Shown here: positions 1 through 40,588 of the stretch, piece after piece
Layout of the letters: each line of letters opens with the position of its first letter
Position numbering within the stretch: position 1 is the stretch's first letter
From: a virus
Direction: 5' to 3' (one strand)
DNA: 40,588 nucleotides
Virus record (IMG/VR): IMGVR_UViG_3300037193_001007
Location: 1 to 40,588 of that record
Position numbers and translations under genes: made by a program
Notes under the pieces: generated by a model
What the model was told of the DNA's origin: nothing
The model's input: only the letters and a program-made list of their open reading frames with translations
The model's database searches: none

Positions 1-141
1 CTGTCTGGTACCGGGCGCCCGAGCCCCACGCTAAGGCCCTTAGAAAGGCGCTCAGGGGCTTTCTCGGGGGCCGCCCGTCCGTCCGGCCGACAGCGAGAGG
101 GCCCGCACCGGAACATTACTAGGAGCGTATCCGAACCACTA
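1..141. repeat. 141-bp direct terminal repeat, left copy
   Basis: Identical base for base to 40448-40588. The sequence reads straight through the junction, so the contig represents a circular or concatemeric molecule with a unit length of 40,447 bp. An exact 141-base overlap is what a de Bruijn assembler with k=141 leaves on a circular contig, so a physical terminal repeat should not be assumed. The segment is non-coding and contains the motif GACAGCGAGAGGG (about 94-106), which recurs near 19735. Confidence 0.95.
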
Positions 142-393
142 CTCTGCGTATTGTCAAAAAACTGTCAGCCGTAGAAACCCTTTACACGCGCGCGTATAGG
201 GTTTTCCTGACTGACACTTTTTTGTCAATGCAGGTCAGAGGGGGTGCCTTCGGCGGCCCTCTCCCGCTGATCGCCCCGCCGTTACCTTCCCGTAATCGAC
301 TTAGGTGTACCTAAGTGACGCCGGTCACGCCCATTGGGTGACCCGATCATCTGCCGCGCGCTTATCTCGTACAAAGGATTCGTTACCACACTG
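142..393. other. intergenic region downstream of integrase
   Basis: No convincing gene is seen between the integrase stop and the contig start. The stretch holds the 78-bp symmetrical TGACA-box array (151-228, listed separately) and a GCAGGTCAGAGG motif (229-240) that recurs at 38831-38842. On the circular map the non-coding region continues through 1-141 to the 29-bp element at 40353-40381. An attP site could lie here or next to the integrase 5' end, but none can be identified from one genome. Confidence 0.7.
151..228. promoter_or_regulatory. 78-bp symmetrical TGACA-box array, copy A
   Basis: Two near-palindromic halves flank a central CGCGCGCG. Each half carries two TGACA/TGTCA boxes 11 bp apart, separated by an A/T run, so there are four boxes on one helical face. 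An inverted copy lies at 19779-19857, differing by one insertion and about four substitutions. Such spacing is typical of a site for a dimeric or tetrameric DNA-binding protein. In the leftward transcription sense it lies about 217 bp upstream of the 29-bp element at 40353-40381 on the circular map. Function as an operator, partition or replication site is inference. Confidence 0.7.
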
Positions 394-2013
394 TTATCCC
401 TCATCCACCCATTCAATCGTAAGCCGCTCGTCTCCGTTGAATCGCACGCCGCGCCCCCGGGCCTTCGACACCATGATTCGCCGAATTGCCAGCCGTAGAA
501 GATCCCGCTTCAGTGGCAGATCTGCGTGATCCCACGCTTCCCGCTGATCCACGGTCTCTAGCAGGAAGCTAATGTCCGTATTGCGCTCCCCCTGTGACTC
601 CCGCAACCGCTTCTGCGCTGCTGTTACCGCCTCATTGGCCTCAGTCAGCGCCGGGGCAAAGAACCTCTCAGACGGCCCGTCGTACAGCCCGGCGCGCCTA
701 TCCGCCCACAGGCGCGACAGGACCGTCTCGGCGTCCGCCAGCGCCGCGCGGGCAGCCGCTACGTCCTCTGATGTCTCGGGGCTTTGACGGGCCGCCCAAC
801 GGTCTGCGACGACGGCCAATAGCGGGTCCTCAGGGTCCGCTGACGCGAGCCGATCGGACCAACACTGATACACGTACGCCTCGCTGCTGTGCGCCGCCAC
901 GAACGCCGGGCTGGGGCACGTGACACCCGCCCCGGGGCGCCAGCATCGGTATCCGCGCGCGCTGTAGGGCATTGACCCGCCGCACCCCGCGCAGCGCAAC
1001 AGGTCGGTAAGTAGGTGTTTTGCCCGCCATGACTCCTTATCGGCGGGCGGGCCGTACCCGCGCGAGGCAGCCTGCGCGGCTTTCCACTCCTCGTCGCTGA
1101 TGACAGCGGGGCCGACCATGACCGATACCTTTTCCCCCGCCGAATTCCGGTACAGCATTCGCATGGATTTTCCGCCCTCACGCCCTGTGATCTGCCACCC
1201 GGCGTACGCCGGATTCCCAATCATGCTGGCCACGGTGCTGAAGGCCCACTGAATACCCGTCGGCGACGGTACGCCGCGCGCGTTCATCAGTCGGGCAATC
1301 TCGCGCTTCGACACCCCGGCCATGGGCAGGTCGTAGACCACTTCGCGCGCGATGTCGAGTTTGGTTACGTCCGGCTCACCCGGGATTCCCGCTGATGTCT
1401 CGGAGTCGCGCATGAGCTTTCGTTCTTCGATCTCCTCGCCGTCTTCGTCCTCGGTGCTGACTGTTACTATGCGTAGTCCGTAGGGGCAAACCCCGTTTAG
1501 CCATTCGCCGTTTTCGCGCTGAAACATCTTCGTGTTGAGAATCCGCTCACTGAGAATTTCGGTTTCTTCCCGGGCTTCCTCCGCGCGGCGGATTAGCTCG
1601 CTCCTGTCTCGCGGGTTCGCGCTGTCGAGTCCTACGCCGGGGTTGTCGGGGTCGCCGTTGTCCACTAGTAGGCGCCTGGGCCGCCCGTCAGCGGGTTCGA
1701 CAATGGACAGAATCGCTCCGGCGCCTCTGCGCGTCCAGCGGTCGAGTCGGAACACCCACACGGCGCCTACCTCGCCTCTTTCGAGGGCTTGCAGCGCTAG
1801 ATCCTGCTTCGCCGTTTTCTTGCTCTTGCGGAAGCGGCTCGCGCTCCCTACCTCGCGCCAGACATGACGCACAGTCAGCCCCAACTGAGCGGCCGTGCGC
1901 CTGCCTCGCGACTCCTGCGCGCTGATGGAGATCTCCCGACGGCCCGTCTTGCTCTTGACGGCCTGGCTCTTGCGGCATACGAGGTCTATGAGGGTGCTCG
2001 GGTCCTGGTCCAT
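394..2013 (-). CDS. int: large serine integrase
   Basis: Site-specific recombinase of the phiC31/R4 class that would integrate phage DNA between attP and attB. About 539 residues from ATG at 2013. The nucleophile motif CRKS gives catalytic Ser at about residue 16 with Arg at 14. The resolvase core continues through VWVFRLDRWTR, followed by a recombinase domain (REIARLMNARGVPSPTG), a zinc ribbon starting LLRCAGCGGSM, and a coiled-coil C-terminus. The reading frame is open upstream to a GTG at 2076, but that start has a badly spaced ribosome site, and starting at 2013 puts the nucleophile where the family usually has it. The gene follows a strong terminator (2107-2149), so it is probably a separate transcription unit. 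Confidence 0.93.
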   Translation of the reverse strand: MDQDPSTLIDLVCRKSQAVKSKTGRREISISAQESRGRRTAAQLGLTVRHVWREVGSASRFRKSKKTAKQDLALQALERGEVGAVWVFRLDRWTRRGAGAILSIVEPADGRPRRLLVDNGDPDNPGVGLDSANPRDRSELIRRAEEAREETEILSERILNTKMFQRENGEWLNGVCPYGLRIVTVSTEDEDGEEIEERKLMRDSETSAGIPGEPDVTKLDIAREVVYDLPMAGVSKREIARLMNARGVPSPTGIQWAFSTVASMIGNPAYAGWQITGREGGKSMRMLYRNSAGEKVSVMVGPAVISDEEWKAAQAASRGYGPPADKESWRAKHLLTDLLRCAGCGGSMPYSARGYRCWRPGAGVTCPSPAFVAAHSSEAYVYQCWSDRLASADPEDPLLAVVADRWAARQSPETSEDVAAARAALADAETVLSRLWADRRAGLYDGPSERFFAPALTEANEAVTAAQKRLRESQGERNTDISFLLETVDQREAWDHADLPLKRDLLRLAIRRIMVSKARGRGVRFNGDERLTIEWVDEG

Positions 2014-2106
2014 CGGGGCATCGTTCCACGTCAGCGCCGCATTGTGAAGTGTCCAACTGGCTGATGCGCGTTGCACACTCCCCCATGCGCCCCTGGCCAG
2101 GGCAAA

Positions 2107-2149
2107 CGAAAGCCCCGCCCGGTAGCCAACCCGGACGGGGCCTGTTTCG
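2107..2149 (-). terminator. rho-independent terminator
   Basis: On the minus strand a GC-rich stem (GGCCCCGTCCGGG pairing with CCGGGCGGGGC) is followed by a T-rich tail (TTTCGTTT). It lies just after the stop of the 2158-2352 gene and separates the early operon from the integrase gene. Confidence 0.8.
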
Positions 2150-2157
2150 TCGCGCCG

Positions 2158-2352
2158 TTACGCCGCTGGTGTGGGCGCGCTGGCCTCTTGATCAGTCAGC
2201 TCCCGGAGCACGTAGGGGTGTGCGGGCCATGGGGCTCCGCCACCCGGAGGGACCAGGAGCACGTACTGACCGGAGATGTCCACCACTTCCCCCACCTTCC
2301 CGCAGGCGGTATCCATCAGCGTCTTGCCGACTAGCCTCTCGTCAGTCCTCAT
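2158..2352 (-). CDS. hypothetical protein, 64 aa
   Basis: Small protein starting ATG at 2352, overlapping the end of the upstream gene by 11 nt, which suggests translational coupling. The centre (GKVGEVVDISGQYVLLVPPGG) alternates short hydrophobic strands and glycines, as in small beta-barrel (SH3- or PRC-like) folds; that is only an impression. Last gene before the terminator. No function assigned. Confidence 0.65.
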   Translation of the reverse strand: MRTDERLVGKTLMDTACGKVGEVVDISGQYVLLVPPGGGAPWPAHPYVLRELTDQEASAPTPAA

Positions 2353-2659
2353 CGGCGACGCTCCGCCGGAGGGCCTGCGCCAGCGCGCGGGCGACGTCGA
2401 TATTGCATCGGCCTAGTTCGATGAGCGGGCGCGGGAAAAGCCCGCTCCCTAGCTCGGCGCTTCGCGCAGACAGGGGGTCGATATCCAGCGAGGGCAATTT
2501 GATGCCTAGCGCGCTGAGCGCGGCTTTCAGTTCCTTCAGGGCCTGCGCGGCCTCTTGTCTTGGGGTGGGAGAAGCCGCTGCCCCGGGCTCGCTGGCGCCG
2601 GAGTCAAGCGACCTTCCCAACCCCACGACTGGCTGTCGTGTGTTGTCCGCTTGGGTCAT
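2342..2659 (-). CDS. hypothetical protein, 105 aa
   Basis: Not recognised. The N-terminal third is low-complexity and rich in Pro, Ala and Ser. A helical stretch follows (QEAAQALKELKAALSALGIK, residues about 35-54) and the C-terminus (IDVARALAQALRRSVADED) is also helical. The gene overlaps the downstream 64-aa gene, so both are probably one message. Confidence 0.6.
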   Translation of the reverse strand: MTQADNTRQPVVGLGRSLDSGASEPGAAASPTPRQEAAQALKELKAALSALGIKLPSLDIDPLSARSAELGSGLFPRPLIELGRCNIDVARALAQALRRSVADED

Positions 2660-2709
2660 TGAGTTGTCCTATCCGCGCCTGATCATGTGTCAGACGCTAT
2701 CCGGGCAGA

Positions 2710-2934
2710 CTAACGCTGTGCAGACCCGCTGTCACCCGAACCGTCAACACGGAACACCGTGCGTCCCACACGGGCCTCATCCGCACCGTTTCGGATCGCT
2801 TCTAGCGCTTCCTCGGCCTCATCTGAGAGATGGTCGTGCCCTCTTTGCGCCCAGCCCGCTGCCGCGTTCCGCAGCTCGTCGGCTACCTCGTCCCGGGTTC
2901 CTGACGCTTCGCCATCTCGCGCTCTCCACTTCAT
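2710..2934 (-). CDS. hypothetical charged helical protein, 74 aa
   Basis: Not recognised. A run of Asp/Glu/Ala-rich helix spans most of the protein (DEVADELRNAAAGWAQRG, then DEAEEALEAIRNGADEA). The ribosome site before ATG 2934 is weak. Amino-acid composition and uninterrupted frame in the operon orientation support it as coding, but the start is uncertain. Confidence 0.5.
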   Translation of the reverse strand: MKWRARDGEASGTRDEVADELRNAAAGWAQRGHDHLSDEAEEALEAIRNGADEARVGRTVFRVDGSGDSGSAQR

Positions 2935-2964
2935 ACATGGAGACTACCCGCGCGCCTGGGGCCC

Positions 2965-3306
2965 TTACGCGGCCTTGGCGAACCCTCGGGCACCCCATAC
3001 GCTGAAGGGCTCCCCGTGAGCTACGTAGGCCCCCTGGAGGTCGTCCCACAGCCACTGGTCGCGACCGACCAGTACGCCGGACAGGGTGCGTGCCGAGACG
3101 GCGAAGCGGTCACCCTCAGCGGGCAGAATCAGCCGCGCCAGTACACGGCCGTAGGTGCGCAGTACGGCGCGAAGCTCTCCATCTGAGTTGACATACTCAC
3201 TTGCCGCTGGGCAGTAACGCTCCAGTGGTCCCCAGGCCCAGCCAGCGGGAACGAGTGCTTCGGGTACGGTCACCCATAGCCGCACGGTGTAGTTTGACAG
3301 GTTCAT
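2965..3306 (-). CDS. hypothetical protein, 113 aa
   Basis: Start ATG 3306 follows a good purine-rich ribosome site (GGAAGGGGCC). The protein is mixed alpha/beta and opens with a strand, NYTVRLWVTVPEALVP; it ends WGARGFAKAA. No motif was recognised. The frame is open further upstream to 3429, but the ribosome site favours the shorter form. It is the first gene after the inverted-repeat cassette (3420-4047). Confidence 0.65.
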   Translation of the reverse strand: MNLSNYTVRLWVTVPEALVPAGWAWGPLERYCPAASEYVNSDGELRAVLRTYGRVLARLILPAEGDRFAVSARTLSGVLVGRDQWLWDDLQGAYVAHGEPFSVWGARGFAKAA

Positions 3307-3419
3307 GGCCCCTTCCCAGGCGCTAGATCTACGCGGATAGCGTATGGCCGGTACTGGGCGCCTAGGAGATCTCGTGTCCGAAATCCGCTGGCCGTGACAA
3401 AGCTGTGAAGGTGCGAGCG

Positions 3420-3448
3420 CAGAATACATATGTCATGACATTCGGACA
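3420..3448. repeat. 29-bp inverted repeat, left copy
   Basis: Reads CAGAATACATATGTCATGAC on the plus strand and continues to GGACA. Its partner lies on the minus strand at 4019-4047, with about five mismatches. Both have CAGAA at the outer end and GGACA facing inwards, and the core TGTCATGACA is itself a perfect 10-bp palindrome. It could be a paired operator or terminal inverted repeats of a small cassette. Confidence 0.75.
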
Positions 3449-3462
3449 CCTCAAGAGGGCAT

Positions 3463-3494
3463 GAAAAAGCCCCCGGTTTCCCGGGGGCTTCTTC
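3463..3494 (-). terminator. rho-independent terminator
   Basis: Perfect GCCCCCGGG/CCCGGGGGC stem with GAAGAA before and CTTTTTC after it on the minus strand, directly after the 3502-3717 gene. It gives that gene its own end of transcription. Confidence 0.88.
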
Positions 3495-3501
3495 AGTAGC
3501 G

Positions 3502-3717
3502 TCAGCTGGGGTTCGCCGCGTCCCATACCGCCTTGGCGACCGACCCCGGCTTGGCCGTCTCGGTCGCGGTACGGACCGGCCCGTACTGCTTGCCGTCCTT
3601 GGTGCCCCAGTAGCTGACCTGGGCGGGGGCAGCGCAGTAGAAGTTGTCCTCTTCCTGGGCGGGGACGACCTGGCCGACAATGTAGCTCTTGCCCTTGACC
3701 TCAACGACTCGGCTCAT
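3502..3717 (-). CDS. hypothetical protein, 71 aa, with its own promoter and terminator
   Basis: Start ATG 3717 follows an AGGAAGAAGGAAGACC ribosome site. The sequence opens MSRVVEVKGKSYIVGQVVPA, suggesting a small beta domain, with one Cys (FYCAAPAQ) and a C-terminal helix AKAVWDAANPS. A sigma70-type promoter (3757-3785) lies immediately upstream and a strong terminator immediately downstream. That independent expression is the hallmark of a moron gene expressed from the prophage. No function recognised. Confidence 0.75.
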   Translation of the reverse strand: MSRVVEVKGKSYIVGQVVPAQEEDNFYCAAPAQVSYWGTKDGKQYGPVRTATETAKPGSVAKAVWDAANPS

Positions 3718-3756
3718 GGTCTTCCTTCTTCCTCTTGTCCCTGCCCGACTGATTCC

Positions 3757-3785
3757 AGTATCTAGGAGCGGCATGCCTGGGTCAA
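3757..3785 (-). promoter_or_regulatory. vegetative-type promoter
   Basis: On the minus strand TTGACC (3785-3780), a 17-bp spacer, then GATACT (3762-3757), about 40 bp before the ATG at 3717. It resembles the major Streptomyces sigma consensus and would allow expression from a prophage. Confidence 0.65.
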
Positions 3786-3804
3786 GACGCTACGCGTAGG
3801 TTTC

Positions 3805-4005
3805 TTAGCTTTTCTCCCCTGGGGTCAAGTTGAGGCGGATTTGCCCCAACTCGCGCCGCCTCCTCGCCGTCTTGACCTCGTAGAACTCGTCGTTGAACCA
3901 GTGATCGCCCGTACCCTGGGGCGCGCTGCATCGGCTGCAATGCACCACCCACCCCCTGCCGCTGACGTACTTCATGTTCCCGGCCGCGTAGTGGTGTGTA
4001 CTCAT
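3805..4005 (-). CDS. hypothetical protein with a CxxC motif, 66 aa
   Basis: ATG 4005 follows a strong ribosome site (GGGAGG, 7 nt spacing). Short protein with CSRC at about residues 24-27, nearby His residues (GTGDHWF) and a basic helix TARRRRELGQIRLNL. Possible single-site zinc or nucleic-acid binding; unproven. The right copy of the 29-bp inverted repeat lies just before the ribosome site, so its expression may be controlled from there. Confidence 0.65.
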   Translation of the reverse strand: MSTHHYAAGNMKYVSGRGWVVHCSRCSAPQGTGDHWFNDEFYEVKTARRRRELGQIRLNLTPGEKS

Positions 4006-4018
4006 GATCTTGCCTCCC

Positions 4019-4047
4019 TGTCCGTATGTCACGACATATATGTTCTG
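4019..4047. repeat. 29-bp inverted repeat, right copy
   Basis: Inverted partner of 3420-3448. On the minus strand it begins CAGAACATATATGTCGTGAC and ends GGACA, directly before the ribosome site of the 66-aa gene. Together the two copies bound 628 bp holding two genes, a promoter and a terminator. No target-site duplication was seen outside the repeats. Confidence 0.75.
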
Positions 4048-4052
4048 AGCTT

Positions 4053-4700
4053 CTACGCTGCCAGCGCCCGGCAGTCCGAGAGCGCGACCAGCTTTGCGCG
4101 ACCCTGCACGCCGCGATACACCAGCTTCCCGGCCATGGCCCAGCCGCGAATCGTAGGCGCTGGGATGCCTAGAGCGACGGACGCTTCAGAAACGGTCACG
4201 ATGTCGGCGGGCGGTTCGGGCTCCGGCTCCGGCGGCTCCGTGTGCGCCTCCACGGGCTCCTCAGGAGTCTCCGGCTCCAACTCCCTAGGCTCAGGCTCCG
4301 GGGCGGGCTCAGGGGCGCTCAGGGGCTCCGGCGCTAGCTTCTTGCCGTGCACAAGCAGCGTGCCACCGAGGAACGCCAGCGCGGGCCAACCGGCGACGAC
4401 GAGGCGGAGGTACTCGGGGGCCTCCCGCCCGTCCAGCAATCCCGCTGTGGCGAGGTTTGCCCCCAGGGACGCGATCATCGCGACGACAAACCAGAACCAC
4501 GCGGCGAAGCGCGCGCGCCCCTGCCTGATGCGTACCCACGCGGCGACGATAAGCAGGTCAACCGAAATGGGGTAGGCCCACGCCTGCAAGTCACCCTGCC
4601 CGGAACGCACGGCGAGATCGTGAATGTGGCTGAAGGACAAGGCCGCAGCGATCACGGCCTGAATGAAAACGGCGTCGATACGCCGAAGGTGAGCGCGCAC
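4053..4700 (-). CDS. DUF2637-like membrane protein with C-terminal helix-turn-helix
   Basis: 215 residues from GTG 4700, which has a good ribosome site (AGGAGACAGGCC). The N-terminal half has about four hydrophobic segments (AVIAAALSFSHIHDLAV, ISVDLLIVAAWV, FAAWFWFVVAMIASLGANLA, VVAGWPALAFLGGTLLV) and resembles DUF2637/SpdB-type proteins of Streptomyces plasmids and phages. A Pro/Glu-rich linker (about 125-170) follows, then a MerR/excisionase-like winged helix (TVSEASVALGIPAPTIRGWA). This predicts a DNA-binding domain tethered to the membrane. Role unknown; in plasmids the family is linked to spreading between hyphae. Confidence 0.75.
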   Translation of the reverse strand: MRAHLRRIDAVFIQAVIAAALSFSHIHDLAVRSGQGDLQAWAYPISVDLLIVAAWVRIRQGRARFAAWFWFVVAMIASLGANLATAGLLDGREAPEYLRLVVAGWPALAFLGGTLLVHGKKLAPEPLSAPEPAPEPEPRELEPETPEEPVEAHTEPPEPEPEPPADIVTVSEASVALGIPAPTIRGWAMAGKLVYRGVQGRAKLVALSDCRALAA

Positions 4701-4718
4701 GGCCTGTCTCCTCTCTGT

Positions 4719-4805
4719 TTAGGCTACGAACAGAATCAGTGCTAACCCGAATTCGAGTAGCACCGTCATAGCGAATCGGTCGCAGAAGCGGAGGACGCTT
4801 CTCAT
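4719..4805 (-). CDS. 28-aa single-pass membrane peptide
   Basis: Small reading frame from ATG 4805 preceded by GAGGAGACACACC, a strong and well-spaced ribosome site. The product starts MRSVLRFCDRFAM and continues with a hydrophobic stretch (TVLLEFGLALILFVA) up to the stop, so almost the whole peptide is one membrane helix with a basic N-terminus. It sits 18 nt before the DUF2637-like gene. Possible regulator of that membrane protein; inference only. Confidence 0.55.
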   Translation of the reverse strand: MRSVLRFCDRFAMTVLLEFGLALILFVA

Positions 4806-4830
4806 GGTGTGTCTCCTCTCAAGACGCGTA

Positions 4831-4880
4831 AGCGCCCCCGGCGCGCTATGACGCGCATACGGCTTGACCGTCCGGGGGCT
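4831..4880 (-). terminator. possible terminator or branched hairpin
   Basis: AGCCCCCGG (minus strand) pairs with CCGGGGGCGCT across about 30 nt, and the loop holds a second hairpin (GCGCGTCATAGCGCGC). It lies between the 4893-5132 gene and the 28-aa peptide. No T-tract follows, so termination is uncertain. Confidence 0.4.
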
Positions 4881-4892
4881 GGGCTTAGTTCT

Positions 4893-5132
4893 TCAGGCTC
4901 GGTGGCTGTCCCGGAATTGCGCCATGGCCGTGAGCCACTCGGGGTAGTGCTCGCCCCGCTCCAGGTACTCAAGCGCCCTTTCGGCCGCCTCAAGGCCCTG
5001 CCAGGCTTCCTCTACCTGGTAGTGGACGACGTTCGGGTGTTCATCCCTCCACTCCCGCAGGGCGTTCTTCACCAGCTCCACATCACGCAGTAGATCTCGG
5101 GCGAATCCCTCACCCATCACGCGCTCAGCCAT
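4893..5132 (-). CDS. hypothetical helical protein, 79 aa
   Basis: Starts ATG 5132, overlapping the upstream gene end by 8 nt. The sequence is helical and charged throughout (DLLRDVELVKNALREWRDEH, EEAWQGLEAAERALEYLERG). No cysteines or membrane segment. Not recognised. Confidence 0.65.
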   Translation of the reverse strand: MAERVMGEGFARDLLRDVELVKNALREWRDEHPNVVHYQVEEAWQGLEAAERALEYLERGEHYPEWLTAMAQFRDSHRA

Positions 5133-5370
5133 TCTCCCTCTCCTTAAGCTCGTACGCTGTCAGGAAATCCTCGCAGTCCAACTGCCGGAACCTGTCGGCA
5201 AGACCAGGGCCATCCAAGCTCTGCCACTGAACGAGACCGTTAGTCGCGTTGAAGTCCACGACAACGACGTCTCTACCGCCCCGAGTGTGCCGGTAGGTAG
5301 CCCCGACCTTGATGCTTTGCTTAGCGGCCTGGCGACGCACCCTGACCGCCCTCTCGATATCGCCTTCCAT
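5125..5370 (-). CDS. hypothetical protein, 81 aa
   Basis: ATG 5370 has a strong ribosome site (GAGGAGAGGGGCC); a longer frame to 5427 lacks one. A basic helical N-terminus (ERAVRVRRQAAKQS) is followed by a small beta domain (KVGATYRHTRGGRDVVVVDF...) as in small RNA- or DNA-binding barrels, but no family can be named. Confidence 0.65.
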   Translation of the reverse strand: MEGDIERAVRVRRQAAKQSIKVGATYRHTRGGRDVVVVDFNATNGLVQWQSLDGPGLADRFRQLDCEDFLTAYELKERENG

Positions 5371-5452
5371 GGCCCCTCTCCTCTCCTCTAGAGCCAGGTG
5401 GCCCAGCGTAGCGGCGGGTGCCGTCACGCTGAGCCGTGCAGGCCCGGCAGGG

Positions 5453-5701
5453 TCACTCAGCCAGCGTCGCGCCCGCGTAGATGCGCGCGATGTCTGCGCG
5501 GATTTCGTTCAGCAGTTCCGGCCGGTACAGCTTGAAGATCGTACCGGGCCGGGCTGCGACGCCCTTCCCGCTGGTAGCCAACACCCACAGTTCGTCGTCG
5601 TGCTCGCGCGGCTGCACGCTCTTTACCGTGACCCAGCGGCCGTTTTCTTCGATTACGTCCCCCGGCGCCAGCTCCGTCAGCGGAACCCCGCAGTAGCGCA
5701 T
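5453..5701 (-). CDS. hypothetical protein, 82 aa
   Basis: Opens MRYCGVPLTELAPGDVIEE and continues with a beta-rich segment (GRWVTVKSVQPRE, DELWVLATSG). The GTG/ATG pair at 5704/5701 has no clear ribosome site. The frame stays open upstream for about 15 more codons (reading ...TAREAYDDAV) before a stop, so the start may be misplaced or the gene 5'-truncated. It is the first gene after the palindrome-linked promoter at 5854-5919. Confidence 0.55.
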   Translation of the reverse strand: MRYCGVPLTELAPGDVIEENGRWVTVKSVQPREHDDELWVLATSGKGVAARPGTIFKLYRPELLNEIRADIARIYAGATLAE

Positions 5702-5704
5702 CAC

Positions 5705-5853
5705 GGCGTCGTCGTACGCCTCGCGGGCTGTTCGGCCTGTCCGCGAAGCAAGCGACTAGGTGTCGCTCTGTCTCGGCTGTCCACTGTTCAGTTCTGAAAG
5801 ACCGTCAGCTAGGTTCCCCGGGTTGGCTACCGTCTCCCCTGCGCGAGGACTCC
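5705..5853. other. intergenic leader region
   Basis: Region between the candidate promoter (5854-5919) and the 82-aa gene. No gene with a start codon and ribosome site is seen in either strand. It would be a 5' leader of about 145 nt if the promoter at 5854-5883 is used. Confidence 0.4.
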
Positions 5854-5919
5854 ACCATAGGACACCCCGCATGCCGCGTACAAGCCCCTGCGGAGCACCT
5901 GCTAAATTTAGCAGGTGCT
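5854..5919 (-). promoter_or_regulatory. palindrome-linked promoter, copy 1
   Basis: A perfect 26-bp palindrome (AGCACCTGCTAAA and its mirror, 5894-5919) is followed on the minus strand by exactly 10 bp, TTGTAC (5883-5878), an 18-bp spacer and TATGGT (5859-5854). The same geometry is seen at 9868-9933 and 21826-21891. The palindrome suits a dimeric regulator bound just upstream of the -35 box. It would drive the 82-aa gene and those beyond. Confidence 0.65.
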
Positions 5920-5936
5920 ACCCGTATCGCCGCAGG

Positions 5937-6098
5937 TCAGTCCTCCCGCAGGTTGAGCAAGATCGCACGCAACCGGGCCGCTTCGGCCTGCGCCGCACGC
6001 TCGCGCCGCTCGGCCGCACCTACCCAGAGGCCCATGATGCCGATAGCCCCCGCTGCGCCGAACGCCACCATCAGATTGCCGATCATGTGCCAGTCCAT
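5937..6098 (-). CDS. 53-aa single-pass membrane protein
   Basis: ATG 6098 with ribosome site AAGGGGAAG. One hydrophobic segment (IGNLMVAFGAAGAIGIMGLW) at residues about 6-25, then an amphipathic charged helix (ERRERAAQAEAARLRAILLN). This is the shape of small inner-membrane phage proteins such as holin-like or superinfection-related peptides; no specific role can be assigned. Last gene of the run that begins at 8589. Confidence 0.65.
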   Translation of the reverse strand: MDWHMIGNLMVAFGAAGAIGIMGLWVGAAERRERAAQAEAARLRAILLNLRED

Positions 6099-6137
6099 CG
6101 CTTCCCCTTCTGTACGTCGTTGCCCCGAACGTAAACC

Positions 6138-6311
6138 TCAGACGTCTTCGCCCGCCAACCACAGTGTAAGGCGGAGCGCATCCTCAGGCACAGGCCCTTC
6201 GTCCCACTCGCGGAGCGCGAGCAGCGCGATCGCCGTACGGTACACGTCGGCCCTGTCGGCAATGGCCTCCATCACGGGCAGGTCGTCGTCGTCGATATCG
6301 AGCTGTTCCAT
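6138..6311 (-). CDS. hypothetical acidic protein, 57 aa
   Basis: Starts MEQLDIDDDDLPVMEAIADR from ATG 6311, which overlaps the stop of the upstream gene (TGATG) and has the ribosome site GGAGGACTG inside that gene. Helical, strongly acidic. Not recognised. Confidence 0.65.
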   Translation of the reverse strand: MEQLDIDDDDLPVMEAIADRADVYRTAIALLALREWDEGPVPEDALRLTLWLAGEDV

Positions 6312-6691
6312 CAGTCCTCCACGAACCGAACGGTCCTGATCCCCGCGTCCTCCGCCATACGCGCGGTCATGCTGGCGCCCCGGCTCTCGGCTCGAATGAA
6401 CGCCAGGCAGATATCAGCGCCAAGGGCAACCATCTCCCGATTGCGCCTGGGGCCTGCCGCCTTGCCGTACTTGTGCCAGTCGGCGGGGTGCGGCTCGGTC
6501 TTCACTCCGTTGGACCGTGCCCAGCCACTTGCGATTGAGTCGGCCCCCGAAGGGCAGGCGCCGTGCACAATGACGGGGTCGGTGCCCGGGGGACGGTCGC
6601 CGTACGCCGTCCACAGTGCGTTTCGGATCACGTCCACGCTCCACCAATTGCGGGAGCCTGTGACGAGGATTCGGTATTCGCGCGCGCTCAC
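6311..6691 (-). CDS. SLOG-family (DUF2493/YspA-like) nucleotide-binding protein
   Basis: 126 residues. Rossmann-like glycine motif VTGSRNW near residue 10, the second motif HGACPSGADSIASGWA (about 43-58), then PHPADWHKYGKAAGPRRNREM, which together are characteristic of the DUF2493/YAcAr branch of the SLOG superfamily. These bind nucleotides or nucleotide-derived ligands. Common in Streptomyces phages; role unproven but a link to nucleotide signalling is plausible. GTG start overlaps the preceding stop by 4 nt. Confidence 0.8.
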   Translation of the reverse strand: MSAREYRILVTGSRNWWSVDVIRNALWTAYGDRPPGTDPVIVHGACPSGADSIASGWARSNGVKTEPHPADWHKYGKAAGPRRNREMVALGADICLAFIRAESRGASMTARMAEDAGIRTVRFVED

Positions 6692-6924
6692 GCTGTCACC
6701 TCCGGGTCAATCAGGTTGGCTGCCCAATCCGCACCGTTCTCCCTGAAGTAGGAGTAGTCATCCTTGCATTCGGGCAACGAGGTGTGCCGAATCTTCTCCG
6801 CCAGCTCGTGTGCGAAGGCGTCTATCCGTTCGTCGGCCCATTGATGGTCCGCCTCATTGACGACGTAGCCAGCCCTATCGATGTATGCGAGCACAGCATG
6901 AAACAGGTCGTCTCTCGCGCTCAT
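6688..6924 (-). CDS. hypothetical protein of the MSARDDL family, 78 aa
   Basis: Begins MSARDDLFHAVLAYID, an N-terminus shared with the genes at 7453-7695 and 8150-8428. The rest (EADHQWADERIDAFAHELAE) is helical. Coupled by ATGA overlaps on both sides. Function unknown. Confidence 0.65.
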   Translation of the reverse strand: MSARDDLFHAVLAYIDRAGYVVNEADHQWADERIDAFAHELAEKIRHTSLPECKDDYSYFRENGADWAANLIDPEVTA

Positions 6925-7145
6925 CTCTCGTCCCCTCCGTGAGCCTTTATGTGCAGCCTGGCAAGCCGCAACGCCTCAGCGAAGCTGCCGCAACCGACTG
7001 GGGATGCCCACCCAATCGCGTGATTCTGCTTGTAGAACGCACAGCCCGGGTGCCCCATTCGCCAAACCGGGCCATCCTTGAAGACGCGCACGGGGCTTAT
7101 GGGGATGTCGTGAGGTACCAGCGGCAGGCGGTGAATGTCGCTCAT
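6921..7145 (-). CDS. hypothetical protein, 74 aa
   Basis: Starts MSDIHRLPLVPHDIPISPVR; contains two Cys (GHPGCAFYKQ, PVGCGSFAEA) and ends in a helix ALRLARLHIKAHGGDER. Coupled by 4-nt overlaps at both ends. Not recognised. Confidence 0.6.
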   Translation of the reverse strand: MSDIHRLPLVPHDIPISPVRVFKDGPVWRMGHPGCAFYKQNHAIGWASPVGCGSFAEALRLARLHIKAHGGDER

Positions 7146-7456
7146 CGGGCGTCGCCCCCTGTCAATTCGTGGTACATCCGCTGATACTCGTCGGCGCGCC
7201 CAATCCAGTACGCGAGGCGCTTTTCTGCGCGCTCTGCCCGCTCGCGCTCCATACGCGCTCGCTCCGCCGATTCGTCCAGCCTCTCAGCTAGATCGATTGC
7301 GTCGCCTTCGACCTTCCGCGCGTACGCTGCTGCCGCTTCTAGGCGCGGAGCGACCACGGCCATGACGGCGTCGGCGGCGTGCTCGGCAAGCCTCGCAAGC
7401 CCCGTGTTGTCCGCGATCGCCCGCGCGATAGCCTCGCACAGACCATCGGCGCTCAT
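7142..7456 (-). CDS. hypothetical coiled-coil protein, 104 aa
   Basis: Start ATG 7456 (ATGA overlap). Long amphipathic helices throughout (LAEHAADAVMAVVAPRLEAA, then LDESAERARMERERAERAEK), consistent with a coiled coil. Ends TGGDAR; the preceding gene also ends GGDAR, so the gene junctions are duplicated. Confidence 0.65.
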   Translation of the reverse strand: MSADGLCEAIARAIADNTGLARLAEHAADAVMAVVAPRLEAAAAYARKVEGDAIDLAERLDESAERARMERERAERAEKRLAYWIGRADEYQRMYHELTGGDAR

Positions 7457-7695
7457 CGGGCGTCGCCCCCTTCGGCCATGCGGCGTATCGCCGAACCAAC
7501 GGTCCGAACGTAGGTGGCACACTCCCGCTGCGAGTAGTGGCGCGGAGATTTCGCTTTGAGGCTCTCTGCAATCGTGTCTGCCGCGTCAGCCGCTTCGCGC
7601 AGAACCTCGGCGCGGTAGGCGTCAAGCAATTCAGCGACACGACGCGCCGGGGTAAGTGCCCCAGCCGCGTAGGCCAGATCGTCTCGCGCGCTCAT
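7453..7695 (-). CDS. hypothetical protein of the MSARDDL family, 80 aa
   Basis: Begins MSARDDLAYAAG and contains LLDAYRAEVLREAADAAD, nearly identical to a segment of the gene at 8150-8428. The two are therefore paralogues, and both align in the same order of helices. The conserved N-terminus also matches the 6688-6924 gene. Unknown function. Confidence 0.7.
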   Translation of the reverse strand: MSARDDLAYAAGALTPARRVAELLDAYRAEVLREAADAADTIAESLKAKSPRHYSQRECATYVRTVGSAIRRMAEGGDAR

Positions 7696-8153
7696 GATTC
7701 CTCCATCAAGTGCTGCACTCTCTCGACGACTTCCGGGTACGTGTACTTCACGGGCGGGTGCGGCTTTCGCAGGTCGCGCACATCGCTGAACGTGTGCGCC
7801 GTCACCCTGACGTTCTTCCGGGCCTTTTCGTACGCCGCCCGAGCTTCCCTGCGCTGCTTGGCGACGGACCCAGCGATCATCTCTTCGCAGCGCTCAGACT
7901 CCGCGCGGGGCAACGGCCCGAGTTTGCCGTTCGTGAAGTACCGATACCAGCGGTCGCGCTCGCCCGTCTCGTCGGGCTCGGTGTACTGGTGACACTCTTC
8001 CGCTTGCCGCAGGCGCAGCTCCGCAATGGTGTCCTTGACGGCCTTCGTGTGCGCCGCTTCGAGCTGCTTCACCGTGCGAATCTTCCCGCCGGTTTCGGTG
8101 CGCACGGTGACCTCTCGGCCGCCAATCCGCAGGAATGTCTCGCGGGCGCTCAC
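7692..8153 (-). CDS. hypothetical protein, 153 aa
   Basis: GTG 8153, overlapping the upstream stop (GTGA). N-terminus MSARETFLRIGGREVTVRTE suggests beta strands. A helical, charged middle (AAHTKAVKDTIAELRLRQAE) follows, and the C-terminus is basic and helical. Not recognised. Confidence 0.65.
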   Translation of the reverse strand: MSARETFLRIGGREVTVRTETGGKIRTVKQLEAAHTKAVKDTIAELRLRQAEECHQYTEPDETGERDRWYRYFTNGKLGPLPRAESERCEEMIAGSVAKQRREARAAYEKARKNVRVTAHTFSDVRDLRKPHPPVKYTYPEVVERVQHLMEES

Positions 8154-8428
8154 TGCTCCCCACCCCATTCGGCCGTGCGGCGCAACTCTCCGGCCACTGT
8201 TTGGACAGCGTCCCGGACGTCGCGCGATGACCACTCCTCCGGCCATATGCCGACGTCGTCAACATCGCGGAACTCCAGTGCAAGCCTGTCTGCCACGTCA
8301 GCCGCTTCGCGCAGAACCTCGGCGCGGTAGGCGTCCAGAAGACTGTTAACGTTCTCCTCTTCACCGCGCTCCCAGTAATTGCGGTGCCAGGGCATCATTG
8401 ATTCGAAAAGATCGTCTCTCGCGCTCAT
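8150..8428 (-). CDS. hypothetical protein of the MSARDDL family, 92 aa
   Basis: Begins MSARDDLFESMMPWHRNYWE and has LLDAYRAEVLREAADVADRL, the block shared with 7453-7695. Paralogue separated by a single gene. ATGA overlaps on both sides. Unknown function. Confidence 0.7.
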   Translation of the reverse strand: MSARDDLFESMMPWHRNYWERGEEENVNSLLDAYRAEVLREAADVADRLALEFRDVDDVGIWPEEWSSRDVRDAVQTVAGELRRTAEWGGEQ

Positions 8429-8589
8429 CGGGTTGTCTCCTCCAGCTTGGAGCGGAGCGCGTCAGCCTCCGTCTCCGGCAGGTACACAACGCTGATCGCC
8501 TCGCCGTCGCGCGAGGTTTCGAATTCGGTCTTGCCGTCGGTGGTGGGCGTGACGCGCACGCTCAGGCTGTCGCCAAGGTGGTAGGTCAT
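8425..8589 (-). CDS. hypothetical protein, 54 aa
   Basis: ATG 8589 with ribosome site CAGGAGAGCGGCC. Beta-rich (LSVRVTPTTDGKTEFETSRD) with a C-terminal helix (ETEADALRSKLEE). First gene of a coupled chain; a 29-bp element (8618-8646) lies 28 bp upstream and would be its promoter. Confidence 0.65.
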   Translation of the reverse strand: MTYHLGDSLSVRVTPTTDGKTEFETSRDGEAISVVYLPETEADALRSKLEETTR

Positions 8590-8617
8590 GGCCGCTCTCC
8601 TGTCGGTCGTAGGTCTC

Positions 8618-8646
8618 CTCACCCGGGCTCTAGGGAGTCGATTGCC
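8618..8646 (-). promoter_or_regulatory. 29-bp dispersed element, copy 6
   Basis: Minus-strand GGCAATCGACTCCCTAGA, four variable bases, then GGGTGAG. It lies between a terminator and the start of the 8589 operon. Six copies share this orientation relative to transcription and the same 29-bp length, which supports a promoter with two conserved boxes (CAATCGACTC and GGGTGA). Confidence 0.75.
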
Positions 8647-8664
8647 TGGCGCCCTGCGGACATG

Positions 8665-8698
8665 GAAAAACCCCCCGGAGCCAGGCTCCGAGGGGTTC
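8665..8698 (-). terminator. rho-independent terminator
   Basis: Minus strand ACCCCTCGGAGCC pairs with GGCTCCGGGGGGT and is followed by TTTTTCC. It lies directly after the sigma-like gene and before the 29-bp element that starts the next operon. Confidence 0.85.
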
Positions 8699-8716
8699 TG
8701 TGTACGCGCCAGCGCC

Positions 8717-9652
8717 CTACTTGCGCCCGCCATGCGCGAGGCACAGCGCGGCTGCGATCTCCAGCGCGTCAGCCAGGGGAGCATCCCACGCCCGTACGGC
8801 CGCCACCCAGCGCTTCGCGAAATTCTTCATGCCCTTGGTGCGTGCGGGGCGGAGGTTGCAGACCGGAATCCCCAGGAACGCGGCCATCCCCGCGTTGTCG
8901 CACCCATCGCCGTGTCCGAAATTCGCAGCTCCTCGGATGCCGAACGAATGCTCTATGACCTTCCGTTGCCCCTCGCCCAGGCTGTCGAGGACTGAGTGCA
9001 CAAGAGTGTGCTTCGCACGCCTGTCCTCGGAGTTCAGGTCATCGGCCGTTGTCAGGTCGTCGGGTACCAGCTCGGAGAGGGCCTGCACGAAGCGAACAGC
9101 GCCACCCGGGCTGGTCGCACGTGTCGTCTGCGGAGGTACGTCCAGCGACTGAGTACCCTGCCACGCGAGCCGCGCAGCGTTCGCCCTGTCAGCGCTCAGC
9201 CGCTTGCCCGTAGGCGGGGCTGTCTGCGCCAGCTTCTCCGCCGCGTACACGTCGCCGTTGGTAAGTTCCAGCATGGCGCCAAATATCTTCATCGCGTCGG
9301 CATCAGCACCCGCCGCGCCGTTCCGCTCGCTGCGCACAGCGTCCATCAGCGTGCCATCGACCGTCGTGTAGATGAACGCAAAGAACGAGTCAACGGTCTC
9401 GCCCTTGAAGCGCGGGAGCGCCTCCCACACGGCGATACGGCCGGTTTGGGTGAACTCCTCTACGAACTCGGCGAAGCGATCCCCCTTGCCATACGACGAC
9501 GTTCCACCCTCACTGTGCCCGCACATGCGCCGCGCCGCGCGCTCCGCGAGCTTGGTGACCCGCGTCTCGGTGGCTGCGATGACGGCCGCCGTAGCGTCAA
9601 GGTCGTTGGCCTGCGCGGCGGTGATCTGGTCGAAGGTCAGTGTGTCGGTCAC
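8717..9652 (-). CDS. RNA polymerase sigma-factor-like protein
   Basis: 311 residues from GTG 9652 (ribosome site AGGGGAGAGG). A region 2-like segment runs through GRIAVWEALPRFKGETVDSF then FAFIYTTVDGTLMDAVRSE (about 90-130), resembling the core-binding/-10 helices of sigma70 proteins. Near the C-terminus LDSLGEGQRKVIEHSFGIRG and AGMAAFLGIPVCNLRPARTK form a region 4-like helix-turn-helix. The middle is unusually long. It would redirect host RNA polymerase to phage promoters. The gene has both a palindrome-linked promoter and a 29-bp element upstream, so host-driven onset followed by autoactivation is possible. Family assignment by eye. Confidence 0.75.
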   Translation of the reverse strand: MTDTLTFDQITAAQANDLDATAAVIAATETRVTKLAERAARRMCGHSEGGTSSYGKGDRFAEFVEEFTQTGRIAVWEALPRFKGETVDSFFAFIYTTVDGTLMDAVRSERNGAAGADADAMKIFGAMLELTNGDVYAAEKLAQTAPPTGKRLSADRANAARLAWQGTQSLDVPPQTTRATSPGGAVRFVQALSELVPDDLTTADDLNSEDRRAKHTLVHSVLDSLGEGQRKVIEHSFGIRGAANFGHGDGCDNAGMAAFLGIPVCNLRPARTKGMKNFAKRWVAAVRAWDAPLADALEIAAALCLAHGGRK

Positions 9653-9678
9653 GGTGTGCCTCTCCCCTGTCGGATGCT

Positions 9679-9707
9679 CTCACCCGAGAGTGAGAGAGTC
9701 GATTGCC
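9679..9707 (-). promoter_or_regulatory. 29-bp dispersed element, copy 5 (divergent)
   Basis: Minus-strand GGCAATCGACTCTCTCACT, then GGGTGAG. It keeps both conserved boxes but differs from the others in the centre, where CTAGA is replaced by CTCAC. It lies 26 bp before the sigma-like gene. Confidence 0.7.
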
Positions 9708-9867
9708 CGCTGAGTCCCCACCCCGCGCGGCGGTTTGTGGAGGCCCCGTGAAGGGCTGTGCCAAGTATGTGCCCTCCCTGGCCAGTTAGATGCCTGTCGG
9801 ACCGTCAGAGTGGGGCTTGTTGCCGAGACGTTACGCAAGCTCATCCCAGGGTAGGAGCTGAAAGCGC
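9708..9867. other. intergenic leader between two candidate promoters
   Basis: No credible gene is seen. A minus-strand frame across it (9680-9898) has no ribosome site and ends inside the 29-bp element, so it is treated as non-coding. Confidence 0.5.
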
Positions 9868-9933
9868 ATACTCCGGGAGTTGTGAAGATCAGTACCAAGC
9901 AGTACGGAGCACCTGCTAAATTTAGCAGGTGCT
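9868..9933 (-). promoter_or_regulatory. palindrome-linked promoter, copy 2
   Basis: Perfect 26-bp palindrome at 9908-9933, then 10 bp, TGGTAC (9897-9892), 18 bp, GAGTAT (9873-9868) on the minus strand. The hexamers are weaker than in the other two copies but the spacing is identical. It would transcribe towards the sigma-like gene. Confidence 0.55.
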
Positions 9934-9949
9934 CCGCGTGTGTAGCTGC

Positions 9950-10468
9950 TCACTCTGAGGCGCCTCGCCTCCGCGCGAAATGCCCAGGCAGCCAGTTGTC
10001 CAGCGACCGGCCACCCTTAGACCTGTTGCAGGGGGCGCACGCCGGTACCAGGTTCCACAGCGCATGCGCGCCTCCCAGGCACAGCGGGTGTTCGTGGTCT
10101 GCGTGCTCCCACGGTGCCCCGCAGTACACGCAGGCGTACGCGCCAATGTCATCCCAGTACGCGAAGAGATCGGCTTGCGTGAAGGGCTGCGCCTGCGCAC
10201 CCGCCAATCGGGCCCGACGACGCGCCACGTACGCACGTGACTGCGCCGCGTGCACTTCCGGATTTTCAGCCCTCCACTTCGCCGTGGCGCGCGCTTGATG
10301 CCCGGGGTCCGACGCTTGCTTGCGCGCGTACGCCGCCCGACCGGCCGCCCTGCTACGCTCCCCTCCCTGTTTGCTGGCTCGGTACTGCCGCATGTACTCG
10401 CGCTGACAGCCCGTGCACTTACCGTTCCGATTCGCTGGCTCGCCACATATGGCGCAACCCTTCGTCAT
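9950..10468 (-). CDS. HNH endonuclease with N-terminal zinc finger
   Basis: 172 residues. The N-terminal knuckle has CAIC at 5-8 and CTGC at 18-21. A basic linker (RAAGRAAYARKQ, VARRRARLAG) is followed by the HNH core: CVYCGAPWEHADHEHPLC, then HALWNLVPACAPCNRSKGGR. ATG 10468 overlaps the polymerase stop by one base (TAATG). Such enzymes occur as free-standing nicking or homing nucleases and this one follows the polymerase gene directly; DNA-processing and homing roles cannot be told apart here. Confidence 0.85.
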   Translation of the reverse strand: MTKGCAICGEPANRNGKCTGCQREYMRQYRASKQGGERSRAAGRAAYARKQASDPGHQARATAKWRAENPEVHAAQSRAYVARRRARLAGAQAQPFTQADLFAYWDDIGAYACVYCGAPWEHADHEHPLCLGGAHALWNLVPACAPCNRSKGGRSLDNWLPGHFARRRGASE

Positions 10469-12318
10469 TAGTAGTCAGCCCCAAGCAGCGAACCCCACGA
10501 ACGTCCGCCTATTTCTGCTTCTGCCTCAATCGGGACCCCAGACAGCTCCCAATTCATGCACTTTTCTATCTCCCGGGCTATCTCCTCCGCTGACTCTTTC
10601 GGCGCGCTGGCCAAGATTTCGTCGTGTACGGGCAGCCTCAGGTACGGCAGTAGCCCGGCGTCGTCCATGTTGATCAGGGACTGCCCGAGGACATCACGCG
10701 CCGTTGACTGAGTCGCGAAGTTGGTCACGGCGTACAGCCTGTCTCTGTCAAGTGGGAGCCGTCTGCCTGTGATACTCAAGTGCACCATGCCGGTTGCCCG
10801 CGCTTCCCTCTGCCATTGCCGAGCAGCACGACGAAGCTCCGGGTACGCACGATGGTACTTAGCCTGCGCCTCTTGCACTTGCTCTAGCGGGGCCCCAGTC
10901 TGGCGAGCGATAGTTGCCGCCCCCCCGCCGTAGATTGTGCCGTACCCAACTCCCTTACATATCTGCCTCTGTCCCTTCGTGAACTTCGGACCGTACACAA
11001 GTTCAGCCGTGAAGTCGTTCAGGTCACGGCCCTCACGAATTGCTGTCTTCATACGCCTCACTCCTGCCAGGGCCGCAATGACACGCATCTCAACGGATGC
11101 GAAGTCACAGGAGATCATGACGTGCCCCTCATCAGCGAGGAGCGCACGCCGGATCATCCATTCGCCCTTGGGCAGAGTCTGAAGCGCCGGGCGCGTGATG
11201 GACATGCGGCCCGTGCGTGCCTGGAGCGTGTTGATGCTGGGGTGTACGCGGCCGTTCCTGTCGGCCGTCGCTAGAAACGTCTCAGCGTACGCTGAGCGCC
11301 ACTTGCCCGCGCGCTTCGACTTGATGACCGCTTCCGCCAGCGGGTTGGGCGGGCGAAGCCCCAGCCGCTCGCCGGTTTGGAAATCCAAATCTGCGAAGCG
11401 ATGCAGCACCGCCTTACCGACCGACAGCTCTCCGCCGTCTGTGCGCTCCGTCCACGCCTCGCCCATACCCAGGAACGCCTCGCGCAACTGCGCGGGGGCA
11501 TTGACGTTCGTAACGCCGTAGCTTTGGCCGATCATGGCGTGCTTGTCCGCTTGGAAGAGCAGCTCTCGGGAGAGCTCCTCTGTGTATTCCCGGTCAAGCA
11601 CCATGCCCGTGAACTGCATGTGCGCGCAAATGCGGCTGATCTCGTGTTCGTAATCAACCAGCGCCTGCCTCATCGAAACGCGCTCAAGCTCAGCGAGGAG
11701 CACGGGCCGGAGCCGAGAGGTCAGGATGACATCCAACGCGGCGTACTCGGTGTACACGGGGTGAAACAGATCGATCCCAGCCCACCCCGTCGCCTTCGTA
11801 AGGCCCAGCGACCGGAACACGGCCGTGAGATCTTCCTGTGTGTCCGGCGCTGACGGATCGATGAAAACGGCGCTGAGTTCTTTCAGCTTCGCGCCAGTGC
11901 CACCCTCGTACTTCGCCCGAGGATCGCGCAACTTAGCCAGCACCATGGTGTCTAGTGCCTTACGGCACAGCATGTCGAGATCAAGGCTCAGATACGAGGC
12001 CAGCGCCGGGGCGTCGAAATTCCCCCAGTTGTGGCCTGTGAGCGCTGGCAGGCTTTCCAGGGCATCGCGGGCAGCCGCGCGGAAGGGTGTCCCGAGTTCC
12101 GTAGGAATAACCCAGGCATCTGTCTCCGTTCCGAACTGGACAAGACGGATGTACTCCGGGTCACCGGAGAGGATATCGAGCCCTTTGCCCTCGGTGTCCA
12201 CGGCCACGGGCTCCCGCTGTCGCCGCACCCACGCCAGGAACGGCGCGAGTTCATCGGGCCGCTCCGGCATCCACCCTTGCCACGGTCGCCCGCCAAGCGA
12301 CCCTCTGAACTCGCGCAC
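10468..12318 (-). CDS. polA: family A DNA polymerase (Pol I type)
   Basis: 616 residues; replicates phage DNA. The 3'-5' exonuclease has AVDTEGKG (Asp41, Glu43), GHNWGNFDAPA (Asp102) and YAALDVI (Asp196). Polymerase motifs: A, ISCDFASVEMR (Asp405); B, QICKGVGYGTIYGG (Lys455, Tyr459, Tyr463); C, PVHDEIL (Asp566, Glu567). No 5'-3' exonuclease domain. Tyr459 occupies the position of E. coli Phe762, as in T7 polymerase. Start is GTG, two bases after the primase-helicase stop codon. Transcribed with that gene. Confidence 0.96.
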   Translation of the reverse strand: MREFRGSLGGRPWQGWMPERPDELAPFLAWVRRQREPVAVDTEGKGLDILSGDPEYIRLVQFGTETDAWVIPTELGTPFRAAARDALESLPALTGHNWGNFDAPALASYLSLDLDMLCRKALDTMVLAKLRDPRAKYEGGTGAKLKELSAVFIDPSAPDTQEDLTAVFRSLGLTKATGWAGIDLFHPVYTEYAALDVILTSRLRPVLLAELERVSMRQALVDYEHEISRICAHMQFTGMVLDREYTEELSRELLFQADKHAMIGQSYGVTNVNAPAQLREAFLGMGEAWTERTDGGELSVGKAVLHRFADLDFQTGERLGLRPPNPLAEAVIKSKRAGKWRSAYAETFLATADRNGRVHPSINTLQARTGRMSITRPALQTLPKGEWMIRRALLADEGHVMISCDFASVEMRVIAALAGVRRMKTAIREGRDLNDFTAELVYGPKFTKGQRQICKGVGYGTIYGGGAATIARQTGAPLEQVQEAQAKYHRAYPELRRAARQWQREARATGMVHLSITGRRLPLDRDRLYAVTNFATQSTARDVLGQSLINMDDAGLLPYLRLPVHDEILASAPKESAEEIAREIEKCMNWELSGVPIEAEAEIGGRSWGSLLGADY

Positions 12319-12319
12319 T

Positions 12320-14710
12320 TCAGCCCTCCGTCCTGTCGAATATCCCGGGACCCGCAGGGGCGTTGTCCATCTCGCTGCACAGCGCGATGCCCCGATAGCA
12401 CCATTTGCCCCGAGCGTTTCGCGTCTCCTCTACGCCCTGTTGCATGAGAGCGCGCTTCACGGTTGACGGGGCGTACTTCCCGCTGCGATCGCCGTTCTCA
12501 TCCCGCCATTCCTTCAGCGCGCGGTTGAAATCGGCGCGGATAGTCTCGCGGCCTTCGGCGTACTCGAAAACCTCTCCGACAAGCTGCCGGATAGGGTCGA
12601 CCTCCGCCTTATGCCACTCGACAGCAGCGAGCACCGCCTGAGGCGCCTGCAAGCCGTTCGCGTAGTAATCCATCGCGCCGCGCACGACCCACGCGGCTAC
12701 GCCTTCGGCCTCTGGCCCCTGCACGGTCGGCTCCAATTCGGGATCCTCCCGCCCAGCGAAGGACTGACCAAAGAGCAACGCCTGCGTACGTGCCCACAGC
12801 GCTTCGCCGCCCGTGTTGAATTGGGGCAAGTTGTTCGTGGCCAGCACCACGTTGAAGCGCGGCGTGTAGGTAAACGGCATGCTGTAAAGCCGCCGCGCAT
12901 CTACGCTGTCCCCGCCGGACCATGCCTTCAACAACGCCGTCTTGATCGGCGCGTCGGGTGTCCCTTCCTGAAAGAACACGAGCCGCGCGGAGAACAACTG
13001 CGCCTGAAGCTGCTCGGGGTTCGAGCCGTCGCGGATGTTCTCAATCGGCGCCATGAACTTATCCGCTACCAACTCCGTGCCGAAAGCAGCTTTCAAGGTG
13101 CGGATAGTGGCTCCCTTCCCGTTGCGGCCGTGTGACCCGTACCACACACCGAGCTTGTGATCCCGCGTCTCGCCGCTGATGCCCATTCCGAGGAAACGCT
13201 GGTAATACGCCTGAAGCTCGGGTTCCCCCGGGAAGATTTCGTCTAGGAACTGGTCCCAGCGGGGCGAACGAGCCGAAGGCACGTAATCCACGTTCGCCAC
13301 GTGCGTGATCCGGTCGGCAGGGTCGTGCGGTCGCAGCGAGCCGTCGCGCAAATCCACCGTGCCATTCTGGAAATTCAGCAGATGGCGGTGCGGCTCGATG
13401 TCGTCCGGCTCTACCTGAACCTCGGGCAGTCGGCCGAGTTCCTCCACGATGTAGCGGCGATGCTGGCTGTTGAGAAGTACAGATTGCGCCTCGTCGGACC
13501 CTTCCCGCTGAGCCAGCGCGTTGGCCGTGTCGGTCAGCGCCGCGTACGCCGCCTCATTGTCGGCCCCTGCCCGCCACCGACGACCGTCCCACGTGTACCA
13601 GCCAACGCCCCTGACGTTCATGAGCACATCGCCAGCGACGCGACGCACCAACGAGGCGTAGTTGACGTGAGGGACGAGCTTGGTGTCCGAGTCGCGCGTC
13701 AGCGACGGCCGGAGCTGTCCTTTCCACTCGACGTCGTCAATCTCAGCGGGCGCCACATCAGCGGCGCTGGCGCTCAGGGGCATTGCAGCCTCCACAGCTT
13801 CGTGTAGTACCTCCGCGAATGCCGTGCGCAAGCTCGCGAACCAATCGCTGAGATCCCCGACCCCGTCCGGTAGAGCCAGCGCGCAGACCTCCACGCCATG
13901 CGCCGCGAGGCCCTGCGCCAGGCGCTGGTTGAACGCCTGCCCGGCGCTGTCGTTGTCGCCAGCGACGACCACGCGCTGACCGCGCAGGCCCTCGGCCAGT
14001 TCCGCAATCAGTTCCGGCGAAGCAGCGAGAGCGGCACCCCGCACGGCGACTGCGTCAAAGCCCGCGCCAACGGCCGTGAGGGCGTCTCCGGGTCCCTCGC
14101 ACACGAGAGTGGCCCCCGAGTGCCCGCCAGCGCGGAAGACGCCGTAAGACGCCCACCTGTGGCCTTCCGGGTTGGTCAGCGACAGCCAGCGTCCCGGGCA
14201 TTCCCCGCTGATGTCCCTGCCCTGGGCTCCGCGCGTGACTCCGTCAAACCCGTTGAGCGGCACGACGACTCGCGGGAACCGCGCGAAGCTGCGTGCCACG
14301 AACTCCGGGTGCTCATCGGAGGGAGCCCAGTAGCGGAGCCCCAGCGAGGCGGCCGTGTTGGTGTCAATGCCGAATCGGTCCTCCACGTATGAGCCGTCGC
14401 CAACCGGCAGCGAGTCGAGCCACACGCGGAGCCCAGCGACGTGCGCCGTGCCAACGGCAGCCGGTCGTTCCTTGGGCACAGTCACGGCGTCGCCGGTCAC
14501 GTCGAAGAGATTCCGCCATTCCAACCCTGCGGAGCGCACCACGTCCTCTGTCTTGCACCCTGCCCGGCAGTGGAGCCGTGCCTGCGCGTTGTCTCCGATC
14601 CAGAGGCGCAGCGAGGGGCGGGAATCGGTGTGGGCCGGACAGCGCATGAGGTAGCCGTCGGCGGTTTCGCTGACGTCCTCAAATCGGGTGAGAAGCTCGT
14701 CGATAGTCAT
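12320..14710 (-). CDS. primase-helicase fusion (zinc finger, Toprim, SF3 helicase)
   Basis: 796 residues. N-terminal CHC2-type zinc finger (Cys24, His27, Cys48, Cys52). Toprim motifs CEGPGDALTAVGAG (Glu205) and VVVAGDNDSAG (Asp252, Asp254) mark the primase. A D5_N-like region precedes an SF3 helicase with Walker A GSHGRNGKGAT (about 525-535), a Walker B-like strand SARLVFFQEG and sensor LATNNLPQF. It would unwind DNA and make primers for the adjacent polymerase. The start overlaps the preceding HNH stop (ATGA). Confidence 0.95.
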   Translation of the reverse strand: MTIDELLTRFEDVSETADGYLMRCPAHTDSRPSLRLWIGDNAQARLHCRAGCKTEDVVRSAGLEWRNLFDVTGDAVTVPKERPAAVGTAHVAGLRVWLDSLPVGDGSYVEDRFGIDTNTAASLGLRYWAPSDEHPEFVARSFARFPRVVVPLNGFDGVTRGAQGRDISGECPGRWLSLTNPEGHRWASYGVFRAGGHSGATLVCEGPGDALTAVGAGFDAVAVRGAALAASPELIAELAEGLRGQRVVVAGDNDSAGQAFNQRLAQGLAAHGVEVCALALPDGVGDLSDWFASLRTAFAEVLHEAVEAAMPLSASAADVAPAEIDDVEWKGQLRPSLTRDSDTKLVPHVNYASLVRRVAGDVLMNVRGVGWYTWDGRRWRAGADNEAAYAALTDTANALAQREGSDEAQSVLLNSQHRRYIVEELGRLPEVQVEPDDIEPHRHLLNFQNGTVDLRDGSLRPHDPADRITHVANVDYVPSARSPRWDQFLDEIFPGEPELQAYYQRFLGMGISGETRDHKLGVWYGSHGRNGKGATIRTLKAAFGTELVADKFMAPIENIRDGSNPEQLQAQLFSARLVFFQEGTPDAPIKTALLKAWSGGDSVDARRLYSMPFTYTPRFNVVLATNNLPQFNTGGEALWARTQALLFGQSFAGREDPELEPTVQGPEAEGVAAWVVRGAMDYYANGLQAPQAVLAAVEWHKAEVDPIRQLVGEVFEYAEGRETIRADFNRALKEWRDENGDRSGKYAPSTVKRALMQQGVEETRNARGKWCYRGIALCSEMDNAPAGPGIFDRTEG

Positions 14711-15144
14711 TCGCTGCCCCCAATCTCATGGATGTTCGGGTCTGTCAGGGCCCATTCGGCCAGAGTCTTAGCTCCCTTGCTCAGATTGCAGGAGGCACAG
14801 GCAGGCAAGATGTTGGATTCGATGTCCTCGCCACCCCGCGAAATCGGTACAACATGGTCGAGATGCTCTGCTAGCGCATCGTGGCAATAGGCGCACCGCC
14901 CACCCCAGCGAACTAGGATTTCGGTGCGGCTGTACGGCTGATGGCCCACACCAGCGGCAGCAGCGCGGCGCTTGTGCGTCAGCTCGTGTCGCTTGTCTGC
15001 GCTGAGTCCAGCGAAGAACCGGCGCCGATGGGCGTTGGCTCGCCGTCTCCGGCAGTCGGCGCAGGCGGACGAGGGGCGCTTAGCCTTGCCCGCTAGGAAG
15101 TCCTCAGCGGGCCGCGTAGCGCGGCACAGCCGACAGGTTTTCAT
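14707..15144 (-). CDS. HNH endonuclease, 145 aa
   Basis: Starts MKTCRLCRATRPAEDF, with CRLC and CADC forming an N-terminal zinc knuckle. HNH core: CAYCHDALAEHLDHVVPISR, then SNILPACASCNLSKGAKT. Same architecture as the HNH gene at 9950-10468, so the two flank the primase-polymerase pair. ATG 15144 has the site GGTGG and overlaps the upstream stop by 4 nt. Confidence 0.85.
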   Translation of the reverse strand: MKTCRLCRATRPAEDFLAGKAKRPSSACADCRRRRANAHRRRFFAGLSADKRHELTHKRRAAAAGVGHQPYSRTEILVRWGGRCAYCHDALAEHLDHVVPISRGGEDIESNILPACASCNLSKGAKTLAEWALTDPNIHEIGGSE

Positions 15145-15314
15145 CGCGACCACCGAATGTCGGCGCCTCGTGTGAGCGCCACCATCAGCGCGTCGGTATA
15201 CCGCGCCCAGTCGTCGCGAAACGGCGCTTCCGGCGTGAGCCATATCGTGTCCCCCGCCCCCATGGCGCGCACATCGCCCATGGCGGGCGCGAGTCGTCCT
15301 ATTCGGGTCTCCAT
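15141..15314 (-). CDS. hypothetical protein, 57 aa
   Basis: ATG 15314 with ribosome site GCAGGAGAGGGC. Sequence METRIGRLAPAMGDVRAMGA then a region with tryptophans and acidic residues (IWLTPEAPFRDDWARY). Contains a Met/Gly-rich N-terminus and no known motif. First gene after a terminator (15336-15376). Confidence 0.6.
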   Translation of the reverse strand: METRIGRLAPAMGDVRAMGAGDTIWLTPEAPFRDDWARYTDALMVALTRGADIRWSR

Positions 15315-15335
15315 GCCCTCTCCTGCCTGCGGACA

Positions 15336-15376
15336 CAAAACGGCCGGAGGCTCCGCTTCGAAGCTTCCGGCCGTCG
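15336..15376 (-). terminator. rho-independent terminator
   Basis: Minus strand ACGGCCGGAAGC pairs with GCCTCCGGCCGT, followed by TTTTGTG. It lies between 15389-15664 and 15141-15314. Incomplete termination here would attenuate the replication genes. Confidence 0.8.
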
Positions 15377-15388
15377 TGTCTGCTGTTG

Positions 15389-15664
15389 TTAGTCGGCCGC
15401 GTATCCCGGCTCAATGAGGCGCACGTGCTCGGTCCCGACCCACAGGCGCCGCATGCTGTCGCGCTTGGCGAAACCGCTCTCCACACCCGTGGGCTCCACC
15501 AGGAGCATGGGGCGCAGCCGCCCCTCCACCTTTCGCGCTGTCGCCTTGACCACGACGGCGTCAACGACGCGAACGCGGTTACCGCATCGGGCGGCGTAGT
15601 TGATCAGGTCGCCCTTGTGCAGGGGCTCCCCCGCGTAGTCCGAAACAACGCCTCGCTTGGCCAT
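15389..15664 (-). CDS. hypothetical protein, 91 aa
   Basis: ATG 15664 with AAGGGAGAGG upstream. Beta-rich (KGDLINYAARCGNRVRVVDA, VVVKATARKVEGRLRPMLLV), suggesting a small barrel such as a KOW or SH3-like fold; not assigned to a family. Confidence 0.65.
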   Translation of the reverse strand: MAKRGVVSDYAGEPLHKGDLINYAARCGNRVRVVDAVVVKATARKVEGRLRPMLLVEPTGVESGFAKRDSMRRLWVGTEHVRLIEPGYAAD

Positions 15665-15754
15665 GACCTCTCCCTTCGGGCGCAACCCGCGCCCCTACTG
15701 CCTCAAGCCCCGGGCTCGCGGCGCGGAATGCGTCGCAAACACGGGGCAATGAGG

Positions 15755-16012
15755 TCAGCCGATCATGTCGTCGTAGGGGTAGTTCGCGTCAGCGTCGCCC
15801 TGCGGAGCACGCTCGTCGAAGTAGGCGGACAGAACCTCGATGCTGTCCGTCAGGCCCATTCGCTGGGCCACCACGTTCGAGCCGTTCGACGTCACACCCT
15901 CCATGTGCGCAACAGCTCCGCGCGCCTGCGCCGTGCCGCCAGCGATGACATAGGCGTCAACGAACTCTCCGGGCTGGATGTCGTCCGTGCGGGAAACCTT
16001 GTACAGGGCCAT
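15755..16012 (-). CDS. hypothetical protein, 85 aa
   Basis: ATG 16012 with the ribosome site GGAGGAGAGAG. Sequence starts MALYKVSRTDDIQPGEFVDA, ends with an acidic tail (ADANYPYDDMIG). Predicted alpha/beta; no motif recognised. Confidence 0.65.
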   Translation of the reverse strand: MALYKVSRTDDIQPGEFVDAYVIAGGTAQARGAVAHMEGVTSNGSNVVAQRMGLTDSIEVLSAYFDERAPQGDADANYPYDDMIG

Positions 16013-16025
16013 TGACTCTCTCCTC

Positions 16026-16211
16026 CTACTTGCTGTGCCGCATGTCAACTAGTGCATGAATCAGGTCAACGGCTATTTCCGGGCTGAGCCCGATGCGCTG
16101 TGTGTACTCGTAGCCTGCCGCGTCGTCCTCGATTTCGATGCTTCCGTCGCTGTCCCTTCGGACACGCATTACCCAGTCGCTGCGCTCGGGGTCCGTGATC
16201 TCGATGTGCAT
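16026..16211 (-). CDS. hypothetical protein, 61 aa
   Basis: Starts MHIEITDPERSDWVMRVRRD; beta strands followed by a C-terminal helix (PEIAVDLIHALVDMRHSK). The ATG at 16211 overlaps the upstream stop by one base. Not recognised. Confidence 0.6.
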   Translation of the reverse strand: MHIEITDPERSDWVMRVRRDSDGSIEIEDDAAGYEYTQRIGLSPEIAVDLIHALVDMRHSK

Positions 16212-16384
16212 CAGTGATACTCCGGGTCTGGTGTGTCTTCGTCCTCGACTACGCCAAATCGGCGCTTGCGTTCGCTGATCACGGCAGGGCGTGAGGCTGG
16301 CGGGAAAACCCAGAGGGGGCGACGGATAAACTCATCAGCCGCCCCGGCCAGGAACCGCCTCCACTCCTCTAGGGTCATCTCCAT
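16211..16384 (-). CDS. hypothetical protein, 57 aa
   Basis: ATG 16384 with a purine-rich site inside the upstream gene. Starts MEMTLEEWRRFLAGAADEFI; the C-terminus is acidic. Possibly coupled to the gp3-like gene upstream. Not recognised. Confidence 0.6.
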   Translation of the reverse strand: MEMTLEEWRRFLAGAADEFIRRPLWVFPPASRPAVISERKRRFGVVEDEDTPDPEYH

Positions 16385-16388
16385 GGCG

Positions 16389-17099
16389 TCAGCCACGCTC
16401 CTGCGCGATGGCCTTGTTGTAGCTGCTCTTGACGACGATTTCCGGGTGCCGGTAGGACACGTCCTTGTCAAGCCGCTGGCTGTAGTAGGAGACGTGGTTC
16501 AGCCGGAGCACACACAGCGCAGGCTCGCCTATGCGATCGAGCTTGTTCTGCACGCCGTAGACGGCCTCAGCGAAGTCCCAGGCGGTAGCGTTCAGCTCCC
16601 CCAGCCCAAGCTCGGGATCCTCCGCCAGGCGGAAGCGGACGGTCACATACGGGCGGGGCCCGGGGTTACGCTTGCGGCGCGACGCCTCCTTGGCCTCCCG
16701 CAGCGTGGGAGGGCAACCGCAGGGCTGACCCGTGTCCTCCTCGGAGTCCACGAAAACCCGCCCGTCGCAAACGTGCTCCGGCCCGTTCGCGCCCCACTTG
16801 ATGCGCTTCGCGTCGATGTCATCCGCGCTGTCGATGACGATTTCGACGGAATCCGACGACGTCATGACGTGGAGGTTCATCTCCTTTTCAGAGTCGTACT
16901 CCTCTGGAGTGCCGCCCATAAGCTGGCCGATGGCGTCGGCAATGCTCTCCTCACCAGTCAGCACCCGCCACTCAGGGAGCGAGGCGGGAAGGCCATCGAT
17001 CAGCATTCCCGACTTGAAGGTGAAGGCGGGAGCCTCGTACTTGCCACCACCCCTCGGCTTGCCGTCGGGGTCGGGCGCGAAAATGTTGCGTCGGGCCAT
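16389..17099 (-). CDS. phiC31 gp3-like recombination directionality factor (candidate)
   Basis: 236 residues. The pattern MARRNIFAPDPDGKPRGGGK, PASLPEWRVLTGEESIADAI, GQPCGCPPTLREAKEASRRK and the C-terminal SSYNKAIAQ matches my recollection of phiC31 gp3 in order and length (244 residues there). Gp3-type proteins bind the serine integrase and switch it from attP x attB to attL x attR recombination, so this gene would control excision. The integrase in this genome makes the pairing sensible. A 29-bp element lies 114 bp upstream. Assignment from memory, not by search. Confidence 0.65.
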   Translation of the reverse strand: MARRNIFAPDPDGKPRGGGKYEAPAFTFKSGMLIDGLPASLPEWRVLTGEESIADAIGQLMGGTPEEYDSEKEMNLHVMTSSDSVEIVIDSADDIDAKRIKWGANGPEHVCDGRVFVDSEEDTGQPCGCPPTLREAKEASRRKRNPGPRPYVTVRFRLAEDPELGLGELNATAWDFAEAVYGVQNKLDRIGEPALCVLRLNHVSYYSQRLDKDVSYRHPEIVVKSSYNKAIAQERG

Positions 17100-17212
17100 G
17101 GGGGCCGCCTCTCCTGTTAGATGCCTTTGGTCAGGGGAAGCGGCGGGGTAACTGCGCCTTACGGGCATTGCTGTGGTGCGCCCTGCGCAGGCTTCCTGCC
17201 GCCGCTTCCCCC

Positions 17213-17241
17213 TTCACCCGGGGTCTAGGGAGTCGATTGCC
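17213..17241 (-). promoter_or_regulatory. 29-bp dispersed element, copy 4
   Basis: Minus-strand GGCAATCGACTCCCTAGA, four bases, GGGTGAA. It follows the terminator at 17273-17304 and precedes the gp3-like gene by 114 bp. Confidence 0.75.
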
Positions 17242-17272
17242 TGGGGCGCCGCGCGGCGCTCTGCGGACACGC

Positions 17273-17304
17273 AAAAGCCCCCGGCGCCGAAGCAACCGGG
17301 GGCT
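17273..17304 (-). terminator. rho-independent terminator
   Basis: AGCCCCCGG/CCGGGGGCT stem with TTTTGC following on the minus strand. It ends the operon that starts at 19671. Confidence 0.85.
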
Positions 17305-17316
17305 AATGTCGTGCGG

Positions 17317-17415
17317 TCAGTCGTCGTCGGATGGGGGATTGCCGCTGAAGAAGAACGCGGCGAGGACGATCAGCAGTATGAGCGCCGACGCGCCGCTACC
17401 GGCGTCGGTGCCCAT
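17317..17415 (-). CDS. 32-aa membrane peptide
   Basis: Opens MGTDAGSGASALILLIVLA and continues AFFFSGNPPSDDD. A single hydrophobic helix (about residues 10-24) with an acidic tail. ATG 17415 overlaps the previous stop (TGATG), which favours coupled translation. Last gene before a terminator. Confidence 0.6.
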   Translation of the reverse strand: MGTDAGSGASALILLIVLAAFFFSGNPPSDDD

Positions 17416-17609
17416 CAGCCGAAGATCTTCCATACAACCAGCGCTTCGCCGGTAGCCAGGTTGTCGAGTTCCTTCAGAAGAACACGACACGCCATGATCT
17501 CTTCTCCGTCCGTAAGGCTGTGATCCTCCTCGCCTTTCTGAATAGAGGGGAAGTTCAGTTCGCAGATGCTCTCGTAGGCATCTACCTTGTGAATGTTGAT
17601 GTAGTTCAC
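17415..17609 (-). CDS. hypothetical protein, 64 aa
   Basis: GTG 17609 overlaps the preceding TAG. Starts VNYINIHKVDAYESICELNF (Val read as Met); acidic, with a C-terminal strand (GEALVVWKIFG). Not recognised. Confidence 0.55.
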   Translation of the reverse strand: MNYINIHKVDAYESICELNFPSIQKGEEDHSLTDGEEIMACRVLLKELDNLATGEALVVWKIFG

Positions 17610-17803
17610 TACGCCCGCCTCGCGTCCAGGTCGGCCCAAAGGGCGTCGCGCTCCTCGTCGGAACGCCATAGGGTCGCCAGGGGCTCCCACAGCCTTCGTA
17701 CCGGTACTGGGCCTTCGTCAAGCAGCGCGGAAAGCGCCCACGCGGATTCACTGCGCGCCTGCGCTACAACGAGCGTCCAGAACACTGCGTCGTCGGGGCT
17801 CAT
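17609..17803 (-). CDS. hypothetical protein, 64 aa
   Basis: ATG 17803 with AAGAGGGAGGAGTC. Starts MSPDDAVFWTLVVAQARSES; helical and acidic with several Trp (RRLWEPLATLWRSDEERDAL). Not recognised. Confidence 0.6.
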   Translation of the reverse strand: MSPDDAVFWTLVVAQARSESAWALSALLDEGPVPVRRLWEPLATLWRSDEERDALWADLDARRA

Positions 17804-18090
17804 GACTCCTCCCTCTTCCATGGCAAAGCGTCCAGCGGGGTGCGCGCCTCCACACGATAGAGCAGCTCCCAGCCTTCGGCCGACCGGCCGTAGATCTCGC
17901 CACCCCGCGCGAGATAGCGCGTACGGCCACTGGAAAAGTCCATAAAGTACCTGTCGCCGATAGCGCGCTTCGCGAGCGACAGCGAGCGATGGACCTTCAC
18001 GACCGGCGTACGGTCGGGCACGATGCTGACGTACGGATCGGCCTTCAGCCGCGCGGCGTGTGCTGCGCACAGGGATTCCATGTCGGTCAC
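17800..18090 (-). CDS. hypothetical protein, 96 aa
   Basis: Begins MTDMESLCAAHAARLKADPY; a beta-rich centre (VVKVHRSLSLAKRAIGDRYF) follows. Overlaps its neighbours by 4 nt (ATGA) on both sides. Not recognised. Confidence 0.65.
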   Translation of the reverse strand: MTDMESLCAAHAARLKADPYVSIVPDRTPVVKVHRSLSLAKRAIGDRYFMDFSSGRTRYLARGGEIYGRSAEGWELLYRVEARTPLDALPWKREES

Positions 18091-18758
18091 TGCGTGGCCT
18101 CCCGGAAGATGTCTTGCATCTTGGCAAACACATGCTCGGCTTGGGAGCCAGTGTCAGCCATATACCAGGCGGTGTTCAGCCCCGTCAGCAGCTTCTCTAC
18201 GTCCAGCGTCCGCACGGCCTCCGGCGGCGCCTCGGCTGGCGCGTAGCCGCTGGCATCGAGCACGGTCAGCGGGCCGTAGTCGCTATCCAACTCCTCCAAC
18301 GAATTTCGCTGGGCAGTGCGGTAGTCGTCGGCTTGCCAGATGCCGTCACGCCCCAGCGACCAGACGTCCCCTTCGTTGTCCCGCACCCTGCGCGGCGATT
18401 CCGGCGCCGACTTGGGCTCAGGCTCAGTGATCTCGCGAAGCGGGCCGTAGGCGTCGCGAAGAACGTCCAGGGACGCGACCAGCCCGTCAGCGGCGCCCGT
18501 GTGCGAGCGAAACAGCCTGTCGCCGCCCTCGGTCCAGATATCGCCGTCTTTGTCCTTGTACCTACGCACGGGTGCCCGCCCTCTCTCTCCGAAAACCGCA
18601 GTCAGTTTGTCCCACACCCTGTCAAGCGTGGGCGCGTCGGTGTTGTCTGCCTTGGCCATCTCAAACAGCCTGGATATGTCATCTACCAGGTCGCCCGCCT
18701 CATCAGACGTCAGGTACACGCAGTACGGGTGCTGCGTGCTCTTGCGATATGCGCGCAT
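18087..18758 (-). CDS. hypothetical protein with two DGDxW repeats, 223 aa
   Basis: An N-terminal helical part is followed by two copies of a short repeat, KDGDIWTEGGDRLF (about 70-83) and NEGDVWSLGRDGIW (about 127-140). It resembles, from memory, the phiSA1p31-related proteins of Streptomyces phages and genomes. C-terminal region DVEKLLTGLNTAWYMADTGS is helical. Role unknown. Confidence 0.65.
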   Translation of the reverse strand: MRAYRKSTQHPYCVYLTSDEAGDLVDDISRLFEMAKADNTDAPTLDRVWDKLTAVFGERGRAPVRRYKDKDGDIWTEGGDRLFRSHTGAADGLVASLDVLRDAYGPLREITEPEPKSAPESPRRVRDNEGDVWSLGRDGIWQADDYRTAQRNSLEELDSDYGPLTVLDASGYAPAEAPPEAVRTLDVEKLLTGLNTAWYMADTGSQAEHVFAKMQDIFREATQ

Positions 18759-18760
18759 GG

Positions 18761-18880
18761 CTACGCCCCCCTCAAAACAAGAACTCTGACCACCTTGTTA
18801 CGCGCCACCTGCGGGCGCACAGACTGAATCCACTCGTCGCCGCTGGCAGTAACGACTCGCCACATGAACCGCCGCTTCAT
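18761..18880 (-). CDS. 39-aa basic protein
   Basis: Starts MKRRFMWRVVTASGDEWIQS, ends VVRVLVLRGA. ATG 18880 overlaps the exonuclease stop (TGATG) and is preceded by GGAGAGGCGAAGC. Strongly basic with beta-like stretches. Too short for assignment. Confidence 0.55.
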   Translation of the reverse strand: MKRRFMWRVVTASGDEWIQSVRPQVARNKVVRVLVLRGA

Positions 18881-19671
18881 CAGCTTCGCCTCTCCGTCCC
18901 GGTTTCGATCGCGCCCGTTTCCCACTCGACGTCACCGAGTACGCGCGCCGAGATCTGCTTGTCCCACGCCCATGTCTGTCTCAGCGCGAGGAAAGTGGCA
19001 AAAACCTCGTCGTCCAGCGCGACGGGCTTGTACACCGCGCGCTCCGGCTTGATGTGAACCACTGCCCCACGGTTGATCTCCGGCATAGGCAGTGGCGTCC
19101 CCCCGTGCGGGATCAGTAGGTCGGACCGCTGGTACGCGGTGAGCTGCAACGCCACGTCAGGGTATGCGTCCTTCGAGGTCTTGTAGTCGATGATCTCGAC
19201 CAGTCCGCGCACGCGAGCGAGTGCATCAAAGCTCCCCGCATAGCCGTGGGTCTCGGACCATGCGACGCCTTCAGCGCAGATCAGCTCCGGCTGGTATTCG
19301 GCCAGCCACTCTTCAAAGTGCCGCCGGTAGGGCTCCATGTCCGGGTGCACCCTGCCGACGCGCTGGCCGGTAATTAGCCGCTCGAAGAGGTCGTGCGCAC
19401 GGCTGCCCACGTCGCTGCGTGTGTCCGTGTAGCGCTTGGCCGCACCCTTCAGGTACTGGACTGCCCCGCGCCGGTCGCGCGCAGCCATGGCGGGCAGCAC
19501 GTCGAGTGAATCGACGGCAAGTTCTGCCGTCATACCCGCGTACCACCAGTTCAGGAACGGCTTAGGCAGCATGCCCGTGATGCTGGTGACGCTGGGGACA
19601 GCCCCGGCCTCAGGCCGATCCGTATCGATGTAGTGTCGGGTGCCGTTTATCGGCATGGTCTTGATGGTCAT
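18880..19671 (-). CDS. PD-(D/E)XK exonuclease (RecB/Cas4-like)
   Basis: 263 residues. The nuclease core is GYAGSFDALARVRGLVEIID followed by YKTSKDAYPDVALQLTAYQ: Asp in GSFDAL, Glu-X-Asp-Tyr-Lys in EIIDYKTS, and the QLTAYQ helix, as in RecB-type nucleases. Earlier, VPSVTSITGMLPKPFLNWWY resembles other phage exonucleases. Likely role in DNA recombination or replication. First gene of an operon that runs to 17317, with a 29-bp element about 20 bp before the ATG. Confidence 0.85.
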   Translation of the reverse strand: MTIKTMPINGTRHYIDTDRPEAGAVPSVTSITGMLPKPFLNWWYAGMTAELAVDSLDVLPAMAARDRRGAVQYLKGAAKRYTDTRSDVGSRAHDLFERLITGQRVGRVHPDMEPYRRHFEEWLAEYQPELICAEGVAWSETHGYAGSFDALARVRGLVEIIDYKTSKDAYPDVALQLTAYQRSDLLIPHGGTPLPMPEINRGAVVHIKPERAVYKPVALDDEVFATFLALRQTWAWDKQISARVLGDVEWETGAIETGTERRS

Positions 19672-19692
19672 GTGACCCCCTTGGGTTGGTGT

Positions 19693-19721
19693 CTCACCCG
19701 GGGTCTAGGGAGTCGATTGCC
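19693..19721 (-). promoter_or_regulatory. 29-bp dispersed element, copy 3
   Basis: Minus-strand GGCAATCGACTCCCTAGA, four bases, GGGTGAG. The last box is about 21 bp from the exonuclease ATG. A GACAGCGAGAGGG motif and the 78-bp array follow on the right, the same order as at the contig ends. Confidence 0.78.
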
Positions 19722-19778
19722 CGCTTCGCTGCGCGACAGCGAGAGGGGGCCGCGTAAGCGTGCGGTCACGGAGAGGGT

Positions 19779-19857
19779 CTGACAAAAAAGTGTCAGTCAG
19801 GAAAACCTCTATACGCGCGCGTGTAGGGGGTTTCTACGACTGACAGTTTTTTGACAA
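19779..19857. promoter_or_regulatory. 78-bp symmetrical TGACA-box array, copy B
   Basis: Inverted copy of 151-228 (79 bp here, because of one inserted base), with all four TGACA boxes and the CGCGCGCG centre kept. It lies 58 bp upstream (transcription sense) of the 29-bp element before the exonuclease operon. The central differences are compensating or neutral for symmetry, which suggests selection on the boxes. Confidence 0.72.
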
Positions 19858-19918
19858 CACGTTTCGCGGTCGCGCCCCTACCCGCTGTGCGCGTCGCTGT
19901 GCGCCCGTCTGCGGGCAT

Positions 19919-19957
19919 GAAAAAGCCCCGCCGGATACCAGATACCCAGCGGGGCAA
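19919..19957 (-). terminator. rho-independent terminator
   Basis: GCCCCGCTGG pairs with CCGGCGGGGC on the minus strand, followed by TTTTTC. Directly after the 96-aa zinc-type gene. Confidence 0.85.
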
Positions 19958-19966
19958 GATAGGCGC

Positions 19967-20257
19967 TCAGGCGGGCGGCTGGGCCCCGTCCTGGCGTCGC
20001 CGTGACTCCCAGGCTGACGCAGCCTGCCCAACCGCCTGCAGCCAGCTATCCCACGACTCAGCGGTTTCCCGCTCAGCGCGCAGGCGGGTCACGACAGGCT
20101 CTATGCCCTCGTTCGCTGCCGCTTCGCACGCTGTCAGCAGATGCCGGTCGCAGGCGGGCGTTACGCCCACTAGCCAGCGGACGGGCCCATCGGCGCGCGG
20201 AACGCCGTCACGCCATGAGCGCTCGCGGACACAGTGCCCGCACTCAGCTTTCGGCAC
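19967..20257 (-). CDS. Cys/His-rich protein, 96 aa
   Basis: GTG 20257 preceded by GTGGAGGCAGG. N-terminal CGHC, then CDRHL, giving a possible zinc site (three Cys, one His). The remainder is helical (ACEAAANEGIEPVVTRLRAE). A longer frame to 20380 lacks a ribosome site. Unknown function. Confidence 0.65.
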   Translation of the reverse strand: MPKAECGHCVRERSWRDGVPRADGPVRWLVGVTPACDRHLLTACEAAANEGIEPVVTRLRAERETAESWDSWLQAVGQAASAWESRRRQDGAQPPA

Positions 20258-20432
20258 CCTGCCTCCACGCCTCCCCGAGTCGTTCGCGCAGTGAGGCGTA
20301 GAACTCCCCCGCCCCATGCCGGTCGTCGGAGCGAGCTTCGATGAGGAGTGTGTCCAGCATGGCGAACTCGCCGTCGCCAATGCTCAGACTGATGGCTTTT
20401 CGCACCCTGTCCTCTGGTCGCCAGTCATTCAT
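20244..20432 (-). CDS. hypothetical protein, 62 aa
   Basis: Starts MNDWRPEDRVRKAISLSIGD; helical, ends LRERLGEAWRQGAES. Overlaps both neighbours (8 and 14 nt). Not recognised. Confidence 0.6.
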   Translation of the reverse strand: MNDWRPEDRVRKAISLSIGDGEFAMLDTLLIEARSDDRHGAGEFYASLRERLGEAWRQGAES

Positions 20433-20775
20433 CGCCGCCTCCGATGCTGTCTGCCTCCCTGATCAGGGACAGCAACTCTTCCCTGTATTGGTGCGCCCCC
20501 TCCGCGTCGCCGCGCTTCAGTGCCTCGCGTAGTTTCCGTTCTACCTGTCTCCGCTCGGCTCCCAGCACGGTTGCCTCCACCCAGTAGCTAAACCCCTTGT
20601 GCTCAATTCGATCCCCCCTCGCGAGCGCGCCCGCCGTCTCGTCGGCGTCCCCCAGCCAACCATGGGCAACCATCAGTTGGATAAGCTGCCGTGCCCCGTT
20701 GTCGGCCGACGGAACCTCACGTCGCCAGATGTGCCCCGTGCGCTGGTTGTGCGCGAAAGCCTGATAGGTGGTCAT
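20425..20775 (-). CDS. hypothetical protein, 116 aa
   Basis: Starts MTTYQAFAHNQRTGHIWRRE; the C-terminal half is a charged helix (RRQVERKLREALKRGDAEGA). It follows the 336-aa coiled-coil gene within a few bases, so both are likely one message. Confidence 0.65.
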   Translation of the reverse strand: MTTYQAFAHNQRTGHIWRREVPSADNGARQLIQLMVAHGWLGDADETAGALARGDRIEHKGFSYWVEATVLGAERRQVERKLREALKRGDAEGAHQYREELLSLIREADSIGGGDE

Positions 20776-20779
20776 AGCG

Positions 20780-21790
20780 TTAGAGCTGCGCCCGGAGTTT
20801 GGCTAGTTCAGCGATTGCAGCGTCTAGCTTGTTTGCGACGTCAGCCCGCGTCGCTTCGTCATCGGCTTTCTTGACCGCCTTTACCGTTCGCCGCAAATCC
20901 TTTGTAGTGCGCTCCACTACGTTCGCTACGTGCTCCGCCGGAGCTTCGGGCGCTTCTCCGATGAATCGCAGCTCCTCATCCGTGAGCGTTTCGCCCAACT
21001 CCCGCTTAGCCCTGAGCTCCTTCCTTCGCTGGCGATTCTCGCGGTCTAGCTCGCGCCGCCCCTTCAGCGCGAACCCGTAGTGCGCGGCAACAGCCTCCGC
21101 AGGCGTTACACCCTCCGACCTAGCCGAGATGATGCGCCCGAAACGTTCCGCGCGCTCCGGGTTGTCGTTCAGGCTGCGCGCGAACGCCGCCCGGACGTCA
21201 CTCTTCCAATTCTGCTGACTGCGCAACAGACGGTCCATGGCCTCTGCGACATCGCGCTCATCTGCGTCCGTCTGAGCGCGGAAAAGCTCGCCAGCCTGCG
21301 TGATCAGGTCGCTGGTGGCGTCGCGCGCTCCCTGACTTGACCCCATGAGGTCGGGGTCGCCGAACTTGTTGCTCATCGTGGAGTGAATCTCTAGGAGCGT
21401 TTCGGCAATCTCGCGGCTGACCTCGGACGCTCGGAGGTTTAGGCGCACACCCTCCGCGTATTGCTTGGCACCCTTGGCTACCATCTTTTCGGCGCCTGGG
21501 ATGTCCTTGTAGTTCTGGGTTTCCAACAGCTCCACTTCTACCGTCGGCGCAGGTGTCGGCTTTGGCGTGCCTTCGGCAGCTTCTTTCAGTGCCGCGCGCT
21601 TTTCCTTCTTAGCGGCGACGGATCCTTTGCCGGACAGCGAGGAAATTAGCCCCTCCGTCTCGCTGGCGAGTTCCGCCATGCCCGCCTCGTTCTCTGCTTC
21701 AGCGAGGCTGCGCATTCGTTCGACATTATCGTCGATTTGCTGCACGAAGCGCAGCCCATCCTCGCTGGTGATGTCTACCTTGGTGGCCAT
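20780..21790 (-). CDS. coiled-coil protein, 336 aa; candidate lysogeny-region regulator
   Basis: ATG 21790 has AAGGGACAGGGT upstream. Mostly helical: N-terminal heptads (IDDNVERMRSLAEAENEAGM), a Pro/Thr linker near 80-90, a middle domain (RLNLRASEVSREIAETLLEI), a possible helix-turn-helix-like segment (VTPAEAVAAHYGFALKGRRE) and a Lys/Arg/Glu-rich end. The gene has the best host-type promoter in the window (TTGACA, 18 bp, TAGGGT), flanked by a palindrome, and is followed by small genes. This expression pattern would suit a prophage-expressed protein. No repressor family was recognised, so the role is a guess. Confidence 0.65.
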   Translation of the reverse strand: MATKVDITSEDGLRFVQQIDDNVERMRSLAEAENEAGMAELASETEGLISSLSGKGSVAAKKEKRAALKEAAEGTPKPTPAPTVEVELLETQNYKDIPGAEKMVAKGAKQYAEGVRLNLRASEVSREIAETLLEIHSTMSNKFGDPDLMGSSQGARDATSDLITQAGELFRAQTDADERDVAEAMDRLLRSQQNWKSDVRAAFARSLNDNPERAERFGRIISARSEGVTPAEAVAAHYGFALKGRRELDRENRQRRKELRAKRELGETLTDEELRFIGEAPEAPAEHVANVVERTTKDLRRTVKAVKKADDEATRADVANKLDAAIAELAKLRAQL

Positions 21791-21825
21791 ACCCTGTCCC
21801 TTCGGCATAGATCTACTCCATAGGG

Positions 21826-21891
21826 ACCCTACGGGGGCCTGGCAGTAGCTGTCAATACGACACCTAGCACCTGCTAAAAATAGCAGGTGCT
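21826..21891 (-). promoter_or_regulatory. palindrome-linked promoter, copy 3 (consensus host promoter)
   Basis: Minus strand: near-perfect 26-bp palindrome (21866-21891; AAAAAT centre), 10 bp, TTGACA (21855-21850), 18 bp, TAGGGT (21831-21826). Both hexamers match the Streptomyces major sigma consensus (TTGACR/TAGRRT). The expected start is about 30 nt before ATG 21790. A regulator bound at the palindrome would touch RNA polymerase just upstream of -35. Confidence 0.78.
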
Positions 21892-21898
21892 CACAACA

Positions 21899-21941
21899 GA
21901 AAAGCCCCTCACCAGCGGGGTTACCGCCAGTGAGGGGCTGC
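21899..21941 (-). terminator. rho-independent terminator
   Basis: AGCCCCTCACTGGCGG pairs with CCGCTGGTGAGGGGCT on the minus strand, followed by TTTTC. Directly after the dNMP kinase gene. Confidence 0.88.
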
Positions 21942-21943
21942 CA

Positions 21944-22510
21944 TCAGCGGGTCGCTAGGTGCGCGGCCTGCGTGTAGAGATCTTCGAGGGTAGAGATGTT
22001 GCACAGCGTCCAGTCAGCGGGGAAGCCGTTCAGCGCCGTCTCGCTGACGTGCTCGCTGCCGGGCACGTCACCACGGTCGGGCCGGACGACGCGGGTCATC
22101 GTGAAGCCGCTCGCGCGGAGCGCGTTGTATTCGTTCGGGTACCGGCAGTCAGTGATGACTACGGGACGCCCGGCGTTGCGCGCATCGGTGATTGTGGTTA
22201 CTGCGATGCTGAGCCAGAAGTCCTCATCCAAATCCCGCACGCCCTGCCCGATGTGCTGAAGGATGCGCCTGACTTCCGGGAATTTGTTCTTGGCGTACTC
22301 CCAGCCGTGACCTGCGTCAAGCACATGCGACAGTCGCAAGTCTCCGCCAATGACACTGCGGCTGATGATCGGGTCAAGCTTCAGCGCCGCCTCGCGCAGC
22401 GGATCGGCGAACGCCACGCGCGTGTAGCCGTAGGTCTCGCAGAGGTACGCCGCAACCGTATCCTTGCCGCTCCGGGCTCTGCCCATGAGCGCGATGTCTC
22501 GGGTTCCCAT
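21944..22510 (-). CDS. deoxynucleoside monophosphate kinase
   Basis: 188 residues. N-terminal P-loop GRARSGKDT (about 10-18), then ADPLREAALKLD and a C-terminal region VVRPDRGDVPGSEHVSETAL typical of phage dNMP kinases (T4 gp1-like family). It phosphorylates deoxynucleotides for phage DNA synthesis. Single-gene unit between the 29-bp element (22529-22557) and the terminator. Confidence 0.85.
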   Translation of the reverse strand: MGTRDIALMGRARSGKDTVAAYLCETYGYTRVAFADPLREAALKLDPIISRSVIGGDLRLSHVLDAGHGWEYAKNKFPEVRRILQHIGQGVRDLDEDFWLSIAVTTITDARNAGRPVVITDCRYPNEYNALRASGFTMTRVVRPDRGDVPGSEHVSETALNGFPADWTLCNISTLEDLYTQAAHLATR

Positions 22511-22528
22511 GACTCCCCTTCCGCTGGT

Positions 22529-22557
22529 CTCACCCGACGTCTAGGGAGTCGATTGCT
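22529..22557 (-). promoter_or_regulatory. 29-bp dispersed element, copy 2
   Basis: Minus-strand GCAATCGACTCCCTAGA, four bases, GGGTGAG. The last box is about 20 nt from the kinase ATG, so the leader would be very short. It lies back to back with the plus-strand promoter at 22571-22599. Confidence 0.78.
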
Positions 22558-22570
22558 CGTGGCGGAGGTC

Positions 22571-22599
22571 TTGTGCGCGCATGCGCGGGGCCCTATCCT
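22571..22599 (+). promoter_or_regulatory. promoter for the plus-strand gene
   Basis: TTGTGC (22571-22576), 17-bp spacer, TATCCT (22594-22599), 33 bp before the ATG at 22633. Fits a host vegetative promoter; moderate match only. Confidence 0.5.
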
Positions 22600-22632
22600 G
22601 AAGCCCTCGGCGCGAGACAGGGAGCGGGAACC

Positions 22633-23025
22633 ATGTACTACTGCGGATGGTGCAAGACTCGGACCACGAAGGTTCATGAGTACCCGCACACAGGTATCGG
22701 TTGCTCGCAGGAAGACCGGCGCGACATCACGGAATGTGACGAATGCGGTTGGGAGCGTGAACTCCTGTGCTCCGTCTGCGAGGGTGGCGTAACCGAGGTC
22801 GAGTGGTCGGTGTACAACCGCGCAGAGGACACTCCCCAGTCAACGGAGATCTTCGACGGTTGGGTTAAGACTGAGGAACTTGCGGGTTTCCTCGCCGCAC
22901 GGATGGCAGACAAGGACCAGTTCTGGGCAGACCGTGAGGCGGGTGTCTGGTGCCGGGGCCCAATCTGCCGAGCGCTGGCCGACAAGGGCGTTACACAGGC
23001 AATGATCAACTTCAAGAGGTCTTGA
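22633..23025 (+). CDS. Cys-rich protein, sole plus-strand gene, 130 aa
   Basis: ATG 22633 after GGGAGCGGGAACC. N-terminal half has CGWC (4-7), a Cys at about 24, CDEC (35-38) and CSVC (46-49), enough for one or two zinc ribbons. The C-terminal half is acidic/aromatic (DKDQFWADREAGVWCRGPIC) and ends AMINFKRS. It has its own promoter and terminator and faces against all other genes, which fits a moron or prophage-expressed gene. No family named. Zinc ribbon and possible nucleic-acid or protein binding are inferred. Confidence 0.8.
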   Translation: MYYCGWCKTRTTKVHEYPHTGIGCSQEDRRDITECDECGWERELLCSVCEGGVTEVEWSVYNRAEDTPQSTEIFDGWVKTEELAGFLAARMADKDQFWADREAGVWCRGPICRALADKGVTQAMINFKRS

Positions 23026-23030
23026 CAGAC

Positions 23031-23062
23031 GAAAGCCCCCGGAATTTCCTCCGGGGGCTTTG
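23031..23062. terminator. bidirectional terminator
   Basis: Near-perfect symmetric stem AAAGCCCCCGG/CCGGGGGCTTT. It lies between the plus-strand gene and the last gene of the lysis cassette, and both strands end in T or A runs, so it can end both converging transcripts. Confidence 0.9.
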
Positions 23063-23068
23063 TACTGC

Positions 23069-23236
23069 CTAAACCAAGCTCAACAGCGCGCCAACGGCGT
23101 GCAGCACGTCGTCAGCGGGGAACGCGGGCACGAAGCGGGCAACGATGCCCACCACAACGGCCGCAACCGCCGCAACCTGCGCCTTGTGTGCGCGCACGTA
23201 CGCCAGCGCGCGAGCCGCCCATGGCTGTGGCTCCAT
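23069..23236 (-). CDS. small membrane protein, holin-like, 55 aa
   Basis: ATG 23236 with site GAGGAGACCGT. Sequence MEPQPWAARALAYVRAHKAQ, then a hydrophobic VAAVAAVVVGIVARFV, a polar break and a second weaker segment DDVLHAVGALLSLV. Topology of a class II holin or antiholin, supported by its place after the endolysin. Unproven. Confidence 0.65.
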   Translation of the reverse strand: MEPQPWAARALAYVRAHKAQVAAVAAVVVGIVARFVPAFPADDVLHAVGALLSLV

Positions 23237-23245
23237 ACGGTCTCC

Positions 23246-23488
23246 TCACATGGTCTTGGCTATGGACATGACCGCCGCAACCACACTGGTTACAAGACTG
23301 GTCAGTAAAACGACCGGAATCCTGATCCTCCAACGCTCAACGCCGCGCAGGCGCTGTTCGTGATCCTCCAGAACCCGCGTAACCTCCGTGTTGGTCTGCG
23401 TCAGCGCGCGGACGTCGTCCCGGAGGGTCACCATCAGGTCGTAGATCTCCCGCAGCGTGATAGTCACACTGGGCTCTCCATCGCCCAT
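23246..23488 (-). CDS. coiled-coil membrane protein, XhlA/holin-type, 80 aa
   Basis: N-terminal amphipathic helix with heptads (LREIYDLMVTLRDDVRALTQ) and a C-terminal membrane helix (IPVVLLTSLVTSVVAAVMSI). Same layout as XhlA-type lysis proteins: cytoplasmic coil, C-terminal anchor. The ribosome site overlaps the endolysin stop (AGAGGTGA). Most likely works with the neighbouring membrane protein to release the endolysin. Confidence 0.72.
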   Translation of the reverse strand: MGDGEPSVTITLREIYDLMVTLRDDVRALTQTNTEVTRVLEDHEQRLRGVERWRIRIPVVLLTSLVTSVVAAVMSIAKTM

Positions 23489-23491
23489 GGC

Positions 23492-24382
23492 TCACCTCTC
23501 AGCGCGGAGTGCAGCAGCGAGCGCGGCAACGGTATCGGCAAGCTCCGCAACGTCCTCCGCGAGCGCGTTCAGCTTCGCCTGATCCTGCACCCCGTTGACG
23601 TAGATGCGGCGCAGCAGCGTGTTGGCCGCAAGGGTGGTGTCGTCGTCCACGCGGACTCGCCGCGCGCCGACAGCAGCGGCAATGCGCTCAGCCTCAGTGG
23701 GCGCAGGCGCAGGAGCCGGATCCGGAGCCGGAGCCGGGGCAGGCGCAGGCGCAGGTGCAGGTGCGGAACCGCCACGAAGCGTGGCCTTGACGTCAGCGCG
23801 CACGCTACCCATGTCCATCATCTTGCCGGGCGCGTAACCGGGGTCCCACTTGCCAGGGCTCCCCCACTCGCCATGCCCGATGACGGAACGCTCAGACCAG
23901 TCATGGAAATCGCAAACGGCGGCAGCCAGCTTGCGCAGCGTGGCGTACTGCGCATCGGTCATCTTGTGCGATCCGCTGTACCAGATCTCAACGCCGTAGA
24001 AACGAGCGTTGCCGTCAACGCTAGATGCGTTGTCCACAGGCGGATTGGCGTTGGGCCCTTCGTTGATAACCCAGTTCATAACGTCAGGATCGCCAGCGCC
24101 AGCGTGATTCGCGCGCCCCCAGCCAACGAGATGAACGGTGCCATCCTGTGCCAGACCGAAATGACACAGCGGGCCGGGCAGGGACGACGTTCCGTTGTAC
24201 AGCAACGCGCGCTGATCGGTGCTGTCGGAGCCTGTGTGATGGACCATGAAGCCGTTTACCGGGCCCCACGCGCCGGTAGAGGCCGGTCGGTGATGGGTGG
24301 ACCAGTCGCGGTATTCCGCGAAGCGGACGCCCCACTTCTTAAGTTGAGCCTTGATCTGCGCGGCAGTCATCGGCGTTGCCAT
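23492..24382 (-). CDS. N-acetylmuramoyl-L-alanine amidase endolysin
   Basis: 296 residues from ATG 24382. Amidase_2 (PGRP-type) domain over about 1-200: zinc ligands His48 in MVHHTGSD, His170 in IGHGEWG and Asp180 in KWDPG (Lys178 catalytic). A Pro/Ala linker follows (APAPAPAPAPDPAPAP), then a basic, helical C-terminal region (DQAKLNALAEDVAELADTVA) that might bind the cell wall. It cleaves peptidoglycan at lysis. Directly upstream of the two membrane proteins. Confidence 0.92.
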   Translation of the reverse strand: MATPMTAAQIKAQLKKWGVRFAEYRDWSTHHRPASTGAWGPVNGFMVHHTGSDSTDQRALLYNGTSSLPGPLCHFGLAQDGTVHLVGWGRANHAGAGDPDVMNWVINEGPNANPPVDNASSVDGNARFYGVEIWYSGSHKMTDAQYATLRKLAAAVCDFHDWSERSVIGHGEWGSPGKWDPGYAPGKMMDMGSVRADVKATLRGGSAPAPAPAPAPAPAPDPAPAPAPTEAERIAAAVGARRVRVDDDTTLAANTLLRRIYVNGVQDQAKLNALAEDVAELADTVAALAAALRAER

Positions 24383-24506
24383 GCGTTGCCTCCGTTGCGT
24401 AGGGGTGCGCCCGGCGTTGGCGAGCGTTGGGGGTTCGTTGTGCGAAGCGTTGACGCGTTGGGCCCCGGAACGCTTATGCGTTGCGCCCCGGGGCCTTAGC
24501 GTTGAG
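24374..24506. repeat. GCGTTG hexamer cluster
   Basis: The hexamer GCGTTG (CAACGC on the minus strand) or a one-base variant occurs at least nine times in about 130 bp between the endolysin start and the tail gene, and more thinly to about 25200. There is no gene in 24383-24509. It could be low-complexity drift, codon-context bias in transition to the tail gene, or a protein-binding array. Confidence 0.5.
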
Positions 24507-24509
24507 CGT

Positions 24510-25028
24510 TTAGGAAGGGCCAACGTAAGTGACCGAGATGAACGATCGGTTGCTGGCAATCGCGGTGCTCAGCGCCCCGCCGGTTTCCTGAATCCCTACA
24601 AGCTGAACGTAGTCGTCGCCGTCCAGCTCGACGGGCAGCGACCGTGCCTCAGCCGTGCACGTCTCGTTGGAAACCGAAATGATGGGCCGTGACGTGGACG
24701 CAGCCACAACCGCGCCGTTGACCAGCCACGATGCGCCGCGCGTGGTGCCCGCTGTGCTGGCCTGAAACGCCACCGATCCCGTCAGCATGTACCGACCAGC
24801 GATGGGCGGAGTCCAGCGGGTTGGCTGCGCTGCGGACCAGCCCCCGAGTAGGTCCATCTCAACGTTGTCCCATGACAGCGCGTTGGCAGCGTCGGGGTTA
24901 GTACCGTCGGAGATGGATTGCGCCGTATCTCGGAACGCGACGAACACAACGCGCCCGATGGCCGCTATAGCGTTGAGCCGGTCAGCCGTCAATCGTTGGC
25001 CCGGCAACAGTTCAGCGGGGAATGTCAC
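24510..25028 (-). CDS. minor tail protein, jelly-roll-like C-terminus, 172 aa
   Basis: GTG 25028 with AGGAGGACGTA. Starts MTFPAELLPGQRLTADRLNA, an N-terminal helical motif common in small phage tail proteins, then a beta-rich domain (AGRYMLTGSVAFQASTAG, SVSNETCTAEARSLPVELDG) like C1q/TNF-type jelly rolls. Likely part of the tail tip or a receptor-contact protein. Placed between the giant tail protein and endolysin. Confidence 0.7.
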   Translation of the reverse strand: MTFPAELLPGQRLTADRLNAIAAIGRVVFVAFRDTAQSISDGTNPDAANALSWDNVEMDLLGGWSAAQPTRWTPPIAGRYMLTGSVAFQASTAGTTRGASWLVNGAVVAASTSRPIISVSNETCTAEARSLPVELDGDDYVQLVGIQETGGALSTAIASNRSFISVTYVGPS

Positions 25029-25037
25029 TACGTCCTC

Positions 25038-28000
25038 CTAGAGCGCAACGATAGAGGGGTCGGCCAAACGCACGTCGTCCCCAGCGTTGTGAGATTTCTC
25101 GATACCGTTGACCGAGCGTTGGACGGCGAAACGCTGCGGGGTAACCAACGTGAAGTCGTCAAACGCGAGCGTTGGCGATGCGTTGGTGTTGCCGCTGGCG
25201 CGAGCGGCCGAAACGCCGGGCAGGCCCGTTGCGATCGTGCTACCAGTTACGGTCTCGGTGATCTGCCAGCCGGGTTCCGACGTGCCGTCAAGCCACGCCT
25301 TACCCACAATGGTCTGATCATCAATACGGCAACGCAGCCACCACTTAGAGCCAGCGGTGTACGGGCGGCCGAGCGATGACACGGCCTCAATGACCGATCC
25401 TGAGTTCACGATGTCGAGACCAACGGCGCCGGTCGTCGTGAAATTCGCCCTGAACTGGTAGTAGTTCGCCCCGCTGATTCGCAGGAGAATTCCCGCGCGC
25501 AGGCTGCCGCCCGTGGCCAGTGCGGGGACGGTAACGGCCGTGAGAACCTCGGAGTCTGCGAGTACCACATTGAGATACTGGAATCTCGGGGACGTGGTGT
25601 CCGGCAGGTTCACCGTGCCCTGCGTGCCGCTGACGTCCCTCTCGGCTGTCGCTCCCCCTGCGAGTAGCCAGGACAGCGAGACAGCAGAGGGTGTGCTGCC
25701 CCATCCGTCCGTCACGCTGCGGGTGAACGTGTCCCACAGATACGGCTGGATATCCGATACAGTCATGGCCTCACCACCCACGGTGATGTCAAACGGCAGG
25801 TCATCGCCGTCGTCGGTCGGCGCAGGGCCGGACGACGTCACCCAGGCAGGGCCTTCGTAGGAGTGCACGGCCAGCTCGGTATCGTCGGAGTCGATATCGA
25901 CGACCAGCCGCGAACCGTCGGTGTCCGCGCGCACGGGTGCGCCATCGTCGGCGGGATCGGCCTGCGCGACTTCCCCCACGACCCACGGCCCGGCGGGCGA
26001 GCAGTTAAACTCGACCAGCCAGTCGAATTCGTTGATCGTCTCGCGGTAGCCGTCCACGAAAAGGTCTATCGTGTCCGGCGGCATCCACTCCGGCGGATTG
26101 GCGATTGTGATGCGGTCGCCCGGTTGTACGCTGAGGAGTTCGTCTCGGAATCCTTCCATAGCGCTGTTCGCCATATCCAACGTCAGCGCCGGGTAGCGGA
26201 TTCCGTCGAATGTGCCAAGGTGCAGCAACCAGTTCGCGTGTGGCTCAAGATCCCCATCACGCTCTAGGTTCCGCGACACAGACGTGTCGTACACCCCGAC
26301 GCCGTTGGGTGGCTGCCGAACGCTCAGCGCACCCTCGCGGAGTACGGCCCGCGCGGAGCTGCCTCCCGGGCTGGTGACTGTGACGTCGTTGCGCGTCGCT
26401 AGGTCGTCGTCCTGCGGGTCGAGCGGCGGGGCGATGTGCCCCTGCGCGTAGTCCAGCGCGAGGCGGGGCACCTGGTTGTAGCGCGTGGCTCGCGGCCGGT
26501 ACTGGAGGCCAAGGGTTTCCCGGCGCTCCGTCAGAATCCCGCCGTCGGTATCGGCGCACTCCTGCAACAGCTCAAGCAGTGTGGCCGGGCGCTGAGGCCC
26601 CATGGCGGCCGTGTCGTCGGACGAACCGACTACGCTCAGCGGGAGTCCCTCCTCCTCGGCCAGGCGCCGCAGCCTGTCGCTCGCGCTCTCGTCGCTAAAG
26701 CCGTGATCGGCGAAATTGTAGGCCGTGCTGGCGTTATCAGCGGGCGCCCACGCGGAGACGTGGCCGATGGAGATTCCGGCCATGTCGGCGTGGTAGGACT
26801 CCGGCGATTTGAAAGCCGTCGGGCGCCCGATGGAGCCGGAATAGGAGTTGCTGACAACTCCCGCCGACGAACCGATCTTCAGCCAGCGCAATTGCCAATC
26901 GACGCTACCGCCGCTCTGCGTCAACGTAAGCCGCTGGCGCACCCACGTGTTCAGCACGTCGTCCCCGAGACTCACCAACACGTTGACAATCTCCGTGCCG
27001 TCGCCGTCGGTGCCGATGATGCGGCACGTGAGATCGCCTCCCGCAGGCGGGCCGTAGAGCACCTGCCACAGACGGACCGTCCCCGTGGCGGACACCCAAA
27101 AAAGGGAGCGCGTTGAGGCCGGAGCCGTCGGCATGAAGTACACGAATTCAACGGCCCAGCTCGTGAACGAGCCGTCGGGTTTCGGAATGCGACCGTTCAG
27201 GTAGGCCCCGTCGGCCAGCTTCGGCAGGGGCGAGGAGCCGGGCAGCGTGGTGTCGGCGGCCCAATCCAGGCCGGACGTGGCCATATACTGCGCGCCGTCT
27301 ATAGGAGTGCCAGCGCGGCGATTCTGGCGCGTTCCGGCATCCTCCTCCATGGGCCAGTAGGCCAGCGGGTCGTAGGCGGGAATGCGGCGCCGGAGGGTGG
27401 ATTGCAGCGCCTTCTGCCCCTGCCCAAGGCGGCGCAGGATTCCGGCGGCCGTGAGGGGGACATAGACATCCACGCCGCTGACATCCCAGCGGGAAGGCCA
27501 AGAGCTGACCTCCCCGTGAAACCGGCGGTAGTAGTCGGTGATCGCCGCGTCAGCGATGAGAAGCCAATCCCGCCCGGCAGCGTCAGTGAATGCGTCGGCG
27601 CCGACCGTCTGCGCCGTGAAATCGACGTCGGCCACGGCCGTGCCGCCAATGCCGCTGAGCACCCTGGCGGCGAATATGTGGCCGGAGGGCTGAAGAGACG
27701 AGATAGCCCCAGAGATGTCACCTACGTGGAGGTCGGCCGTGCCGCTGGTGTTGATGCTGGTCGTGCCCGCCGTCACGACAGGCTGACCGAGCTGCACCCA
27801 CGGGCCGCTGATGGTGGGTGCCGTGTAGAACGTGACCGTATGCCCGCTGGCGCCGTTGTTCGCGTCCAGCGTGGCGCGCAGGGCGAATCGCTGACCGGAG
27901 ACGTACGGCAGGGCCTCAGTGGCTGCAACGGTCACGTCGTTGGTCCCGTCGACCGACCACACCAGGTAGGGGGCGCCCGTGCTGCTGATCATCAGGCGCC

Positions 28001-28493
28001 ACATGTGGCTGCCGGACACGCCGTATCGGCCAACCAGCTCCGTGGCGGCAGGCTCCCACGGGTCAAAGCCGCTGAAGGGGTCGTCGTCCCACTGCGCGGG
28101 GAGCGCGTCCAGCGACACGTCTATCTGCACGTCGAGATCGCCGGAGACGTTCAGCGCTGAGGCCGACGTGACGCGGGCGCGTGAGCCGATACCGCCGATG
28201 AGGAGCGAGGGTTCAGTGCCGCGAACCTCCATGCGCAGCGGGGTGTTGCGCCCGATGACGCCGTACAGGTCTGACTCGGGATTGCGCGGACTGTACCGAC
28301 CAACGGCGCCAGTGATGGCCGAGACGCCGTTGTTCAGCTTCAGCGACAGCGAGCCGGGGTCAGCGTTTGTGCCCTCATCGGGGCGTCCCCCGGTAATGAC
28401 CTGGTCCTCGGTGACCCGGACGTCATCCGTAATGTCCAGCCATTCCGAGCCATTCCAAATCGTGAACCGGGGGATCATCTCGAAATTAGGCAC
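25038..28493 (-). CDS. giant minor tail protein (tail tip / fibre-like), 1151 aa
   Basis: GTG 28493 after GGAGGGACAGCA. Largest gene in the window. Starts MPNFEMIPRFTIWNGSEWLD. Beta-rich repeats throughout; a LamG/concanavalin-like segment (TSWAVEFVYFMPTAPAST), another near the C-terminus (GWGSTPSAVSLSWLLAGG). Long siphophages place the Dit/Tal-like host-recognition proteins here, after the tape measure. No N-acetylmuramidase or protease motif was seen. Confidence 0.8.
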   Translation of the reverse strand: MPNFEMIPRFTIWNGSEWLDITDDVRVTEDQVITGGRPDEGTNADPGSLSLKLNNGVSAITGAVGRYSPRNPESDLYGVIGRNTPLRMEVRGTEPSLLIGGIGSRARVTSASALNVSGDLDVQIDVSLDALPAQWDDDPFSGFDPWEPAATELVGRYGVSGSHMWRLMISSTGAPYLVWSVDGTNDVTVAATEALPYVSGQRFALRATLDANNGASGHTVTFYTAPTISGPWVQLGQPVVTAGTTSINTSGTADLHVGDISGAISSLQPSGHIFAARVLSGIGGTAVADVDFTAQTVGADAFTDAAGRDWLLIADAAITDYYRRFHGEVSSWPSRWDVSGVDVYVPLTAAGILRRLGQGQKALQSTLRRRIPAYDPLAYWPMEEDAGTRQNRRAGTPIDGAQYMATSGLDWAADTTLPGSSPLPKLADGAYLNGRIPKPDGSFTSWAVEFVYFMPTAPASTRSLFWVSATGTVRLWQVLYGPPAGGDLTCRIIGTDGDGTEIVNVLVSLGDDVLNTWVRQRLTLTQSGGSVDWQLRWLKIGSSAGVVSNSYSGSIGRPTAFKSPESYHADMAGISIGHVSAWAPADNASTAYNFADHGFSDESASDRLRRLAEEEGLPLSVVGSSDDTAAMGPQRPATLLELLQECADTDGGILTERRETLGLQYRPRATRYNQVPRLALDYAQGHIAPPLDPQDDDLATRNDVTVTSPGGSSARAVLREGALSVRQPPNGVGVYDTSVSRNLERDGDLEPHANWLLHLGTFDGIRYPALTLDMANSAMEGFRDELLSVQPGDRITIANPPEWMPPDTIDLFVDGYRETINEFDWLVEFNCSPAGPWVVGEVAQADPADDGAPVRADTDGSRLVVDIDSDDTELAVHSYEGPAWVTSSGPAPTDDGDDLPFDITVGGEAMTVSDIQPYLWDTFTRSVTDGWGSTPSAVSLSWLLAGGATAERDVSGTQGTVNLPDTTSPRFQYLNVVLADSEVLTAVTVPALATGGSLRAGILLRISGANYYQFRANFTTTGAVGLDIVNSGSVIEAVSSLGRPYTAGSKWWLRCRIDDQTIVGKAWLDGTSEPGWQITETVTGSTIATGLPGVSAARASGNTNASPTLAFDDFTLVTPQRFAVQRSVNGIEKSHNAGDDVRLADPSIVAL

Positions 28494-28504
28494 TGCTGTC
28501 CCTC

Positions 28505-30331
28505 CTAGATGAACTCAACCTGCACACCGCGTCCGTTGATTCGAAGCGTGCGGCGAACGCGTCTCTTGAATTCGTCGTCGCCCATGGCCTCAACTTGCAG
28601 CCTGATCACGGCTTCGCCCCCGCCGCGCGTAAGCGGCCGGACAGATGCACCCTTGGGCATGTACATTTCTTCACGCCCACGCTCGCCGACGGACACAACG
28701 CCGCCCTCGGCCGCCGTACCTCCGCTGTAGAGGCGGGGGACGTTGGGCGTGGATATCGTGGCTCCGCCGAAATCAGGCAACGGGCCAGGCAGGCTCACGC
28801 CGGGAATGGTGAACGACAGGTTGTTCCAGCCGTCAATGATGGCGTTGATACCGGACTTGAATCCGTCTTTCAGCGTGTTGCCAATCTTGCTACCGAGGCC
28901 GGAGAACCAATCGACCACCTTCCCGGGCATGTCCTTGAGCGCGCCTATGATCTCCTTGGCCTTGTCAATGCCCCACTTGATTCGATCCTTGATCGTGGAC
29001 ATTGCGCCGCTGACCGTGCTCTTGATCTTGTCGAAGTGCCGGATAAAGAGCCCAGGCCCCGTGAAGTTCATGAACAGGTTCTTGATGAAATTGAACCCCT
29101 TCTTGACCATCTCTACGCACCAATCCCACGCAGCGCGTATGCCGCGCGTCATGGCTCGCCAGATGTCTTGGAACCACGTCGTTTTCTTGGCGATCAGCAC
29201 GATTACCGCGATCAGCGCGATAATCGCGAGCACGATGAGCACGTAGGGGTTCGCTGCCAGCACGGCGTTGTACGCAGCCTGCACGCCGGTCGCTATCAGC
29301 GTCGCTGTCGTAACGATGCTCTGGTACAGCGCGTAGAGGCGGAGGCCGATCATGATAGAGGTGATGACCACACCGAGCGCTGTCAGCACGGGCGTCGGCA
29401 CGTTGGCCACAACCAGCGCAAAGGCGTTCGCCAGCATGACCGTCGTGCCGAGCATCGGTGCCAGCGCGACGAAGACATTGAGCGCCGCCTCAGCGACATT
29501 ACCGAGTGCCTCGCCGCCCATTTTGGCGTTATCGATGAACTCGGCGAACCCCTCGGAACCCTCTAGCCCCGTGGCCCAATCGCGGAATGCTTCGGAGCCA
29601 GCCTCAAGCGAGCCGGTCAGGTCACTCATGCCGGAGTTCATCGGCAGGAACGCTTGCAGCAGCGCCCCCGCGCCGACAGCAAGATTCCCCATCGTGGTTA
29701 GCAGAGAATCCAGCGTCGGGCCCGCAGTGGTCGCGAAGTCAGAAAGCCAGTTCGCGAACCCTTCGGATTTCGCCCCGGCCTCGATTTTGTCCATCATGTT
29801 GCCCAGTGCGCTGGACGCTGCCTGAACAAAGGGCGTCAGGCTGGGCAGGAGATCCCGCAAGACCTCTATGCCGCGCGTGAAAATGGGCATAGTCGTGCCG
29901 GACAGCGAGTTAGACCAGTCGGTGAAATCCTCTTTCAGCCCTACGAACGCGACGGCCGTATCCCGCGTGGCGGGTTCCATCTCGGCCAGTGCATCCGCGT
30001 ACGCCTGTTGCGCGGCAGCCGCGTCTTCCCCGCCCTTGGCTACGGCCTCCTGCGCTGTCGCGTACAGCTCTGCCGCTTCGGTCACCGAGTTGAGCTGAGG
30101 CTGCACGGCCGCCTTGAAGGCGCCCACTGCCATACCGGCCGACGCGACAGACGAGGCCGTAGCGAGCATCGTTGCGCCAAGCGCTGACGCCGGGGCCAGG
30201 CCCACGCCGAACGACGTTAGCGCCTTGGAGGCTGCCTTACCCGTGCGATCAAGCGAGTCCCGGACATTCCGCAGAATGCCCGAGACCCGCTCCCGACCGG
30301 CGACCGTGAAAAGCAGTGATGTATCCGCCAC
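28505..30331 (-). CDS. tape measure protein
   Basis: 608 residues from GTG 30331. An N-terminal helix-rich region, hydrophobic middle (NPYVLIVLAIIALIAVIVLI) and a Gly-rich end (GGATISTPNVPRLYSGGTAA). Sets tail length; at about 1.5 Angstrom per residue the tail would be near 90 nm, short for a siphophage. The start lies three bases after the chaperone fusion stop and its AGGGGTGA ribosome site overlaps that stop. Confidence 0.9.
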   Translation of the reverse strand: MADTSLLFTVAGRERVSGILRNVRDSLDRTGKAASKALTSFGVGLAPASALGATMLATASSVASAGMAVGAFKAAVQPQLNSVTEAAELYATAQEAVAKGGEDAAAAQQAYADALAEMEPATRDTAVAFVGLKEDFTDWSNSLSGTTMPIFTRGIEVLRDLLPSLTPFVQAASSALGNMMDKIEAGAKSEGFANWLSDFATTAGPTLDSLLTTMGNLAVGAGALLQAFLPMNSGMSDLTGSLEAGSEAFRDWATGLEGSEGFAEFIDNAKMGGEALGNVAEAALNVFVALAPMLGTTVMLANAFALVVANVPTPVLTALGVVITSIMIGLRLYALYQSIVTTATLIATGVQAAYNAVLAANPYVLIVLAIIALIAVIVLIAKKTTWFQDIWRAMTRGIRAAWDWCVEMVKKGFNFIKNLFMNFTGPGLFIRHFDKIKSTVSGAMSTIKDRIKWGIDKAKEIIGALKDMPGKVVDWFSGLGSKIGNTLKDGFKSGINAIIDGWNNLSFTIPGVSLPGPLPDFGGATISTPNVPRLYSGGTAAEGGVVSVGERGREEMYMPKGASVRPLTRGGGEAVIRLQVEAMGDDEFKRRVRRTLRINGRGVQVEFI

Positions 30332-30334
30332 GGG

Positions 30335-30888
30335 TCACCCCTTCATTTTCTCGGACGCCTCGCACTGCGCGTCGTCGTATGCGTCCAGCCAGGCCAGCAC
30401 GTAATCCTCTTGCTCAACCGTCAGCCGGGCCCATTCCCATGGGCGTATGCCGAGTAGGTGTGCCGCGTCGCCGAGTCGCCTTAGCCGACGATCGGCAGAC
30501 TCGCTTTTCCCTCGTCGTCCTCGTCGTGGGCAGTTTCGAGCTGGGCGTCAATCTGCGCCAGCGCGGCAGCCCGGGTGTCGCCGGTCGCGCTCTCTTCGAC
30601 CTGCGCGCGCATGCCGAGAAGCTCGCCCCGGGAATACTGGAGTTCCAGCTCATCCCAGGCGAAATCGACATCATCCCAGCGGAGGCCGGTATTGCTGCGC
30701 CGCATGAACATCCACAGCAGCGCACGACGACACAGCGAGTTGCCCTGAAGAACGTCGGCCGTGAACTGCGAAAAGTTCCTGTCGGTCTTGCGCTCCAGGA
30801 GTTCGCGCTCCGCCGACAGCAACTTGTTCGGCAGGTACTTGTAACGCGTCGGCTCCTCGGAACCCTCAGGCTGATAGACCAGATACAT
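30335..30888 (-). CDS. tail assembly chaperone G-T fusion (programmed -1 frameshift)
   Basis: After 128 codons of the G frame, the message slips back one base on GGGAAAA (30505-30511) and continues 56 codons in the -1 frame: SESADRRLRRLGDAAHLLGI, then RPWEWARLTVEQEDYVLAWL and DAYDDAQCEASEKMKG. The T part is well formed and abuts the tape measure start, exactly as in lambda-type G/GT. The fusion (184 aa) would help wrap the tape measure before tube assembly. Confidence 0.85.
30481..30888 (-). CDS. tail assembly chaperone G, 135 aa
   Basis: Unshifted product ending at TAA 30481-30483. Starts MYLVYQPEGSEEPTRYKYLP; the C-terminus is acidic (ETAHDEDDEGKASLPIVG). A central segment (RSNTGLRWDDVDFAWDELEL) is typical of tail chaperones. 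It works with the GT fusion on the tape measure protein. Confidence 0.85.
   Translation of the reverse strand: MYLVYQPEGSEEPTRYKYLPNKLLSAERELLERKTDRNFSQFTADVLQGNSLCRRALLWMFMRRSNTGLRWDDVDFAWDELELQYSRGELLGMRAQVEESATGDTRAAALAQIDAQLETAHDEDDEGKASLPIVG
30505..30511 (-). other. GGGAAAA slippery sequence
   Basis: In the G frame the codons are GAG GGA AAA GCG, so the heptamer fits X XXY YYZ exactly and permits a tandem slip to GGG/AAA. It is the heptamer widely used in mycobacteriophage and related tail chaperones. No strong downstream hairpin was checked. Confidence 0.85.
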
Positions 30889-30897
30889 TGCCCTCTC

Positions 30898-31401
30898 CTA
30901 TGCTCTGCTCGCGATGCGGCGGGCCATGGCCTCAACGGCCCGCGCACACGCTTTCTTGTATTCGTCGGTACGCCCCTGCATCGCGCGGTCAAACCAGTAC
31001 GGCTTACCGCGCTGGGTACGCCACGTGCCATTCCCGTACGTCTGCGTGCGCCAACCGCGCGGGTTCTGCGTACGCTTCGGCGCGTTGGGGAACCGGCGCG
31101 TCCCGTACGTCTTGTAGGCACGCACGCGGGCGCCCGTCCACGTGCCGCCCAGTTTGATTTCAGGGAGGATCTTGGCGGCGATAGCTGAGCGCAGGCCCGG
31201 TGATTCGCCCATCCCCGCTGACGCCATGGACATGATGGCTCCCCGTGCCATAGCGGCAGCGGGTTTCATGGCGTCCGCGAGGTTCTCGGCCAGCTCCCGT
31301 TTCAGCTCCTCCCCGTCTTCCTCCCGCCGGATAGCGCGAACCAACTCGGTCAGTCCGCGCACGCGGATATCCAGCGCGACGGGAGGCTCACGGCGGGCCA
31401 C
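30898..31401 (-). CDS. HK97 gp10-like / minor tail-completion protein, 167 aa
   Basis: GTG 31401 overlaps the preceding TAG (TAGTG). N-terminal VRGLTELVRAIRREEDGEEL is typical of HK97-gp10/minor capsid-like proteins, and the basic C-terminal part has YGTRRFPNAPKRTQNPRGWR. Likely at the head-tail joint or tail terminator. Its place after the two tube-type proteins is unusual. Confidence 0.65.
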   Translation of the reverse strand: MARREPPVALDIRVRGLTELVRAIRREEDGEELKRELAENLADAMKPAAAMARGAIMSMASAGMGESPGLRSAIAAKILPEIKLGGTWTGARVRAYKTYGTRRFPNAPKRTQNPRGWRTQTYGNGTWRTQRGKPYWFDRAMQGRTDEYKKACARAVEAMARRIASRA

Positions 31402-31811
31402 TAGGCCGTGGCGCGGGTGACAGCGCCGGACGTCGGATAGCTGACGCTCACGGTAGCTTCATCGCCGACGCTGCCCTGAATCGGGTTCCAGCCCTTGACC
31501 AGCACGCTGCCCGTGTACTTGGGATTCGACGCGCCCACGGCAGACTGCGTGGCGCGAACCTCGAAAGTCACGACGGTGCCGAAGATCGGCCACATGATGG
31601 AGTCGAGCGCGGAGGCAGCGACGTCCTGAAGGAACTCAAGCGAGAGTTCGCCCGACTTCAGGCCTCCGAGAAGCTCGGTCCACCCCTCGCTGCCGTAGTT
31701 GGTGACGTCCTTGTCCTCAGTTTCGAGGGACAGTTCCGCCTTTCGGGTGTAGTCGGAAAGGTCGGTTCCGTTCAGCGCGATGTACTCGGCTGTGAGCACG
31801 AACTTAGCCAT
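31401..31811 (-). CDS. tail tube-type protein (short paralogue), 136 aa
   Basis: ATG 31811, site AGGAGGACTGG. Starts MAKFVLTAEYIALNGTDLSD and shares the pattern KAELS-E-EDKD-TNY-S-G-EL-GGL-S-E-S with the 243-aa gene upstream. The C-terminus (GSVGDEATVSVSYPTSGAVT) is beta-rich as expected for tube proteins. Probably the major tail protein. Confidence 0.75.
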   Translation of the reverse strand: MAKFVLTAEYIALNGTDLSDYTRKAELSLETEDKDVTNYGSEGWTELLGGLKSGELSLEFLQDVAASALDSIMWPIFGTVVTFEVRATQSAVGASNPKYTGSVLVKGWNPIQGSVGDEATVSVSYPTSGAVTRATA

Positions 31812-31839
31812 TGGCCAGTCCTCCTAAATGTAGTAGGGC

Positions 31840-32571
31840 TCAGGCGATGCCGAGAGCCAGCACGAAGAAAAAGCCCGGGGTCGTCCCGGTAATCGTCCAG
31901 TTAGCCCGAACCCACGTGTCAGTAATCGCCGAACCATCGGTGCGGAGCACCTGACCGCCCTCGGCGGTAGCCGCGTCGAAGGTGAGCTGTGTAGTCGGCG
32001 ACGCGAAAGTGTTGTCGGCGTCCGACTCGATAGTCAGCGTGAGCGACGGCGAGGTACCAGAGGCAGAGAGCACGTGAAGCGCCGCGTACAGCCGCTGACC
32101 CGCAGCCACGGCGCCGAGTTCAACGCCCGCGCTCGTTCCGTCAGCGCTCCGCACGGTACCGGGCGGGTGCTCGATAACGCCGCGCACAAGGGGCCATGAG
32201 CCCTTGGCCGTGCCCGTCCAGGGGGCGACATCACCCACGCTGCCGCCCAGCGTGTACGACGACCGCAGGGCGCGCGTGAAGTAGGCCAGCGCGCCGACAG
32301 CCGCACCCTCAGGCGCCAGCGTCCATGGGCCTAGTCCCCCGAGCTGCGACCACGAAGCGTCGTCAACGAGCCCGGGATCTCCGGCCTCCCACTGGCCCTC
32401 AGCGGATATCTCAGACGAGGCCAGGCCGCCGATGAGTTCGACGTGCCCGCCCGACGCGTAATTGGTCGTGTCCTTGTCTTCGACTTCAGCGGACAGCTCC
32501 GCCTTATTCGAGGAGCCGGTCAGGTCTGCGCCTATGGCGAAGAGTCTGACGTTCGTCAAGATGAATGCCAT
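31840..32571 (-). CDS. tail tube-type protein (long paralogue), 243 aa
   Basis: ATG 32571 with GGAAGGGTGAGCA. Starts MAFILTNVRLFAIGADLTGS and has the same tube core motif as the short paralogue over about 60 residues, but carries an extra C-terminal beta domain (DNTFASPTTQLTFDAATAEG). May decorate or replace part of the tube. The pair presumably arose by duplication. Confidence 0.7.
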   Translation of the reverse strand: MAFILTNVRLFAIGADLTGSSNKAELSAEVEDKDTTNYASGGHVELIGGLASSEISAEGQWEAGDPGLVDDASWSQLGGLGPWTLAPEGAAVGALAYFTRALRSSYTLGGSVGDVAPWTGTAKGSWPLVRGVIEHPPGTVRSADGTSAGVELGAVAAGQRLYAALHVLSASGTSPSLTLTIESDADNTFASPTTQLTFDAATAEGGQVLRTDGSAITDTWVRANWTITGTTPGFFFVLALGIA

Positions 32572-32574
32572 TGC

Positions 32575-33018
32575 TCACCCTTCCCCGATCACTTTGATGA
32601 TCAACTCGGCGCCGACGTACTGCGAACCGTCGTGCTCGTAATACCGGTAGCCCTGCACGCGCGTGACGTGGAGGTCATGTGCCAAACCGCCTAGCGCGTA
32701 CTCACCCGGGGCGCCGCGCGCCGCTTCGATGGCTGCCTTCAGGGAACTAGCTCCCGAACCGCTCAGCAGACCGTCCAGGACGCGCTGAGACGCCCTGTCG
32801 TCCTGTCGGCCGACCAGAACCCGGCAGGTGAATTCCAGCTCGTCCAGCGCCCGCCCCATGGCCTTGTCGAACGCCTGCGTGTACTCCGCCACGAAGAAAT
32901 GCGGCTCCGTGATGGCATCAGGGACATAGCCCGAGCACGTCAGCGAGGGGAGCCCAGCGGGCAACGTCACCTCGCGGGCAGCGTCTGCTATCGCGTCGCG
33001 AATTGCGGATATCTGCAC
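32575..33018 (-). CDS. tail terminator / head-tail joining protein, 147 aa
   Basis: GTG 33018 after GAGGGGGCCCC. Sequence MQISAIRDAIADAAREVTLP, then EFTCRVLVGRQDDRASQRVL; beta strands with a C-terminal hairpin (RVQGYRYYEHDGSQYVGAEL). Resembles tail terminator or gp9/gp10-type joining proteins of HK97-like phages by position and length. Confidence 0.6.
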   Translation of the reverse strand: MQISAIRDAIADAAREVTLPAGLPSLTCSGYVPDAITEPHFFVAEYTQAFDKAMGRALDELEFTCRVLVGRQDDRASQRVLDGLLSGSGASSLKAAIEAARGAPGEYALGGLAHDLHVTRVQGYRYYEHDGSQYVGAELIIKVIGEG

Positions 33019-33027
33019 GGGGCCCCC

Positions 33028-33609
33028 TCACCCGAACCCGGGCATCTGGTAGTGCTCAATCAGCGCCCACACATCGGGGTCCCGGCGCGAGAGGCGGATC
33101 ACGCCCCATTCTGAGGAGCCCGTGACGCCCTCCGGCGAGTCCTTCCGGCGGTAAAGGCGGGCAGCCTGAATCAGCGTCGCCTGAACGATGTCATCGGGCA
33201 CGGCGGGCCAACCCCAGCGAGCAGTCACGCGCACGCGGGTAGAGGCGGAACCCCACGCGGCCGTGTCGCGCACCAGCGCGGTAATCGGGCGCCCACGGAC
33301 CAGCGCGTTATCCGGAGCCGTCTCATAGTCCGTTACGGCCGTCCACGCCGCCGCTGTGCCCGTCTCGACGACCATCCCGCTCTCGCTGCCGATGTCGTCC
33401 GTCAGAAGCCGCTCACAGGACCACGCACGCGGGGAATAGGTGCGCGCGCTCGCGCTGGCGTCGAGATAGAACCGGCGCCCACATGCTTGGTCGATACTCC
33501 GCGAAGCGGAGGTGAGCGCCTGGCTAAGGAGTGCGTCACGTGTGGTGTCCGCTGTCTCGATATTCAGCGACGCTTTCAGCGTGGCTAGTTGCGCGTACTC
33601 ATTAGCCAT
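33028..33609 (-). CDS. head-tail connector (HK97 gp6-like), 193 aa
   Basis: ATG 33609 with GAGGCGG. Starts MANEYAQLATLKASLNIETA; helical N-terminus (DALLSQALTSASRSIDQACG) then a beta insert, matching gp6-type adaptor proteins that sit below the portal. Confidence 0.75.
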   Translation of the reverse strand: MANEYAQLATLKASLNIETADTTRDALLSQALTSASRSIDQACGRRFYLDASASARTYSPRAWSCERLLTDDIGSESGMVVETGTAAAWTAVTDYETAPDNALVRGRPITALVRDTAAWGSASTRVRVTARWGWPAVPDDIVQATLIQAARLYRRKDSPEGVTGSSEWGVIRLSRRDPDVWALIEHYQMPGFG

Positions 33610-33618
33610 GCGCCCGCC

Positions 33619-33888
33619 TCACTTTCTGATGATGTTGCCCTGCGCATCGCGCGGCAGCTTCGGCCGACCACGGCGCTTAGGGGCGGGGGGCGTTGCCGTC
33701 TCCGGCTCCGGGGGCGCGGAAACCTCAGCAGCGGGAACGGCAGACGTCTCCACACGTGCGGGAACCGCCATTCCGGCGGAAACCAGCTTCTGCGCCTCAG
33801 CAGTAGGGAGATCCACAACGCCGCCCGGCGCGGGCCACGGGGCCCCATTTCGCGCGCCGGATATCTTCATGCGCATCTCGACTCGCAC
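33619..33888 (-). CDS. hypothetical head protein with basic tail, 89 aa
   Basis: GTG 33888 after TTGGAGAATATCC. Starts VRVEMRMKISGARNG (Val read as Met); Pro-rich middle (AEVSAPPEPETATPPAPK) then KRRGRPKLPRDAQGN, an AT-hook-like basic core (RGRP). Comes after the capsid gene and a terminator. Its role is unknown; possible DNA contact is inference. Confidence 0.6.
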   Translation of the reverse strand: MRVEMRMKISGARNGAPWPAPGGVVDLPTAEAQKLVSAGMAVPARVETSAVPAAEVSAPPEPETATPPAPKRRGRPKLPRDAQGNIIRK

Positions 33889-33909
33889 GGATATTCTCCA
33901 ATCCCGAAA

Positions 33910-33939
33910 CGGCGGGCAGGGAAACAACCCCGCCCGCCG
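33910..33939 (-). terminator. attenuating terminator after capsid gene
   Basis: CGGCGGGCGGGG pairs with CCCTGCCCGCCG on the minus strand, then TTTCGGG. It lies between capsid and connector genes and would give a capsid-biased message. Confidence 0.75.
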
Positions 33940-33950
33940 AATCATGTAGA

Positions 33951-35156
33951 TCAGGCGACGTCCGCGCCAACGAACGACTTAACCGCGCCGGTCAGGTCAA
34001 CCATGGTGCCGTCGGCCCGCATCAGCGCGCGGTAGGAAACCAGGTCGGTGTTGAACGCGAAGTCGTCGGAACGCTCGAAGCGAATGCCGTTGACCATGCG
34101 GACGAAATACCGGCTGAAGTCACCGAACAGAATCGACTCCGCAGCGTCGCCCGTCGCAGGCATGTTGGGATCGGTGTGGACGGGCTTGCCCAGGATCGAA
34201 TCCGGAGCACCGACCGTCAGCGACGGCTGCCACATGTAGACCCCGTTGGAGTCCTTGAGCTTACGGATGGTCGCAACGGTGGAGTCGTTCATGAGCCAGC
34301 CGCAGGCGGAGCTGTTCCGGTACGGCGCGATGACGCTGTAGAACAGGTCAATCAGGTCATCGGCGGTCGGGGTGACAGCCGCGCCGGTCACGCCAGCGGA
34401 GACGTCAAGCAGGATGCCGCGAGGCTGCGAAGATCCAGTACCGGAAACCAGGTGCGCGCCGAAAGCGTTACCCAGCGCGCGACCAGCCTGCGCGGCAAGG
34501 TAGCCCACAAGGTCAACGCCAGTGTCGGTGACAAGCTCCCGCGAAATCTGGATCAGATCACCGTACTTGTACGCACCGAGACTGGCCTGGCCGAAGGTGG
34601 GGTCGTTCTCGGGAATGGCGCCGCCCTCAGCCACAATCGCAGCGGAACCGTGCGCCGTGGTCTTGGGAATCTGAAGCGTCTCGCCACCGTCGGTGTTCAG
34701 GACGGTAACGCCCGCCCGAAGAACGGCAGAGTTCTCGGTCAGGTGCTCAACAAGGGTCCCGTAGAAATCGGTCGGGACCGTGTAGCCACCTGCTGTGGTC
34801 GTGCCCTTGACAAGGTCTCGGAAAGAGACGCCAGCGCCGGGGGTGGCGGTGTAGGAACGGGTCTCGCCAGCGAGGAACGCGCGCAGACCGTCGGCAACCG
34901 GCGCAGGGCCGGACGCCTTGGGCTCACCGCGAAGGGCGACCATGGCAGCCTCAGCCTCGCGGGCGCGCTGCTCGCCGTCGACCAGGGTCTTAATGCGCTG
35001 GTCGAGAGCGTCCAGGTCGGTGTTCAGGGACTCCCACTTGCTCTGCTCGTCGGCGGTGAAAGACCGGCTCTCATCAGCGGCAGCGTCGGCAAGCGCCTTG
35101 GTCTGTTCCCAGACATTCGCGCGCTGCTCGGTCAGCCGCTTGGCAACGTCAGACAT
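33951..35156 (-). CDS. major capsid protein (HK97 fold)
   Basis: 401 residues from ATG 35156 (site AAAGGAGACACA). N-terminal coiled coil (ESLNTDLDALDQRIKTLVDG, about 40-80) is the delta scaffold removed by the protease; then E-loop and P/A domains (TVPTDFYGTLVEHLTENSAV, GNAFGAHLVSGTGSSQPRGI). Typical HK97 size and order. Confidence 0.93.
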   Translation of the reverse strand: MSDVAKRLTEQRANVWEQTKALADAAADESRSFTADEQSKWESLNTDLDALDQRIKTLVDGEQRAREAEAAMVALRGEPKASGPAPVADGLRAFLAGETRSYTATPGAGVSFRDLVKGTTTAGGYTVPTDFYGTLVEHLTENSAVLRAGVTVLNTDGGETLQIPKTTAHGSAAIVAEGGAIPENDPTFGQASLGAYKYGDLIQISRELVTDTGVDLVGYLAAQAGRALGNAFGAHLVSGTGSSQPRGILLDVSAGVTGAAVTPTADDLIDLFYSVIAPYRNSSACGWLMNDSTVATIRKLKDSNGVYMWQPSLTVGAPDSILGKPVHTDPNMPATGDAAESILFGDFSRYFVRMVNGIRFERSDDFAFNTDLVSYRALMRADGTMVDLTGAVKSFVGADVA

Positions 35157-35171
35157 TGTGTCTCCTTTGGG

Positions 35172-35810
35172 TTATCGGTAGCGGCGAGACAGGATTTGTG
35201 CCCGTGCCGCAGCGCCCGACGTTGTGACGGGCAGATCGGTTCTCTTGAACAGGCGCCGGAGTTCCCCCCGTTGCGCCAGCGCGCGAACCTCGTTGGGGTC
35301 CGCATCCATGTGCCCGGCCAAGCTCCGCAGACCGGCAGAGGAATCCGGGTAAGCGGGGGTGTTAACCGGCGCGACGTCCACTAGGCGGACGCTGTGCAGT
35401 ACCCGCAGCGGGAGGTCGCCCGACCGGCTTTCCCATGAATCTTCAACCTTGATGAAGGCGAACGAGGACTTCCGCACGTCGCCCCTCTGGACGAGTTCGA
35501 ACACGTCCGCGCGGGCAGCGGGCATATCCACGTCGTAGCGCAGCCCCGTCTCGTCGATATCGAGCTGAAGCGTTCCGCTGTCCGACGTGCCAAGCAGCAT
35601 GTTGTCATCGTGGTTGTACCGGGCGACCACACCCGGCCACCCCTCAGCGCGCGATGCCTCGAACGCGCCGGGGTCTACCATCTCCACGAACCCGCCAAGG
35701 TCGGATGACCGGCGGTTGAATACCGACGCGTAACCGCCGATGCTGCGCCGCTCACTTTCCGCGCGCACTTCAACGGTCAGTGCTACAAAGCGCCGTTCAG
35801 TGTCACTCAC
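35172..35810 (-). CDS. HK97 prohead protease
   Basis: 212 residues from GTG 35810. Catalytic His67 in ARYNHDDNM and Ser116 in RKSSFAFI match the S78 family. Cleaves the capsid delta domain during maturation. The start overlaps the portal stop by 8 nt, so the two are translated together. Confidence 0.92.
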   Translation of the reverse strand: MSDTERRFVALTVEVRAESERRSIGGYASVFNRRSSDLGGFVEMVDPGAFEASRAEGWPGVVARYNHDDNMLLGTSDSGTLQLDIDETGLRYDVDMPAARADVFELVQRGDVRKSSFAFIKVEDSWESRSGDLPLRVLHSVRLVDVAPVNTPAYPDSSAGLRSLAGHMDADPNEVRALAQRGELRRLFKRTDLPVTTSGAAARAQILSRRYR

Positions 35811-37059
35811 TGGCGCTCCCTTCGTCAGTCTGTGTCAGCGCCGGAGCCGGGGCTGTAATCGGCGCATCGCCCCACGGCACAGGCGGGAGATCTTCAAGTG
35901 CCCTAATTTCGTTGGGGACTTTCCAGCCCCCTGTGAGGGCCAAATTGTGCGCCTGGTACCTGTCCAGCGTTGACGCGCGAATCATGGCGTCGGCGTTGAA
36001 CTTCACGAACTCGCTGCCCGGCATCAGCGCCGACAGGCGAGACTCGATAAGCACTAGCCACGAACGCAGCGTCATATTCACGAATTCGATCTGCCGCTGT
36101 TCCGGCGAACTGTAGGTGTACGAGCCGCCCGTTTCCCCGCCGACCATTTCCGGAGGAACGCCGTAGATGGCGGCAATCTGCGTGGCGTTGAGGCGCATTG
36201 TCGAAATGAATTGCGACTCCTCCGGGCTCACCTGAAGGGCCGTGAATTCCCAGTCAGCGCCATGGACGAGCGGCTTACCCGAACGAATCGACGCCATAAG
36301 GCGATCGCGAATTTCCTCGGATTCGTCGCGCGTGATGGTCTTCTGCGAATTCCGCATCACGCCGGGCGGGGCGCCGCCATTCTCGAACCATCGCAATCCG
36401 TAGCTGGACGCTGACAGCCCTACGCCGATGGTCTGGGCAAACACCCGAATAGGCGACAGTCCCGTCACGCAGCCCGGGGGAACCATCCACGCAACGTGAA
36501 AGATGAGATCGGACGGGACTTCTACCCCCTGCCAGTAGTAAACCGGCAGCGTGGGGCGTGTTTCGTCCACGAAGACATCATCGGGACTAAGCCACTCAAT
36601 TTGCGTGGGAAAGCCCAGCCGGTCACGCTCCACAATCAGGCCATAGGCATTACCGCGAAGCGCCAGCGAATACACCAGCTTGTTAATCCACTGGTACAGA
36701 TTGTCCACGGCAGCCGGGCGGAATAGCAATTGCGGAATGTACGAAACCGGCTGCCCGTCATTCCCGCTGCGCCGGTAAAGCTGAATAGGCAGCGAGGCAA
36801 TCGTATTCGCGAGAATACGCACGCAGGCCCACACGGGGACCAGCGACATGGCGGATTCCGCAGTTACCGCTGAGGTACGAGGGCCCCCAGTATTCCAGGG
36901 CAGCGAGGAAATCGCCCTAGCGGACACGCCCCTCAGCGCCCGAAAGGGGGCGGTAAGAGCGCGCACAGTACGGCTCCACGCGCTAGTGGTCGGCGCCGAC
37001 GCAGGCTCACCCGTATACCATGCGCCGTCTGGGCCAAGCGTCGGCATGTCGCCTCCCAT
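35803..37059 (-). CDS. portal protein (HK97 family)
   Basis: 418 residues if ATG 37059 (overlapping TGATG of terL) is used; a second ATG at 37047 follows GGGAGG with tight spacing and may be used instead. Motifs: AESAMSLVPVWACVRILANT (early helix), WLSPDDVFVDETRPTLPVYY, LNATQIAAIYGVPPEMVGGE. Forms the dodecameric DNA entry vertex. Confidence 0.95.
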   Translation of the reverse strand: MGGDMPTLGPDGAWYTGEPASAPTTSAWSRTVRALTAPFRALRGVSARAISSLPWNTGGPRTSAVTAESAMSLVPVWACVRILANTIASLPIQLYRRSGNDGQPVSYIPQLLFRPAAVDNLYQWINKLVYSLALRGNAYGLIVERDRLGFPTQIEWLSPDDVFVDETRPTLPVYYWQGVEVPSDLIFHVAWMVPPGCVTGLSPIRVFAQTIGVGLSASSYGLRWFENGGAPPGVMRNSQKTITRDESEEIRDRLMASIRSGKPLVHGADWEFTALQVSPEESQFISTMRLNATQIAAIYGVPPEMVGGETGGSYTYSSPEQRQIEFVNMTLRSWLVLIESRLSALMPGSEFVKFNADAMIRASTLDRYQAHNLALTGGWKVPNEIRALEDLPPVPWGDAPITAPAPALTQTDEGSASE

Positions 37060-38555
37060 CAGAGTACGGAATCCCGCACGTCATATTCGTTGTCCACGAT
37101 CAAGTGAGCGCGCGATTCGAAAGCCCAGCGCGCCAGCGTCACGGACACCAGCGGCGAGATATCCACCGTGCTGAGCCGACGGGCCCATGCGTAGGCGTCA
37201 CCCAACGGGCGCGTCTTGGCACCGCGTATGGCGTTTTCCAGTAGCTCCTGGCCGATATGCCGGATCGTGCCCTGCGTGACAGCGTCAACGAGCTGACCGC
37301 ACCCGGCTGCGACGTCCTGCGCTGTCGGTACGGCTAGGTGACCCCACGCGGGTTCGCTGTCGCTCGGGGGCTCTATGCCTCGCTTTGCGAGATCAACAAG
37401 CAGCGTGGCGGCAGGCCCCTTGGCATCAAGCCCAATGGCTACCGGCTGCCAACGCTCGTGAAGCTGCGCCAGTCGCTCAACCAGCCAATCAGTACCGGGC
37501 CTGTGGTCGATTACCTCCGCGTGACCGTGCCCATCAGCGCGCAGGCCATAGGCAGCGATGGATGCGAAATCGCGCGACGGCGTGATGTCCACAGCGAAGG
37601 CGACAGCGCCCGTGCGGCGGGAATCCCGCTCACACAACGCGGCCCACTGATCGAGATCGATAACCCCGGACTCGGACGTAGCCTTGGGCAGCCAGGCGCC
37701 GAGACGCTCAGTCATGAATCGATCGCCCAGGCCCGAGGGCTGAGCTTCGTCAGAAACAAAGTCCTCGTCTATTCGGAAACCCATAGCCGGATTGCACTGG
37801 TACCAGAGGTCAACGTCTCGCGCGGCGCGCTTCTGGTCGTCCTGGTCAGTCGGATCTAGGTCCGTGCCCCAATCGAAATGCGCAAGACGAGGAACACCCG
37901 CCTCGCCGTCGGCGCGCAGGCCGTAGACCCACGCGGCGGGATCGTCCGGCGGGGTGCCGAAGAACCACACCTGAGGATTCGGAACGGCTGCCAGCGTGGG
38001 GAGGAGCGCCGCCATTTGCGGCTGCACGATCTCCTGCGCCTCGTCAAGGATGTGCTTATGGCCCGTGAACCCACGGCCGGAGCCGCGAGAGCGCGCGATG
38101 AATCGTAGACGGCCGCCCCCAGCGGAGCGCGTCAGCTCGATGCCTTGCTCTCCGTTAGCCTGCCAGTAGCGATTTACCCGCCGGTCAAGGTCGGGCGTCT
38201 CCTGAATCAGGGTCTTGATTCGCAGGAAGCCTTCCTGCGCGGTCTTGTATTCGTGCGCGCTGTGCAGGATCAGCGGCTCGCGCGTCAGGAATAGCCAGCC
38301 CAACTCAAGAGCCTCAATAACGCCGCCCTTGCCGTTCTGACGGGGCACCCAAAGCGAGCACTTCAGTGCAGCCCATTTGCCGCGCGGAGTCTCCCCGAGT
38401 CCGTGTGTCAGTACGTATCGCTGCCACGGGTCAAGCGTGAGGCCTGCGGACTCGGCGAGATCGATGAACTCGGGTGCGGCGGACGTCGCGTACTCCGGGT
38501 ATCTAGCTACCCGTGGCGTTTGCGATCCTCGCCTGTCGGCGTGCGGTGAGTTCAT
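37059..38555 (-). CDS. terL: terminase large subunit
   Basis: 498 residues from ATG 38555, with a near-perfect site AGGAGGTGA in the end of terS. Walker A VPRQNGKG (about 70-77), Walker B HILDEAQE (Asp171-Glu172), and nuclease acidic residues in FAVDITPSRDFASI, IGLDAKGPAATLL and PLGDAYAWARR. ATP-driven packaging motor and endonuclease; Terminase_1 class. Confidence 0.96.
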   Translation of the reverse strand: MNSPHADRRGSQTPRVARYPEYATSAAPEFIDLAESAGLTLDPWQRYVLTHGLGETPRGKWAALKCSLWVPRQNGKGGVIEALELGWLFLTREPLILHSAHEYKTAQEGFLRIKTLIQETPDLDRRVNRYWQANGEQGIELTRSAGGGRLRFIARSRGSGRGFTGHKHILDEAQEIVQPQMAALLPTLAAVPNPQVWFFGTPPDDPAAWVYGLRADGEAGVPRLAHFDWGTDLDPTDQDDQKRAARDVDLWYQCNPAMGFRIDEDFVSDEAQPSGLGDRFMTERLGAWLPKATSESGVIDLDQWAALCERDSRRTGAVAFAVDITPSRDFASIAAYGLRADGHGHAEVIDHRPGTDWLVERLAQLHERWQPVAIGLDAKGPAATLLVDLAKRGIEPPSDSEPAWGHLAVPTAQDVAAGCGQLVDAVTQGTIRHIGQELLENAIRGAKTRPLGDAYAWARRLSTVDISPLVSVTLARWAFESRAHLIVDNEYDVRDSVL

Positions 38556-38745
38556 CAAGCTTGCTCACCTCCTGTCCGCCGGTCATCGCGTCCAGCTCGG
38601 TGAGCACAGCGCGTAGCTCCCGCGCGATGGCGGCAACCTGCCCCGGCTCGGCGCTACAGAGCGCTACCTCAAGCCGTTCACTAAGCGCGACCAGTGCCGC
38701 CCGCCGATCACCCCGAGTTATTCTTTCGGTGATTCCGTCACGCAT
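38503..38745 (-). CDS. terS: terminase small subunit
   Basis: 80 residues from ATG 38745, site AGGAGAATTAACC. MRDGITERITRGDRRAALVA, RELRAVLTELDAMTGGQEVS, then DELTARRQARIANATGS: the short HK97-type actinophage small terminase. Overlaps terL by 53 nt. It recognises the packaging site. Confidence 0.85.
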   Translation of the reverse strand: MRDGITERITRGDRRAALVALSERLEVALCSAEPGQVAAIARELRAVLTELDAMTGGQEVSKLDELTARRQARIANATGS

Positions 38746-38904
38746 GGTTAATTCTCCTATTAACTCTCCGTGACACTCACCGGAAGTCACATCAGGTAGT
38801 GGCGTTGCGGGTAGTAGCCGGGGGTAAAACCGCAGGTCAGAGGCCTGATCACGGCTCGTGAGGCGCGGGGAGAGAATCGGCCGCCAAGGGCGTGTGGCAG
38901 GCCG
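38746..38904. other. terminase leader region
   Basis: No gene is seen between terS and the repeat at 38905. A GCAGGTCAGAGG motif (38831-38842) is shared with the left end (229-240). A packaging site could lie here but none is identifiable. Confidence 0.4.
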
Positions 38905-38970
38905 TTGACCTGCATAAAGAAACGGAGTGTAATCAGACTCGATTCACACTGCGTTATCTATGCAGGTCAA
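38905..38970. promoter_or_regulatory. inverted TTGACCTGCATA repeat with facing promoters
   Basis: TTGACCTGCATA (38905-38916) recurs inverted at 38959-38970. Each is a -35-like box with a 17-bp spacer: plus strand leads to TGTAAT (38934-38939); minus strand leads to GTGAAT (38947-38942) and would transcribe terS. AT-rich for this genome. Interpretation as a late promoter with an overlapping operator is inference. Confidence 0.5.
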
Positions 38971-39077
38971 AGCCTTGCGTCACACTGTGTTCGTCACGAT
39001 TGGTGACGAGATTCTGTTCACGCGCTGTGATTTCGATTGGGTTCACTCTCCGTGATCCCCAGCGGGATAGCTCTGCG
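38971..39077. other. intergenic hairpin-rich segment
   Basis: Contains TCACACTG twice and CGTCACGATTGGTGACG (about 38993-39009), a short inverted repeat with a 5-base loop. No gene. Position between the HNH gene and terminase suits control or packaging signals. Confidence 0.4.
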
Positions 39078-39368
39078 TCACCAATCCTGGGATGTACGCA
39101 GCGTGCGGACCACGGGCCCGTTACCTCGCTCCGCGTTGCACGCCCTACCACATGTGCGGCACTTGCCGTTACCGCCGTGGGCAGGGCGCATGGCGTACGG
39201 GTCATCGGGTTGGTCGGGGTCAAGGCTCACGGGGATGATGTGGTCTGCCTCTGTGGCGCCCGCGTGCCCACATAGATGGCAGATGTCGCCGTAGATAGCG
39301 AACATCTGCTCTCGCGCACGTCGGTACGGTCGTCCATCCCGGCGTTTGTGCCTACGTCGCTCGGACAT
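39078..39368 (-). CDS. HNH endonuclease next to terminase, 96 aa
   Basis: ATG 39368 with CGGGAGTGCC. CHLCGHAGATEADHIIPVSL, then HGGNGKCRTCGRACNAERGN: an HNH domain with flanking zinc cysteines. In HK97-type phages such small HNH proteins next to terminase stimulate terminase cleavage during packaging. Here it precedes terS by about 330 bp. Confidence 0.88.
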   Translation of the reverse strand: MSERRRHKRRDGRPYRRAREQMFAIYGDICHLCGHAGATEADHIIPVSLDPDQPDDPYAMRPAHGGNGKCRTCGRACNAERGNGPVVRTLRTSQDW

Positions 39369-39412
39369 CAGGCACTCCCGTTTATAGATGTGCGGGCCGG
39401 ACGCGCGTTGGT

Positions 39413-39480
39413 CGGCAGTGAGGGAATCGAACCCCCGTCTACCCCACCTTTGGGGCGCTCTCACCAACTGCTGTCCGCCA
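39413..39480 (-). tRNA. tRNA-like element with 4-base anticodon-stem loop
   Basis: Canonical T arm (GGGGGTTCGATTCCCTC) and D-arm-like AGTTGGTGAGAGCG, but the next stem CCCCA/TGGGG closes over only AAGG, so no seven-base anticodon loop with U33 can be drawn. The 5' acceptor TGGCGGA pairs poorly with the 3' ACTGCCG. A better match, CGGCAGT, lies upstream at 39549-39555, so the 3' half may belong to a longer interrupted element. Confidence 0.45.
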
Positions 39481-39507
39481 AGACACATATTCAGGGCCCT
39501 GTGTCGG

Positions 39508-39555
39508 TGCGCGTCAGTCGGTGCCCGTGAACACGGGCCATTGAGCTAACTGCCG
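39508..39555 (-). other. 5' half of a tRNA-like element
   Basis: CGGCAGT, then TAGCTCAATGG (acceptor, D-stem start) as in a normal tRNA 5' half, but followed by the hairpin CCCGTGTTCACGGG instead of a D stem and anticodon arm. CGGCAGT pairs 7 of 7 with the 3' acceptor at 39413-39419, about 75 nt further than normal, or 6 of 7 with a nearby ACTGACG. Either a split tRNA gene, insertion or a remnant of recombination. Confidence 0.4.
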
Positions 39556-39601
39556 AGTCTGAATTGCTGCACGGGCCCCGCCGTCGTGCAGCCGCAGCAG
39601 C

Positions 39602-39672
39602 GATGATGGTGGGACTTGAACCCACCCTCTCCCGGCAAGCCGGAGCTTAGTCCTGGTTTAAGCTTCATCATC
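39602..39672 (-). tRNA. tRNA-like element with contracted anticodon arm
   Basis: Perfect acceptor GATGATG/CATCATC, D stem GCTT/AAGC and T arm GTGGGTTCAAGTCCCAC. The anticodon arm is too short: CCGG pairs with CCGG over CTTG, total 71 nt in spite of an 11-base D loop. A seven-base loop can only be drawn by taking the last D-stem base, and then U33 is C. Identity unknown; not clearly functional in decoding. Confidence 0.5.
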
Positions 39673-39774
39673 GATGCTGCTACTCGACACCGCCAGCGAG
39701 AGGGCCAAAGGCCGTACTGGCTGTGTGCCTTCGGGCGCGTGCTGCGCAGTCACGCACGGGGCGCCCAATACCAC

Positions 39775-39870
39775 GGCGGTGAATGGGCTCGAACCATTCG
39801 GGGACTCGGGGATCAGCCGCATGCGCCAGCATTCCCAGGGAATCGAACCCTGCCCCATTCCTTTACCGCC
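39775..39870 (-). other. tRNA-like element, T arm and acceptor only
   Basis: GGCGGT (39870-39865) pairs with ACCGCC (39780-39775), and GAATGGTTCGAGCCCATTC is a clean T arm. Between them lies CAGGGTTCGATTCCCTG, a second hairpin that looks like a T arm but sits where no standard tRNA has one, and no D stem. May be a fusion of two broken tRNAs. Total 96 nt. Confidence 0.4.
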
Positions 39871-39873
39871 TGG

Positions 39874-39947
39874 CGCTCCCTGCCGGATTCGAACCGGCGC
39901 CCCTCCGCTCGACAGGCGGACGCTCTAGACCACTGAGCTAAGGGAGC
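39874..39947 (-). tRNA. tRNA-Asp (GTC)
   Basis: Full cloverleaf: acceptor GCTCCCT/AGGGAGC, D stem GCTC/GAGC, anticodon stem TCCGC/GCGGA with loop CTGTCGA (anticodon GTC), T arm GCCGGTTCGAATCCGGC, G discriminator. The only canonical tRNA in the cluster. No CCA is encoded. It would aid translation of Asp-rich phage genes. Confidence 0.93.
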
Positions 39948-39950
39948 AAG

Positions 39951-40019
39951 TGCTGCGGCGGGATTCGAACCCGCACCTACCCGCGCGATGCGGGCGCTCT
40001 GCCGTTGAGCTACGCAGCT
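39951..40019 (-). tRNA. tRNA-like element with 5-base anticodon-stem loop
   Basis: Acceptor AGCTGCG/CGCAGCA (last pair A-A), TA, D stem GCTC/GAGC, T arm GCGGGTTCGAATCCCGC. After G26 the arm is CCCGC/GCGGG closed over only ATCGC. A 7-base loop (CATCGCG) needs removal of base 26, and has A at position 33. 69 nt in total. Identity unclear. Confidence 0.5.
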
Positions 40020-40165
40020 AGGGCGCCGCCCGTCGGCATTGCCCTCTAAACGGTCCCTCATCGCCCCTGAGCGGCCTGTGGGCGGCCCAAATCACGTGAG
40101 GGTTTCATGCCTTGCGAGCGTGCCACAGAAAGGCCCGCAGGGCCGCGCCCGTCGAAGCGCGCAAG

Positions 40166-40243
40166 TGGACATGGCCGGAGTCGAACCGGCGTACAGCGAG
40201 GCTCCGCGTGCGGCTTTCCTCGCTGTCGATACCCTTCATGCCC
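40166..40243 (-). other. tRNA-like element with a 9-bp helix in place of D and anticodon arms
   Basis: Acceptor GGGCATG/CATGTCC with a G3-U70 pair and A73 discriminator, the identity elements of tRNA-Ala and tmRNA, and T arm GCCGGTTCGACTCCGGC. Instead of D and anticodon arms there is AAGGGTATCG followed by ACAGCGAGG paired with CCTCGCTGT. It looks like the tRNA-like half of a tmRNA in outline only. No tag frame was identified. Alanine charging is inference. Confidence 0.45.
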
Positions 40244-40352
40244 GGGAGCCCGCGCGACTCGGAACACCAACCGGAGAGGGGATCGGTGGAGCCGACGCGG
40301 GCAACGAGGGTGGGCCGCAGTCCGCCAGAATCAGTGCGCGGGAGCATCCGCC

Positions 40353-40381
40353 CTCACCCTATATCTAGAGAGTCGATTGCC
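40353..40381 (-). promoter_or_regulatory. 29-bp dispersed element, copy 1
   Basis: Minus-strand GGCAATCGACTCTCTAGA, four bases, GGGTGAG. About 110 bp upstream of the first tRNA-like element, and the nearest upstream promoter candidate for the tRNA cluster; read-through could reach the HNH and late genes. Confidence 0.75.
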
Positions 40382-40447
40382 TGCGGGCCGTTTTACGAGG
40401 CCCTTCGCCTTAAAGCCCTGTGCGGCTCTCTGAGCGCCTTTTAGGGC

Positions 40448-40588
40448 CTGTCTGGTACCGGGCGCCCGAGCCCCACGCTAAGGCCCTTAGAAAGGCGCTC
40501 AGGGGCTTTCTCGGGGGCCGCCCGTCCGTCCGGCCGACAGCGAGAGGGCCCGCACCGGAACATTACTAGGAGCGTATCCGAACCACTA
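40448..40588. repeat. 141-bp direct terminal repeat, right copy
   Basis: Identical to 1-141. It shows that the contig is closed (or that the ends are redundant) and that gene order continues from the tRNA promoter into the region downstream of the integrase. Confidence 0.95.

Follow-up and report, generated by a model that had tools for sequence, protein, structure and literature searches.

In the SPO1 and T4 switches, a phage sigma factor (gp28 and gp55, respectively) directs the host core RNA polymerase to phage promoters. For phiC31, phage-specific lytic promoters and a late promoter, lp1, were reportedly described in work by Ingham in 1993, Wilson in 1995, and Howe and Smith in 1996. The repeats found in phiC31 (GGGTTGCCGACTCCCTTAC) and phiBT1 (GGTCACCGACTCCCTTAC) stand before gp52, gp1, gp3, gp12, gp13 and the tRNA, among others; we take them to be the phage-specific lytic promoters that were mapped during the 1990s in phiC31. 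In its early-to-late half, phiC31 has ten copies of the repeat, CCGGGTTGCCGACTCCCTTAC. The six copies of the element studied here are syntenic with these repeats and stand at the same genes.

The stretch of DNA analysed (40,588 nt, hereafter the window) is by its sequence a phiC31-like Streptomyces phage. Besides head and tail genes, it has genes for a serine integrase, a family A DNA polymerase and a D5-type primase, as well as for an exonuclease, a dNMP kinase and a gp3/RDF-like protein, and its gene order matches that of phiC31. The first 141 bp are identical to the last 141 bp (1-141 and 40448-40588), so this is probably a complete genome whose ends overlap. A 60-bp stretch is repeated at 7567-7626 and 8279-8338, 712 bp apart and with 93% identity, which is likely a local duplication.

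The element is 28 bp long and its six copies are in register, all on the minus strand. The pattern GCAATCGACTCN3AGAN4GGGTGA, with at most three mismatches, matches exactly six times in the window against a mean of 0.02 in shuffles; the same-orientation, minus-strand copies listed in an earlier sequence-only reading are therefore real, although the starts given there were one base low. A weight matrix found no seventh copy in the window, the next score being 9.5 as compared with 36.7-42.2 for the known copies, and elsewhere in viral contigs the exact motif occurred as one single copy in an 87-kb contig, which we take as chance. Five copies lie before gene starts and one before the tRNA cluster, just as that reading had placed them: 8619..8646 precedes a 54-aa gene (8425-8589) at the position of phiC31 gp13; 9680..9707 precedes the sigma gene itself; 17214..17241 precedes the gp3/RDF-like gene (16389-17168; Pfam Gp3-like); 19694..19721 precedes the exonuclease gene (18880-19671), where phiC31 has gp1; and 22530..22556 precedes the dNMP kinase gene (21944-22510), where phiC31 has gp52. 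The distances from these elements to the start codons are 29, 27, 45, 22 and 19 nt, respectively. The sixth, a late-type copy with ATATAGG at 40354..40381, stands before a tmRNA-like RNA and tRNAs, at the position of the pre-tRNA copy of phiC31.

The consensus of the element is GGCAATCGACTC-CCTAGA-CCCC-GGGTGA. The view that only two short boxes are conserved proved too narrow, as the middle CTAGA is also kept in five of the six copies; the exception is the sigma-gene copy, in which TCTCAC replaces CCTAGA (CTCAC in the middle). This copy contains a dyad, CTCAC..GTGAG, that is absent from the other copies of the window, and by eye we also observed dyads in the sigma-gene copies of other lineages, namely GACTTC..GAAGTC in phiC31 and GACTCG..CGAGTC in an IMG/VR locus (L074). 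Three copies had been said to follow terminators directly; this is clear for 8619 and 17214, whereas 19694 is preceded by a weaker hairpin with a T-run. No terminator came up in a consensus scan of 8500-10500.

The orthologous lytic genes of the window are preceded by the repeat on their coding strand, as in phiC31, and the core shared with the phiC31 repeat is CGACTCCCT. A motif search in related phages encoding the sigma factor, proposed with the original observation, was run and recovered lineage versions of the element. Whole-genome k-mer counting was swamped by coding repeats, and an EM search in the intergenic gaps of 13 genomes was used instead; it yielded de novo the versions of TG1, Rowa, Euratis, Shawty, Heather and AbbeyMikolon, and weaker versions in Attoomi and phiSASD1. 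In Shaeky and Sycamore, a shifted version, GGGCTTTACCTACTC, was found by hand before the sigma gene. ATATAGG is common to the copies before the tRNA or late operon in the window, phiC31, phiBT1, TG1, Euratis and Shawty. GGGTGA is conserved only in the lineage of the window phage, and the cross-lineage core is the GG...CGACTC.CT part. We regard the element as a probable fresh case of the phiC31-type promoter already known, not as a novel class of element.

The 311-aa protein encoded at 8717..9652 on the minus strand, a homologue of phiC31 gp12, had been called sigma-like, and the designation holds: sequence profiles and a predicted fold indicate that it is a true sigma factor with regions 2-4. 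It has a PHROG sigma match (E 4e-102), and RefSeq annotates gp12 homologues as RNA polymerase sigma factor. Region 2 is present (Pfam PF04542, Sigma70_r2, E 8e-7) and was found in 31 of 34 relatives; region 4 was seen by the single-sequence Pfam scan in only one of the 34 members, and a profile built from these relatives matches region 4 of RpoD in the PDB (E 6e-5). The AlphaFold model of the gp12 homologue (pLDDT 84) matches SigB, SigS and SigA chains in the PDB, its domain arrangement being unsure because of the low pTM of 0.46. One copy of the element does precede the sigma factor's own gene, both here and in most relatives.

If the element is read by this sigma factor, the two should change together. 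Relatives were retrieved as 80 IMG/VR loci by an alignment query, a single-protein scan of viral contigs having given none. Most of the 80 carry a lineage-specific 16-mer 45-70 nt before the sigma gene, which recurs at similar offsets (about -8000, -7100, -4900, -2400, +1200 and +10000), almost only on the coding strand. A box matching a template (at least 14 of 18 positions) precedes the sigma gene in 75 of 86 sequences, a partly circular count, since these sequences also supplied the templates. When recurrence was tested more strictly, only 18 of 78 loci scored above all 20 random regions, a small number because coding repeats inflate the null. Box and sigma distances are correlated over the 68 distinct sigmas (0.84), and partial Mantel tests gave 0.793 (p 0.001) for box and sigma given DNA polymerase, as compared with -0.033 for box and DNA polymerase given sigma. 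For the primase box, which is 4.9 kb away, the value for sigma given polymerase and primase was 0.599 (p 0.002), and those for the controls given sigma were 0.08 (polymerase) and 0.14 (primase). That this distant box tracks the sigma and not the controls argues that the box is read by the sigma and is not just adjacent to its gene. With two control proteins only, DNA polymerase and primase, the co-divergence could partly reflect shared ancestry that these proteins miss; a co-variation test at the exonuclease site covered five genomes, too few to inform. The proposal that the elements are promoters read by the phage's own sigma is well supported by the synteny with phiC31 and phiBT1, the predicted sigma fold, the box-sigma co-divergence and the copy before the sigma gene.

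Other readings have to be weighed against this one. It is unlikely that the promoters are read by a host alternative sigma, or by a host RNA polymerase that a different phage protein has altered, with gp12 acting elsewhere. Such a reading gains from the box start GG.AA., which resembles ECF-type -35 boxes; yet box divergence follows gp12 with neighbouring proteins controlled for, and no other sigma or RNA polymerase gene was present among the window proteins scanned. Far less probable still is a set of promoters for a T7-like single-subunit RNA polymerase, even though CGACTCTCTAGATATAGGGTGA (copy 40354) and CGACTC.CTA resemble the T7 promoter. No single-subunit RNA polymerase is found among the large ORFs of the window, those of more than 600 aa all being DNA polymerase, primase, tail and tape-measure proteins, and the shifted boxes of relatives are without the T7 core. 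With no such polymerase gene among the large ORFs, we rejected this candidate for this genome; it stands only if a host or helper supplies the polymerase.

We also find it very improbable that the elements are operators, start-associated sequences or leader RNA elements instead of promoters. Their position close before start codons and the ability of part of the box to pair with the Shine-Dalgarno (SD) sequence would fit such a function, but copy 40354 precedes RNAs and has no start codon behind it, in each genome the repressor-type palindromes are a family of their own, and the box co-varies with the sigma factor.

We consider it highly probable that the repeat is the phage-specific promoter of a temperate phiC31-like phage, read by the host core together with the phage sigma gp12 (8717-9652), and that it drives a self-amplifying lytic switch; the transcription starts, the sigma dependence, the autoactivation and the repressor control in this scheme are what we infer. 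Loss of the repressor would lead to the production of a little gp12, which with the host core would fire its own promoter and the other copies, turning on the lytic operons (dNMP kinase, exonuclease, gp3, gp13 and the tRNA/late operon), for which the boxes would replace host promoters; the action of gp12 on its own gene would make the switch self-amplifying. Transcription may start in one of two ways: GGCAAT would be the -35 and GGGTGA the -10 box, with a spacing of 16, or the 17-20-bp core would be an extended -10 with a start near GGGTGA. The source of the first gp12 would be a puzzle if its own promoter needs gp12. A scan of 8500-10500, the region of the 8619 and 9680 copies, revealed no host sigma-70 promoter (TTGACA and TATAAT, 16-18 nt apart) near the sigma gene, and the window shows nothing clearly comparable to what two relatives have. 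In phiSASD1 (L018) and AbbeyMikolon (L016), we observed TTGACC-N18-TACTAT and TTGTGT-N18-TACTAT, respectively, each 100-210 bp upstream of the sigma gene and with a palindrome in the spacer; these host-type promoters are candidates for a repressor-controlled source of the first sigma.

Before activation, a repressor at separate palindromic operators would keep the switch off. A perfect 26-bp palindrome, AGCACCTGCTAAATTTAGCAGGTGCT, lies at 9908..9933 on the minus strand, roughly 250 bp before the sigma gene; further copies are at 5894-5919 and 21866-21891, the latter before a repressor-like gene. Each relative has its own version of the palindrome, in a family separate from the promoter repeat. 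These palindromes are probable CIR-like repressor operators, and the candidate for binding them is a 342-aa protein (20780..21808, minus strand) that occupies the place of the phiC31 repressor c by its phrog_19947 match and synteny.

RNA folding predictions suggest that many boxes of the family lie in hairpins that hide the ribosome-binding site (RBS) of the next gene in read-through RNA. At 84 promoter-preceded gene starts, the mean unpaired probability of the SD sequence in read-through RNA is 0.245. Shuffling the upstream part raises it to 0.380 (p 6e-8), and a value of 0.50 is predicted for RNA that starts at the end of the box; there is no effect at the 234 control gene starts that lack a box (0.395 vs 0.402 shuffled). 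At least five SD bases pair upstream at 43 of the 84 sites, mostly with the box itself (CCCTTC), and in several sigma-gene copies the SD sequence pairs with the stretch just before the box. For the sigma gene, the native value is 0.205 vs 0.335 in chimeras with the 5' half of another lineage (p 4e-8; p 0.007 when tested by 14 lineage groups). The p-values of these hairpin tests are optimistic because the sites are related. In the window, predicted SD exposure is below that of shuffles at four of five sites, none strongly. Such a hairpin over the RBS of gp12 would hinder leaky expression, not help it. Somewhat tentatively, with the balance tipped slightly against it, we propose that in the phiC31-like family the fast-diverging sigma and box form matched, possibly mutually exclusive pairs and that the promoters are nested in RBS-hiding hairpins, such that read-through RNA would be left untranslated and each operon, including that of the sigma gene, would be expressed only when the sigma fires its own promoter.

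Behind the 40354 copy, the Rfam tmRNA model matches 40163-40243 on the minus strand end to end in only 81 nt; Rfam sees this RNA only as a tmRNA with its middle missing, and the covarying family to which it belongs is unnamed there. A model from the window and Shaeky RNAs, plus a pattern scan, brought together 51 members from phage contigs and three actinobacterial genomes, among them L013 (42932-43013) and 49 other loci (the L102-L150 group, L165, L179 and L183). Covariation across these members is strong, with changes on both sides in 15 of 23 pairs and pairing in 97.9% of cells; all share a tRNA-like domain and a long covarying stem and keep G3-U70 and the hairpin core AAAGCCGCANGCGGA, the invariance of this core being partly by construction, as it was in the search pattern. 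None of the 51 has room for a tag reading frame. The RNA looks like the tRNA-like domain of tmRNA alone, possibly a decoy or tagless rescue RNA. At 39601-39672 (minus strand), we observed a third tRNA-like gene of the cluster (37.8 bits, short anticodon arm), which ARAGORN missed.

The classic Streptomyces phage promoters are now tied by co-divergence to a specific sigma that was previously only annotated, and the dozens of natural sigma-promoter pairs might be used in Streptomyces as independent expression tools; a second lock on this switch, at the level of translation, is suggested by the nested hairpins. In the literature searched, the older phiC31 papers lying outside it, we found no earlier description of the sigma assignment by co-divergence or of the nested hairpins.

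The closest boxes are those of Rowa and the IMG/VR loci L021-L026, which are nearly identical to that of the window (GGCATTCGACTCACTAG, GGCAGTCGACTCGCTAG, GGCCATCGACTCCCTAGA) with sigmas 47-59% identical; the downstream block differs, reading TTCYGA in Rowa. The window agrees with the phiC31 promoters in gene positions, strand logic, the core and the ATATAGG variant before the tRNA/late operon, but it has six copies where phiC31 has about ten, its 5' half is GGCAAT instead of GGTTGC, GGGTGA is conserved, and there is no copy before the primase or DNA polymerase. As in the SPO1 gp28 and T4 gp55 switches, a phage sigma would redirect the host core to phage promoters; unlike those, the window sigma has regions 2 to 4 and its gene lies behind its own promoter class. 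In the leaders of T4 gene e, soc and I-TevI, a promoter lies inside the 5' arm of an RBS-hiding hairpin (PMC3014915, which also describes gp55 as a phage sigma). The arrangement proposed here resembles that of gene e, in that a promoter in the 5' hairpin arm would leave read-through RNA poorly translated, and differs from it in being predicted only, across many genes of a phage family and weakly in the window.
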